From: Porphyra umbilicalis
Lineage: Eukaryota > Rhodophyta > Bangiophyceae > Bangiales > Bangiaceae
NCBI GenBank assembly: GCA_002049455.2
Contig: KV918764.1
Coordinates: forward strand, 186,001-250,000
Length of the DNA stretch: 64,000 nucleotides
Reading direction: 5' to 3'
A program made the position numbers and the translations under genes. This document shows positions 1 through 64,000 of the stretch, one piece after another (the stretch's first letter is position 1; the number at the start of each line of letters is the position of its first letter). The notes beneath the pieces are model-generated. The model was not told the DNA's origin, searched no databases, and worked only from the letters and a program-made list of their open reading frames with translations.

Positions 1-428
1 ACGGTGAGGCGCGGTGTGGACGTCTGGCAGATGCACGTGAGCTCCCGAACGACGGCGTCGTCGACATTGCCAACGGTGAGCGCCATGACGGTCACAGGCG
101 ACCCGTTGAGGCTGAACTCGAGGAAACCAAGCCTCGCGCGCACCGCCGCGAGTGTGCTGGTCGTGCACGTACACCGTCCGTCGCTTTTTGATACGCACTT
201 GGTCAACACGCACGCGTCGTGAGTGCTCGTCAACAAAATGAGCACGCGCGTGCGGTTGGTCGTCTGCCCCCGCGCGGCGCCCTCCTCAACCAACTGCGCC
301 ACCGCGTCGACTGCGGGGGCCAAGATGGCGCCCCCCCCCCCCCGCAAAAACGGCGGCCACTTGCTCGGTGAGGAGCTGTACCGTCGCTCGCTTGTACGGC
401 GCGAGCGCGTCCAAGCCGCCGAATACCT
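1..428 (-). CDS. Partial gene at left edge, possible VWA-like domain protein
   Basis: Reading the minus strand from about 428 down to 1, one frame is open to the window edge if one base is removed from the C13/G13 run at 328-340. With 13 bases the frame shifts and soon stops. The frame contains TRVLILLTSTHDAC, then a helix-like stretch and VTVMALTVGNVDDAVVREL. That order (buried strand, 'LLT' turn, later strand with 'VGN', then a helix) resembles the C-terminal half of a von Willebrand factor A domain. The MIDAS motif expected upstream is not seen, so only part of a domain is present. A CAG acceptor lies at 429-431, so 428 may be an exon start. Family call is tentative; the gene continues left of the window. 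Confidence 0.35.
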
Positions 429-1310
429 CTGCACCCCGTTCACCTCCCAGACCGGCGCTCTTTCCAAACGTGCCACACAAAGTCGTTTCGCTATGGGTCA
501 GCACCAAACCTGGAACATCACCGCTCCAGCGCCACTCCCCAGCCAACTTTATGGCAAACAAACCAACGTTCACCACTAAACTCACGCCACACACCCGCCC
601 AGATATGCACCGCCAACCTTTGAAGCCCCATCCTCTTGGCCCGATTCTGTAGCGGCGGACTGTACCGTTTGGCACACACCCCTACCATCCACTGCCAGAG
701 GTACGCCCGCGAAACCACCGTTCGACGCTATGACACCCGCGGTCCGCCCAACCTCCACAAAGCCACAAATCCACACGTCCGCCATACTGTGCCCTGCTTC
801 CCCACCTCTGCAATATTCTTGTGAAGTTTTGCACCCTTCCGGCATCTTGCGCCAGAGTTATGGTCGTCGCCGCACCCCAAACCTCAATCTTAGAATTCCC
901 CACCCTAACCACCCTAACGTTCCCCAACCTACTGTCAGTGTCAACTCGAACATTCCCCAATTGGAAACGCTCTTTCGCCATCCCACCTCACCTCGCCCCA
1001 ACAGCTTCTCTGCTCAGACACGCAGAGCATATCCTAGGCCATTTGTACCCGCCTTGTCCGGTTCTGAGCTGAAACGTGCGTTTCACATCATCCTGGTACA
1101 CCTTTCCCGTTTTGAAATATATCGCACGGGCTCGTGTAGCTTTGATTTTCCATCGCTCTTTCCACGCTCGCCCACACGTCAAACCGAAACCCAGCCGGAC
1201 TCATCCGCATTTACCTTCATTGCGCGCCAGGCATGCGAGGCTTCAACTGAATCCGACATGGCGCTCCCAAGATACACCTCCGAATTCCAATATTGCGTTT
1301 CAAGTCACTT

Positions 1311-1930
1311 GAACGCCCCACACCGCCCAACCTTTGCTGACTTGGGCCACCTGCGCCATATTTCCAGCATGCATGCCAGACGTCGACCAAAACTGCATAG
1401 TTTGAAGGACGTTGACCGTCTGGGTCCAGAGATACTGTTTCGAATCCAAATATTGGGTTTCAATTCACTTGAACGCCCCACACCGCCCAACCTTTGCTGA
1501 CTTGGGCCACCTGCGCCATATTGCCAGCATGTCCGCTCGATGTCGACCAGAACTGCATAGTTTGAAGGACGTTGACCGTCTGGGTCCAGAGATACTGTTT
1601 CGAATCCAAATATTGGGTTTCAATTCACTTGAACGCCCCACACCGCCCAACCTTTGCTGATTTGGGCCACCTGCGCCATATTGCCAGCATGCCCGCTCGA
1701 CTTCGACCGGAACTGCATAGTTTGAAGGACGTTGACCGTCTGGGTCCAGAGATACTGTTTCGAATCGAAATATTGGGTTTCAATTCACTTGAACGCCCCA
1801 CACCGCCCAGCCTTTGCTGACTTGGGCCACCTGCGCCATATTGCCAGCATGTCCGCTCGATGTCGACCAGAACTGCATAGTTTGAAGGACGTTGACCTTC
1901 TGGGTCCAGAGATACTTCTCCGAATCAGAA
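1311..1930 (+). repeat. 160-bp sub-repeats, unit 1 (about 4 copies)
   Basis: Copies start at 1311, 1471, 1631 and 1791, exactly 160 bp apart, each opening with GAACGCCCCACACCGCCCA. The last copy runs into the unique leader at AGAGATACTTCTCCGAATC. Confidence 0.95.
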
Positions 1931-2464
1931 TCATGCAGGAAACACCTTTCTGTCATGCTCTTGGCGATCCGTCGCGACCCGACCCTGGCCGACCCAGGCA
2001 CCCCCCGGGGTGCCCCAGCAGCTCGTCAGGGTCGCGAAGAGCAGGCAAAACGAGCCGCGCCCCTCCAGGAGCGCGCACACCGCTTTTGCGGATGCATGCA
2101 GTTTGACCACCCCTTGCAAATGACCCATCTGGGGCGCCTTGGGGACGTGGGCGCTGCACCACCTCACCAAGTCAGAATCGCCGCGGAACTACGCTTCCGT
2201 AACACTTCTGCTGCTCTGCGTCGTACGTGCCCTGGCTGAGTCCTCCCATCACCGTGACGGCAAAGCTCGTATCGCCCCGTGCGTCTCCACAACCATCCTC
2301 CGTGCCACTTCCCCCCGGCGCCCCTTTCCCACCCATCCACGCTCCCTCTTCTTGTGCTGGTGTTTGCTATCCACCCTCGGTGGCAGCCAGCACTGGACTC
2401 GCCACTAGTAGGCAAACCATCCAACGCCACCCCTCCCCGCCCTCCCGCCTGCCCGGCCGAGTTC

Positions 2465-3601
2465 ATGGCGCACGGAAAGCGGTCCACGAAGGACCGACAG
2501 CGGGCACCGCGCCCACCACCCTCTTCCGGTTCTGACTCTTCAAGCGAAAGCGACGTGATTCCCCTCGATGCCCCCGATGCTGCGGGTGCCGCAGGGGAAG
2601 GCACCGCTAGCCGCGGCAGCTGCGGCGGTCGCGGTGCCCCTGCCGCCGACCACAGCGACGACTCTACTGCCCAGAAGGACGACGATAACCACGACGAAGA
2701 CGATGTAGCCGCCGCTGCCAGCGAAAGCGACGACCACGACGACGAAGATTACGTGGACGCTTCCTTTTCGTTTTTCGACCCCCGCCCCGACGACGTGCCG
2801 CGCCTGCGGTCGCTCCTCCTCGACGTGGCGCGCTCCCTCTCCGTCCCCGACGCGGCAGTGCACGCTCACGCGCTCGCAGAGGCGGTCGCAGCGCAAACGC
2901 GCGTCGGCACGACAGTGCGCGTCGATGACGGGGAGGGCTCAGGAGCCGCGGTCGTCGGTGAGGCGCTCGGGTTTATCACTGTCCTCCCTGTGGCGACGCA
3001 CGCGGCGGTGCTCGCGCCTCTGCTCGCCGCAATTGACAGCGCGACAGCGGCGAAAGACGGTGCCAGTGGTGGCGGCGGCGTCTGGGCGGCTGCCGCGGCG
3101 GGAGCAAAAATCGGCGTTGTCCTCTCCGAGCGGGTCGTCAATCTGCCCCCTGCCCTCGTGCCGTGGCTCCACACCGCTCTGTGGGACGAACTGTCTTGGG
3201 CACTGGAAGACGAGCCAACTGCCGCCCTCCGTGCCGCCTATGCACTGACACACTTCGTCATTATCACGGACGTGTACGCGCAGACGGGGGGGGCGCCCAC
3301 CTCCAAGCGCCGCAAAGCAAAAAAGCGGCGCACGGGCGGCGGCGACGCCGCCGCCGCCATCCCGCTCCCCGCCGCGTCGGAGGGCGCACGAGACTTCGGC
3401 TTCACGCGCGTGGAGGATGGGGCCTGGTTCCGAGCAGCCGCCGCGGTCGCCTTGTGGCCAATTCCAGGTGAGAGCGCGGCGCGGGGGGGGCTCACGCGCC
3501 AAAGGCTGGCGATGCTCGTGCCCGCAGCGGCCGTGCCGGCGGCGCGAGCCGAGATCAAGGCAGCATGCGGAGGGGAGGCTGCAGGGCCGGCCAATCGCTG
3601 A
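2465..3601 (+). CDS. BCP1: Bcp1/BCCIP family protein, array copy 1
   Basis: A 378-residue protein matching the Bcp1 (yeast)/BCCIP (animal) family by pattern. Residues 1-60 are low complexity and 62-96 are strongly acidic. The conserved core runs from about 97 to 365 and includes LGFITVLPV (168-176), the family-typical GVVLSERVVNLPP (217-229), THFVIIT (262-268), a basic KRRKAKKRR stretch (281-289) that could be a nuclear signal, and LAMLVPAAAV near the end. Yeast Bcp1 is a nuclear protein needed for export of Mss4 and acts as a chaperone for ribosomal protein Rpl23; BCCIP binds BRCA2 and p21 and also supports 60S assembly. The frame is open for 62 codons before this ATG, but that leader lacks an ATG at its head and is frameshifted in copy 6, so 2465 is chosen. 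AATAAA lies 68 bases after the stop (3669). No intron. Confidence 0.85.
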   Translation: MAHGKRSTKDRQRAPRPPPSSGSDSSSESDVIPLDAPDAAGAAGEGTASRGSCGGRGAPAADHSDDSTAQKDDDNHDEDDVAAAASESDDHDDEDYVDASFSFFDPRPDDVPRLRSLLLDVARSLSVPDAAVHAHALAEAVAAQTRVGTTVRVDDGEGSGAAVVGEALGFITVLPVATHAAVLAPLLAAIDSATAAKDGASGGGGVWAAAAAGAKIGVVLSERVVNLPPALVPWLHTALWDELSWALEDEPTAALRAAYALTHFVIITDVYAQTGGAPTSKRRKAKKRRTGGGDAAAAIPLPAASEGARDFGFTRVEDGAWFRAAAAVALWPIPGESAARGGLTRQRLAMLVPAAAVPAARAEIKAACGGEAAGPANR

Positions 3602-4468
3602 GCTGACCCCGTCACCCGCACCGCGGAGGCCAAAGCGCCCGCTCTGGTTGCGTCCGACCGTCGTCTTTAATAAACCTGCAAAGTTTCCGCTCTATCGCCC
3701 CTCTCCGGCCACCTTTATGGCAAATAAACCAACGTTCACCACTAAACTCACGCCACACACCCGCCCAGATATGCACCGCCAACCTTTGAAGCCCTATCCT
3801 CTTGGCCCGTCTCTGTAGCGGCGGACTGTACCGTTTGGCACACACCCTTACCATCCACTGCCAGAGGTACGCCCGCGAAACCACCGTTCGACGCTATGAC
3901 ACCCGCGGTCCGCCCAACCTCCACAAATCCACACGTCCGCCATACTGTGCCCTGCTACCCCACCTCTGCAATATTCTTGTGAAGTTTTGCACCCTTCCGA
4001 CATCTTGCGCCAGAGTTATGGTCGTCGCCGCACCCCAAACCTCAATCTTAGAATTCCCCACCCTAACCACCCTAACGTTCCCCAACCTACTTTCAGTGTC
4101 AACTCGAACATTCCCCAATTGGAAACGCTCTTTCGCCATCCCACCTCACCTCGCCCCAACAGCTTCTCTGCTCAGACACGCAGAGCATATCCTAGGCCAT
4201 TTGTACCCGCCTTGTCCGGTTCTGAGCTGAAACGTGCGTTTCACATCATCCTGGTACACCTTTCCCGTTTTGAAATATATCGCACGGGCTCGTGTAGCTT
4301 TGATTTTCCATCGCTCTTTCCACGCTCGCCCACACGTCAAACCGAAACCCAGCCGGACTCATCCGCATTTACCTTCATTGCGCGCCAGGCATGCGAGGCT
4401 TCAACTGAATCCGACATGGCGCTCCCAAGATACACCTCCGAATTCCAATATTGCGTTTCAAGTCACTT

Positions 4469-4928
4469 GAACGTCCCACACCGCCAAACCTTTGCTGACT
4501 TGGGCCACCTGCGCCATAATTCCAGCATGCCCGCTCAATTTCGACCGGAACTGCATAGTTTGAAGGATGTTGACCGTCTGGGTCCAGAGATACTGTTTCG
4601 AATCCAAATATTGGGTTTCAATTCACTTGAACGCCCCACACCGCCCAACCTTTGCTGCCTTGGGCCACCTGCGCCATATTGCCAGCATGCCCGCTCGATT
4701 TCGACCGGAACTGCATAGTTTGAAGGACGTTGACCGTCTGGGTCCAGAGATACTGTTTCGAATCCAAATATTGGGTTTCAATTCACTTGAACGCCCCACA
4801 CCGCCCAACCTTTGCTGACTTGGGCCACCTGCGCCACATTGCCAGCATGTCCGCTCGATGTCGACCAGAACTGCATAGTTTGAAGGACGTTGACCTTCTG
4901 GGTCCAGAGATACTTCTCCGAATCAGAA
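4469..4928 (+). repeat. 160-bp sub-repeats, unit 2 (3 copies)
   Basis: Copies start at 4469, 4629 and 4789. The first has GAACGTCCCA instead of GAACGCCCCA and is the most changed. Confidence 0.95.
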
Positions 4929-5462
4929 TCATGCAGGAAACACCTTTCTGTCATGCTCTTGGCGATCCGTCGCGACCCGACCCTGGCCGACCCAGGCACC
5001 CCCCGGGGTGCCCCAGCAGCTCGTCAGGGTCGCGAAGAGCAGGCAAAACGAGCCGCGCCCCTCCAGGAGCGCGCACACCGCTTTTGCGGATGCATGCAGT
5101 TTGACCACCCCTTGCAAATGACCCATCTGGGGCGCCTTGGGGACGTGGGCGCTGCACCACCTCACCAAGTCAGAATCGCCGCGGAACTACGCTTCCGTAA
5201 CACTTCTGCTGCTCTGCGTCGTACGTGCCCTGGCTGAGTCCTCCCATCACCGTGACGGCAAAGCTCGTATCGCCCCGTGCGTCTCCACAACCATCCTCCG
5301 TGCCACTTCCCCCCGGCGCCCCTTTCCCACCCATCCACGCTCCCTCTTCTTGTGCTGGTGTTTGCTATCCACCCTCGGTGGCAGCCAGCACTGGACTCGC
5401 CACTAGTAGGCAAACCATCCAACGCCACCCCTCCCCGCCCTCCCGCCTGCCCGGCCGAGTTC

Positions 5463-6599
5463 ATGGCGCACGGAAAGCGGTCCACGAAGGACCGACAGCG
5501 GGCACCGCGCCCACCACCCTCTTCCGGTTCTGACTCTTCAAGCGAAAGCGACGTGATTCCCCTCGATGCCCCCGATGCTGCGGGTGCCGCAGGGGAAGGC
5601 ACCGCTAGCCGCGGCAGCTGCGGCGGTCGCGGTGCCCCTGCCGCCGACCACAGCGACGACTCTACTGCCCAGAAGGACGACGATAACCACGACGAAGACG
5701 ATGTAGCCGCCGCTGCCAGCGAAAGCGACGACCACGACGACGAAGATTACGTGGACGCTTCCTTTTCGTTTTTCGACCCCCGCCCCGACGACGTGCCGCG
5801 CCTGCGGTCGCTCCTCCTCGACGTGGCGCGCTCCCTCTCCGTCCCCGACGCGGCAGTGCACGCTCACGCGCTCGCAGAGGCGGTCGCAGCGCAAACGCGC
5901 GTCGGCACGACAGTGCGCGTCGATGACGGGGAGGGCTCAGGAGCCGCGGTCGTCGGTGAGGCGCTCGGGTTTATCACTGTCCTCCCTGTGGCGACGCACG
6001 CGGCGGTGCTCGCGCCTCTGCTCGCCGCAATTGACAGCGCGACAGCGGCGAAAGACGGTGCCAGTGGTGGCGGCGGCGTCTGGGCGGCTGCCGCGGCGGG
6101 AGCAAAAATCGGCGTTGTCCTCTCCGAGCGGGTCGTCAATCTGCCCCCTGCCCTCGTGCCGTGGCTCCACACCGCTCTGTGGGACGAACTGTCTTGGGCA
6201 CTGGAAGACGAGCCAACTGCCGCCCTCCGTGCCGCCTATGCACTGACACACTTCGTCATTATCACGGACGTGTACGCGCAGACGGGGGGGGCGCCCACCT
6301 CCAAGCGCCGCAAAGCAAAAAAGCGGCGCACGGGCGGCGGCGACGCCGCCGCCGCCATCCCGCTCCCCGCCGCGTCGGAGGGCGCACGAGACTTCGGCTT
6401 CACGCGCGTGGAGGATGGGGCCTGGTTCCGAGCAGCCGCCGCGGTCGCCTTGTGGCCAATTCCAGGTGAGAGCGCGGCGCGGGGGGGGCTCACGCGCCAA
6501 ATGCTGGCGATGCTCGTGCCCGCAGCGGCCGTGCCGGCGGCGCGAGCCGAGATCAAGGCAGCATGCGGAGGGGAGGCTGCAGGGCCGGCCAATCGCTGA
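5463..6599 (+). CDS. BCP1: Bcp1/BCCIP family protein, array copy 2
   Basis: Full-length copy of 378 residues. It differs from copy 1 by Arg347Met (LTRQMLAM), in the C-terminal part of the core where related proteins also vary. Start, acidic stretch, SERVVNLPP motif and basic stretch are unchanged. AATAAA at 6667. Confidence 0.85.
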   Translation: MAHGKRSTKDRQRAPRPPPSSGSDSSSESDVIPLDAPDAAGAAGEGTASRGSCGGRGAPAADHSDDSTAQKDDDNHDEDDVAAAASESDDHDDEDYVDASFSFFDPRPDDVPRLRSLLLDVARSLSVPDAAVHAHALAEAVAAQTRVGTTVRVDDGEGSGAAVVGEALGFITVLPVATHAAVLAPLLAAIDSATAAKDGASGGGGVWAAAAAGAKIGVVLSERVVNLPPALVPWLHTALWDELSWALEDEPTAALRAAYALTHFVIITDVYAQTGGAPTSKRRKAKKRRTGGGDAAAAIPLPAASEGARDFGFTRVEDGAWFRAAAAVALWPIPGESAARGGLTRQMLAMLVPAAAVPAARAEIKAACGGEAAGPANR

Positions 6600-7466
6600 G
6601 CTGACCCCGTCACCCGCACCGCGGAGGCCAAAGCGCCCGCTCTGGTTGCGTCCGACCGTCGTCTTTAATAAACCTGCAAAGTTTCCGCTCTATCGCCCCT
6701 CTCCGGCCACCTTTATGGCAAATAAACCAACGTTCACCACTAAACTCACGCCACACACCCGCCCAGATATGCACCGCCAACCTTTGAAGCCCTATCCTCT
6801 TGGCCCGTCTCTGTAGCGGCGGACTGTACCGTTTGGCACACACCCTTACCATCCACTGCCAGAGGTACGCCCGCGAAACCACCGTTCGACGCTATGACAC
6901 CCGCGGTCCGCCCAACCTCCACAAATCCACACGTCCGCCATACTGTGCCCTGCTTCCCCACCTCTGCAATATTCTTGTGAAGTTTTGCACCCTTCCGGCA
7001 TCTTGCGCCAAAGTTATGGTCGTCGCCGCACCCCAAACCTCAATCTTAGAATTCCCCACCCTAACCACCCTAACGTTCCCCAACCTACTTTCAGTGTCAA
7101 CTCGAACATTCCCCAATTGGAAACGCTTTTTCGCCATCCCACCTCACCTCGCCCCAACAGCTTCTCTGCTCAGACAGGCAGAGCATATCCTAGGCCATTT
7201 GTACCCGCCTTGTCCGGTTCTGAGCTGAAACGTGCGTTTCACATCATCCTGGTACACCTTTCCCGTTTTGAAATATATCGCACAGGCTCGTGTAGCTTTG
7301 ATTTTCCATCGCTCTTTCCACGCCCGCCCACACGTCAAACCGAAACCCAGCCGGACTCATCCGCATTTACCTTCATTGCGCGCCAGGCATGCGAGGCTTC
7401 AACTGAATCCGACATGGCGCTCCCAAGATACACCTCCGAATTCCAATATTGCGTTTCAAGTCACTT

Positions 7467-7926
7467 GAACGCCCCACACCGCCCAACCTTTGCTGACTTG
7501 GGCCACCTGCGCCATATTTCCAGCATGCATGCCAGACGTCGACCGGAACTGCATAGTTTGAAGGACGTTGACCGTCTGGGTCCAGAGATACTGTTTCGAA
7601 TCCAAATATTGGGTTTCAATTCACTTGAACGCCCCACACCGCCCAAGCTTTGTCGACTTGGGCCACCTGCGCCATATTGCCAGCATGCCCGCTCGATTTC
7701 GACCGGAACTGCATAGTTTGAAGGAAGTTGACCGTCTGGGTCCAGAGATACTGTTTCGAATCGAAATATTGGGTTTCAACTCACTTGAACGCCCCACACC
7801 GCCCAACCTTTGCTGACTTGGGCCACCTGCGCCATATTGCCAGCATGTCCGCTCGATGTCGACCAGAACTGCATAGTTTGAAGGACGTTGACCTTCTGGG
7901 TCCAGAGATACTTCTCCGAATCAGAA
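7467..7926 (+). repeat. 160-bp sub-repeats, unit 3 (3 copies)
   Basis: Copies start at 7467, 7627 and 7787. Unit 6 shares the marker GTCGACTTGGGCC in its second copy, which links units 3 and 6 by recent exchange. Confidence 0.95.
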
Positions 7927-8460
7927 TCATGCAGGAAACACCTTTCTGTCATGCTCTTGGCGATCCGTCGCGACCCGACCCTGGCCGACCCAGGCACCCC
8001 CCGGGGTGCCCCAGCAGCTCGTCAGGGTCGCGAAGAGCAGGCAAAACGAGCCGCGCCCCTCCAGGAGCGCGCACACCGCGCTTGCGGATGCATGCAGTTT
8101 GACCACCCCTTGCAAATGACCCATCTGGGGCGCCTTGGGGACGTGGGCGCTGCACCACCTCACCAAGTCAGAATCGCCGCGGAACTACGCTTCCGTAACA
8201 CTTCTGCTGCTCTGCGTCGTACGTGCCCTGGCTGAGTCCTCCCATCACCGTGACGGCAAAGCTCGTATCGCCCCGTGCGTCTCCACAACCATCCTCCGTG
8301 CCACTTCCCCCCGGCGCCCCCTTCCCACCCATCCACGCTCCCTCTTCTTGTGCTGGTGTTTGCTATCCACCCTCGGTGGCAGCCAGCACTGGACTCGCCA
8401 CTAGTAGGCAAACCATCCAACGCCACCCCTCCCCGCCCTCCCGCCTGCCCGGCCGAGTTC

Positions 8461-9597
8461 ATGGCGCACGGAAAGCGGTCCACGAAGGACCGACAGCGGG
8501 CACCGCGCCCACCACCCTCTTCCGGTTCTGACTCTTCAAGCGAAAGCGACGTGATTCCCCTCGATGCCCCCGATGCTGCGGGTGCCGCAGGGGAAGGCAC
8601 CGCTAGCCGCGGCAGCTGCGGCGGTCGCGGTGCCCCTGCCGCCGACCACAGCGACGACTCTACTGCCCAGAAGGACGACGATAACCACGACGAAGACGAT
8701 GTAGCCGCCGCTGCCAGCGAAAGCGACGACCACGACGACGAAGATTACGTGGACGCTTCCTTTTCGTTTTTCGACCCCCGCCCCGACGACGTGCCGCGCC
8801 TGCGGTCGCTCCTCCTCGACGTGGCGCGCTCCCTCTCCGTCCCCGACGCGGCAGTGCACGCTCACGCGCTCGCAGAGGCGGTCGCAGCGCAAACGCGCGT
8901 CGGCACGACAGTGCGCGTCGATGACGGGGAGGGCTCAGGAGCCGCGGTCGTCGGTGAGGCGCTCGGGTTTATCACTGTCCTCCCTGTGGCGACGCACGCG
9001 GCGGTGCTCGCGCCTCTGCTCGCCGCAATTGACAGCGCGACAGCGGCGAAAGACGGTGCCAGTGGTGGCGGCGGCGTCTGGGCGGCTGCCGCGGCGGGAG
9101 CAAAAATCGGCGTTGTCCTCTCCGAGCGGGTCGTCAATCTGCCCCCTGCCCTCGTGCCGTGGCTCCACACCGCTCTGTGGGACGAACTGTCTTGGGCACT
9201 GGAAGACGAGCCAACTGCCGCCCTCCGTGCCGCCTATGCACTGACACACTTCGTCATTATCACGGACGCGTACGCGCAGACGGGGGGGGCGCCCACCTCC
9301 AAGCGCCGCAAAGCAAAAAAGCGGCGCACGGGCGGCGGCGACGCCGCCGCCGCCATCCCGCTCCCCGCCGCGTCGGAGGGCGCACGAGACTTCGGCTTCA
9401 CGCGCGTGGAGGATGGGGCCTGGTTCCGAGCAGCCGCCGCGGTCGCCTTGTGGCCAATTCCAGGTGAGAGCGCGGCGCGGGGGGGGCTCACGCGCCAAAG
9501 GCTGGCGATGCTCGTGCCCGCAGCGGCCGTGCCGGCGGCGCGAGCCGAGATCAAGGCAGCATGCGGAGGGGAGGCTGCAGGGCCGGCCAATCGCTGA
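8461..9597 (+). CDS. BCP1: Bcp1/BCCIP family protein, array copy 3
   Basis: Full-length copy of 378 residues. It differs from copy 1 by Val270Ala (TDAYAQ), a conservative change just before the variable basic loop. AATAAA at 9665. Confidence 0.85.
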   Translation: MAHGKRSTKDRQRAPRPPPSSGSDSSSESDVIPLDAPDAAGAAGEGTASRGSCGGRGAPAADHSDDSTAQKDDDNHDEDDVAAAASESDDHDDEDYVDASFSFFDPRPDDVPRLRSLLLDVARSLSVPDAAVHAHALAEAVAAQTRVGTTVRVDDGEGSGAAVVGEALGFITVLPVATHAAVLAPLLAAIDSATAAKDGASGGGGVWAAAAAGAKIGVVLSERVVNLPPALVPWLHTALWDELSWALEDEPTAALRAAYALTHFVIITDAYAQTGGAPTSKRRKAKKRRTGGGDAAAAIPLPAASEGARDFGFTRVEDGAWFRAAAAVALWPIPGESAARGGLTRQRLAMLVPAAAVPAARAEIKAACGGEAAGPANR

Positions 9598-10464
9598 GCT
9601 GACCCCGTCACCCGCACCGCGGAGGCCAAAGCGCCCGCTCTGGTTGCGTCCGACCGTCGTCTTTAATAAACCTGCAAAGTTTCCGCTCTATCGCCCCTCT
9701 CCGGCCACCTTTATGGCAAATAAACCAACGTTCACCACTAAACTCACGCCACACACCCGCCCAGATATGCACCGCCAACCTTTGAAGCCCTATCCTCTTG
9801 GCCCGTCTCTGTAGCGGCGGACTGTACCGTTTGGCACACACCCTTACCATCCACTGCCAGAGGTACGCCCGCGAAACCACCGTTCGACGCTATGACACCC
9901 GCGGTCCGCCCAACCTCCACAAATCCACACGTCCGCCATACTGTGCCCTGCTTCTCCACCTCTGCAATATTCTTGTGAAGTTTTGCACCCTTCCGGCATC
10001 TTGCGCCAGAGTTATGGTCGTCGCCGCACCCCAAACCTCAATCTTAGAATTCCCCACCCTGACCACCCTAACGTTCCCCAACCTACTTTCAGTGTCAACT
10101 CGAACATTCCCCAATTGGAAACGCTCTTTCGCCATCCCACCTCACCTCGCCCCAACAGCTTCTCTGCTCAGACACGCAGAGCATATCCTAGGCCATTTGT
10201 ACCCGCCCTGTCCGGTTCTGAGCTGAAACGTGCGTTTCACATCATCCTGGTACACCTTTCCCGTTTTGAAATATATCGCACGGGCTCGTATAGCTTTGAT
10301 TTTCCATCGCTCTTTCCACGCCCGCCCACACGTCAAACCGAAACCCAGCCGGACTCATCCGCATTTACCTTCATTGCGCGCCAGGCATGCGAGGCTTCAA
10401 CTGAATCCGACATGGCGCTCCCAAGATACACCTCCGAATTCCAATATTGCGTTTCAAGTCACTT

Positions 10465-10924
10465 GAACGCCCCACACCGCCCAACCTTTGCTGACTTGGG
10501 CCACCTGCGCCATATTTCCAGCATGCATGCCAGACGTCGACCGGAACTGCATAGTTTGAAGGACGTTGACCGTCTGGGTCCAGAGATACTGTTTCGAATC
10601 CAAATATTGGGTTTCAATTCACTTGAACGCCCCACACCGCCCAAGCTTTGCTGACTTGGGCCACCTGCGCCATATTGCCAGCATGCCCGCTCGATTTCGA
10701 CCGGAACTGCATAGTTTGAAGGACGTTGACCGTCTGGGTCCAGAGATACTGTTTCGAATCGAAATATTGGGTTTCAACTCACTTGAACGCCCCACACCGC
10801 CCAACCTTTGCTGACTTGGGCCACCTGCGCCATATTGCCAGCATGTCCGCTCGATGTCGACCAGAACTGCATAGTTTGAAGGACGTTGACCTTCTGGGTC
10901 CAGAGATACTTCTCCGAATCAGAA
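10465..10924 (+). repeat. 160-bp sub-repeats, unit 4 (3 copies)
   Basis: Copies start at 10465, 10625 and 10785 with regular spacing and few changes. Confidence 0.95.
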
Positions 10925-11458
10925 TCATGCAGGAAACACCTTTCTGTCATGCTCTTGGCGATCCGTCGCGACCCGACCCTGGCCGACCCAGGCACCCCCC
11001 GGGGTGCCCCAGCAGCTCGTCAGGGTCGCGAAGAGCAGGCAAAACGAGCCGCGCCCCTCCAGGAGCGCGCACACCGCTTTTGCGGATGCATGCAGTTTGA
11101 CCACCCCTTGCAAATGACCCATCTGGGGCGCCTTGGGGACGTGGGCGCTGCACCACCTCACCAAGTCAGAATCGCCGCGGAACTACGCTTCCGTAACACT
11201 TCTGCTGCTCTGCGTCGTACGTGCCCTGGCTGAGTCCTCCCATCACCGTGACGGCAAAGCTCGTATCGCCCCGTGCGTCTCCACAACCATCCTCCGTGCC
11301 ACTTCCCCCCGGCGCCCCTTTCCCACCCATCCACGCTCCCTCTTCTTGTGCTGGTGTTTGCTATCCACCCTCGGTGGCAGCCAGCACTGGACTCGCCACT
11401 AGTAGGCAAACCATCCAACGCCACCCCTCCCCGCCCTCCCGCCTGCCCGGCCGAGTTC

Positions 11459-12595
11459 ATGGCGCACGGAAAGCGGTCCACGAAGGACCGACAGCGGGCA
11501 CCGCGCCCACCACCCTCTTCCGGTTCTGACTCTTCAAGCGAAAGCGACGTGATTCCCCTCGATGCCCCCGATGCTGCGGGTGCCGCAGGGGAAGGCACCG
11601 CTAGCCGCGGCAGCTGCGGCGGTCGCGGTGCCCCTGCCGCCGACCACAGCGACGACTCTACTGCCCAGAAGGACGACGATAACCACGACGAAGACGATGT
11701 AGCCGCCGCTGCCAGCGAAAGCGACGACCACGACGACGAAGATTACGTGGACGCTTCCTTTTCGGTTTTCGACCCCCGCCCCGACGACGTGCCGCGCCTG
11801 CGGTCGCTCCTCCTCGACGTGGCGCGCTCCCTCTCCGTCCCCGACGCGGCAGTGCACGCTCACGCGCTCGCAGAGGCGGTCGCAGAGCAAACGCGCGTCG
11901 GCACGACAGTGCGCGTCGATGACGGGGAGGGCTCAGGAGCCGCGGTCGTCGGTGAGGCGCTCGGGTTTATCACTGTCCTCCCTGTGGCGACGCACGCGGC
12001 GGTGCTCGCGCCTCTGCTCGCCGCAATTGACAGCGCGACAGCGGCGAAAGACGGTGCCAGTGGTGGCGGCGGCGTCTGGGCGGCTGCCGCGGCGGGAGCA
12101 AAAATCGGCGTTGTCCTCTCCGAGCGGGTCGTCAATCTGCCCCCTGCCCTCGTGCCGTGGCTCCACACCGCTCTGTGGGACGAACTGTCTTGGGCACTGG
12201 AAGACGAGCCAACTGCCGCCCTCCGTGCCGCCTATGCACTGACACACTTCGTCATTATCACGGACGTGTACGCGCAGACGGGGGGGGCGCCCACCTCCAA
12301 GCGCCGCAAAGCAAAAAAGCGGCGCACGGGCGGCGGCGACGCCGCCGCCGCCATCCCGCTCCCCGCCGCGTCGGAGGGCGCACGAGACTTCGGCTTCACG
12401 CGCGTGGAGGATGGGGCCTGGTTCCGAGCAGCCGCCGCGGTCGCCTTGTGGCCAATTCCAGGTGAGAGCGCGGCGCGGGGGGGGCTCACGCGCCAAAGGC
12501 TGGCGATGCTCGTGCCCGCAGCGGCCGTGCCGGCGGCGCGAGCCGAGATCAAGGCAGCATGCGGAGGGGAGGCTGCAGGGCCGGCCAATCGCTGA
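11459..12595 (+). CDS. BCP1: Bcp1/BCCIP family protein, array copy 4
   Basis: Full-length copy of 378 residues with two changes from copy 1: Phe103Val (FSVFDPRP, at the start of the conserved core) and Ala143Glu. These are the only changes seen at these two sites in the array. AATAAA at 12663. Confidence 0.85.
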   Translation: MAHGKRSTKDRQRAPRPPPSSGSDSSSESDVIPLDAPDAAGAAGEGTASRGSCGGRGAPAADHSDDSTAQKDDDNHDEDDVAAAASESDDHDDEDYVDASFSVFDPRPDDVPRLRSLLLDVARSLSVPDAAVHAHALAEAVAEQTRVGTTVRVDDGEGSGAAVVGEALGFITVLPVATHAAVLAPLLAAIDSATAAKDGASGGGGVWAAAAAGAKIGVVLSERVVNLPPALVPWLHTALWDELSWALEDEPTAALRAAYALTHFVIITDVYAQTGGAPTSKRRKAKKRRTGGGDAAAAIPLPAASEGARDFGFTRVEDGAWFRAAAAVALWPIPGESAARGGLTRQRLAMLVPAAAVPAARAEIKAACGGEAAGPANR

Positions 12596-13462
12596 GCTGA
12601 CCCCGTCACCCGCACCGCGGAGGCCAAAGCGCCCGCTCTGGTTGCGTCCGACCGTCGTCTTTAATAAACCTGCAAAGTTTCCGCTCTATCGCCCCTCTCC
12701 GGCCACCTTTATGGCAAATAAACCAACGTTCACCACTAAACTCACGCCACACACCCGCCCAGATATGCACCGCCAACCTTTGAAGCCCTATCCTCTTGGC
12801 CCGTCTCTGTAGCGGCGGACTGTACCGTTTGGCACACACCCTTACCATCCACTGCCAGAGGTACGCCCGCGAAACCACCGTTCGACGCTATGACACCCGC
12901 GGTCCGCCCAACCTCCACAAATCCACACGTCCGCCATACTGTGCCCTGCTTCCCCACCTCTGCAAAATTCTTGTGAAGTTTTGCACCCTTCCGGCATCTT
13001 GCGCCAGAGTTATGGTCGTCGCCGCACCCCAAACCTCAATCTTAGAATTCCCCACCCTAACCACCCTAACGTTCCCCAACCTACTTTCAGTGTCAACTCG
13101 AACATTCCCCAATTGGAAACGCTCTTTCGCCATCCCACCTCACCTCGCCCCAACAGCTTCTCTGCTCAGACACGCAGAGCATATCCTAGGCCATTTGTAC
13201 CCGCCTTGTCCGGTTCTGAGCTGAAACGTGCGTTTCACATCATCCTGGTACACCTTTCCCGTTTTGAAATATATCGCAAGGGCTCGTGTAGCTTTGATTT
13301 TCCATCGCTCTTTCCACGCTCGCCCACACGTCAAACCGAAACCCAGCCGGACTCATCCGCATTTACCTTCATTGCGCGCCAGGCATGCGAGGCTTCAACT
13401 GAATCCGACATGGCGCTCCCAAGGTACACCTCCGAATCCAAATATTGGGTTTCAATTCACTT

Positions 13463-14242
13463 GAACGCCCCACACCGCCCAACCTTTGCTGACTTGGGCC
13501 ATCTGCGCCATATTGCCAGCATGCCCGCTCGATTTGGACCGGAACTGCATAGTTTGAAGGACGTTGACCTTCTGGGTCCAGAGATACTGTTTCGAATCCA
13601 AATATTGGGTTTCAATTCACTTGAACGCCCCACACCGCCCAACCTTTGCTGACTTGGGCCACCTGCGCCATATTGCCAGCATGCCCGCTCGATTTCGACC
13701 GGAACTGCATAGTTTGAAGGACGTTGACCGTCTGGGTCCAGAGATACTGTTTCGAATCCAAATATTGGGTTTCAATTCACTTGAACGCCCCACACCGCCC
13801 AACCGTTGCTGACTTGGGCCACCTGCTCCATACTGGCAGCGTACCCGCTCGATGACGATCAGAACTGTATAGTTTGAAGGACGTTTACCGTCTGGGTCCA
13901 GTGATACTGTTTCGAATCCAAATATTGGGTTTCAATTCACTTGAACGCCCCACACCGCCCAACCTTTGCTGACTTGGGCCACCTGCGCCATATTGCCAGC
14001 ATGCCCGCTCGATTTCGACCGGAACTGCATAGTTTGAAGGACGTTGACCGTCTGGGTCCAGAGATACTGTTTCGAATCGAAATATTGGGTTTCAACTCAC
14101 TTGAACGCCCCACACCGCCCAACCTTTGCTGACTTGGGCCACCTGCGCCATATTGGCAGCATGTCCGCTCGATGTCGACCAGAACTGCATAGTTTGAAGG
14201 ACGTTGACCTTCTGGGTCCAGAGATACTTCTCCGAATCAGAA
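13463..14242 (+). repeat. 160-bp sub-repeats, unit 5 (5 copies)
   Basis: Copies start at 13463, 13623, 13783, 13943 and 14103. The third (13783) is clearly diverged (GGCAGCGTACCCGCTCGATG) and resembles the degenerate copies of unit 8. Confidence 0.95.
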
Positions 14243-14775
14243 TCATGCAGGAAACACCTTTCTGTCATGCTCTTGGCGATCCGTCGCGACCCGACCCTGG
14301 CCGACCCAGGCACCCCCCGGGGTGCCCCAGCAGCTCGTCAGGGTCGCGAAGAGCAGGCAAAACGAGCCGCGCCCCTCCAGGAGCGCGCACACCGCTTTGC
14401 GGATGCATGCAGTTTGACCACCCCTTGCAAATGACCCATCTGGGGCGCCTTGGGGACGTGGGCGCTGCACCACCTCACCAAGTCAGAATCGCCGCGGAAC
14501 TACGCTTCCGTAACACTTCTGCTGCTCTGCGTCGTACGTGCCCTGGCTGAGTCCTCCCATCACCGTGACGGCAAAGCTCGTATCGCCCCGTGCGTCTCCA
14601 CAACCATCCTCCGTGCCACTTCCCCCCGGCGCCCCTTTCCCACCCATCCACGCTCCCTCTTCTTGTGCTGGTGTTTGCTATCCACCCTCGGTGGCAGCCA
14701 GCACTGGACTCGCCACTAGTAGGCAAACCATCCAACGCCACCCCTCCCCGCCCTCCCGCCTGCCCGGCCGAGTTC

Positions 14776-15912
14776 ATGGCGCACGGAAAGCGGTCCACGA
14801 AGGACCGACAGCGGGCACCGCGCCCACCACCCTCTTCCGGTTCTGACTCTTCAAGCGAAAGCGACGTGATTCCCCTCGATGCCCCCGATGCTGCGGGTGC
14901 CGCAGGGGAAGGCACCGCTAGCCGCGGCAGCTGCGGCGGTCGCGGTGCCCCTGCCGCCGACCACAGCGACGACTCTACTGCCCAGAAGGACGACGATAAC
15001 CACGACGAAGACGATGTAGCCGCCGCTGCCAGCGAAAGCGACGACCACGACGACGAAGATTACGTGGACGCTTCCTTTTCGTTTTTCGACCCCCGCCCCG
15101 ACGACGTGCCGCGCCTGCGGTCGCTCCTCCTCGACGTGGCGCGCTCCCTCTCCGTCCCCGACGCGGCAGTGCACGCTCACGCGCTCGCAGAGGCGGTCGC
15201 AGCGCAAACGCGCGTCGGCACGACAGTGCGCGTCGATGACGGGGAGGGCTCAGGAGCCGCGGTCGTCGGTGAGGCGCTCGGGTTTATCACTGTCCTCCCT
15301 GTGGCGACGCACGCGGCGGTGCTCGCGCCTCTGCTCGCCGCAATTGACAGCGCGACAGCGGCGAAAGACGGTGCCAGTGGTGGCGGCGGCGTCTGGGCGG
15401 CTGCCGCGGCGGGAGCAAAAATCGGCGTTGTCCTCTCCGAGCGGGTCGTCAATCTGCCCCCTGCCCTCGTGCCGTGGCTCCACACCGCTCTGTGGGACGA
15501 ACTGTCTTGGGCACTGGAAGACGAGCCAACTGCCGCCCTCCGTGCCGCCTATGCACTGACACACTTCGTCATTATCACGGACGTGTACGCGCAGACGGGG
15601 GGGGCGCCCACCTCCAAGCGCCGCAAAGCAAAAAAGCGGCGCACGGGCGGCGGCGACGCCGCCGCCGCCATCCCGCTCCCCGCCGCGTCGGAGGGCGCAC
15701 GAGACTTCGGCTTCACGCGCGTGGAGGATGGGGCCTGGTTCCGAGCAGCCGCCGCGGTCGCCTTGTGGCCAATTCCAGGTGAGAGCGCGGCGCGGGGGGG
15801 GCTCACGCGCCAAAGGCTGGCGATGCTCGTGCCCGCAGCGGCCGTGCCGGCGGCGCGAGCCGAGATCAAGGCAGCATGCGGAGGGGAGGCTGCAGGGCCG
15901 GCCAATCGCTGA
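14776..15912 (+). CDS. BCP1: Bcp1/BCCIP family protein, array copy 5
   Basis: Full-length copy whose predicted protein is identical to copy 1. Its upstream block has five 160-bp sub-repeats instead of three. A one-base deletion in a T run (about 14,397) lies in the leader, well before the start codon. AATAAA at 15980. Confidence 0.85.
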   Translation: MAHGKRSTKDRQRAPRPPPSSGSDSSSESDVIPLDAPDAAGAAGEGTASRGSCGGRGAPAADHSDDSTAQKDDDNHDEDDVAAAASESDDHDDEDYVDASFSFFDPRPDDVPRLRSLLLDVARSLSVPDAAVHAHALAEAVAAQTRVGTTVRVDDGEGSGAAVVGEALGFITVLPVATHAAVLAPLLAAIDSATAAKDGASGGGGVWAAAAAGAKIGVVLSERVVNLPPALVPWLHTALWDELSWALEDEPTAALRAAYALTHFVIITDVYAQTGGAPTSKRRKAKKRRTGGGDAAAAIPLPAASEGARDFGFTRVEDGAWFRAAAAVALWPIPGESAARGGLTRQRLAMLVPAAAVPAARAEIKAACGGEAAGPANR

Positions 15913-16777
15913 GCTGACCCCGTCACCCGCACCGCGGAGGCCAAAGCGCCCGCTCTGGTTGCGTCCGACCGTCGTCTTTAATAAACCTGCAAAGTTTCCG
16001 CTCTATCGCCCCTCTCCGGCCACCTTTATGGCAAATAAACCAACGTTCACCACTAAACTCACGCCACACACCCGCCCAGATATGCACCGCCAACCTTTGA
16101 AGCCCTATCCTCTTGGCCCGTCTCTGTAGCGGCGGACTGTACCGTTTGGCACACACCCTTACCATCCACTGCCAGAGGTACGCCCGCGAAACCACCGTTC
16201 GACGCTATGACACCCGCGGTCCGCCCAACCTCCACAAATCCACACGTCCGCCATACTGTGCCCTGCTTCCCCACCTCTGCAATATTCTTGTGAAGTTTTG
16301 CACCCTTCCGGCATCTTGCGCCAAAGTTATGGTCGTCGCCGCACCCCAAACCTCAATCTTAGAATTCCCCACCCTAACCACCCTAACGTTCCCCAACCTA
16401 CTTTCAGTGTCAACTCGAACATTCCCCAATTGGAAACGCTTTTTCGCCATCCCACCTCACCTCGCCCCAACAGCTTCTCTGCTCAGACACGCAGAGCATA
16501 TCCTAGGCCATTTGTACCCGCCTTGTCCGGTTCTGAGCTGAAACGTGCGTTTCACATCATCCTGGTACACCTTTCCCGTTTTGAAATATATCGCACGGCT
16601 CGTGTAGCTTTGATTTTCCATCGCTCTTTCCACGCCCGCCCACACGTCAAACCGAAACCCAGCCGGACTCATCCGCATTTACCTTCATTGCGCGCCAGGC
16701 ATGCGAGGCTTCAACTGAATCCGACATGGCGCTCCCAAGATACACCTCCGAATCCAATATTGCGTTTCAAGTCACTT

Positions 16778-17237
16778 GAACGCCCCACACCGCCCAACCT
16801 TTGCTGACTTGGGCCACCTGCGCCATATTTCCAGCATGCATGCCAGACGTCGACCGGAACTGCATAGTTTGAAGGACGTTGACCGTCTGGGTCCAGAGAT
16901 ACTGTTTCGAATCCAAATATTGGGTTTCAATTCACTTGAACGCCCCACACCGCCCAAGCTTTGTCGACTTGGGCCACCTGCGCCATATTGCCAGCATGCC
17001 CGCTCGATTTCGACCGGAACTGCATAGTTTGAAGGAAGTTGACCGTCTGGGTCCAGAGATACTGTTTCGAATCGAAATATTGGGTTTCAACTCACTTGAA
17101 CGCCCCACACCGCCCAACCTTTGCTGACTTGGGCCACCTGCGCCATATTGCCAGCATGTCCGCTCGATGTCGACCAGAACTGCATAGTTTGAAGGACGTT
17201 GACCTTCTGGGTCCAGAGATACTTCTCCGAATCAGAA
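16778..17237 (+). repeat. 160-bp sub-repeats, unit 6 (3 copies)
   Basis: Copies start at 16778, 16938 and 17098. The lead-in lacks one T (GAATCCAATATTGC versus GAATTCCAATATTGC), a change shared with unit 7. Confidence 0.95.
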
Positions 17238-17770
17238 TCATGCAGGAAACACCTTTCTGTCATGCTCTTGGCGATCCGTCGCGACCCGACCCTGGCCGAC
17301 CCAGGCACCCCCCGGGGTGCCCCAGCAGCTCGTCAGGGTCGCGAAGAGCAGGCAAAACGAGCCGCGCCCCTCCAGGAGCGCGCACACCGCGCTTGCGGAT
17401 GCATGCAGTTTGACCACCCCTTGCAAATGACCCATCTGGGGCGCCTTGGGGACGTGGGCGCTGCACCACCTCACCAAGTCAGAATCGCCGCGGAACTACG
17501 CTTCCGTAACACTTCTGCTGCTCTGCGTCGTACGTGCCCTGGCTGAGTCCTCCCATCACCGTGACGGCAAAGCTCGTATCGCCCCGTGCGTCTCCACAAC
17601 CATCCTCCGTGCCACTTCCCCCCGGCGCCCCTTCCCACCCATCCACGCTCCCTCTTCTTGTGCTGGTGTTTGCTATCCACCCTCGGTGGCAGCCAGCACT
17701 GGACTCGCCACTAGTAGGCAAACCATCCAACGCCACCCCTCCCCGCCCTCCCGCCTGCCCGGCCGAGTTC

Positions 17771-18907
17771 ATGGCGCACGGAAAGCGGTCCACGAAGGAC
17801 CGACAGCGGGCACCGCGCCCACCACCCTCTTCCGGTTCTGACTCTTCAAGCGAAAGCGACGTGATTCCCCTCGATGCCCCCGATGCTGCGGGTGCCGCAG
17901 GGGAAGGCACCGCTAGCCGCGGCAGCTGCGGCGGTCGCGGTGCCCCTGCCGCCGACCACAGCGACGACTCTACTGCCCAGAAGGACGACGATAACCACGA
18001 CGAAGACGATGTAGCCGCCGCTGCCAGCGAAAGCGACGACCACGACGACGAAGATTACGTGGACGCTTCCTTTTCGTTTTTCGACCCCCGCCCCGACGAC
18101 GTGCCGCGCCTGCGGTCGCTCCTCCTCGACGTGGCGCGCTCCCTCTCCGTCCCCGACGCGGCAGTGCACGCTCACGCGCTCGCAGAGGCGGTCGCAGCGC
18201 AAACGCGCGTCGGCACGACAGTGCGCGTCGATGACGGGGAGGGCTCAGGAGCCGCGGTCGTCGGTGAGGCGCTCGGGTTTATCACTGTCCTCCCTGTGGC
18301 GACGCACGCGGCGGTGCTCGCGCCTCTGCTCGCCGCAATTGACAGCGCGACAGCGGCGAAAGACGGTGCCAGTGGTGGCGGCGGCGTCTGGGCGGCTGCC
18401 GCGGCGGGAGCAAAAATCGGCGTTGTCCTCTCCGAGCGGGTCGTCAATCTGCCCCCTGCCCTCGTGCCGTGGCTCCACACCGCTCTGTGGGACGAACTGT
18501 CTTGGGCACTGGAAGACGAGCCAACTGCCGCCCTCCGTGCCGCCTATGCACTGACACACTTCGTCATTATCACGGACGTGTACGCGCAGACGGGGGGGGC
18601 GCCCACCTCCAAGCGCCGCAAAGCAAAAAAGCGGCGCACGGGCGGCGGCGACGCCGCCGCCGCCATCCCGCTCCCCGCCGCGTCGGAGGGCGCACGAGAC
18701 TTCGGCTTCACGCGCGTGGAGGATGGGGCCTGGTTCCGAGCAGCCGCCGCGGTCGCCTTGTGGCCAATTCCAGGTGAGAGCGCGGCGCGGGGGGGGCTCA
18801 CGCGCCAAAGGCTGGCGATGCTCGTGCCCGCAGCGGCCGTGCCGGCGGCGCGAGCCGAGATCAAGGCAGCATGCGGAGGGGAGGCTGCAGGGCCGGCCAA
18901 TCGCTGA
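17771..18907 (+). CDS. BCP1: Bcp1/BCCIP family protein, array copy 6
   Basis: Full-length copy identical in protein to copy 1. A one-base deletion in the leader (about 17,627) breaks the upstream open frame that the other copies have, while the 378-codon frame from 17771 stays intact. This is the best evidence in the array that translation starts at this ATG and not in the leader. AATAAA at 18975. Confidence 0.85.
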   Translation: MAHGKRSTKDRQRAPRPPPSSGSDSSSESDVIPLDAPDAAGAAGEGTASRGSCGGRGAPAADHSDDSTAQKDDDNHDEDDVAAAASESDDHDDEDYVDASFSFFDPRPDDVPRLRSLLLDVARSLSVPDAAVHAHALAEAVAAQTRVGTTVRVDDGEGSGAAVVGEALGFITVLPVATHAAVLAPLLAAIDSATAAKDGASGGGGVWAAAAAGAKIGVVLSERVVNLPPALVPWLHTALWDELSWALEDEPTAALRAAYALTHFVIITDVYAQTGGAPTSKRRKAKKRRTGGGDAAAAIPLPAASEGARDFGFTRVEDGAWFRAAAAVALWPIPGESAARGGLTRQRLAMLVPAAAVPAARAEIKAACGGEAAGPANR

Positions 18908-19772
18908 GCTGACCCCGTCACCCGCACCGCGGAGGCCAAAGCGCCCGCTCTGGTTGCGTCCGACCGTCGTCTTTAATAAACCTGCAAAGTTTCCGCTCTA
19001 TCGCCCCTCTCCGGCCACCTTTATGGCAAATAAACCAACGTTCACCACTAAACTCACGCCACACACCCGCCCAGATATGCACCGCCAACCTTTGAAGCCC
19101 TATCCTCTTGGCCCGTCTCTGTAGCGGCGGACTGTACCGTTTGGCACACACCCTTACCATCCACTGCCAGAGGTACGCCCGCGAAACCACCGTTCGACGC
19201 TATGACACCCGCGGTCCGCCCAACCTCCACAAATCCACACGTCCGCCATACTGTGCCCTGCTTCCCCACCTCTGCAATATTCTTGTGAAGTTTTGCACCC
19301 TTCCGGCATCTTGCGCCAGAGTTATGGTCGTCGCCGCACCCCAAACCTCAATCTTAGAATTCCCCACCCTAACCACCCTAACGTTCCCCAACCTACTTTC
19401 AGTGTCAACTCGAACATTCCCCAATTGGAAACGCTCTTTCGCCATCCCACCTCACCTCGCCCCAACAGCTTCTCTGCTCAGACACGCAGAGCATATCCTA
19501 GGCCATTTGTACCCGCCTGTCCGGTTCTGAGCTGAAACGTGCGTTTCACATCATCCTGGTACACCTTTCCCGTTTTGAAATATATCGCACGGGCTCGTGT
19601 AGCTTTGATTTTCCATCGCTCTTTCCACGCCCGCCCACACGTCAAACCGAAACCCAGCCGGACTCATCCGCATTTACCTTCATTGCGCGCCAGGCATGCG
19701 AGGCTTCAACTGAATCCGACATGGCGCTCCCAAGATACACCTCCGAATCCAATATTGCGTTTCAAGTCACTT

Positions 19773-20232
19773 GAACGCCCCACACCGCCCAACCTTTGCT
19801 GACTTGGGCCACCTGCGCCATATTTCCAGCATGCATGCCAGACGTCGACCGGAACTGCATAGTTTGAAGGACGTTGACCGTCTGGGTCCAGAGATACTGT
19901 TTCGAATCCAAATATTGGGTTTCAATTCACTTGAACGCCCCACACCGCCCAAGCTTTGCTGACTTGGGCCACCTGCGCCATATTGCCAGCATGCCCGCTC
20001 GATTTCGACCGGAACTGCATAGTTTGAAGGACGTTGACCGTCTGGGTCCAGAGATACTGTTTCGAATCGAAATATTGGGTTTCAACTCACTTGAACGCCC
20101 CACACCGCCCAACCTTTGCTGACTTGGGCCACCTGCGCCATATTGCCAGCATGTCCGCTCGATGTCGACCAGAACTGCATAGTTTGAAGGACGTTGACCT
20201 TCTGGGTCCAGAGATACTTCTCCGAATCAGAA
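19773..20232 (+). repeat. 160-bp sub-repeats, unit 7 (3 copies)
   Basis: Copies start at 19773, 19933 and 20093, nearly the same as unit 4. Confidence 0.95.
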
Positions 20233-20766
20233 TCATGCAGGAAACACCTTTCTGTCATGCTCTTGGCGATCCGTCGCGACCCGACCCTGGCCGACCCAGG
20301 CACCCCCCGGGGTGCCCCAGCAGCTCGTCAGGGTCGCGAAGAGCAGGCAAAACGAGCCGCGCCCCTCCAGGAGCGCGCACACCGCTTTTGCGGATGCATG
20401 CAGTTTGACCACCCCTTGCAAATGACCCATCTGGGGCGCCTTGGGGACGTGGGCGCTGCACCACCTCACCAAGTCAGAATCGCCGCGGAACTACGCTTCC
20501 GTAACACTTCTGCTGCTCTGCGTCGTACGTGCCCTGGCTGAGTCCTCCCATCACCGTGACGGCAAAGCTCGTATCGCCCCGTGCGTCTCCACAACCATCC
20601 TCCGTGCCACTTCCCCCCGGCGCCCCTTTCCCACCCATCCACGCTCCCTCTTCTTGTGCTGGTGTTTGCTATCCACCCTCGGTGGCAGCCAGCACTGGAC
20701 TCGCCACTAGTAGGCAAACCATCCAACGCCACCCCTCCCCGCCCTCCCGCCTGCCCGGCCGAGTTC

Positions 20767-21900
20767 ATGGCGCACGGAAAGCGGTCCACGAAGGACCGAC
20801 AGCGGGCACCGCGCCCACCACCCTCTTCCGGTTCTGACTCTTCAAGCGAAAGCGACGTGATTCCCCTCGATGCCCCCGATGCTGCGGGTGCCGCAGGGGA
20901 AGGCACCGCTAGCCGCGGCAGCTGCGGCGGTCGCGGTGCCCCTGCCGCCGACCACAGCGACGACTCTACTGCCCAGAAGGACGACGATAACCACGACGAA
21001 GACGATGTAGCCGCCGCTGCCAGCGAAAGCGACGACCACGACGACGAAGATTACGTGGACGCTTCCTTTTCGTTTTTCGACCCCCGCCCCGACGACGTGC
21101 CGCGCCTGCGGTCGCTCCTCCTCGACGTGGCGCGCTCCCTCTCCGTCCCCGACGCGGCAGTGCACGCTCACGCGCTCGCAGAGGCGGTCGCAGCGCAAAC
21201 GCGCGTCGGCACGACAGTGCGCGTCGATGACGGGGAGGGCTCAGGAGCCGCGGTCGTCGGTGAGGCGCTCGGGTTTATCACTGTCCTCCCTGTGGCGACG
21301 CACGCGGCGGTGCTCGCGCCTCTGCTCGCCGCAATTGACAGCGCGACAGCGGCGAAAGACGGTGCCAGTGGTGGCGGCGGCGTCTGGGCGGCTGCCGCGG
21401 CGGGAGCAAAAATCGGCGTTGTCCTCTCCGAGCGGGTCGTCAATCTGCCCCCTGCCCTCGTGCCGTGGCTCCACACCGCTCTGTGGGACGAACTGTCTTG
21501 GGCACTGGAAGACGAGCCAACTGCCGCCCTCCGTGCCGCCTATGCACTGACACACTTCGTCATTATCACGACGTGTACGCGCAGACGGGGGGGGCGCCCA
21601 CCTCCAAGCGCCGCAAAGCAAAAAAGCGGCGCACGGGCGGCGGCGACGCCGCCGCCGCCATCCGCTCCCCGCCGCATCGGAGGGCGCACGAGACTTCGGC
21701 TTCACGCGCGTGGAGGATGGGGCCTGGTTCCGAGCAGCCGCCGCGGTCGCCTTGTGGCCAATTCCAGGTGAGAGCGCGGCGCGGGGGGGCTCACGCGCCA
21801 TAGGCTGGCGATGCTCGTGCCCGCAGCGGCCGTGCCGGCGGCGCGAGCCGAGATCAAGGCAGCATGCGGAGGGGAGGCTGCAGGGCCGGCCAATCGCTGA
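20767..21900 (+). pseudogene. BCP1: Bcp1/BCCIP array copy 7, frameshifted
   Basis: Same start and first 268 codons as copy 1. One G is then missing at about 21,570 (ATCACGACG instead of ATCACGGACG), one C at about 21,662, and one G in the G run at 21,783-21,789. The shifted frame stops at 21769-21771, before the third deletion restores frame, so the predicted product loses the C-terminal third of the core. All three deletions are single bases in or next to homopolymers, and the whole unit is rich in such deletions, so sequencing error is a serious alternative to true loss. AATAAA is kept at 21968. Confidence 0.75.
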
Positions 21901-22767
21901 GCTGACCCCGTCACCCGCACCGCGGAGGCCAAAGCGCCCGCTCTGGTTGCGTCCGACCGTCGTCTTTAATAAACCTGCAAAGTTTCCGCTCTATCGCCCC
22001 TCTCCGGCCACCTTTATGGCAAATAAACCAACGTTCACCACTAAACTCACGCCACACACCCGCCCAGATATGCACCGCCAACCTTTGAAGCCCTATCCTC
22101 TTGGCCCGTCTCTGTAGCGGCGGACTGTACCGTTTGGCACACACCCTTACCATCCACTGCCAGAGGTACGCCCGCGAAACCACCGTTCGACGCTATGACA
22201 CCCGCGGTCCGCCCAACCTCCACAATCCACACGTCCGCCATACTGTGCCCTGCTTCCCCACCTCTGCAATATTCTTGTGAAGTTTTGCACCCTTCCGGCA
22301 TCTTGCGCCAGAGTTATGGTCGTCGCCGCACCCCAAACCTCAATCTTAGAATTCCCCACCCTAACCACCCTAACGTTCCCCAACCTACTTTCAGTGTCAA
22401 CTCGAACATTCCCCAATTGGAAACGCTCTTTCGCCATCCCACCTCACCTCGCCCCAACAGCTTCTCTGCTCAGACACGCAGAGCATATCCTAGGCCATTT
22501 GTACCCGCCTTGTCCGGTTCTGAGCTGAAACGTGCGTTTCACATCATCCTGGTACACCTTTCCCGTTTTGAAATATATCGCACGGGCTCGTGTAGCTTTG
22601 ATTTTCCATCGCTCTTTGCACGCTCGCCCACACGTCAAACCGAAACCCAGCCGGACTCATCCGCATTTACCTTCATTGCGCGCCAGGCATGCGAGGCTTC
22701 AACTGAATCCGACATGGCGCTCCCAAGATACACCTCCGAATCCAAATATTGGGTTTCAATTCACTTG

Positions 22768-23787
22768 AACGCCCCACACCGCCCACCTTCTGCCCCCCCA
22801 CCCGCGCCCAACCTGCATTTGCTGACCTCTGGTCAGAATCTGTTCGATCCATATGGCAATTCACTGAACGCCCCACCCCCCCCGCTGATTGGCCACCTGC
22901 ATTGCCACGCCCCCCCACGATAGGGGACGCGGAAGAACTGGCATATTTAAGCGCCCACCCGCCCCTGGCTGCCCGCCCATATGCCAGCATGCCCGCTCGA
23001 TTTCGACCGGAACTGATAGTTTGAAGGACGTTGACCGTCTGGGTCCAGAGATACTGTTTCGAATCCAAATATTGGGTTTCAATTCACTTGAACGCCCCAC
23101 ACCGCCCAACCGTTGCTGACTTCCACCTGCCCATACTGGCAGCGACCCGCCGATGTCGATCGAACTGTATAGTTTGAAGGACGTTACCGTCTGGGTCCAG
23201 AGATACTGTTTCGAATCCAATTGGTTTCATTCACTGAACCCCCCGCACCGCCCAACCGTTGCTGACTTGGGCCACTTGCACCATACTACCGTCCCAGATT
23301 TCGAATAATATTGGGTTTCAATTCACTTGAACCCCCACACCGCCCAACCGTTGCTGACTTGGGCCACCTGCTCCATACTGGCAGCGTACCCGGCTCATGA
23401 TGGACGTATTCAGAGATACTGTATAGTTTGCAAGGGGACGGTTTACCGTCTGGGTCAGATGATACTTGTTTCCGAATCCAAAATATTGGGTTTCAATTCA
23501 CTTGAACCCCCGCACCGCCCAACCTTTGCTGACTTGGGCCACTTGCACCATACTACCAGCGTACCGCTCGATGCTGATCCGAACTGTATGTTACCGTCTG
23601 GGTCCAAGGACACTGTTTCGAATCCAAAATTTGGGTTTCAATTCACTTGAACCCCCCGCACCGCCCAACCGTTGCTGACTTGGGCCACCTGCGCCATATT
23701 GCCAGCATGCCTGCTCGATTTCGACCGGAACTGCATAGTTTGAAGGACGTTGACCTTCTGGGTCCAGAGATACTTCTCCGAATCAGA
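22768..23787 (+). repeat. Degenerate 160-bp sub-repeat block, unit 8
   Basis: Recognisable starts occur near 22768, 23092, 23235, 23330, 23500 and 23648. Spacing is irregular, with many small indels and C-run expansions, and only the last copy is clean. The block is about 560 bp longer than the usual three-copy block. Confidence 0.85.
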
Positions 23788-24322
23788 ATCATGCAGGAAA
23801 CACCTTTCTGTCATGCTCTTGGCGATCCGTCGCGACCCGACCCTGGCCGACCCAGGCACCCCCCGGGGTGCCCCAGCAGCTCGTCAGGGTCGCGAAGAGC
23901 AGGCAAAACGAGCCGCGCCCCTCCAGGAGCGCGCACACCGCTTTTGCGGATGCATGCAGTTTGACCACCCCTTGCAAATGACCCATCTGGGGCGCCTTGG
24001 GGACGTGGGCGCTGCACCACCTCACCAAGTCAGAATCGCCGCGGAACTACGCTTCCGTAACACTTCTGCTGCTCTGCGTCGTACGTGCCCTGGCTGAGTC
24101 CTCCCATCACCGTGACGGCAAAGCTCGTATCGCCCCGTGCGTCTCCACAACCATCCTCCGTGCCACTTCCCCCCGGCGCCCCTTTCCCACCCATCCACGC
24201 TCCCTCTTCTTGTGCTGGTGTTTGCTATCCACCCTCGGTGGCAGCCAGCACTGGACTCGCCACTAGTAGGCAAACCATCCAACGCCACCCCTCCCCGCCC
24301 TCCCGCCTGCCCGGCCGAGTTC

Positions 24323-25459
24323 ATGGCGCACGGAAAGCGGTCCACGAAGGACCGACAGCGGGCACCGCGCCCACCACCCTCTTCCGGTTCTGACTCTTCA
24401 AGCGAAAGCGACGTGATTCCCCTCGATGCCCCCGATGCTGCGGGTGCCGCAGGGGAAGGCACCGCTAGCCGCGGCAGCTGCGGCGGTCGCGGTGCCCCTG
24501 CCGCCGACCACAGCGACGACTCTACTGCCCAGAAGGACGACGATAACCACGACGAAGACGATGTAGCCGCCGCTGCCAGCGAAAGCGACGACCACGACGA
24601 CGAAGATTACGTGGACGCTTCCTTTTCGTTTTTCGACCCCCGCCCCGACGACGTGCCGCGCCTGCGGTCGCTCCTCCTCGACGTGGCGCGCTCCCTCTCC
24701 GTCCCCGACGCGGCAGTGCACGCTCACGCGCTCGCAGAGGCGGTCGCAGCGCAAACGCGCGTCGGCACGACAGTGCGCGTCGATGACGGGGAGGGCTCAG
24801 GAGCCGCGGTCGTCGGTGAGGCGCTCGGGTTTATCACTGTCCTCCCTGTGGCGACGCACGCGGCGGTGCTCGCGCCTCTGCTCGCCGCAATTGACAGCGC
24901 GACAGCGGCGAAAGACGGTGCCAGTGGTGGCGGCGGCGTCTGGGCGGCTGCCGCGGCGGGAGCAAAAATCGGCGTTGTCCTCTCCGAGCGGGTCGTCAAT
25001 CTGCCCCCTGCCCTCGTGCCGTGGCTCCACACCGCTCTGTGGGACGAACTGTCTTGGGCACTGGAAGACGAGCCAACTGCCGCCCTCCGTGCCGCCTATG
25101 CACTGACACACTTCGTCATTATCACGAACGTGTACGCGCCGACGGGGGCGGCGCCCACCTCCAAGCGCCGCAAAGCAAAAAAGCGGCGCACGGGCGGCGG
25201 CGACGCCGCCGCCGCCATCTCGCTCCCCGCCGCATCGGAGGGCGCACGAGACTTCGGCTTCACGCGCGTGGAGGATGGGGCCTGGTTCCGAGCAGCCGCC
25301 GCGGTCGCCTTGTGGCCAATTCCAGGTGAGAGCGCGGCGCGGGGGGGGCTCACGCGCCATAGGCTGGCGATGCTCGTGCCCGCAGCGGCCGTGCCGGCGG
25401 CGCGAGCCGAGATCAAGGCAGCATGCGGAGGGGAGGCTGCAGGGCCGGCCAATCGCTGA
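24323..25459 (+). CDS. BCP1: Bcp1/BCCIP family protein, array copy 8
   Basis: Full-length and the most divergent intact copy. Changes from copy 1 are Asp269Asn, Gln273Pro, Gly276Ala, Pro300Ser and Gln346His, clustered in the variable loop around the basic stretch. It is the rightmost gene and follows a long, degenerate sub-repeat block (22,768-23,787), as expected for an array edge that escapes homogenisation. AATAAA at 25527. Confidence 0.85.
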   Translation: MAHGKRSTKDRQRAPRPPPSSGSDSSSESDVIPLDAPDAAGAAGEGTASRGSCGGRGAPAADHSDDSTAQKDDDNHDEDDVAAAASESDDHDDEDYVDASFSFFDPRPDDVPRLRSLLLDVARSLSVPDAAVHAHALAEAVAAQTRVGTTVRVDDGEGSGAAVVGEALGFITVLPVATHAAVLAPLLAAIDSATAAKDGASGGGGVWAAAAAGAKIGVVLSERVVNLPPALVPWLHTALWDELSWALEDEPTAALRAAYALTHFVIITNVYAPTGAAPTSKRRKAKKRRTGGGDAAAAISLPAASEGARDFGFTRVEDGAWFRAAAAVALWPIPGESAARGGLTRHRLAMLVPAAAVPAARAEIKAACGGEAAGPANR

Positions 25460-26328
25460 GCTGACCCCGTCACCCGCACCGCGGAGGCCAAAGCGCCCGC
25501 TCTGGTTGCGTCCGACCGTCGTCTTTAATAAACCTGCAAAGTTTCCGCTCTATCGCCCCTCTCCGGCCACCTTTATGGCAAATAAACCAACGTTCACCAC
25601 TAAACTCACGCCACACACCCGCCCAGATATGCACCGCCAACCTTTGAAGCCCTATCCTCTTGGCCCGTCTCTGTAGCGGCGGACTGTACCGTTTGGCACA
25701 CACCCTTACCATCCACTGCCAGAGGTACGCCCGCGAAACCACCGTTCGACGCTATGACACCCGCGGTCCGCCCAACCTCCACAAATCCACACGTCCGCCA
25801 TACTGTGCCCTGCTTCCCCACCTCTGCAAAATTCTTGTGAAGTTTTGCACCCTTCCGGCATCTTGCGCCAGAGTTATGGTCGTCGCCGCACCCCAAACCT
25901 CAATCTTAGAATTCCCCACCCTAACCACCCTAACGTTCCCCAACCTACTTTCAGTGTCAACTCGAACATTCCCCAATTGGAAACGCTCTTTCGCCATCCC
26001 ACCTCACCTCGCCCCAACAGCTTCTCTGCTCAGACACGCAGAGCATATCCTAGGCCATTTGTACCCGCCTTGTCCGGTTCTGAGCTGAAACGTGCGTTTC
26101 ACATCATCCTGGTACACCTTTCCCGTTTTGAAATATATCGCACGGGCTCGTGTAGCTTTGATTTTCCATCGCTCTTTCCACGCTCGCCCACACGTCAAAC
26201 CGAAACCCAGCCGGACTCATCCGCATTTACCTTCATTGCGCGCCAGGCATGCGAGGCTTCAACTGAATCCGACATGGCGCTCCCAAGATACACCTCCGAA
26301 TCCAAATATTGGGCTTCAATTCACTTGA

Positions 26329-26600
26329 ACGCCCCACACCGCCCAACCTTTGCTGACTTGGGCCACCTGCGCCATATTGCCAGCATGTCCGCTCGATTTC
26401 GACCGGAACTGCATAGTTTGAAGGACGTTGACCGTCTGGGTCCAGAGATACTGTTTCGAACCCAAATATTGGGTTTCAATTCACTTGAACCCCCCGCACC
26501 GCCCAACCGTTGCTGACTTGGGCCACCTGCACTATACTGCCAGCATACCCGCTCGATGTCAATCAGAACTGTATAGTTTGAAGGACGTTTTCCATCTGGG
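26329..26600 (+). repeat. Terminal sub-repeats of partial unit 9
   Basis: Two copies start at 26329 and 26488. The second degrades after TTTGAAGGACGTTTTCCATC, and unique DNA follows. No leader or gene follows, so the array ends inside the sub-repeat. Confidence 0.85.
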
Positions 26601-27125
26601 TCTGGGCCTTTGTGGTCCTCTCGCATCCCACGGCGCACGGCTCGCTCGGCAGTCCTGTGCAGGCCTTCCCTTGATTTCGGCCGACCTCGACCGTGGAGAC
26701 GACTCGACGTTCAGCGACAGGCGCGTAGTCTCCCATCATCAATGACCGTGGTTTGACATGTAATCGCTAGCGTAAAGTTCGGGGTGGTACGTACACCGGA
26801 GGCTGAAGAATTGGCCAGAACAGACACTGCTGCTCGCGCGCCAAGACCCATGTGCGAGACCCAATGGTTTGGTCGCATGGTTTCAATACAGTCATTATTC
26901 GGTTATATCCATCGCCCTTTGTTTACAGCCGCTGACAGTACTTAGGTTCCTCTGGCTCGACTCGCGATCGGCTGCCGTGAGGTGATCTCAATACTACTAG
27001 GAAGAAAGAGAAGTACGAAAGGCAGCATTTACGGGGAACTCGGACGAGAAAAAAATCCAATTCTACTTGCCTTGGCAGAACCTGATCACGTATGAGTGTG
27101 CCTGGTACCAACCCACCATGCCTGA
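26601..27125. other. Right flank of array, no gene seen
   Basis: Lower-GC DNA than the array. No ORF with recognisable protein character and no repeat shared with the rest of the window was found. Confidence 0.4.
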
Positions 27126-27607
27126 TCACTCTTCATCGTTCGCCCCAGCCAGAATCACGTCAACCGTCTCATCGACGGCCTCAACATCGGTTAGAGCCAC
27201 CACCCAGCGACGCATCACATGCGAATGGTCTTGACCGCTTATGCTCTCGAACTCGCGCTGCAGCATCGTGTTGGCCATCATGACTACTAGAGAAGACACG
27301 TCGAAATTGTCGTTTTCAGCAACAGGCTGAACGTCATCAGGCTGGCGACTGAGCTCAGCATTTGCCCTGTTGAGCAGGCAGTCCGCCTCCACGCAGACCG
27401 GCGGGCAATGTGCGCGGGCAACCTTGCGTTCCGTTCCTCCAGGATGAGCTCGGACTTGTGAAAGTTGATCCTACTTGAGAATAAATTCAATAGGTCGACC
27501 ATAAATGTGTTGGCAGTCCACATTTCCCGTTCTCTCGGCGCCTGTGGTGCATTCTTCGGCCCGTTTGTATCCAGGGTTGTCAGCGTTTGGTTTGGTTTGC
27601 CAAACAT
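27126..27607 (-). pseudogene. Unrecognised decayed ORF with one frameshift
   Basis: Two overlapping minus-strand frames read as one broken protein. The upstream part ends in KSELILEERNARLPAHIA. The downstream part continues as VEADCLLNRANAELSRQPDD and stops after AGANDEE at 27126. The switch lies near 27,395-27,410. The C-terminal part looks helical and charged, and its composition is unlike the surrounding non-coding DNA. I do not recognise the family; a gag-like or other transposon-derived coiled-coil fragment is possible. Confidence 0.3.
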
Positions 27608-28748
27608 GAATGGAGTTCAATCTGATTCACTTGAACGCTGGAGCGTTCAGGTTGAACGCAACATGTCAAAGGCCGTACTTGTTCCGCGTAATACTTAGTG
27701 TGCCACGCTTAATGTAGTTGAGATTGTGCTTGGGGAAGTCGGGTTGTCTGACGCGAGCTCCATCGAGCTTGAGTCGCCAAGCCGATGTAGCGTGTGCATA
27801 GTAGGCCTGCTGCAGTCCCGGCGACAGAGCCCTGCTTGCCTGCCACACCACCGCGACACAATCCAAACGACTGATACGAGCCGACGCCGGGGCGACGACG
27901 TTGACAACCGCCTGGGCCTCCGCGCAGTAACGGAGACGGTGGGACCAAACAGAAAGGACCAAACACCGATACGTGTAGACGGGGCGTTGAGGGCGAGTGG
28001 ATGCCCCGTTGTCTGAGAAGCAGCTTGCTGCACTCCACGCAATCCTGGGTGCGACCACGACCCATCCATCCTCCAGCCAAAAAGGCTATGATTCACGCAC
28101 ACGTTGACAGCAGATGAATCGATCTACGTACTCAGCGCCTAGGGTGCTACACAGCCGATTGGCAACAGTTGACATGAAGGAGGGTCTGGGAGCAGAACTC
28201 TCAGCGCGACTGACCTGCGGGGGGTATGGCAACGAGGCAGTCAGAGCGGCCGCACAGCGCCGAACCACCTGGCTGATCAATTTGAAGTGGTCAACGAAAG
28301 CTCCTGTCTGCCCGGGCAATTAATCATAAATACAACCAAGTCGTTTGTCGTTGGGTTTGGTTCGTTTCTTGAAATCAACCTGATTCATCGAACCATCTGT
28401 AGATTCCACATGAACTTATAACCCTAGTTATATCCACTATGGATAAATCCGGGACGGATTTAATCGAATAATGCCAGTACCAGGTTTCTGAATATGAAAC
28501 GGCCGAGCCTGCAGAGGATCACACGCTGTCTCTCCGGCGGGCCTCGCGAGATAGCACTCTCACGGCCGAAACTAGGACGACACGCCGTTGCCTGGAAACG
28601 TCCATCCGAAAAGAAAAAAGCCCATCCATCCCCATCGCACAGCCCAGCGGACCCCATCCAAAGCCCATCCACAACGCGTTTGGATGGGCAGTCGGCGGGC
28701 CACGACGATGGTGCCTTTTCCTCTCGTCACCCGCCCCCCCCCTCCACC
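27608..28748. other. Intergenic DNA, no convincing gene
   Basis: A minus-strand ORF of 130 codons (27666-28058) is open, but its composition and overlap with other open frames make it unconvincing. The part at 28,600-28,690 has scattered CCCATCC motifs. Nothing else is recognised. Confidence 0.4.
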
Positions 28749-30458
28749 TCACCAGTAGTAGCGGAGCATCACAATCTCTCCCGTCTTGTCCCCCGTGAAC
28801 ACAAAACTCCCGTCCCGCCAAAATGTGCTGTCCAGCGGCCGAAAGCCGTTGGCAAAGGTCACGACCCCCCCCGCCGCCCCCGTCGCCGACCCAAAGAGCA
28901 CCTCGGGCTCCACGTCGACGCCGCGGCGCCCGCCCCGGCCGAGCACCGGCCGGCCGCCCGCGTAGCGCACGCGGGCAACGACGTAGCCGACCGGCGGGTC
29001 GCGGCTAAATGAGCCGTGGCTCAACACAATCGCGTCACCGGCGCCGCTGTCGGGAAAGGCGTAGCGCGGGCGCGGGCGCCCCGCCGGCGTCGACGGCGGC
29101 TGAAAGGCCATGCCGAGCGGCGACCAGTGGGCGGGCAAGCACCCCTCGGGCGGCACGACGCGCGAGCGGTTGCGGCAAAAACCATTGGTGATGGGGGTGC
29201 CACGGAACTTCTTACGCGGCCGCCCGGGCGCCGCGGGGGCGGTGAAGGGGAGCCACGCGTGTTGGCGGCCGGGGACAGAGACGAGGGGGGGGGGGAGGGT
29301 GTGTTCGGACCAGCAGTAGGGGTAGCCGTAAAAGGCGCCGGGGCCGTCCAGCCGGTTGATCTCCTCGCCTGCGGGGGGGAGGGGAAGGAGGGGTGTGGAG
29401 TAGGCGCAAGCGAGAAAAAAGCAGAAGCGCAAACGACGACGGCAGTGGAAGCAGGCGAGCCAGCGGCAGGCAGTCACTTGTCAGAAAAGGTATTCCAAGA
29501 ATGGCAGACGTAGCACTCCTTCCACTCCCCTCCCCCACACCACCACCCAGGGGCGCCGTACCCCCGTCGCCCCCCGCAACCCCACCCCCCTCCACGTACA
29601 AGGATTGTCGTCGGTGATGTCCCCACCCAGGCGCTTGTCAAACACCACATTGTTCCCATTCTCCGCCCCCCACAACACGCCGTCCGCGTCAAAAGCGAGC
29701 GCCACCTCGTTGCGCAAGCCGAGCGCCCACGTTTGCCCCCGCTGCCAGTGAAAGGCGGGCGCCCCAGGGCACCCCCACGACGCCACGACCGCCGCCGCGT
29801 AGCGCTTGACCATACTCCGCCACGGCGTCCCGTCGACGCCATCCGTCTGGCGGCTGCCAATCGACATGAAGAGGTCCCCCGCGTCGTTGAACTTGAGCGT
29901 CCGCGTGTAGTGGCGAAACAAAACGCCGCCGGGCATGCCGTCGACGACCGCCACGCGGACGGCATTGCCAATCAACTTGCGCGCGCCCGCCGTGTAGGGC
30001 CACCGAAAGATGGTCGTGTCGTTGGACGCATACAAGTAGCCGCCGCGCACGGCAATGCCGTGGTTGAGGTTCACCGCCTCGTCGGGCGGCACGAGGGTGA
30101 CGGCGGAGAGTTGCGCGCGGAGGCCCGTCCGCGCCGCCCACGGCGGGAGGTAGTAGGCGCGGATGCGGCCTTTAAAGGGGCGGAACCGCTCAACGACGAG
30201 CAAGTCGCCAGCCTCGTCGACGGTGATGCCGCGGGGGCCCGACAGGCGCGACGCGGCGGTGTAGGCGCAATAGCCGGGGGGGGTGACCGCGCCGGGGTAG
30301 CCGTCGCCACACGCGGCGCGGCGCAGGGCCGCGTCTTTCCAGGGGGGGGGGGCGGTGGAATACGCGACGGCCGTGGTGGGCGCGGCGGCCACGGTGGCGA
30401 GCGCCGCCACCGCTGCGGCGGCGACCGCGCGCCGCAGCGGGCGGCGGGTGGCGGGCAT
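28749..30458 (-). CDS. Secreted PQQ-type glucose/sorbosone dehydrogenase, two exons
   Basis: Exons 30458-29600 and 29368-28749 join to a 492-residue protein. Residues 1-32 form a signal peptide (arginines, then an alanine/valine core ending TTAVA), so the enzyme is exported. The mature part has the pattern of the six-bladed beta-propeller glucose/sorbosone dehydrogenase family, which oxidises sugars using pyrroloquinoline quinone. Family-like segments are LSGPRGITVDEAGDLLVVER (72-91), LNHGIAV (131-137, with the likely catalytic histidine 133), WALGLRNEV (244-252), DGVLWGAENGNN (259-270) and YGYPYCWSE (300-308). The splice junction rebuilds DDNPCEEINRLDG without a gap. The ATG was chosen because the upstream open frame is GC-repeat sequence. 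Substrate is not predictable from sequence. Confidence 0.85.
29369..29599 (-). other. Spliceosomal intron of the dehydrogenase gene (231 bp)
   Basis: Donor T|GTACGT at 29599 and acceptor CCGCAG|GCGAG at 29369/29368, with a pyrimidine-rich (C-rich) tract before the acceptor. It splits the cysteine codon 287 after its first base. Without removal the frame stops after LPFLEYLF. Confidence 0.85.
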
Positions 30459-30633
30459 GGTGGGGGCGGGGGGGGGGGTGGGCGCCGCCGCTCCGCCGCG
30501 CGGAGACTGGTTCGAGCCGTGTGCAACGCGGGGCAGGGGGAGACAACGCGGCCAGGGTAGCACCGTCCTCGCGTGCGCCACGCGGCTGTGGGGGTACGCG
30601 GCACGGCCGCTCCCGAGGCGCGCGCCGCCGCCG

Positions 30634-30704
30634 CCGCACTTGTATCGCCGCCGCCACCGCACTTGTATCGCCGCCGCCGCCGCGCTTGTATCGCCGCCGC
30701 CGCG
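30634..30704 (+). repeat. 23-bp minisatellite, three copies
   Basis: CTTGTATCGCCGCCGCC recurs with a period of 23 bp (at about 30639, 30662 and 30685), about 180-250 bp upstream of the dehydrogenase start. It falls in the likely promoter or 5' UTR. Confidence 0.85.
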
Positions 30705-32888
30705 GCGCGCCGGGCGGCCGCGGCCGGCGCAGCGGGGCGGGGCCGAGCAGCGGTGGCGCACGCCGTCGTCGGTGGCGTCGCACGAACCACCGCCCTGCCG
30801 CGAGCGTGCTGGGGTACCGGCGGGATGCCGCCTCCACGGCGGCGGCGCGTGCCGCGGCGCGCCGTTGCCCCCGCCGCTCGCGGGTGTGGTGGCACACGGC
30901 GACTGGGCGCATCACCCAGTGACGCGACGGACGCGCTGTGTCAGCGCGCCGCGCGCCCGCCGTGCCGACCGGTCCGGCGCACAGCACGTTGTCAAATTGG
31001 GTCACGGAGAACTTAAAATATATGCGAACCGTGAGAGGTCGTGAGAGAAATGTTTTTCCATGCAGCAAACCTCGTGACACCATCCTCGCAAATGTCGCTG
31101 TGTCGATCTCTAAAAGGCTCTGTCTGAGAAGGCTTTCTGACACCCCCAGAGACCTTCTTACCCCACCCACCTGGTCACCCCTACCCATGTGCGTACTCGT
31201 CTACTCCCAATAGCTGCGGGCACCGCCCAACCACGGACACTTGTGCTTGCCTCCTTTCCTGTCCTCTCCCACTCCTTTCTCCTGCTGGCAGGGGGGGGGG
31301 GGCGAGGGGGGCTGCACATACATGCCGAGGGGGTCGGGGAGGATGGGGGCGCAAACGGTGTCGCTAGAGTGGGACGGCTGCTGGCATTGCCGTGCAGAGC
31401 TCTGGCAGGGTCATGGGGCAGGTCCTCCTTGCGCGATCAAACGGCACCCTTCACACCCAGTTCAAGGCAGACTTGGCGTACACAGTATGCATTCTTGCGG
31501 GCACATGGAGACCTCTGCTCGGACGCCTCACCGTCGTAGCTTGTGTCAGCCAGACTTTGTTCAGTACCTGTTGGCATGATAGTCTGCTACCAATGGGGAC
31601 CCAGGATGCGCCCCCGGTCAACCGGGCAGCCAACCAGCGGGCTGGAAAACGTCAAGCCTTGTGCTTGGGGATAGCGGGGCGATTAATAATAATTCGAAGT
31701 GCTGGGCGGCGCCAATGCGCGCCCTCGGCATGTGTGCAGGTGACTGCCATGCTGCCCCCAGCCCCGCTCCTGGCTGCCGCCCAAGTGCACAAGTGCTGCC
31801 AACATCCCCGCTCGCTCTCCTGGCCGACCGCTCGGCCCACCCTCCTGGCGGACCGCCCCGCCCACCCTCTGGTCGACCGCCCCACCCACCCTCCTGGCCG
31901 GAAGCCCCGGCCACCCTCTGTTCGATCGCCCCGCCCACCCTCCTGCCGACCGCCCTCGTTCCTGTCGTATTCTTATCTGCATCCCCTCCATCCCACGCAT
32001 TCTCTCCAGCTCGCACGGGGGCGGGGGGGAGTCACTCTACGACGGGCCGGACGACGTTTGCAGTCGCTGGACTAGTGGTGGTGGCGATTGGGTGGGGATC
32101 CACACTGGCGCAGTGTGGATAGTGTGACGCGCGCGGTGGGTGGGTGGTGGATGGGTTGGATGAACTGACCACGTACTTCTTTTTCGTGTTCGCTCGCCCG
32201 TCCCCCATGTATCCTTACCATGCATATGTGCGATGGCTTCCTCTTTCTTGGCTTCTGTTTCTTTGCAAACCAATGGGTGTTGCTGACATCGAAGTTGAGT
32301 AACTTGTGTCATACGCACATGCATGCGTGGTGTCCGCGAGTCGCTGACATGGTGAGCTTGCTGTTGTCCGGTGGCCTGTAGCTCTGTCAGAGTTTGCGGC
32401 TGTGTGCAGTTAGCTACATGTCTGCGTGACTCTGTAGCACACCGTGGCTTTCTTATCGATTTCGTGTCTGCTCTGCCACCCGTGCCCGCGCCGAGCAACA
32501 ATAAAGCGACCGTGTCTTTCAATGCATCTTTGGCATGTATCCTCAATGCTGGCCGGTGTCACATCCTTTCCTCCGTCAGGGTCTTGCTCCACTTCTTCCC
32601 CGAGACCTCCGAGGGATCATTGCGGCGAGTCTCGCAACATATGTCTCGAAGGATGTGAACTTCTCCTTAAAGATTGGGCAAAGAGGAGTTATGTACTCAT
32701 TTTCGATCTCTCTCTGAACGCAAAGGGGTCGAGCAGCAATACGGTTCGGCCTTGTTGCAGATACCTTGGAACCTGACACGAGATTTCATCAACGCGCTGT
32801 GCGGGATGGCGCGCGGCCCTGACACCGAGAGCCGCCTCGTGCAATCGACCGCCCAGACCTCCACGAGGGGTCTCACACGAGAGCCGAG
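30705..32888. other. Intergenic DNA, no convincing gene
   Basis: Many open frames occur on both strands because of GC bias, but none shows a recognisable domain. A G-run at 31,290-31,300 and the minisatellite at 31,808-31,953 are the only structures seen. Confidence 0.4.
31808..31953 (+). repeat. Degenerate 24-26-bp minisatellite
   Basis: About six imperfect copies of a unit like CCGCCCCGCCCACCCTCCTG followed by G/C-C-GA. The alternation CCTCCTGG/CCTCTGGT between copies suggests a two-unit higher-order pattern. Confidence 0.8.
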
Positions 32889-32898
32889 GGTGCTTGGG

Positions 32899-33530
32899 TT
32901 TAGGGTTGTGCAACACGCCCCAAAACGCCTGGCGTGTCGGCGTGACACGCTAGAACACGCTAAAACACGCCTAAAACACTTCAACAAGCCAACACGCCCA
33001 CAAAGTAACACCCCGCGAATCGTATAGTAGCCCCCTGCGCGGGAGTGGTATGACCAGTCAATTCCCGGGGAATATGTGGGTGAGATCAGTCGGCCAGTAG
33101 TTGACACGGTGCGGGTGGTTCATGAAAGATCGAGAGGGTTGCAGCAGATGATCCCAGCTGGGATATTTGAGCTGATTTTCTCGCAGCGGCACGTCCGTCC
33201 ATTCGCGCCCGCCTGTCTCACGCACAGGCGGGCGCGAATGGACGGACAGTGCCGCTGCGAGAAAATCAGCTCAAAGATCCCAGCTGGGATCATCTGCTGC
33301 AACCCTCTCGATCTTTCATGAACCACCCGCACCGTGTCAACTACTGGCCGACTGATCTCACCCACATATTCCCCGGGAATTGACGGACACATCATCTAAA
33401 TATTCCCCGGCACAAAACACGCCATTTTGAGGTTGGGCGTGTCGGCGGGACACGCCCAAAACACAGATTAAACATTCCTTAGGCGTGTTCGTGTACACGC
33501 CTTTGGCGTGTTCCATAACCCTACTTGGGT
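32899..33530. repeat. ACACGCC/GGCGTGT clusters flanking a foldback element
   Basis: The left cluster (about 32,908-33,003) has many ACACGCC/ACACGCT and GGCGTG motifs. The right cluster (about 33,418-33,512) has the same motifs in opposite order. Outermost matches are TAGGGTTGTGCAACACGCC on the left and GGCGTGTTCCATAACCCTA on the right, which are imperfect inverted copies. The 328-bp perfect-type hairpin sits between them, so the whole may be one composite element of about 630 bp. Confidence 0.6.
33057..33384. repeat. Foldback element with ~155-bp near-perfect inverted arms
   Basis: The left arm starts GTCAATTCCCGGGGAATATG at 33057 and the right arm ends with its reverse complement at 33384. 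The arms pair through to GCCTGT/ACAGGC around a 7-base loop (33217-33223). Only one substitution (ATTTGAG versus CTTTGAG) and one single-base indel separate the arms. Similar short ORFs appear on both strands only because of the symmetry. No target-site duplication is obvious. Confidence 0.92.
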
Positions 33531-35436
33531 TGATCGCGTCGCGCCGGCTGCCACCCAATTGAAGAGAGAAATTGATCAGTCCGCGAGCCACTACGCGAGG
33601 CTGAAAGACTTGACCTAAATCGATCACTTGCGGGCTATGGCACGGTGCAAGTCCTCGGCTCGGCTCGAGCCGTGGGGCAGCCCAGCCGGCGGCAGCGCGT
33701 GGCCCGCGGCTCGTGGGGCTGACGGCGGCGGCCACGGGGCGCCACCACCGCGCCACGACCGAGGGGTCGAGCTCAGGCCTCGCGCGGGGCGGCGGCGGCG
33801 CGGTCACGCCGCGGGGCGCGGCGTCAACGCGCTCGTCCCGCCTTGCCGCCGCGCCCTGTCCGCCGGCCGTGCGCGTCAGGGCCCTAACCGGCTGCCCTGT
33901 TGCAAAGGCTGTGCCGGGGCCCCCCACGCGTGAGTGCCAAACCATTGTCCCTATTCTCCCTCCTTTCAAACGTGCGTGTGTCCGACCGTTTTGATTCCCA
34001 GACTTTCTCGCACCGTCAACTGCCGTTGTGGCGCACGTCAATGGGGGTCGCGTAGGTCCGCCGTTGCGCTCGGCGAGGCGGCTGACGGACTTCAAACCGT
34101 AACAGCGCCACGCTCGGACGCTTGGTGGCGTGCGCACACACAGACCGCGTCTGGTGTCATTGTCATGTGGAAACAGGCGGCCTCACAGCCCCACATCGAT
34201 GTGCGCCGGTCGGCACGTCTGGCAGCTTCTGGTGGCAGCCATCTGTGACATAGACTGTACGGACCGGGCCGCTGCTCTTCTTTTTACATGGTCTACTGTA
34301 GAGCGGCGGTGCTTCCACGGTACAGTATATACTACTGTAGAGCGGCGGTGCTTCCACGGTACAGTATATACGCGTCTGATTTCTGAGTCTGCACACGCCA
34401 CCTCGGACTGGTGACCACGACGTCACAGGCAGCAGCGCGGAACCCCGGCCCACCAGTGTTCCTGGCTCAGGTCGGCCCACAGGCTTGGGTGAGCTGCCGG
34501 TGCCTCGAGCGGCACAATCCGCTCAGTCTTTTGGGCAGAAGGGTGAACGTCGCCTCCCCTGCCCCGCACGAAGGCTCGTCCCATACAGCAGGTATTCACA
34601 GTGTCCACACTGAGACACTGACTGGGACCAGGGGCACGTCGCCTGTCCTGTCGATCTCTGTGGCTAGCGATAATGGCACCCGCATCGTGGCGCGCTCTCT
34701 TCCTCATAACGGGAGCGCATCCACAGTTGCCTGTCATGCCACCGATGCTATGCAAGGGCCTGAGCTAGGAGGCCGGCAGCCGGTCAACCCTCACGGCGCG
34801 GAAAACAGTACCGAGAAGAAGGGTGTGGGACGGCATCCCGCCCGGCAAACCCCATGGACTACTGCGTAGCGGGTGACGAGCCGAGGAGCGTTGCACCGTG
34901 TGCCGCGCGTGCTTCCGGAAGGCCAGTCACGGTGGCCGCGACACTCCGGACGCCGGGCACATGCGCGGTCCTCGCACGCCCGTTCCGACGAGCCAATGGC
35001 TACAGTACCCTCCGCATCCAGGCTCGGTTGCCCACGCGCCCTGAACAGTGAAGGAGGTTGGATCTCGAGAGGGGGGCTTGGGATGAGGACGTGCAACTGT
35101 GACCGCCGCATGCCCCCCCCCGTGACGTCCACGGTGTGCCGTGGTCGGCCGCCCGTCCGACACCGCACCAAACGGGCAGGTCGGCCGCGTACTTTTACTA
35201 ATACGGGGTTCGCCTCGGCAGCACGGCTGGATCCAGTGGCAGGCGGCACCCGCATCCAACACCCAACAACTGTGAGCAACGTCATTAGACGGCGGCCGGC
35301 AGAGGGCCGGCAGCTGCAGGAGCACACAGGCCGCAGCGCACACGTCGCTAGGGTGCCGGGCCCCCTCCACCGACGTCAGGGCCGACCGTGGTCGGGACAC
35401 GGCCGAGACGAGCCGTGCAGACGACGGCGGCCGGCC
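33531..35436. other. Intergenic DNA, no convincing gene
   Basis: The long minus-strand frame at 33358-34137 crosses the foldback element and shows no protein character. Only the 39-bp duplication at 34294 stands out. Confidence 0.4.
34294..34371 (+). repeat. Perfect 39-bp tandem duplication
   Basis: Two identical 39-bp units at 34294-34332 and 34333-34371. Each unit begins TACTGTA and carries TACAGTA near its end, so each is also an inverted repeat with a GC-rich loop. Confidence 0.95.
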
Positions 35437-37354
35437 ATGGCGGTGCGAGGACCTCCATGGCGGCTGGCCACCGTGGCCGCGGCCGCGGTGGCCACCGCCG
35501 CCGCTACCGTGGCGGGGGCGGTGGTCGGTGTGCCACCATTGACAAGGTTGTCGGAACCGGCATGGACGGCACACGACCTCGATGTGGCCGCCGCACCGTC
35601 GATGGCGGATCGTTTGGCCGCCGACGCGGCCGCCGCCGTGTCGGCGCCGGCCCGCGCATGGCGCGCAGTCGCCGGGCAAGAAGCCCAAACTGGGCGGTGG
35701 GTGGTGGCGCCCGAGCCGCGGTCGCCGTCCCCAGCCGCCGCCCTCGACGGCGAGGCGCCCATGGAAACGGCCGACGACGACGAGGCGGCGCCGACCGCCG
35801 ACAACGAGCCGCCCGCGCCGACCGCCGAGGGAGCGGCACTCACGGCGCCCGGCGACGTCTGGGTCGTCGAGCCGCCCGACGACGGGGGCGCCCCCGCCCA
35901 AACGGCCGACGAGCCGCCGCCGGCAGCGACGGGCGGCGACGGCGACGAGCCGGCCGAGACGGAAACGGCAGATCCGACCGACGGGGCGCCCGACCCCGCG
36001 CCGTCCGACGACCCGGCCGACCCGGCCGACCCGGCCCCGTCTGAGGCGCCGCCGCCCACCGACGGGCCGTTGACCGCCGCGTCACCCGACGCGACTGACG
36101 ACGGCCCGTTGCCAGATGAAACGGCCGGCAACTTTGCCCCGCCAACGGCCGAACCCGATGGCACCGAGCCGCCGCCGACGGCCGACCCCGACGGCACCGA
36201 GCCGCCACCGACGGCCGACCCCGACGGCACCGAGCCGCCGCCGACGGCAGACCCAGACGGCACCGAGCCGCCACCGACGGCCGACCCCGACGCGACGCCC
36301 GCCCCCCCCCCCCCCCCCCCCCCCCGGCACGGTCATCCTCACCCTCCGCCTCACCCCCCGCTCCGCCGTCACGGACCGCACGACCGCCGGCGTCGTCACC
36401 GCCCTCGACGCGGCCACGTGCACCCCCCCCGGCTCGTGGCGCCTCGTCGGCGTCGACGCCACCGCCCCCGCCGCCGTCAACCTCACCGTCGAGCTGGTCG
36501 TCGCCCCGTCGCAGGCGGCGGCGCTCGCGCCCCGCCTCGACCGCCTCCCCGCCTACATTGCAGACCGCGGGCTCGAGCGGGAGCCGCCGCTCGCCTCCTC
36601 CCGCGTCGCCATTGCGCTCGTCGACGAGCGGCGGGGGGAGGGGGGGGGGGGGGGGCGCCCCCCGTCGAGGGCGACGGCCACGACATTGGCGGGGGGGGGG
36701 GGCACCCCCGCGGCATGGCGGCCTCAACGGTGGGGGTGGTTGTGGGCGCCGCCGCCGCGGCGGTGGCCGGCATCGCCGCCGCCGCCGTGGCGGCCGTGGC
36801 GCACTGGCGGCGGTCGCCGCGGCGCGGGCGGGGGGGGGGGGGCGGCATCTGCCGCCGCTGCCGCCTCGGCCGGCCGCGGCGCGAGGGGGGGGCGGGGGGG
36901 GGGGGGGGGACGCTGCCGACGGCTTCCACACAGAGTGGGCGTACGACTGGGAGGGGCGGGGGGTGGGGGGAATGCCCCCCCCGCCGCCGCCGCCGCCGCC
37001 GCCATGGGCGTAGCAGACGCGGCCGTGGCGGCGGGCGGGGCGGCGCCGCCGCCGCCGCTGCCGCCCGGCGCGTCCGTCGAGGGCGCCACCGACGCCGTTG
37101 CGCCGCTGTCGGTGGGGCTCCGCCTCCCCCCCCCCAACGCGGCGGCGGGCGCCGGGGGTGGCACCGCCCGCGGCGCCACGGGCGGCCGCCCGCCCGGCAG
37201 CGGGGGCGGGGCGAGCGACAGCACCGCCGACTCGACGGTCGGCCCGTGGTGGGGCCGCGGGGGGGTGCCCCCGCCGCGCTGGCCAGACATGCAGGCGCCG
37301 CCGTCGGGGAGTCTGGGGGGGGGGTGGGTGGCCGTGGTCCGGCGGGGGTTTTGA
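35437..37354 (+). CDS. Single-pass membrane protein with acidic/proline stalk; frame broken at homopolymers
   Basis: The ATG at 35437 opens a signal peptide (MAVRGPPWRLATVAAAAV...). A long Asp/Thr/Pro/Ala stalk follows, with four 11-residue DGTEPPPTADP repeats. After a C24 run (36302-36325) the protein-like frame moves by one. There it reads GTVILTLRLTPRSAV...VNLTVELVVAP, a strand-helix-strand pattern like a small extracellular domain. After a G run near 36,632-36,654 the first frame resumes and gives a transmembrane helix from 36715 (STVGVVVGAAAAAVAGI...) ending in HWRRSPRRGR. The tail is low complexity and its frame uncertain; the last plausible stop is 37354. An A27 run followed by TAAA (37428-37458) could supply the poly(A) signal. 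Function is unknown; a cell-surface or wall protein is likely. Confidence 0.55.
36157..36288 (+). repeat. 33-bp coding minisatellite (stalk repeats)
   Basis: Four in-frame copies encode DGTEPPPTADP in the stalk of the membrane protein gene. The last one grades into the C24 run. Confidence 0.9.
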
Positions 37355-37427
37355 GCGCCGCGGCCGCGGGGGGGGGGGGAGGGGGGGGGGCTGCGGCGCC
37401 GCACAACGCGCAGGGGGCGGGCAGGGG

Positions 37428-37454
37428 AAAAAAAAAAAAAAAAAAAAAAAAAAA
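37428..37454 (+). repeat. A27 homopolymer followed by TAAA
   Basis: An isolated run of 27 A in a region of almost pure G/C, directly downstream of the membrane protein gene and between two convergent genes. With the following TAAAG it forms AATAAA at 37453-37458. Confidence 0.8.
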
Positions 37455-37668
37455 TAAAGAGGGAACGACGGGTCCGCGACCGCCGCGGCCGCACCCGCTC
37501 CTTTTCCGCTGCGTGTGGCCCGCGACGCGTCGGCGGGGGCGGTTGCGGCGGCGCCCGCGGGCGGCCCGCGGCGGCCGCCGCCCGCCACGTGCAAGACCAA
37601 AGCGGGGTGTGCCCCCCACCCCCCCGCCCGCGCCCTCCCCCCCATCGCCACCCACCCCCAGTGCGGCG

Positions 37669-38450
37669 TCACGCAGACGACTGGCGCGCGGCGGGGCGGC
37701 GCAGGGCACACACCCCCGCCTGCGGGTACATGGCGCAGCAGCGGCCGACGACGGGGGCGGGCATGGCGCCACAGTCGACGACGTCCGCGGCGGCGGGAGG
37801 CGGCGGTGCCTCCGCCGCCGCCGCCGCCGCCGCCGCCACCGCCACGGCGGCGGTGGGGGGGGGGGGGGGGTCGCCACCGGGGCCGCCGCCGCCACTGGCG
37901 CGTCGGCGCGCACCGCGGCGGCGGCGGGCGCCTTGACCGCGTCAATGGCGGCGGCAGGCACGTCGGGCGGCGCGTGTACCGTCTGCGGTGCCGCACCGGG
38001 CGCCGCCACCCGCGTGCCGGCGGGCGCGCCGCCGCCGCCGCCGCCGCCGCCGCCGTCGCCGCCGCCGCCGCCGCCGTCGCCCACCGACCGCACGGCGGCA
38101 GCGTCTCCAAAGGCCGACACCCCCCCCGCTCTCAGCGTGGCGCCCGCTCCGCCGTCGCCGCCGGCCGCCGCCGCCGCCGCCGCCGCGGAGCGCACCGCCG
38201 GGGGCCCCGACCCCCCGGCGGCCGCGTCGCGGGCGCCCCCAACCGCCACCCGTCCGGCCGCCGTCCACCACCCCGCGCACGTCCCCGCGGCGCCGCCGTC
38301 GAGGGCACACCCGGTCGCGTCGGCGGCACCGTCGGCGGCGGCCCCACACACGTCGGCGCACGCGCCGAGGCGGCGGGCGGCGGGCGCGCCGGCGGCGGCG
38401 GCCGCAAGGGCAACGAGGGCGGCGGCGGCCGCCAGGGTGCGGACCGCCAT
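37669..38450 (-). CDS. Small secreted Ala/Gly-rich, Cys-containing protein; frame broken at a G run
   Basis: The ATG at 38450 starts a clear signal peptide (MAVRTLAAAAALVALAAAAAG). The mature N-terminus has four cysteines (CADVCGAAADG...GCALDG...TCAGWW). An alanine/glycine linker follows, with a GGGGGGDGG stretch. At the 16-base G run 37855-37870 the protein-like frame changes. The new frame gives DCGAMPAPVVGRCCAMYPQA and VCALRR and stops at 37669. Total length 782 bp is not a multiple of three, so one homopolymer indel must be assumed or the gene is truly broken. The paired four-cysteine ends suggest a disulfide-bonded extracellular protein. No family recognised. Confidence 0.5.
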
Positions 38451-39448
38451 TGGCGGCGGCGCGTGGGGGGGGGGGGGGGGGGGGAACGGCACCGCCGCAA
38501 CGCGGCTTTGGGGCGTGCGCGGCGCCGCGGGGGGGGACGGGCGGTGGGGCAAGGAGCGCAGGCGGGACGGCGGCGCACGCAACGGCCCGCGCCGCGGGCC
38601 ACCGACGGCGGGGGTCGAGGCACCGCCGACGGGGGCACGGCACCAGGGTGGTGTGGTGGGGCGGGGGTGGGGTCCCCGCCGGGCGCCGGCCGCGGCGCCT
38701 CAAGTAGCGCGGGCGGCGGCGCGGCGGGGCGGCCGGGGGGGGGGTGGCGGCGGAGCGCCGCGGCACGCGCCCGGCGCAGCCGCCGGCGGCGGTACACCCG
38801 GCATGCGCGTCGGGCGGCGGCCCGAGGGGGGCTCCCCTTCATGGGAGCACCCCGATGCGTCGCGCGGGCCGTCGCCCCATGCGGGTGCGCCGGGACCGTG
38901 CCGCCGTGATGGTCGCCGCCGTGGCGGCGGCGTGGGTGCGCTCGCGGCGTGCAGGCGCGGCCGCGCCGCTGTCTCGGTCGCCCTCATGAAGGGGCGGGGT
39001 GCACTTTGTAGCGACGGGGCCGCCACCGTTCTTTTTTCCTTCTGAATGTACTGTACAGTAACTAGCCGTTTCAAGCACTGCTGTTGTCGCTTCAAGCAAT
39101 TCTATTGCAGCAGGCGGAGTGAGGACAATTCCCTGGCCTGTAGGGCGCTCTCAAAGTGTAGTGATGCACACATATACTTAGATCAAGTGACTTGCTCTCC
39201 GTTTCAGAGGTGGCAGTCTGCATTCGTGTCCTCAGGGATCTGAAGGCGTGTCAGTGTTGCAAGTGTCGCGATGACGCTAAAAGCGAATGGAGTTATGTGG
39301 CTGAGAAGGACTGCACCCGCCACAGGCGAGGGCGTCATTTCCCCAGCGCGTGCACGAAAATGGGGCCATCACAGGCAACCAAGAGTAGCCGTGGAGGTCG
39401 AGGCCGCCCGTGTCGACGTGGGTGGTGGGGGGGGGAGCGCGGGGGGGG

Positions 39449-39682
39449 GGGGGTCGCCGTCGCCGCCGCCACCGCCGTTGCCGCCGCCGTCGAAGGCGTC
39501 GTCGTTGCCGCCACGACCGCCCTTGCCGCCGCCATCGGTGCTGTCGTCGCCGTCGCTGCCGCCACCGCCGTTGCCGCCGCCGTTGGGGGCGTTGCCGTTG
39601 CCGCCGCCACTGCCATTGCCGCCGCCATCGGAAATGTCGTCGCCGTCGCCGCCGCCACTGCAGTTGCCGCCGCCGTCATCGT
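39449..39682 (+). repeat. GCC-rich minisatellite (period ~45-48 bp, five copies)
   Basis: Copies of a unit such as GTTGCCGCCGCC...GCCGCCGTC encode alternating Ala/Val/Thr stretches (VAVAAATAVAAAV) on the plus strand and similar ones on the minus strand. The same array sits at 63117-63350 in copy B. Confidence 0.85.
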
Positions 39683-39742
39683 TTGGAAAGACAAGTGGGG
39701 GGTAGAGGGCCCTCCAGCAGTGTTGGTGCTCTCGGCTTCGTG

Positions 39743-40018
39743 CTATTCATTATTTTCTGCCAGACTGGCGAAGGGGGCGTCCTGCTCCGTCAGACGGAGT
39801 CCGGGCAGCTCGCATTCACTCACCACCCTTGTCCTGCCCCTGTTCACATTGTCAGCCAGCCCACCATACCCCCGAGTGGCGGTAGCGACGTGAGCATCCG
39901 TTCTTCGATTGTGGCTGATGAACGTTGCCATGTCGCCATTGAGCTCTTTGTTGGCGACCATCTCCTTGATCGCGCCTACCTGCAGAGGGGTGATGGGGGT
40001 CCTTCGACCTCCCGCCAT
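39743..40018 (-). CDS. Conserved 91-residue ORF of the dispersed repeat, copy A
   Basis: Encodes MAGGRRTPITPLQVGAIKEM followed by VANKELNGDMATFISHNRRT and a charged tail ending AENNE. The first half has the spacing of a small helix-turn-helix domain (PLQVGAIKEM, then a short turn, then MATFISHNRRT). Copy B (63411-63686) encodes the identical protein, and the one base change between them is synonymous (TTC/TTT for Phe). That is weak support for coding. It might be a regulator or a transposition-related DNA-binding protein, but I do not recognise the family. Confidence 0.4.
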   Translation of the reverse strand: MAGGRRTPITPLQVGAIKEMVANKELNGDMATFISHNRRTDAHVATATRGYGGLADNVNRGRTRVVSECELPGLRLTEQDAPFASLAENNE

Positions 40019-40721
40019 GATGGTTCTGGTGAGTTTCTATCCGCTGGTGACAAGCTGGGGGCGCTTCTTCGTAGGTCACTGGCTCAACGCTTCACGCTCA
40101 AGTCCCCAGAATGAGGCAGATCAGGGCCAGAGAGGCCGATTATCCAATCTCATTGACGACCGCAATCGCCTTTCCAGGGTGGGCAAATTATATTTGGTAC
40201 GTACTGTACGTGCCCCCGTGCGCGCTCGCGGCTATGGAGTCGGCCGGCGTGCCCGGTGTCGATGCGTCGCCAAGCGCGTCACCGCCCTGAAGGCCATTGT
40301 ATTGCACGCATGTGCCTGGAATGGTGCTTTGGTCATCACCCTGAGCCCCGTACAGCGCCTGACAAAACGAAAAGTGGAGGTTGACCGACACGTGTTCAGC
40401 CGAGTCATCGGCTGTACTGGTCATAATTTATCCTCATCATCGGCTGTGCTGGTCATGATTCATCCTCGTCATCGGCTGTCGGCTGTACTGGTCACAATGG
40501 CCAAAATCGCAAACCAGACCTGGTCCATGGAAAAAGTGCGCTACGCCAATGCAGACACACAAGTTCCAGCAGACGAGAACAATAAGGAAGATCGTGGAAT
40601 CGGTTGGATCAGGATGACGCAGCCTGCTTCAATGTGGCGAGGATCAAAGTGATGTTCACCTACGGACGAAGTCAGAATAGCATGTTAAAAAGATGAAATC
40701 GTACATGCATCGTGTACCCAG

Positions 40722-40817
40722 TGATGACGGCGAGATTCGAACTCGCGCCCCAAAGGACTAGTGCCTTAAACTAGCGCCTTCATGATTTTTGCAGATAGAC
40801 CACTCGGCCACGTCACC
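40722..40817 (-). tRNA. tRNA-Leu(AAG) with a 16-nt D-loop intron
   Basis: Read on the minus strand from 40817. Acceptor GGTGACG pairs with CGTCATC (40729-40723), one G-T. The D-stem is GCC/GGC, and the anticodon arm CTAGT-TTAAGGC-ACTAG gives anticodon AAG. A class-II-type variable arm of 11 nt (TCCTTTGGGGC) follows, then T-arm GCGAG-TTCGAAT-CTCGC and discriminator A at 40722. The A box TGGCCGAGTGG and B box AGTTCGAAT are intact. The D-loop is 16 nt too long: after GAGTGGTCTA comes TCTGCAAAAATCATGA before AGGC. Removing it leaves the normal eukaryotic Leu D-arm. TTTTT for Pol III termination is at 40691-40687. No CCA is encoded. Confidence 0.9.
40780..40795 (-). other. D-loop intron of tRNA-Leu(AAG)
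   Basis: 16-nt insert TCTGCAAAAATCATGA between D-loop position about 20a and the 3' D-stem. The border is ambiguous by one A (40781-40796 is equivalent). Confidence 0.8.
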
Positions 40818-41147
40818 CTTGCGTTGTAAATGAGGGACTGAAAACTGTTTAAATTTCTCTATCATAGCAGGGACGGCAGATGCAACGTTGAACGACAGCT
40901 GATGAAGTGTCCTGGGCACCAAGCAGCATGCGCATCCAGCCCACATGGAACCATCCTCGCTCGACAGGCCACAGCCATGCCCTTTAATGCATGTGAGGGT
41001 GCTGTAAGTGGCATTTATGTCGCATGACCCCTAGAAGAGGGACGCTCGTTTGACCCCGAGAGTGACGCGGACAAACGCCAACCCTGGCCATATGTCTGCG
41101 GCACATCTTTGTTAATCCATACGGATTTCCATGGTGACAAGGCATTT

Positions 41148-41243
41148 GCAGTCGTTGCTGATCTGGTTCGCGTCAATACCCTTCGCAGTCACAGCGCGCG
41201 CCTCACACGCGTGAGATCGTGGGTTCAAATCCCGCCGACTGCG
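41148..41243 (+). tRNA. tRNA-Val(CAC) with a ~22-nt D-loop intron
   Basis: Acceptor GCAGTCG (41148-41154) pairs perfectly with CGACTGC (41236-41242). D-stem GCTG (41157) pairs with CAGC (41192). The anticodon arm CGCGC-CTCACAC-GCGTG gives anticodon CAC (one G-T pair). Variable loop is AGATC, T-arm GTGGG-TTCAAAT-CCCGC, discriminator G. The D-loop between the stem halves is 31 nt; taking out CGCGTCAATACCCTTCGCAGTC leaves the ordinary 9-nt loop ATCTGGTTA. The B box GGTTCAAATCC is intact and TTTTT follows at 41248-41252. CCA happens to follow the discriminator in the DNA. The gene lies 330 bp from tRNA-Leu on the other strand. Confidence 0.88.
41169..41190 (+). other. D-loop intron of tRNA-Val(CAC)
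   Basis: About 22 nt inserted after ATCTGGTT. Its last six bases, GCAGTC, repeat the start of the tRNA itself. Borders could shift by a base or two. Confidence 0.75.
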
Positions 41244-41252
41244 CCACTTTTT

Positions 41253-42511
41253 GCACAGAAGCCATGCCAACGTTCAAATTCATGATTGCTTCGCATTCGA
41301 AGAAGGTGGTTTCGTGCCGATTTTCTTTTCGTTCTGTTTTATTGGCTCGAGCAGTTGATACCCCCCAACCATGGTGGCATTCGTGCGTTGGGCCTTGCCC
41401 CTTTGGTTTACCTTGCGCGACCGGCGGCGCGGGCGGGGGCTAGCATCGATTCCCGCAGAAGAGGGGGGAAGTTGTAGGACATGCCCGAGGCGCGCACAAA
41501 CCTCACGCCGACCAAGACGGACGCGGAGGCGACGGCGGTTGACAGCGGCGCATGGGAATGGTCTCAGTAATGTGAACTCACTTCCCACCAATTATAGAAA
41601 TGAAGCAGCCGTGATTGGAACGCAGCACTCTCATTGGTTCACACGCTTGCGTGCACGCTGAGAGCCCGTCGTCAAGACGGCCAGCGTCCCATGTGTTGGG
41701 AAGAGAACTGGTGGTACAAGCCAATGGGAGTGTCCCCTTATCACTATCATCTCCAGCCGATAGAAACGGTGCGGCTCGGGTGAGTCGGTGTTTGATTGGA
41801 CCGCATGACATCGCACCAGAGGCGCACGTGGAAAACACGTACGAGAGACGTAGCCCCCATTGTACATGAATTCAATCACTATTGACTTCCAAATTGAACC
41901 ACAACCACCCATAATATGATTCGTTGGGCAGATCACACACGAAGGAAACTGGCGTCCGTGAGAATGGCCCTGCTGGACGAACGTGCAGCGCAAACGAACG
42001 TCTCAGTGTATTGCTGATCCCCGAATTTTGTCCTGGTGGACAGAAACTGACTTGCGGACCGACTCTATTCACCAATCAGATGCGCCCCTGGGACTGACTT
42101 GGTGCTCCTAATTGCTTACCGCAGCCAGGGGACCGGTTTTCGGTGCATACAGTCCCCTGGGTCCCCTCACTGAAAATAAGGGGTAAAGTCGCCCTTACCC
42201 CCAGGGAGGGGACTGTCAAGCGCACTGCGCACGCCAGGCGCGCACAGCTCCTGGATAGGTGCGTGCACCGAATGGTACTTGCAGCGCAGCCGGGGGCCAC
42301 GCCTTGCACTCCCAGGTGAATCTAATTTATTGAGCCTCACTGCCACTGACGCATCGCCAGGGGGGGGTCGAATCTAAAACTGATCTCTCCGCATTGATCT
42401 GTTCTTCTGCTACAGGCAAGGAGGTGGTACGGTCTTCTGTCGTTGTGCGCATGGGCAAAGGATTACTGGCGACGCCTGCGGCATGTCTTCGACGACGACC
42501 CCCTCCCCACG
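41253..42511. other. Intergenic DNA with small inverted repeats
   Basis: No convincing gene. At 42149-42216, ACAGTCCCCT and AGGGGACTGT form an inverted pair, nested inside CGGTGCA (42141) and TGCACCG (42264), which may form a stem-loop in RNA. Confidence 0.4.
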
Positions 42512-42538
42512 CCGGCCCGGCGCGAAGCGCCGGGCCGG
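42512..42538. repeat. 12-bp perfect GC hairpin with GAA loop
   Basis: CCGGCCCGGCGC-GAA-GCGCCGGGCCGG. It directly abuts the 105-bp palindrome. Confidence 0.95.
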
Positions 42539-42642
42539 GTTTTGGCGGTCGCCGCAGGGGGAGCGGAGCGGGGGGCGCCGCGTCCCCGCGGCGGGGACGC
42601 GGCGCCCCCCGCTCCGCTCCCCCTGCGGCGACCGCCAAAACC
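42538..42642. repeat. 105-bp palindrome, 52-bp perfect arms
   Basis: Arms 42538-42589 and 42591-42642 are exact reverse complements around a single G at 42590. The outer ends read GGGTTTTGGCGGTCGCCGCA and its complement. A related but imperfect third copy of the right arm follows (42646-42680), so the motif occurs three times in about 170 bp. Confidence 0.95.
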
Positions 42643-42680
42643 TGGCCGCGGCGCCCCCCGCTACGCTCCCCCCGTCGCGA

Positions 42681-45146
42681 ACACCACCACCAAATCCTAT
42701 CTTTCGCCTTCGCCCTACCCCTAGCTCTATCTCCACCATGCCGAGGTTCGTATTTCTCGGCGCCGCCGAGTAGACAACCAGGTCGAGGTGACTGAAGTTT
42801 GTTCCAGAACACCCAATCAGAGAGCTACAATCGCTACCCGATCCCCCAATGAGAAGGATGCAATCATGACCTCTTGCAAGCGCCTTACAGCCGACAGTCC
42901 CCTCAGCTGGCAAAAGGTCCCCTCAGCCCGAGTGGGTACTGCTTACATGTGTCCATCCAGCCTGGATTTCGACACCAGCTCTTCTTTTTTTCTGCACTTC
43001 TGGCACGGAGACGGTAGAAAATCTCAAGATCTCGCGTTGGCAGCTTGCTCCGTGCCAAGAAAATCTGATCAAGCGGCCACAAATAGTGAGTTCTGCTGCA
43101 TGCAAAATCCTGGCACCGAATGGGGGCATTCTATGGGCTTTGTTGCCTTCTTTCTGTCGTTTTAAGCCAATAGAGTGGTGTTATTCACAGTCAGTCTCTG
43201 TCTCAGTCCCCCAGGACAAAATTTGGGGATCAGCAATACGTCTATCGGTGCGCCAAATCGCCAGATCACTGTTCTTGACACTGGTACCAGTTCTCAGCAA
43301 CTCCATCTCGTGTGGGAAGTCCACAGTGTTTACATATGAAATCGGGTTCCTGGTGATGCGCCGGAACCGCCTCTGGCGCAGTTCACGCGTTTTTTATAAA
43401 ACAACTAAAGAGTTCGGAGCAGTTTGAGTCAAATAAACAAAAACTCATGAGCTCATCAGCTGTCCAACGACGCCTTGTGCACTTCGAACAGAGCACTCCT
43501 GGGCCACAAAAGCCCGTTTTTTACACCTGGAGAGAAAGCAGCGAAAAGTACATGGCTGGATCGCTGCAATTCGGCGTTCATGTAGTCCTTGGGGAGGGAT
43601 ATTGAGCGGATCGTCTTGCTTCCCGGTCACCACTGGGGCCGCGGACAAGAGGTCACACGAACGCATTCCAGAGCCCCGTAGTGGCCGTGTGGGTCGGTTT
43701 CGCGGGCAAGGTCGACAAAGAGGTGTGATCAGCACATCTCCGGATGCTTCAGGCTATAAAGCATCTCAGCTGAGATGCTCCATAGCCCGAGGTTGGTGGT
43801 CGCGTTGTTCTGTGCGGGTTTTTCAGGGCTATCCATCGCCCCCCGAACCCCCCGGCCTTCGAGCCATCACAGCGCAACTCTGTACGAGTTCCGTAGGTAC
43901 CAGCACAGCCTTGAACATCATATTTTCATCCAGGTGATAGACCCTGCATCCCCCTGCAGCCATCCTCTCCCCTCTCATCCGCCCTTCTTTCTTCCCCACG
44001 CGATCAACCTCGGTGCCATCGGCTGTTCTCGGCCTGCAGTCTTCCCCCCCCCCCTCCCTCCTGCTGTGTCCTGGCCCTCTGGTCACATGCTGGTTTTCAG
44101 CAACCCTCTGTGTCTCCTGACGCTACCAGAAGTACTCCAACGACTCATGCGCCCCTCCTCTGCGAAGCGTCCTGTGCTGCACAGGCTCCTTGCGCGATCC
44201 GCAAGCACCTTCGTGTGGTAGAAGGCGACACCAGGATGGAAGTCGGGGCTCCCAGATGGCCAAACAATCCGTTCTCAAATGAAACTAATTGCTGTAATGT
44301 GCGATTCCGACCCGTTCTTGTATAAGAAATCATTGTGTCAGGCGCAGCACGGCTCGGTGACAGCAGCGGTTGCAGCGGGCCCACTGTCTGTCCGACCGTG
44401 CTTGTCGAAGACGTGAAGCATGCCCTGCTGGATGAGAATTTCCGCACACACCCTGCCGCCGATTTTATAAAACTAGTGACTACATGCTGAAAAAGAATTT
44501 CGCCTTCTGTCGAATCAAGTCTGCCCCTGTCCTCCCCAATATCATGGATGCACCTTTCCGCACCGGAACTATTGGTCACAATTCTCGAACTCATCGAGAA
44601 TATTTCATATATATTGAAATCTCAGCGGGATAAGTTTTGATATAAAGCAGTGCAGGAATAAATGGGGGCTACTCATATTTTGACGTTTGTTCCGACCACG
44701 TGTGGTCCCTTTGTGGGCCTTCGAGGCTTTCTTCAAAGATTCTCTGGGTCTTATTCAAACATGTTTCCGCGTCCCCAACACATGGGCAGGGGGCCGTCAA
44801 GACTGGGCCTGAGTGGCGCCAGTTGTGTGACGTGTGAGAAAGGAGAGAAGGCTGGAGCCCGAGCGTGGAAAAACACTACCAGATCCCGCAGGTGCAAACC
44901 GGCTTCTGTGCCTGACTCATCCCGCATGTTGAACCGCACCGGACCCTATTGCCCCTCTAAGGCGGTGTCTGAACACGATATCTCTACCCTTTGCAGAGCC
45001 TTGCATCACGCTGGCCACGTTCGAACCCTGCGCACAGGCATCAGATCAGTTCAGTTTAGGCGACTTCATATTTCTGAGCAGAAGTGGCTGTTTATTATAA
45101 TTTTGAGGCCGAGGTGTCTGACGCCGTCTCATACCCCAACTGACCG
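42681..45146. other. Intergenic DNA, no convincing gene
   Basis: Moderate GC with interrupted frames on both strands. Nothing recognised. Confidence 0.4.
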
Positions 45147-46278
45147 TGATCATGGCCTAGTACGACTACGGGACACGGCGGAGGGGGGGGGCTGTTCTTC
45201 TACACCATACCGATGCAGAAAGGATAACAACGAAGAGAGGGGGGGGGGGGGGGGGGGGACGCAGGCGAGAGAACAAGAAGAATGCATCGGCGAAAGGAGA
45301 AGGACATCGGCCCACAAAGAGAGAGGAAAGAATTCCAACAGGACACAAGCCGGCCGTTAGGGAGGGTGGGGGGGGGGGGGTGGGGGGTGAAGATGAGGGG
45401 GGAGCACAGCGGGGCAGGCGGGTGAACGAGGCGGGGGGACCGCTGTGGGCAGCGAGAAACAGGTGGAGACAGCCCAGAAGACCAGCAGAAGGCAGGCCGG
45501 CAGGAGAGGGGGGAGGGGACGGTGGGGAGTGAGGGAAGGAGACTTGGAGACGGCAGGGCGGGGGGGGGGAGTGCACCGTACGAAGAAGGGGGTGGGGAGT
45601 GCAAAGTACGAGGGGAGGGCGGGGGGTGCACAGTACGAGGGGGGGGGAGTGGAGTGCACCGTACGGCAGGTCAGCGAAGGGGGAAGAGAGGGCCGTCTGG
45701 GGAACATGCTGGGTGTCGTTTAAAGTCAGGCCGTCACTCGCAGGGCGGGCAATCTTGAATCCACGCGCGAATCGGGTCCAGCTGGCCAATGGTGGGAAAG
45801 AACGTCACTTCTGTCGCATCCGATCTACGCAGCTATTGGCTCCTACCGTCTCGAAGCAGCTTGATCGGATCCCGACGAGAAGCGCGCCCAAACCGGTCAT
45901 TCGCCGATGCCTCGGTCAGATGCCGACCACCCTCTCCATGACACATGCTTCGGTGCAGACTCCCAGATCCCTTGCTACTCGTTCCCCCCCGCGCCCCTTC
46001 CGCCTTCTTCGGCCACCTGCCCTCCAGTGCACTCTCCTCCCGACCCCCCCCCCCCCCCCCCCGACGGCCGGCCTGCGTCCATCCGTGCTTCCTGTCTGTG
46101 CTTGTCGGCCGATGTCCTCCCTACGCTGATGCTATTTGCATCTTCTCTCTCGTCTGCGTACCTCCCTTCCCACCCCTCCCCCCCCCTTTTGTTATCCTTT
46201 CTGCATCCGTATGCTCTAGAAGTACAGCCCCGGCCCCCCCGCCGTGTCCCGCAGTCGTACTGTACCAGGCCATGATCA
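45147..46278. repeat. Inverted-repeat element (~1.13 kb) with ~210-bp diverged arms
   Basis: The left end TGATCATGGCCTAGTACGAC and the right end (reverse complement TGATCATGGCCTGGTACAG) match at the tips. Inside, both arms carry ACGGGACACGGCGG or its variant, then a G-rich tract, then GATGCAGAAAGGATAACAA and a GGCCGATGTCC-like part. The 700-bp centre is G-rich with duplicated GTACGA motifs. Arms are much more diverged than those of the 33-kb foldback. No ORF of transposase type. Confidence 0.75.
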
Positions 46279-47815
46279 GGGGCACTTGGGAACGAGGAGG
46301 AGGGAAGGCGTCTCGGACTCGAAGCATAGAATTTCGCTTCTCCAAAACCATAAATGAAGCCTGTCATTGTGAAACCTTTCCCATACGGGAGGAACGAATC
46401 CATAGCCATGCATGGTGTCGGGGCTCTCACGCGTGGTCATGGTGACGGGGCTCTCACGCGTGGTTATTCTGTCGGTCGCGCGATAGCTCCCCACGACTGT
46501 GCTGGCCCACAATCTCTAAGATTTGCTGAAGGCTGCCACAGGGGCCATCAGGGGTGGGCGCTTGCAACATGCGGGATGCGTTTGATTGGTGAAATGTCCG
46601 ATTTGCACCCTAGAGACGGCGAGTGTTCTACCATGTACGGAACCCAGAGAAGTAGCGCAGGTGCCGACTGCGACGCCTGCGGTCGCGGCATACGGCGACG
46701 CTGTCCCAGCCCGCCAGGGCGAAGCCGGGCGTACACTGGAAATGAGGATGTTCTGTCAGTCTCCCTCCACGTCCCACCGTGCGGAAGTATCACGTAGCAG
46801 TATGATGGCCACGTTTTGGCTTACAGAAGCCTTGATTGCTCGATCATGGCGACTTGTCGATCGACCTTCGACAGCGCCTTGCTCGATCGGGACATGGTCC
46901 GGGCGGGACAAGGATGGAGACTGACTGTACTGCTCTTGAGCACCTGAGGGCCAATCACGTTATTGAGCATTGGTGTTATGGGAACCGGCTTTCCTGTCCT
47001 ATTCCAGAAGGCTCGTGCTTCACGCCCTTTACGTGATTGGGAAGTCAGGTTTTACAGTAGGTATTCGATTATAGGGCGCTCCTTCACATGACCCGGGTCA
47101 TATAAATGAGCCGATCCTAAGCAGAATTATGAGATGTAAGTCAAGATTCTGAAGGACTCTCATCGATGTGGCGTGCAATTCATTGCAAGGCACGCGGCAT
47201 GTGCCACCGTCGTCACGCGGTGACGTGACTCGAGTCGCAGCTGTGCACCGCACACCCCCTCCGACAAGCTAGTCATCACCAGCCCCTACTGGCGGCGCCT
47301 TCACTCCCCTTGATCATCATTTTCCGTTATCCTCTCCCACGCGCCCGATGGTCGGGTCTACCCCAATCGGCTTCGTGCCTCTTGCGCGCGGTCGATCTCG
47401 CGACCGCTGCCACCTCGTCCTTGCAGGCGAGGACGAGAACAAGTGGAGTAGTGAGAGCACATTTTTCTCTTTTTTCCCTGTTTGTCATCTCTAGCGCACT
47501 TCTTGCTGGTTGACGAAAGCGCACTTTGCGCGCCGTTCTTCGCACCAGCTGCGCCCACCTGTATCGGCTTGAGTGGTGGGCTGACCGCACCGGTTCACCT
47601 ACACTTGTATCGCAAGTACGGGCGAAATGCGCTTGTCAGTGCTCCGATGTCGTCCACATTGACGATCAATATATACATTGAAAGCACGCTACTTGAAAGT
47701 GGCCTCGGGTCACATAATGGGATAACCACTGTACGTGATCGCATGAACGTTTTTTAACTTGATCACTCTTCATGCCCAAGCAAAAAAGGGTGTGAATTGG
47801 TGCGTGATCTCATGA
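46279..47815. other. Intergenic DNA, no convincing gene
   Basis: A near-perfect tandem pair containing GGGGCTCTCACGCGTGGT lies at about 46,410-46,465. No domain-bearing ORF seen. Confidence 0.4.
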
Positions 47816-47823
47816 TATAAATA
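47816..47823 (+). promoter_or_regulatory. TATA-box-like element
   Basis: TATAAATA lies 33 bases before the ATG of the ORF at 47856, in otherwise mixed-composition DNA. Spacing fits a transcription start at about 47,845-47,850. Confidence 0.35.
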
Positions 47824-47855
47824 CGCCGCCGACGAGCTTACCATTGCGCAATCCA

Positions 47856-48191
47856 ATGCACTGGAGACTTTGGCGGGGGCGTCCTGCTGCGGCCCAAGAC
47901 AATCAGCCCGCCGGCCGTTGCACGCCGCCCCAAACGCCACGGGGTTGGCCCCCTCCCAGACTGGTGCCCCACCCATCTTCTCTGCGTCGGAGGCTGCGGC
48001 TGCGACGGCCACTTCTGCTTCTGCAGCTGCCGCGGGTTGACAGCGGCGGTGGTACTGAGACTGCCTGGCCGCCGTCCTTCGTCCTACTCCCCCCCACTCC
48101 CGCCCATAGGAAGAAGCCACGCGTCTTCCTCTCCAACCTGTTTGACATAGATTCGTACTTGAAGGATGCCAAGGCAGCCTTCGGTCTATGA
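47856..48191 (+). CDS. Hypothetical 111-residue ORF
   Basis: Starts MHWRLWRGRPAAAQDNQPAG and ends HRKKPRVFLSNLFDIDSYLK plus DAKAAFGL. The last 35 residues look protein-like, while the middle is arginine/proline-rich and could be out of frame. A TATA-like box stands 33 bases upstream. It may be a gene fragment or a single exon. Family not recognised. Confidence 0.3.
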   Translation: MHWRLWRGRPAAAQDNQPAGRCTPPQTPRGWPPPRLVPHPSSLRRRLRLRRPLLLLQLPRVDSGGGTETAWPPSFVLLPPTPAHRKKPRVFLSNLFDIDSYLKDAKAAFGL

Positions 48192-48307
48192 TTGATTTGT
48201 TTTATACAGCCCCAAAGGTGGTCGAAATGATAGCCGCCCGTCTGAAAGGGGTGCTACATAATCGCGGAGCAAGTATATTCGAAGACAACGGGTTCTACCT
48301 TTTCGTG

Positions 48308-48385
48308 TTAACGCCCCTAAAGGGGCGTGATTAGGGCGTGATCGGGCGTGATCGGGCGTGACACGCCCACACGCCCCGGGTTTGG
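48308..48385 (+). repeat. GGGCGTGA/ACACGCCC cluster
   Basis: GGGCGTGA-type motifs repeat four times, followed by ACACGCCCACACGCCCC. The motif set matches the two clusters flanking the foldback at 33 kb. Confidence 0.7.
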
Positions 48386-48940
48386 GGACGTGCAATACAA
48401 GCCTACTTTGGAGGCCGCGCCAGGCACGCTTTTCGCCCACCCCCCTCACCTCGCGGCGGGATCCTGCACCGCGAGACACGCGAGCACCGCCCCGAGCGCC
48501 AGCTGCTGCGATCCCTGCTCGGCACCTTCATGGCCATTCGCCCACCGCACACAGCCGCCGCGGTCGGCGGCCCGCCGGGTTCCCTCCCACTACTTTCCCC
48601 CCCCCCCCCCCCCCCCCAATGCACCACACCCACACCAGTCGCCACGACCCCCAAACCCGGCCGCTGCGGGTGGCGCCTCTGCGCCCCCGACCTCTCGCGT
48701 CAGTCGCGGACCTGCCATCGCCGGGTCGGTGGTACAGGCCCGTGTGACAGCGGCGGTTTCTTCGGCGGGGGACCTGGAAAGCGCTTTCCTCCTCCATCGG
48801 CGCCGCGTACGTGCCCCCCCGAGAGGATGAGGCGCAGGCGGGGACGCCCGTCGACGTGCTGCTGCCTAGCGCCGCAGTCGTGCCTAGCGGCGGAGGGGAG
48901 GGGTGCAAAATAGGGGGCGGCCGCAGCGGCGGCGGCCGCG

Positions 48941-49501
48941 TTGCGGGAAGGGAGCGACGAGGAAGCGGCGGCGGCGGCGGTAGCCACCACAGTGGGCGTT
49001 GGCCCCACCGACGGCGGTGTCCTACCCGTCACACCAATCCCCCATCCATCTCCGGCGCCGGCGGGGCAGGGCGGGTGTGCGCCGGTGCGCGCCAAGTGGT
49101 CCCTCCACGGTCCCGAACGCGACTCGGCCGCCGGCCGCCGGTTGCGCCCCGCCCCTTGGTCGGAGTCAGCGATGGTGACGGCGACCGCGTCTTCCGGCGC
49201 ACTACTGGACGCGAGCGGGTCGGGCGCCGTGCCGCCGCCGCCGCCGACGCCATCGCCGGGAATTCCCTCTTCGTCGTACTCAGCGCTCGCTGCGGCGGCC
49301 GCCGAGCGGGCAGCCACTGACGCAAGACGAAGAGAGAATGCCTCCGCCACGTCGGCCGACGCGGACCTCGGGTCTCACCCTCGCCGCTGCTGGTCGACTG
49401 CGTCCCTCCCCCCCTCAAGCGGCCGCAAGATCGTCCGACAGCTCGCCGCGGAGCGGGACAAAGCGACCACGGCAAAGGGCACCGCCATTGCGGACAGGTA
49501 G
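48941..49501 (+). CDS. Hypothetical Ala/Pro/Ser-rich ORF, possibly one exon
   Basis: The frame shows acidic, then Pro/Ser-rich, then helical charged segments (SALAAAAAERAATDARRREN; GRKIVRQLAAERDKATTAKG). It stops at a TAG that directly follows GACAG|GTAGCC, a possible splice donor. The opposite strand is also open for 216 codons, so strand choice is uncertain. A C21 run lies upstream (48,597-48,617). No family recognised. Confidence 0.3.
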   Translation: MREGSDEEAAAAAVATTVGVGPTDGGVLPVTPIPHPSPAPAGQGGCAPVRAKWSLHGPERDSAAGRRLRPAPWSESAMVTATASSGALLDASGSGAVPPPPPTPSPGIPSSSYSALAAAAAERAATDARRRENASATSADADLGSHPRRCWSTASLPPSSGRKIVRQLAAERDKATTAKGTAIADR

Positions 49502-49764
49502 CCGAAGCACCGGCTGCCAGGCGGCCGGGGCGGAGGTCACTGCGGCTGTGCGGCGGCTGCCGCGGCGGCCGCGGCATTCGCCGCCGCCACCGCCGCCACC
49601 GCCCGCCCCGCCGCCACCATCCCCGACCGCACCCTCTCCACCAGGCGACTAAGAATGGAATCCAAGAGCTGTACCGGTGGAACGAGGATCCCGTTGGGAA
49701 GCGCTGGGGCCGAGGGATCGGATTCAATCAGTGTCGCTTGCACGAATTTTGGCCACACATAGGT

Positions 49765-50556
49765 CTACGGACCGTAAGCACGGTTTAGCCAAGAGAAAAG
49801 CCGCAAGGCAAGTTGCGGATCATACGCAAAGTTACGCGTCATGGTGGGAAGAGTCAACTTAAGCCTCGCGGCACGAATTACTTTCTTAATTACGGCGGCG
49901 GTAGCTAAATCTGTCAACAAGACATTAGCATGGACAACTCCGTCACCGGAAACTTGGACATGTTGGATAGTGGGTATCGACGCGGAGTCCATGACGATGT
50001 TGGCCTTGGTTGTGAGCCCGGCTTGTCGGTGACTTCGCCGTGTTGGCGTTTGCCATTCATACCCTGGTACATGCTTCTTCTTCTGTCGAAGAAAGCGCAC
50101 AACCAGGTTGCGTGGAAGATTCGCCAGGGGTTCCCACGTGTCGTCTTTCGACCCGTAGTCGAACCAGCGCACCTTAGCGCTATAGCTGTCGCCAGTCTGG
50201 CGAACGCCTAGGAGTTTGTCAATCACACACTCGTCGGCAGTTGCCGCGGGTGGCTTTCGTTGGTCTAGACCATCTACCAGGGGGTGCGGCACCGTGTCCA
50301 TCGTCGTTGGACGAGGAGCTGGGGTGACATGGTCAATGCTGACACGTTTTTCCTCCCTGTCAATGTCAATGACAAACGTGGAGGCATCCGCGTCTGCGTC
50401 GATGACCACGAAGGGTCCAATGGCTTCGCTTTGCAGCTTGTTTTGCCGATCGTGGTTGGTCGTGTATACGTAGTCGCCGATCTTGACGTCCGCATTGCGG
50501 GTTGCGACCCGATGGTCGAAGTTGCGTTTGTAACGTTGTTGCGTCTCACGCGAGGT
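49765..50556 (-). pseudogene. Integrase C-terminus with GPF motif and chromodomain
   Basis: After the TAG at 50557 the same frame continues through DVKIGDYVY and SEAIGPFVVID, the GPY/F module of Ty3-type integrases. Next comes CVIDKLLGVRQTGDSYSAKV followed by RWFDYGSKDDTWEPLANL, a chromodomain-like segment with its aromatic and acidic positions. About 100 further residues follow to the stop at 49765. Confidence 0.8.
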
Positions 50557-51366
50557 CTAGACTACGGTAAGGATCTGCTTGCGCAAGCGGGCCATGAACT
50601 CGCGTTTGCGAGCTACGGGTGACCCATCCTTGAGCGTTCCCTTATTGGTCAGCGGGGTGCCCGGGGGCAAGTTGCGAACCGTGAGGTTGGGGATCCGCTT
50701 TGAGAAAAGGAGCTCAAATGGAGCGATACCCATATACCGGTGCGGTTGGCTATTATATGCCATGGTGATTACCGGGAGTAGCTCGTCCCATCGTGATGGG
50801 TCATCAGCGACGCAGTGTCGCAGCTGAGTAGCCATGGTACGATTATATCGTTGAACTTGCCCATTGGTTTGGACGTGATACGCCGTGGTGCGAGCCGTTT
50901 CAATGCCAAGCATCTTCATCACAGCAATGAAGAAGATCGACATGAATTGAGGCCCTTGGTCCGATAGGATCCGGTCCGGTGGCCCGCAGGCGGACACCCA
51001 CGTGTCGATGATGGCTGACGCCACGGACATGGTCGTAATTCGCCGTAAGGCGACTTACTTGGTGGGCTTGGCGAAGCGCTCGGTGATAACCAAGATGAAG
51101 CGATTGCCCTTCTTGGAGGCCGGGATGGGCCCAAAGATGTCAACGGACAGCTCCGTGAGAGGCCCAGTAGCCGGGAGCAGCGTCAAGGGCGTGGTGTGTC
51201 GCCGCAAGGCGAGGCGGTTTTGGGCACAAGGTTGTGCACATGGTGATGGTGGTGTGGATGTCCGTTACCATCGAAGGCCAGTAATATGCCTTTCGCATGA
51301 TCTAATACATCCGGTTCATACCAGGATGGGCTGCCACTGTGGCGTGGTGCTCGAGCGTCAAGACGC
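50557..51366 (-). pseudogene. Integrase zinc-binding and core domains, broken
   Basis: The zinc-binding part shows EHHATVAAHPGMNRMY, a stop codon, then YYWPSMVTDI and a cysteine pair disturbed by a one-base insertion at about 51,237. The core has SVDIFGP and SDQGPQF with both aspartates. The expected catalytic glutamate is a glutamine in NGQVQRYNRT. An in-frame TAA lies at 51055, and TAG at 50557 ends the segment. Confidence 0.82.
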
Positions 51367-51373
51367 GTTCCCT

Positions 51374-52354
51374 TCATGATTTTGGTATGACCAATTGCTT
51401 GCCGTAAGGCGTTCCGAGATACAGAGCGTGATGCTCGTTGCGGAAGAAGGCCTTGGCCGTTCCGCGTTCCACGCGAGTGGACATCTCGACACAGTAGTCG
51501 TCTGTTTGTTGTGCTTCGACAACGTCGTCGATCTCCACCTGTTCCGGTGTGTCAGTACCCGTGTACCTCCCCGTCCTTAAGCCGTTGGCCGTCTCGGCCA
51601 ATGCCAGGCAAGGTATATGGTCACGATTATCTTCTGGCGGCGCCACCGTAGAGGCGCGCGACAGGAAGTCGGGCAAGTGGTGCGATGCACCTGGTTTATA
51701 AACCATATCGAATGTGTATTCGGAGAGGCGAAGTCGCCATCGCATCAAGCGTCCGCTTGAGTCGGTCGTGCTGTAGATCCAGCTAAGTGCTTGGTGATCC
51801 GTTCGGATGAGGAACCGTTGCCCGTCGAGGAAGTACCTCAACTTGAGTACAGCCCACACGACGCCGAGGCATTCGCGCTCCGTGGTGTAGTAGTTTTGCT
51901 CTGCAGCAGTGAGTCCTCGGCTCCAATATCCGACAGGATGAAGCACGTCGCCCGGTTCCTCCTGGAGGAGTGTACAACCGACTTGGTCAGCACATGCGTC
52001 AACGTGGACGACGAGCATCAGGTTGGCTTTTGGTAAGGCAAGTACCGGTGGGCACAACAGTGCGTTGCGAACTTCTTCGAACGCGGCGATGGCCACGTCC
52101 GTTGGCGGTGGTAAATTCGGTGGGATCTCGGCCCAAGTCAGGACGTTCAGGGGCTTCGCGCGTCTGGCAAAGTCCTTCACGAAACGTCGAAAGACGTTGC
52201 ACATGCCCAAGAAGCTTTTCAGCTGGGTCTTCGTCGTTGGGAACTTGGCGTGCTTCAGAGCATCCACGTTCTTGTTATAAACGTGCAGTTGCCCGGGGCG
52301 GACAATGTGTCCGAGGTAATCGACTTTGTCGGAGAACCATGTGCACTTTTCCAA
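51374..52354 (-). pseudogene. RT thumb and RNase H of the Ty3-type element
   Basis: KVDYLGHIVRPGQLHV and TKTQLKSFLGMCNVFRRFVK form the connection after the palm. The RNase H part has VHVDACADQVGC, ERECLGVVWAV and RTDHQALSW, with the first Asp, Glu and second Asp of the catalytic set present. The histidine region KPGASHHLPDFLSR follows. This 326-codon stretch is the longest undamaged piece. It ends at a TGA (51374) just before the integrase. Confidence 0.88.
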
Positions 52355-53340
52355 GTGCAGGGCAACCCGGCTCCGCGCAGACGGTGCATAACCGTATCAA
52401 CGTCTCTGAAGTGTTGTTCCGCATTTGCAGAGAAGATGATGACATCGTCTAAGTAGACAAGGCATATCCGCCACTTCAAGCCCGAGAGGATGATATCCAA
52501 CGCACACAGAGAGGTAGCAGGCGCGTTTGTCAAGCCGAAAGGCATTGATAACCAGTGGTATATACGACAATGCGTTGTGAACGCCGTCTTCTCTTGGTAG
52601 TTCTTGCGTAAGGGCACTTGTCAGTACCCCGCGGTGCATTCAAGAGACGTGAACACCTGGGAATCTCCCAAGGAGTCGAGACAGTCCTCCATTCGAGTCA
52701 AGGGATAAGCATCCTTCTTCGTGATGTTGTTTGACCGACGATAGTCGACACAAAGTCGGGCTTTGACGTTCTTCTTTGGTACAATCACCACGGGACTCGC
52801 CCAAGCACTATGGCTAGGGGAAATGACGTTGAGCTTCAACATCTTGTTGATTTGATCAGCGATGATCTGCCGTTTGAACGGCCCGGTCCGGTAGGGTTGA
52901 GCCCGTATGGGCAAAGCGTCTGGTGGAGCGACGATGGCGGGCTCTGTAGCACGGATGACGCCAAGGGTTCCATCCAACATAGACGAATGCGTCTTGAGCA
53001 TGTATCGAATCTGCTTGTGCAGATACTTGGGAGCCTCACTGAGGTCGAGGTACTCGAGTGGGTCACGACTCGCGTCGTTCGATGAAGTATCGGTTCCATC
53101 TTTTGGATTGTTGTCATCCAAGACGGCGGACAACATCGGCCCTTGGTAGGGCTCTGCAAACCCCAAGGTTGAGTTCTTGCGAACATTGACCTGGTCCTTT
53201 CCAAAGTTGCATAACTTAACTAAGAAGGGTTCGTCAGGCTTGGCGATGGCAAGGCCGCGGGCGACCGCCATTGACTTATTTCCATATACCCGAGCGTTCG
53301 ATGTGGTGGTAACCATACCGGGAGTATGACATGTGGCCAA
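52255..53340 (-). pseudogene. Reverse transcriptase fingers/palm of the Ty3-type element
   Basis: SHSAWASPVVIVPKKN and ARLCVDYRRSNN are followed by FTSLECTAGY, then a TGA (52619-52621) where a tryptophan codon is expected. The same frame continues with QEKTAFTTH, MPFGLTNAP and LVYLDDVIIFS, the catalytic YLDD. The frame is lost at about 52,350, and the protein-like reading moves to another frame. Confidence 0.85.
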
Positions 53341-53373
53341 GATCCACTCCTTTTGATGTCCGTCGACACGTAC

Positions 53374-53913
53374 CTATTTACAGGCTCGCACCCTTGCGGG
53401 GTTTTCTTGCCAATGGCGGTACCAGGCACTGTCACTAAGACAAGCTAAGATTGGCGTTGGCCGAGGCAGTTCCTCCGTGCAGCGCACGTGTTCCTGCCAG
53501 ACGATCTTACGCAAAAGCGGCAATATCGCCTCGATGATTTGTTTAATGAACTCGGTGCCACGGATGCCCGGGACTGACAAGTTGTGGGAAACGAGGAATC
53601 GGTCAAATAGACGTACACCACCGGTGTATACATACAGATATATGGCATACTTCGTCATGAGACGGTTGTTGTTTGCATCGCGGATGCGCGAAAGCGTGGT
53701 CAACTTCTCGGCGTAAGCCATCTAGTTCGCAGGGAGAACACTAATTCGCACTATGTTCACCCCGGCGACCGTGTCAAGTACGGGGCGGCAGCTCCACATC
53801 ACACGCATGAACGGGCCAAGCGTGGCGGGGATCTCGTAGTGCCGTAAGGCACGGCGCAACAATCTTGTCACCATACGCTTTCGCGTTCCGCCGGGCAACC
53901 CCAAGTCCGGCAC
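53374..53913 (-). pseudogene. Retropepsin domain remnant of the Ty3-type element
   Basis: The active-site region reads VLDTVAGVN, where retropepsins have D-T/S-G, so the glycine is replaced. One in-frame TAG (53722-53724) separates it from the flap and second half, which ends near VPGIRGTEFI, corresponding to the usual ILGxxF/D region. A second TAG (53374) separates it from the reverse transcriptase. Confidence 0.75.
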
Positions 53914-54662
53914 CCGGCCTAGGTGTTTTTCGAGTCCTCAACGGCGTCGGCCAGATGCTCTATCTAGTCTTCTTCGACGTTACCGCCTGCAATGGCATGA
54001 AAGCCGATAGGCAGTTGGCGACGTTCGCGAGGGCGATATCGTCGGCAGCCGCGCCCACCTGCATCTGGATGTCATTTTCTGCATCGCACCGCATCTCGAG
54101 CGCTGTACACGACATCGGGACGGCTCTCGACGTGCTCCAAGAAATACATGTTTGCACCTTGTCGTCATTTTCTAGTCCGTAAATGTCATTTCTCTGCTGC
54201 AATGTCCTCGGCCGCTACCGGTCGATTCAAAGACTGAGAGCTTGAGGACTTGGCCGCCAACCTGACCTTAGGGCAGTCCATAATGATACCAAAGGCAGGC
54301 AAATGCGTGCAACCATCCGGCCATCCGCGGCAACGGTGTCGGCTGAAGTTCTCCAATCCGGTTAGGACATCATTTCAACTGCATCTCAAGCGTTAGGGTG
54401 GGTCCTCAATCCACCCCAGTGCGTCCAGTGGCCCAAGTGAGCGTCGCCGTGCGTGGAAACAAACATGAGGAACGTTATTTGACCACGTGCTGGGGGCCTA
54501 CAGGAAGTGAATCGAGTCCGTGCAGGACTGATTGCAGATGAATCGTGGGACCTGTGGTCTAACAATCGCCAATCACGCAGGTGTGCCTTCTCGACGCCAC
54601 CAGAGAGACCCACAGCGAGGATGGGCGTCTCTTTTGCGCCGAAGATTCTGGGCTGAACAGCT

Positions 54663-55002
54663 CTCACGGCCAAGACACCCTCGAATGACTTAACCTGTGC
54701 GCGAGCCTCAGGAAAAGGGCCGTGAGGGCGTCTGAGGGCATTTCCATCACACGCTTGGAAGTGATTCAGGACTTTGGTGTGGCAAGGACCCGAAGAGCTT
54801 TCACTCGTGGAAGAGGTGTGACGGGTGAGATGTCATTCAATGTCATCCAATACAGGACAATGTCAGCAAAAACATGTTGATGCCAACAGCGGTCTCACGG
54901 CAAAGACACTGCCGAATGACTTAGGCTATGCGCGAGCCTGAGAAAAAGGGCCTTTGAGGCCGTCTGAGAGCATCTCTATCACACGTTTGGCAGTGATTCA
55001 GT
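54663..55002 (+). repeat. Two ~110-bp direct repeats, 231 bp apart
   Basis: 54663-54771 and 54894-55002 both run from CTCACGGC to GTGATTCAG, sharing GAATGACTTA, GCGCGAGCCT, GTCTGAG and ATCACACG. Roughly 80% similar by eye. Confidence 0.8.
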
Positions 55003-55076
55003 CACTGATTTCGGCGCCATCAAGAGCGTCGCCGTCGGGGCCCGCGTCGCCGTCGGCTGCGCTGCTTCCCCCACCG

Positions 55077-55891
55077 GCGGCGGTCGAGCCCCCCTCTAGC
55101 CAGAACACCCCTGCAGCACGTACGTGAGCACGTTAAGGTCCGCGTCTGCAGGGCGCATCAACCGCGGCACCCCCCCCCCCCGCCCCTTCCCACCACCCGC
55201 TCACCCCCCCAGGTCATTTTTGTCCGCAATGTCGCCCACGCGCACGGCGGCGACGTGCGGCGGCAGGTCCGCGTCGGCGGCGGCCACGTCCAGCCGCCCC
55301 CTCCAGACAAGTGTGAGCTCCGCGGCGGCAACGGCAGCGACGCGGGCGGCCACCTACCCTTGGGGGGTGGCCCTGCGGCGGGCCAGCCGCACGTCGATGT
55401 GAACGACGAACCGTGCGGGGGGGGGGCGGCAGGGGGGGGGGGAGGTGCCGCCGACGGTGCCGCCGCCGCCGCCCATGTTGGGTTGGGGGGCCGGGAGGGA
55501 GGGGGGGAGGGGGGTAGCGCGCCGCCGAAACCGGAGGGGGGCGGAGGGAGGAAAGGAGGCGTTGGGGGGGGGTGGACCGGCCAGAGCGGCGGCGTCAGTA
55601 GGGCAGCGGCGGATTCGGAGGGGTGTTATGCGGGGGCGAGCAGGCGCGGCGGGGTGAGACGGCGCGGAAATTGGGGCGAAGGAATGGCGGACAGTCGGGC
55701 GGGGGGATGGCGGACAGTGGCGTGGACTGTCGCGACCGTCGCGGGCACACGTGTGTCGTCCCGCCCACAAGAGTCGCTGTGCCTGACAAACTGTTTGCGA
55801 CCGCGTCCGTTGCCGCCACCGCAATCTGGACGGCCCCCGCTGCAGCGGTCAAGCACGAGCACGCCGCAAAGAACTGCCGGAGAGCATTCAT
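55077..55891 (-). pseudogene. Possible secreted protein gene, broken or multi-exon
   Basis: The ATG at 55891 starts a signal-peptide-like segment (MNALRQFFAACSCLTAAAGA). The next protein-like stretch lies at 55,425-55,210: ARFVVHIDVRLARRRATPQG, an in-frame TAG, then VAARVAAVAAAELTLVWRGR and VAAVRVGDIADKND. A further short piece ADADLNVLTYVLQGCSG lies at 55,130-55,077 after a CAG acceptor; joining it needs a one-base change in a G run. The strand-helix pattern resembles the extracellular part of the gene at 35,437. The VWRGR...VGDIADKND spacing also vaguely recalls Aha1. Neither is secure. Confidence 0.3.
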
Positions 55892-56334
55892 GGAATTGAT
55901 CTCAAGAATAATCAGGTGCTCACAAACTTTCTTGAGAATATTTCAATTAGTACGCATCCTTGAATAATTCGTTTTCAGTATGTACTTCTTCGTGTAACTG
56001 GTTTCTATGACCATTGTGATTGGCCGAAGATTCCCAAAATTGCGCGACTGGAACATTTCTGTAAATCTTTGGCGGCTATTTCTCGTTTTCTAATTCCGAT
56101 TTCTTATTCTTGAATGGAAATCGTTCGTCATTTGTACATGAGTGCTCGATGTTGTTTTCTAAAAAGTCCTGTCAACTCCGTGGCGAACTGGAGATCGGGA
56201 TACATCTGTATGTCTTGAGGGAGCTCGCGGGATCTCCTCCTCGATCACGGTGAGGAAATGGGGGGTTGAGCACAGGCCGGCCCCGCTTCTGGCCCTACAC
56301 GTGACGTGGTAGTGCTGAGAGGACGGCGGCGGTG
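55892..56334. other. AT-richer intergenic DNA
   Basis: Noticeably lower GC than the neighbours, with TTCTTGAGAATATTTC-like sequence. No gene seen. Confidence 0.4.
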
Positions 56335-56845
56335 GCGAGCGACTCGATAGGCGGCGTCGGCGGCGATCTGGTGGTCGTCACGGCGGAGGAGGCGGCCCGC
56401 GACTCGGTCGGCGGCGCCGACGGCGATCCGGTGGTGGCCATGGCCGGGAAGACCTCGAGCGACTCGACAGGCGTGGCCGGCGGCGATCCGGCGGTGTTCG
56501 CGGCGGGGGAGGCGGGTACCTCGGTGGCCGTCGGCGGGCGGCGCCGGTGGCGATCCGGAGGTAGCCGCGGCGGAGGAGGCGGCGGGTGCCTCGGCGGGCG
56601 GCGCCGGCGGAGCTGGCGGCGATCCGGAAGTGGTCGCGCCAGAAAGGGCGGCAGGTGACTCGGCGGGCGGCGCCGGCGGGGCCGGCGGCGATCCGGTACT
56701 GGTCTCGTCGGCGGTGGTGGCGGTTGACTGCCGGGCGTCGGCGGCCGGCGCCGGCGGCGATCCGGCGGTGGTCGGGGCGGGGGGGGTGGCGGTCATCTCC
56801 GCGGGCGGCGCCTGCGGCGATCCGGTGGTGGTCACGGCGGGGGTG
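56335..56845 (+). repeat. Minisatellite with GGCGGCGATCCGG motif, ~8-9 copies
   Basis: A GGCGGCGATCCGGTGGTGGT-like unit recurs every 50-65 bp, accompanied by GACTCGGCGGGCGGCGCC. The minus strand reads GSPPAPPAPPAES repeats for about 196 codons, so it could be part of a proline-rich coding region, but no domain or start supports that. Confidence 0.8.
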
Positions 56846-58368
56846 AAAAGGTGTCAAGCAGGGACTGGGTACGTTCGCGCGGCTTGTGCGGGCCAGTCTT
56901 ATTACATTACTGTGGCGACTGTAGCATTCCGGTGCCATCTCGACTGCATCTGAGTATTGTGATATCATATGGACCGCAACTCCCATGCATTGGGATTCCG
57001 TCATGACGCCCCTATCAGTCCTCAATTCATGTGTGTTCCGACTTTACTTTCCCCTTGCTGACTGCTTGCAAGCCCGCAGTTGGTTACGCGAATGGACGTG
57101 TGTGCGGCCGCTGCCGCCGCTGGCGCCACCGTCGCCGCCGCCGCCTGGGCGTCGGTGTAAGGGGAGGTGGAGGCCGCCCGCGGGTGCGCGTGCGGATTTG
57201 GAGGCAGGGAGAGGGGCGAGGCGTGTGGCCACGGCCTGCCGAGGCGGGGGGGGGGGATCGCGACCTGGCGATTCTCGTGATCGCACGAACTGACGCCTCC
57301 CCTGGTCCTTTTTACTTTCCTGCTACTCTTGGTTGCCTGTGATGGTCCCGTTTGTGTGCACGCGATGGGGAAATGATGCTCGCGCCTGTGGCGGATATGT
57401 TGACGGAGATGCAGTGCGAATGCACTATAAATGCAGTTTGATCTATTCGACTTGGCCCGTTGCCGGCCCCAACTCGCCCGGAGCCCCAGAACCGCAGTTC
57501 AGAAGCAGCGACGGCTGTGCTTCCGGACAAGACAGAGTCAGGGCGGTGGGCGCGGTGTCTGTGACGGTGTGTCTGACCACCCGCCACGGGTGCAAGACAC
57601 AGCCGGCCGCTGATGTCACGCTGTCAAGTGGCCTGCCTGGAATGCAGCCCGAGTCAAGTGGCGATAACTTTATGCCAGTCACAGGAAGTGGCGGTAAGCT
57701 CCATCCGTGACGAGATAACCGGCGGATGGCAGAACAAGATTTAGCTAGCCGTCAAAGCTTAAATGAAGTAGGAAATACATGTATCAAGTTATACATCCCC
57801 CCGCCGCACCCGGTTAAACGGATGACATTGCTTTGCAAAGATTCCATGCATCTGGACTCACATAAGACGACATCTGCAGGCCTGTCGTGCAAAGCTTCCA
57901 CAAAAGAGATGGTCTGCGAATTGTAGCCAATTTGCAGTGAGATGCGGCTGAGATGCTGTGCGCGCGGCTGCCGAAGATGTGGGGCAGGCCTTTGGATCGG
58001 GCATGGTGCTGGCTGCAAAGAGGCCATTGCCCGAAAAGATGCGCATGTACATGCGCTCTTGTTGCGGTAGCCGTGTGATTGTCGACCCGGCAACTCTGCT
58101 GCTTTATCAAGATAGTCCACGTTTGCAGCACTGATACATATTTTGCTTAGCCGGTTCCGTCAGACCGATCCTTATCCCCCTCAACATCCAGCAGTGGTAC
58201 ATTCGAGTCAGGCAACAAAGAAGCATGAGACCAAGACGCATCGAAGCGGAGCGCAGGTCCTACAGGGCGCAACGACCAGGATAAAGGAACACCGATGGAG
58301 CTCATATCATCACGGCCGGGCTCGGGCGCAGTCACGAGTTCGTCAGGACGCCGGATGGCTGCAGTCAC
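56846..58368. other. Intergenic DNA with a dispersed-repeat fragment
   Basis: No gene recognised. Contains the diverged repeat fragment at 57327-57398. Confidence 0.4.
57327..57398 (-). repeat. Diverged inverted fragment of the dispersed repeat
   Basis: CTTGGTTGCCTGTGATGG...GGGGAAATGATGCTCGCGCC matches the reverse complement of about 39,315-39,387 in copy A. The minus strand still reads KRDHHRQPRVA versus RKWGHHRQPRVA in the intact copies. Confidence 0.7.
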
Positions 58369-60277
58369 TTAGCTCACACACAGCGAACGAACGGCCCTTG
58401 TAGTGCCATCGTGGCGCTGGTGGGCAGTGCTGCCACGCGAGGCGCCCGAGCGTGGCTCGCTGGAGCTTGGAGGCGCGCTCTTCTTGCGGCGACTTGGGGC
58501 CGCTAGTGGATGCGCCCGGCAACGACCAGCCGACTCGCGGGCGGTTACGCCAGGCGCTGCTGCCTCCCGCCGACGAGCATCGATGCGGCGGGCGCGGTTG
58601 GCTGCTGCATTTGTGCTCTTGTCATCCGCAAGGAGCTGGTCGATCTCAGACTGGCGATCAGCCATGAGGTCAGCTTGGGAGCGCTGAGCCGGCGCAGACG
58701 GCAGTGGTGTGGTCAACACGGTTACACCACCTACCGCGGGCGTCGACAACAATGAGGTGGGCTCGCTCACGGCCACCGTCTCGAGTCTCTGGCACGACAC
58801 CTCCTCAAGCGGTGCTGAACGGAGGGTGCGCGCGCGGCCGGCCGTCGCCAGCTGCATCACGATTGAGAAAAAGGCGGAATCCCACGTTCCAACCAGGAGC
58901 ATGGAGGCAATAGTGGTGGCCATTGGTGGCTTGAGCGATGGCGCCATGAGGACGACGTCGATGGTATCCGTCAGCTCCTTCACTCTGAAGTACGGCTCCG
59001 ACTTGCCCGACTACTGGCGGATGGCGACGCTGATGGCGGTCATGTCGACGCCCACCACCCAGGTCGAAGATTGCGCTCTCCGCAAAGAGTTGAGAACAGC
59101 CGCGGCCGTCGCGGGGATGGGCTTTGTGGGTGGATATCCGGACGGGATGCTCCATGACGGCCACAATTCCTTGAGTGGGGCGCGCACGGGCGCCCAGTCC
59201 GTCTCGACGCTGTTGGCCAGGATCAGCCGCTCCACAGCCAGACCACAGTGAATCCGAGCGAGGCAGACCAAGTCATCCACGTATAGCTTGTGCAGCACAT
59301 CTTTGCAATCGTCGCGGTCCTTGATCAGGTCGAGAACACGGGTGACGCTGGCGACCGCCTTGTCGGAAGGCTTGACCATCGGCGGAGGCGTGTCCCGGTC
59401 CGTCGTCGGGGTGGCACCTGCAACCTTCACGAGCGCCGCATCTTGTGCGTCATCAGCAGCAGCAGCGGTGGCGGCAGCGGCGGGAGGAGCGGCCGAGGTA
59501 GCCGCTGCTTCTGGAGGAGCGGCTGATGCGTCTGCGGAAGCACCACCACCAGAGGGGTCGCGTCGAGCATCGACGAGGACCCCACCTTCAGGTAGCTCAT
59601 CATGTCCATGGGAGCTTGGCTGTCTGGCAGCATCGCGACGCACAACGGTACCGCCCACGGGAACGTCGTGGCAATCCTCGTCGGACACGACCGCCGTCCT
59701 CATCCCGCCTCTCGACGCCTTGCGCCCGTTGTGCCCGCTGGCACCATCGTGATCGACGACGAGCCCCCCAGCAGGAAGCTCATCAGCGCCCGCCAGGTCA
59801 TCTTGTTAGAGCGCTGCTCCCCTCGAGTGTTCTCGGCCCAGCGCCGCGCCGTCCAAGCAATCGCGACCGACAGTGGCGCGCGTGCGCTCCGATCTGAGCG
59901 CAATGGCCTTGGCGGCGGCATCAAGCTCCTTCTTCCGGTACGCGAACGAAAGCCCTCGGTTGACGACGCGGCTCGCGTGCTCGTCTTCGTCCGAGAAGAA
60001 GCCGATCCGGTCGATGATGCGAATCGACCGGTTCTGAAAGGCGACTATGGCGCTGTCACCCTCGCACATATCTGATGGCAGCGTGCAAGTTGGCTCCAGG
60101 TGGCGACAGATGCTCGTCCAGCTTCATGGCGACCTCATGGAGGGTCCCCAATAGGCGAGCGAGGAAGGCGAAATTGGTGCTGTCCGCAATGCTCAAAGAG
60201 CGAAAGAGATGCATGTACTCCTCGTCCGGCACGGCGGGTACGCCAGGCATGGCAGGCTCGGTGGGCACGCCAGGCAC
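58369..60277 (-). pseudogene. Unrecognised ~600-residue gene, decayed
   Basis: Protein-like minus-strand segments follow one another. EEYMHLFRSLSIADSTNFAF (60,277-60,056) is followed by SIRIIDRIGFFSDEDEHASR and YRKKELDAAAKAIALRSE (60,069-59,806), a short piece around 59,800, and 59,703-59,011 with RVLDLIKDRDDCKDVLHKLY and ILANSVETDWAPVRAPLKEL. An in-frame TAG at 59011 is followed in the same frame by KSEPYFRVKELTDTIDVVLM down to the stop at 58369. At least two frameshifts lie between 60,060 and 59,700. The middle has an alanine-rich linker and the end a basic, serine-rich tail. Possibly a transposon-associated gene; family unknown. Confidence 0.4.
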
Positions 60278-60299
60278 GACGGCGGGAACGGCAGGTACG

Positions 60300-60395
60300 T
60301 CGGGCTCTCCGACGGGGACGGCGGGGACGGAGGGGACGGCGGGGACGGCGGCGACGGCGGCGACGGCGGCAACGGCGCTGACGGCGGGCCCTGAG
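60300..60395 (+). repeat. GGCGGCGACGG / GGGGACGGC microsatellite
   Basis: About ten 9-bp units (GGGGACGGC grading into GGCGACGGC), just upstream of the first protein-like segment of the decayed minus-strand gene. Confidence 0.9.
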
Positions 60396-61971
60396 CCGAT
60401 ACTGGACTTTATTGGCTGTCAGGACAGGGCGAATAGAAAAAGAAGAACAGGACAAATGGAAATAGTGTACAGGCAGATAACGTACTAGCGAGGTCAGCGA
60501 AAAAAGCAGAAGTATGAAGGAGGTACTCAGAGTATGGGCGTCCATGGTCACCGCAAGCCCACCCGTCTCGCCAAACAAGACCGACCCGACGCGCCCGGCA
60601 GCATCGTCCCCAACGCGGTAAAAAAGGCAAGGACTGGGACAACGACGTACACCGTGTACAGCGAGCTGGGCTACGGCGGCAAGAAGAACTGCAGGCACGA
60701 CCCGTGTGACGTCCCCCCGTCGAAGGAGTCGGCGGGCCGCGCCATGGCAGTAGACTCGACAACGACGGCGCGCAGACGACGGCGCGCAGATGTCGGCACA
60801 ACGACGATGGCGCAATGGTGGTGGATTGGCACTGGTCTACCGACGACGACCCGGCCCCGGCCCTGTCGAAAAACGCTGTAGATCGGGGCGGTCCAGAAAC
60901 CAAGTGCCTCGCGATCCTGCGATCTATCGATTCAGATGCACCGACTGTGAGGCCCATTATAAACGGCACGCTCATAACGTGCATGCACGCGTTTCCACCA
61001 ATGAGCGCACGGCGTTCCAAGCACGCACCCTCTTTCTTGCCTTTTCGCCCTGGAATGGTGTTTCCGTACGCAAAATACTTACCTTCTTGAAAGCGCCCCA
61101 TTCGAGCGATTCGAGGCCGTCTTTTTCAGAGTTTCTCTCGCACAAACGCACAGACCGAGCGGCAAGAATCCGGCACCAGGGCGCTCGTTTTGCGGTCCGT
61201 GCAAGGTCATGATCATTTATCTCTAAACGGTGTGGTCGATTACAGCTGAAATTCGAAGCCCTGCCAAGCGCATGTGTGTCTTTGTCAAAACCACCGCTTC
61301 CCAATGACGATGCGTTTTCGGACGTGTGTCGCTTTTTGATGTCAATCACGTTCACATGCGTGCGTCGTTCGTCGTTTAGAAAGGGCCTGAGGCAGGCCCC
61401 AGAGCCCGAAGATTGACCTCGAATCTATCATTCATAGCACCATAGGACGGAAATCAAGCCCACGATTGGCGCAAGCGAAAACAGCACCCGGCCGCCCCCC
61501 GCGGGCGCGCGGAGCGCGCCAACCCCCCCCCCAACCCCGGCATTCAGGCGGCATGTTCACGCAAATGTCGCGTGAAAGCTATACGGCAAAATTCCTACCT
61601 TATGGTTGACCACGCCACGCTCAGGCCCCCAGCGGCCTTCCTAGAGGGTGGTGGCATGCTCCCAGCTCTCTGGGCTTGTGGAGGCGCAGTTGTGCCGCCC
61701 CCCCCGCCCCCCTCACCGCTTTTTTTCGCCTCACTCCCCGCCTTCCTGCTTCCCGCGCGCCCCTTCCTTCACGTCTGTGCCCCCCCCAGTCTTTTTTCGC
61801 GCCTCTTGTACGTCGCTGCTCCTTCATCAATGTACTTTGTGACCTAGTTACTCCGCACCGCCACCCCACTGCCGCACCGCGGCGCCTCACGTCCCCTGCG
61901 TACCTGCCCCCCCCCCTCCGTTTTCTCCCCCGCCCCCCCCCCGCTCCCTCCCCCAACGCAAAGATTGCCTT
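60396..61971. other. Intergenic DNA, no convincing gene
   Basis: Open frames on both strands without domain character. C-rich tracts at 61,695-61,950 precede the ankyrin pseudogene and could hold an intron. Confidence 0.35.
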
Positions 61972-62847
61972 TTGGTTCCTCAGGACCGACGAACACTACC
62001 AGCTGGCCACCCGCGAGACGCTCAGCGCGTTTTTGCTGCGAAAGCACCCGCCGGGCTGCGCCGTGTCTGCGTTTGCACCGACGGCATGGAACTGGTGGCA
62101 GTCCCCGGGGGGGGGGGGGCGTGGGTGAGGTTGAGGGAAGAAACTTTTGGGGGGCTTCCCGCCGCCAAGGAGCAGCGGGTGGGGCGGAGCGCGGCGTGGC
62201 GAGACACGGTGGCGCGGGGCGTGGCGTGGAGGTCGGAGCGGGGGCTTTGGTCACGCTTTAAGGGGTGTGGGCGACAGGCAGGCAGTGACGCATCGAAGCC
62301 GCTGCACGAAGCGGCGCGCATCGGCAACAAGGACGTCGGCGAGGTGCTGCTGCGCGCCCACGCGGCGATGGACGCAAAGAGCGATAAATGAGGGACGCCG
62401 CTGCACGTGGCGGCGCACCGTGGCAACAAGAAGGTCCCTGAGATGCTGCTGTGCGCGGGCGCGGCGGTCAATGAGCCGGACGGCAACAAGGCGACCCCAC
62501 TCCGAGTGGCGACACGCCGCATAAATTCGGAGGTTGTGCGCCTCCTGCTGGAGTGGCACGCCGGCCCAAACAGAATGGGCCCTGACCGTGCTCAAGCAGG
62601 CCTGTCCACCACGTCCAAGCAGCTCCGGGACGTGTTTGACGAGGCCGTCCAAATGCCAGAACAGAATCTCGAGTCGGCCAAAGCAACGTAGCGGGCCGCG
62701 GCGGACGCGGCCAGCACTAACGCGGCCGCGGCGGATCTGATCGCCCAAGAGCTGGTCGCTCTTCAAGCGGCCTACGACGGTATTGTCGTCGCGCCTGAAA
62801 TGCTGTCGGTGAGTGCCCTGGAGGCAGCGCTGACACGGCTCAACTGA
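61972..62847 (+). pseudogene. Ankyrin-repeat protein pseudogene
   Basis: One frame from about 62,250 to the TGA at 62845-62847 gives three ankyrin repeats: KPLHEAARIGNKDVGEVLLR, then TPLHVAAHRGNKKVPEMLLC, then TPLRVATRRINSEVVRLLLE. A helical tail follows (STTSKQLRDVFDEAVQMPEQ; LIAQELVALQAAYDG). It is interrupted by TGA (62389-62391) between repeats 1 and 2 and TAG (62689-62691) in the tail. The upstream part to 61972 is open in this frame, but a different frame (TDEHYQLATRETLSAFLLRK) looks more protein-like there, so the 5' end is unsettled; a splice acceptor CTCAG lies at about 61,982. Ankyrin repeats bind proteins; the partner is unknown. Two bases after its stop the dispersed repeat copy B begins. 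Confidence 0.75.
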
Positions 62848-63116
62848 AATCAAGTGACTTGCTCTCCGTTTCAGAGGTGGCAGTGTGCATTCATGTCCTC
62901 AGGGATCTGAAGGCGTGTCAGTGTTGCAAGTGTCGCGGTGACGCTAAAAGCGAATGGAGTTATGTGGCTGAGAAGGACTGCACCCGCCACAGGCGAGGGC
63001 GTCATTTCCCCAGCGTGTGCCCGAAAATGGGGCCATCACAGGCAACCAAGAGTAGCCTTGGAGGTCGAGGCCGCCCGTGTCGACGTGGGTGGTGAGGGAG
63101 GGGAGCGGGGGGGGGG

Positions 63117-63350
63117 GGGGGTCGCCGTCGCCGCCGCCACCGCCGTTGCCGCCGCCGTCGAAGGCGTCGTCGTTGCCGCCACGACCGCCCTTGCCGCCGC
63201 CATCGGTGCTGTCGTCGCCGTCGCTGCCGCCACCGCCGTTGCCGCCGCCGTTGGGGGCGTTGCCGTTGCCGCCGCCACTGCCATTGCCGCCGCCATCGGA
63301 AATGTCGTCGCCGTCGCCGCCGCCACTGCAGTTGCCGCCGCCGTCATCGT
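63117..63350 (+). repeat. GCC-rich minisatellite in copy B
   Basis: Five copies, same unit order as at 39449-39682, so the array was duplicated together with the element and has not changed copy number since. Confidence 0.85.
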
Positions 63351-63410
63351 TTGGAAAGACAAGTGGGGGGTAGAGGGCCCTCCAGCAGTGTTGGTGCTCT
63401 CGGCTTCGTG

Positions 63411-63686
63411 CTATTCATTATTTTCTGCCAGACTGGCAAAGGGGGCGTCCTGCTCCGTCAGACGGAGTCCGGGCAGCTCGCATTCACTCACCACCCTTGT
63501 CCTGCCCCTGTTCACATTGTCAGCCAGCCCACCATACCCCCGAGTGGCGGTAGCGACGTGAGCATCCGTTCTTCGATTGTGGCTGATGAACGTTGCCATG
63601 TCGCCATTGAGCTCTTTGTTGGCGACCATCTCCTTGATCGCGCCTACCTGCAGAGGGGTGATGGGGGTCCTTCGACCTCCCGCCAT
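63411..63686 (-). CDS. Conserved 91-residue ORF of the dispersed repeat, copy B
   Basis: Same protein as at 39743-40018, with a single synonymous difference. Upstream sequence is also conserved, so no conclusion about the promoter is possible. Confidence 0.4.
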   Translation of the reverse strand: MAGGRRTPITPLQVGAIKEMVANKELNGDMATFISHNRRTDAHVATATRGYGGLADNVNRGRTRVVSECELPGLRLTEQDAPFASLAENNE

Positions 63687-64000
63687 GATGGTTCTGGTGA
63701 GTTTCTATCCGCTGGTGACAAGCTGGGGGCGCTTCTTCGTAGGTCACTGGCTCAACGCTTCACGCTCAAGTCCCCAGAATGAGGCATATCAGGGCCAGAG
63801 AGGCCGATTATCCAATCTCATTGACGACCGCAATCGCCTTTCCAGGGTGGGCAAATTATATTGGGTACGTACTGTACGTGCCCCCGTGCGCGCTCGCGGC
63901 TATGGAGTCGGCCGGCGTGCCCGGTGTCGATGCGTCGCCAAGCGCGTCACCGCTCTGAAGGCCATTGTATTGCACGCATGTGCCTGGAATGGTGCTTTGG

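What the first reader, a model, noticed from the sequence alone, without database searches (positions are those of the whole stretch)
490..26600. Tandem macrosatellite amplifies a Bcp1/BCCIP gene eight-fold
Bcp1/BCCIP is normally a single-copy housekeeping gene for 60S ribosome assembly and nuclear export. Here seven intact and one broken copy sit in 3-kb head-to-tail units whose non-coding parts are as similar as the genes. That means homogenisation (unequal crossing over or gene conversion) acts on whole units. An rDNA-like layout for a ribosome-biogenesis chaperone would be a new kind of dosage arrangement.
Basis: partly seen in the sequence, partly recalled or inferred. Interest (0 to 1): 0.9.

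Follow-up and report, generated by a model that had tools for sequence, protein, structure and literature searches.

The report
Tandem arrays of a ribosome-assembly gene
In what is probably a nori-type red alga, a gene that helps build ribosomes was found only in two head-to-tail arrays of near-identical copies spaced by a repeat scattered through the genome, which suggests the repeat, rather than a need for more of the protein, multiplied the gene.

Summary
Window ~491-26602 carries eight head-to-tail BCCIP/Bcp1 genes (seven intact, one with three 1-base deletions), spaced 2995-3556 bp. A whole-genome search adds seven copies on contig C337, opposite strand, about 93% identical, with no shared flanks found, and no others in the 83.8-Mb assembly. 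Uniformity within arrays with divergence between them is concerted evolution. The spacer is a dispersed repeat (160-bp and 352-bp monomers, 25 contigs) that also lies in tandem units with other ORFs: a tRNA-synthetase fragment and a phosphodiesterase (C255), and unidentified ORFs (C39). The left array edge coincides with the element, so the simplest history is a gene trapped between element copies and amplified by unequal exchange. Between arrays the protein is under purifying selection (dN/dS 0.27-0.41); inside the array variants look unfiltered (9 nonsynonymous: 1 synonymous). The client family uL14 is not arrayed. The "broken" copy may be a consensus error. Gene-bearing macrosatellites are a known kind; new are a housekeeping factor found only in this form, and a spacer family shared with other gene arrays.

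The parts
491..2188 (+). Left-edge copy of the dispersed element (A block, four 160-bp monomers, truncated 352-bp monomer), without a gene before it
   Evidence: 75.8% identity to C26 starts at window 491; unit homology from 506; monomers at 1311, 1471, 1631, 1791
2465..3601 (+). BCCIP copy W1, 378 aa, intact
   Evidence: AATAAA at 3669
5463..6599 (+). BCCIP copy W2, intact (private change at residue 347)
8461..9597 (+). BCCIP copy W3, intact (private change at residue 270)
11459..12595 (+). BCCIP copy W4, intact (private changes at residues 103 and 143)
14776..15912 (+). BCCIP copy W5, intact
17771..18907 (+). BCCIP copy W6, intact
20767..21900 (+). BCCIP copy W7, frame broken by three 1-bp deletions; shares two alleles with W8; possibly a consensus error
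24323..25459 (+). BCCIP copy W8, intact, the most diverged copy in gene and upstream repeat, at the 3' edge
3671..5186 (+). Typical spacer: element A block, 160-bp monomers and a truncated 352-bp monomer (about 1.5 kb), a dispersed repeat; a version of it lies between all neighbouring genes
22793..23299 (+). Older, degenerate 160-bp-repeat stretch between W7 and W8
25530..26602 (+). Right-edge element copy after W8, truncated within the 160-bp monomers (two monomers)

Best explanation
This is a gene-bearing macrosatellite. Shown: the BCCIP/Bcp1 gene (a 1.48-kb gene segment with its own 5' flank and polyadenylation signal) alternates with about 1.5 kb of a dispersed repeat element in two arrays (8 copies on C4, 7 on C337, 3' gene-element junction of the same type), homogenised within each array and diverged between them, and the genome search found no BCCIP gene outside the arrays. 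Inferred: the gene became flanked by two copies of the element; unequal exchange between those copies made the tandem array; the array or a unit moved to a second locus; ongoing unequal crossing over or gene conversion keeps each array uniform. Selection keeps a working protein at the level of the array while single copies drift. Extra dosage is a possible by-product and is not shown.
For: 15 of 15 PF13862 matches in the genome lie in these two arrays. Copies 1-7 differ by 0.15% in CDS; between arrays CDS differs by 2.6% and the repeat by about 10%. The 3'-edge copy W8 is the most diverged in its upstream repeat (3.0-3.6% against 0-1.1% among W1-W7) and in gene segment 440-1921 (0.27-0.54% against 0-0.27%), though not in downstream segment 1922-2670. 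Monomer number varies: 3-5 per internal spacer in the window, 1 in each of five internal C337 spacers. The unit's spacer matches DNA on 25 contigs, 23 besides C4 and C337. The left array edge coincides with the element, and the window has nine element stretches for eight genes. The 3' gene-element junction is of the same type in W1, W8, K1 and K2, right after AATAAA; AATAAA follows 8 of 8 window genes. Fixed differences between arrays are 12 nonsynonymous: 14 synonymous against a neutral expectation of 73% nonsynonymous (p=0.003), dN/dS 0.27-0.41 in six pairs. Tandem units with other ORFs carry the same family: C255, C39 with a 2763-bp unit.
Against: No single-copy ancestral locus or outgroup synteny could be read, so trapping between two elements is inferred. 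The element does not always go with arrays: of 12 element loci read, four hold a higher-order tandem unit with other sequence, one (C479) partial duplications, and seven none in the DNA fetched. The right array edge is inside the element, not at its end. The class of the element is unknown. No reads, RNA or population data. The 9:1 versus 12:14 contrast is small (p=0.024; p=0.10 without W8) and could partly be consensus error.
Confidence: 0.66

Rival explanations
1. Dosage: selection for high BCCIP output in ribosome assembly drove and maintains the arrays, as with rDNA or histone arrays.
For: Seven of eight window copies and six of seven C337 copies are intact frames, AATAAA follows 8 of 8 window copies; no BCCIP gene found elsewhere; another array carries a class-II tRNA-synthetase fragment, also a translation gene.
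Against: The family of uL14, the client of Bcp1, is not in an array (four matches at three places); heterozygous Bccip loss does not impair 60S biogenesis in mouse cells (abstract, PMC7736804); the same repeat lies in tandem units with a phosphodiesterase and unidentified ORFs; no purging visible inside the array.
Confidence: 0.2
2. Passenger amplification: the repeat spreads and expands for its own reasons, the genes ride along, and most copies are silent or redundant.
For: Dispersed repeat with many copies; within-array variants 9 nonsynonymous to 1 synonymous; degenerate copies of the C255 phosphodiesterase on C21 and C345.
Against: Purifying selection between arrays and no BCCIP found elsewhere mean that some copies probably work. 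This overlaps the best explanation and differs only in how many copies are active.
Confidence: 0.3
3. Assembly artefact: collapsed or repeated consensus of one or few units.
For: C337 has a 2283-N gap inside its array; W7 carries three 1-bp deletions, two next to W8 variant sites and one at a G run.
Against: Several copies carry private variants and spacers differ in monomer number; two loci; a K-like protein comes from a 2779-bp contig of another data set, near one unit length.
Confidence: 0.05
4. C337 is the other haplotype of the C4 locus, so there is one locus, not two.
For: Similar unit and copy number.
Against: The C4 left flank (505 bases) matched only itself and C26 (2 of 2 candidates scored). 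C337 flank stretches at about 58.2-59.5 kb and 63.2-66.5 kb matched only C337 among the candidates scored (40 of 1705, 40 of 450, so a diverged copy could be missed). No collinear flank between C337 and C4:156001-270000.
Confidence: 0.08

Closest known systems
Human gene-bearing macrosatellites D4Z4 (DUX4, 3.3 kb) and RS447 (USP17, 4.7 kb)
   Same: Multi-kb head-to-tail units, each with a protein-coding gene; D4Z4 at two loci, 4q and 10q (passages of PMC3599962)
   Different: Those encode lineage-specific genes with repressed or restricted expression (recalled); here the only source found of a conserved housekeeping factor, with spacers from a dispersed repeat shared with other gene arrays
rDNA and histone gene arrays (recalled)
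   Same: Tandem, homogenised, intact coding copies
   Different: Different gene kind; no ribosomal RNA family in the window; need for high dosage not shown
BCCIP/Bcp1 family (solved structures 7c4h BCP1; 8exe, 7kyq, 7kys BCCIP)
   Same: Pfam PF13862 match, BCP1 7c4h at E=8.8e-05, shared LSER..N.PP stretch
   Different: 15 array copies here; one member sequence in the database for Pyropia yezoensis

Membership tests
BCCIP/Bcp1 protein family | Profile match to PF13862 above the curated cut-off | tested here: met
   95-101.5 bits for 8 of 8 window copies against a cut-off of 27; hmmscan of 3 of 8 copies, 94-100 bits
BCCIP/Bcp1 protein family | Sequence match to solved Bcp1/BCCIP structures | tested here: met
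   7c4h BCP1 E=8.8e-05; BCCIP entries only E=0.78-1.2
BCCIP/Bcp1 protein family | Fold by structure prediction | tested here: inconclusive
   pLDDT 34 with a 4-sequence alignment; no fold search run
BCCIP/Bcp1 protein family | Binds and protects uL14, acts in 60S assembly | not testable with these tools
   Reported for yeast and mammalian relatives (abstracts)
Gene-bearing macrosatellite | Head-to-tail multi-kb units with a gene in each | tested here: met
Gene-bearing macrosatellite | Concerted evolution of whole units | tested here: met
Gene-bearing macrosatellite | Copy number polymorphism | not testable with these tools
   one assembly only; the two loci differ in copy number and unit length
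rDNA-like dosage array | Amplification needed for product amount | not testable with these tools
   indirect result against: client family uL14 not in an array
rDNA itself | rRNA genes in the unit | tested here: not met
   Rfam at gathering scores: one tRNA hit only in the window, outside the array; genome-wide SSU/LSU searches did not complete

The most novel reading that the evidence does not exclude
A single dispersed repeat family acts as a gene-amplification device in this genome: where it brackets a gene it converts that gene, housekeeping or not (BCCIP twice, a tRNA synthetase plus a phosphodiesterase, an unknown gene), into a self-homogenising macrosatellite that can relocate, leaving arrays as the only source of the gene.
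Probability: 0.25. Interest if true: 0.78.

Novelty: new variant of a known kind. Interest (0 to 1): 0.56.

Why it matters
Gene-bearing macrosatellites are mostly known from mammals and carry non-essential or germline genes (recalled). Here the only source found of a ribosome-assembly factor is in that form, at two loci, so concerted evolution of a housekeeping protein gene can be followed with a built-in replicate. The repeat shared with other gene arrays gives a testable route from single gene to array.

Tried and rejected
Rejected: spacer as rDNA intergenic spacer (no rRNA in the window, nor in nine 10-kb pieces of six element loci; genome-wide rRNA searches did not complete). Disfavoured: C337 as haplotig (two of these score 40 candidates only). 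Not usable: structure prediction (too shallow an alignment). A second, profile-based protein search reached no further relatives (the same two hits of 7997 candidates scored). Element class not settled: seven ORFs in or near element copies (four: three of C479, one of C4:163.9 kb; three of C39) had no Pfam match; element coding was not searched systematically. Paper searches for BCCIP arrays: 'BCCIP, tandem, copy number, alga' held by 0 papers; 'BCCIP, tandem, gene duplication, genome' held by 1, titled on Rad51 filaments (listing only); 'tandem gene array, alga, satellite DNA, unequal crossing' held by 0. The library is open-licence PMC only. Passages of PMC8752119 and PMC10388701 were looked at and gave nothing on such arrays.

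Full report
The observation. Tandem Repeats Finder sees only shorter monomers in the array because of its 500-base limit, but self-comparison shows unit-length matches of 96-99% across window ~506-26602. Eight BCCIP coding sequences lie head to tail on the + strand, at spacings of 2998, 2998, 2998, 3317, 2995, 2996 and 3556 bases (from coordinates). Eight of eight match Pfam PF13862, and phmmer finds the solved BCP1 structure 7c4h at E=8.8e-05, with BCCIP entries only at E=0.78-1.2. Seven of eight are intact 378-aa frames. The copy at 20767 has three single-base deletions at CDS columns 804, 897 and 1019. Two abut sites where W8 differs (805, 898), one lies at a run of G, and W7 shares two W8 alleles (912, 1038). 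Either it is a recombinant with real damage or the consensus mixes two copies; I would not call it a pseudogene without reads.

A second array. The whole-genome search (83.8 Mb, 665 contigs; six frames, 15 of 15 candidates scored) lists 15 matches: eight in the window and seven on C337 on the opposite strand, none elsewhere. C337 spacing is about 2673 bases, and one copy there is cut by a 2283-N gap. Six of seven C337 copies are intact. The arrays are about 93% identical over the unit. C337 does not look like a haplotype copy of C4: the C4 left flank matches only itself and C26 at 82% (2 of 2 candidates scored), flank stretches of C337 matched only themselves among the candidates scored (40 of 1705; 40 of 450), and no collinear flank exists between C337 and C4:156001-270000. 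Other C337 flank stretches tested match many contigs and look like transposons.

Concerted evolution. Copies W1-W7 differ by 0.15% in CDS and 0.56-0.61% in the repeat spacer outside the 160-bp zone; between arrays CDS differs by 2.6%, the 5' gene flank by 5.3%, the upstream repeat by 9.9% and the downstream repeat by 10-11% for K2-K6 (the 16.6% is inflated by K1, whose downstream sequence is largely unrelated). The 3'-edge copy W8 stands apart in the upstream repeat (3.0-3.6%), a pattern expected of unequal exchange, but not in the downstream repeat. Monomers per internal spacer vary from 3 to 5 in the window, with 4 and 2 at the edges, and there is one in each of five internal C337 spacers.

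Selection. Thirteen intact copies were compared (seven window, six C337; the broken and the truncated copy were left out). Between arrays 26 codons are fixed different, 12 nonsynonymous and 14 synonymous; neutral expectation is 73% nonsynonymous (p=0.003). dN/dS in six pairs is 0.27-0.41. Within the window array 10 sites vary, 9 nonsynonymous and 1 synonymous; against the fixed differences p=0.024, with C337 variants added (10:2) p=0.040, and with W8 left out (4:0) p=0.10. So the protein is kept, while single copies look unfiltered; consensus errors would give a similar within-array pattern.

The spacer is a dispersed repeat. Unit positions 1922-2998 and 1-439 (unit = window 1750-4747) match DNA on 25 contigs, 23 besides C4 and C337, at 71-97%; this is a lower bound, 38 of 54 candidates scored. 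The family has 160-bp and 352-bp monomers. On C4:157.9 kb and C174 it is part of a repeat of 4.5 kb that is 97% identical between the two. The array begins with the element, with similarity beginning at window 491, and ends inside 160-bp monomers at 26602. The gene's AATAAA lies at the gene-element junction after 8 of 8 window genes, and the junction is of the same type in W1, W8, K1 and K2.

Other gene arrays with the same family. C255 holds full-length 538-aa phosphodiesterase ORFs at 41.0, 61.3 and 99.7 kb and a broken-up copy at 108.5 kb (PF01663, 183 bits). A class-II tRNA-synthetase core fragment (PF00587, 49 bits; that it is seryl-tRNA synthetase is my reading of the sequence) precedes it and the element follows; the stretch from 40255 to 44689 recurs at 60566-65000 at 100%. 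C255 has two N blocks of exactly 10,000 bases in the part read, so copy number there is uncertain. C39 has a 2763-bp unit at 98.6-99.4% with 352-bp monomers; three of its ORFs were tested and had no Pfam match. Of twelve element loci read, four hold a higher-order tandem unit (window, C337, C255, C39), C479 has duplications of 584 and 465 bases, and seven show none in the DNA fetched (C26, C72, C174, C4:157k, C62, C287, C336). These loci were taken from the listed hits, several because their hits were spaced in tandem, so this is not an enrichment test.

Is it dosage? Bcp1 protects uL14 (abstract, PMC11248248) and BCCIP acts in 60S biogenesis in mammals, where heterozygous loss was insufficient to impair it (abstract, PMC7736804). 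The uL14 family search gives four matches at three places: C665, probably plastid; C156; and C290 in two pieces (compartment labels are my inference). The client family is therefore not in an array. Dosage remains possible but unshown.

Kind and novelty. Human macrosatellites with a gene in every unit are known (passages of PMC3599962). This case belongs to that kind by layout and homogenisation. It differs in that no copy of a housekeeping factor was found outside the arrays, and in the spacer family shared with other gene arrays. The database holds one member sequence for Pyropia yezoensis on a 43.6-Mb contig (a 43.6-Mbp scaffold S3 is named in passages of PMC7423979), so the array may be recent, but annotation there could have missed copies. 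A 97%-identical protein from a 2779-bp contig in JGI data is closest to the C337 copies (3 to 4 differences against 11-16 to the window copies); its length near one unit hints at a collapsed tandem unit but proves nothing.

Noticed in passing
C255:25001-65000 (L027-L030) and 99-112 kb: Large tandem units with phosphodiesterase and tRNA-synthetase ORFs and the same 160/352-bp repeats; two N blocks of exactly 10,000 bases.
   Followed up: partly
C39:80054-87150 (L037): 2763-bp tandem unit, 98.6-99.4% identical, with 352-bp monomers; three ORFs tested without Pfam match.
   Followed up: partly
window 39176-40332 and 62843-64000: 98.7% direct repeat about 23.7 kb apart, with ORFs bearing chromo and RT RNase H domains on the minus strand between them.
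   Followed up: no
window 33057-33384: Near-perfect palindrome (97% self-complementary, about 330 bp).
   Followed up: no
window 26885-27572 and 27572-28425: Two highly dispersed repeats right of the array.
   Followed up: partly
window 28749-30761: Glucose/sorbosone dehydrogenase-like ORF on the minus strand (Pfam 20.9 bits, under its cut-off of 25); a second open frame lies directly downstream (intron or frameshift).
   Followed up: partly
window 1-428: Sequence with an 82% copy at C26:135260-135677, about 12 kb from an element copy on that contig.
   Followed up: no
window 41185-41243: tRNA Rfam hit of 32 bits not confirmed by ARAGORN; perhaps a tRNA-derived repeat.
   Followed up: no
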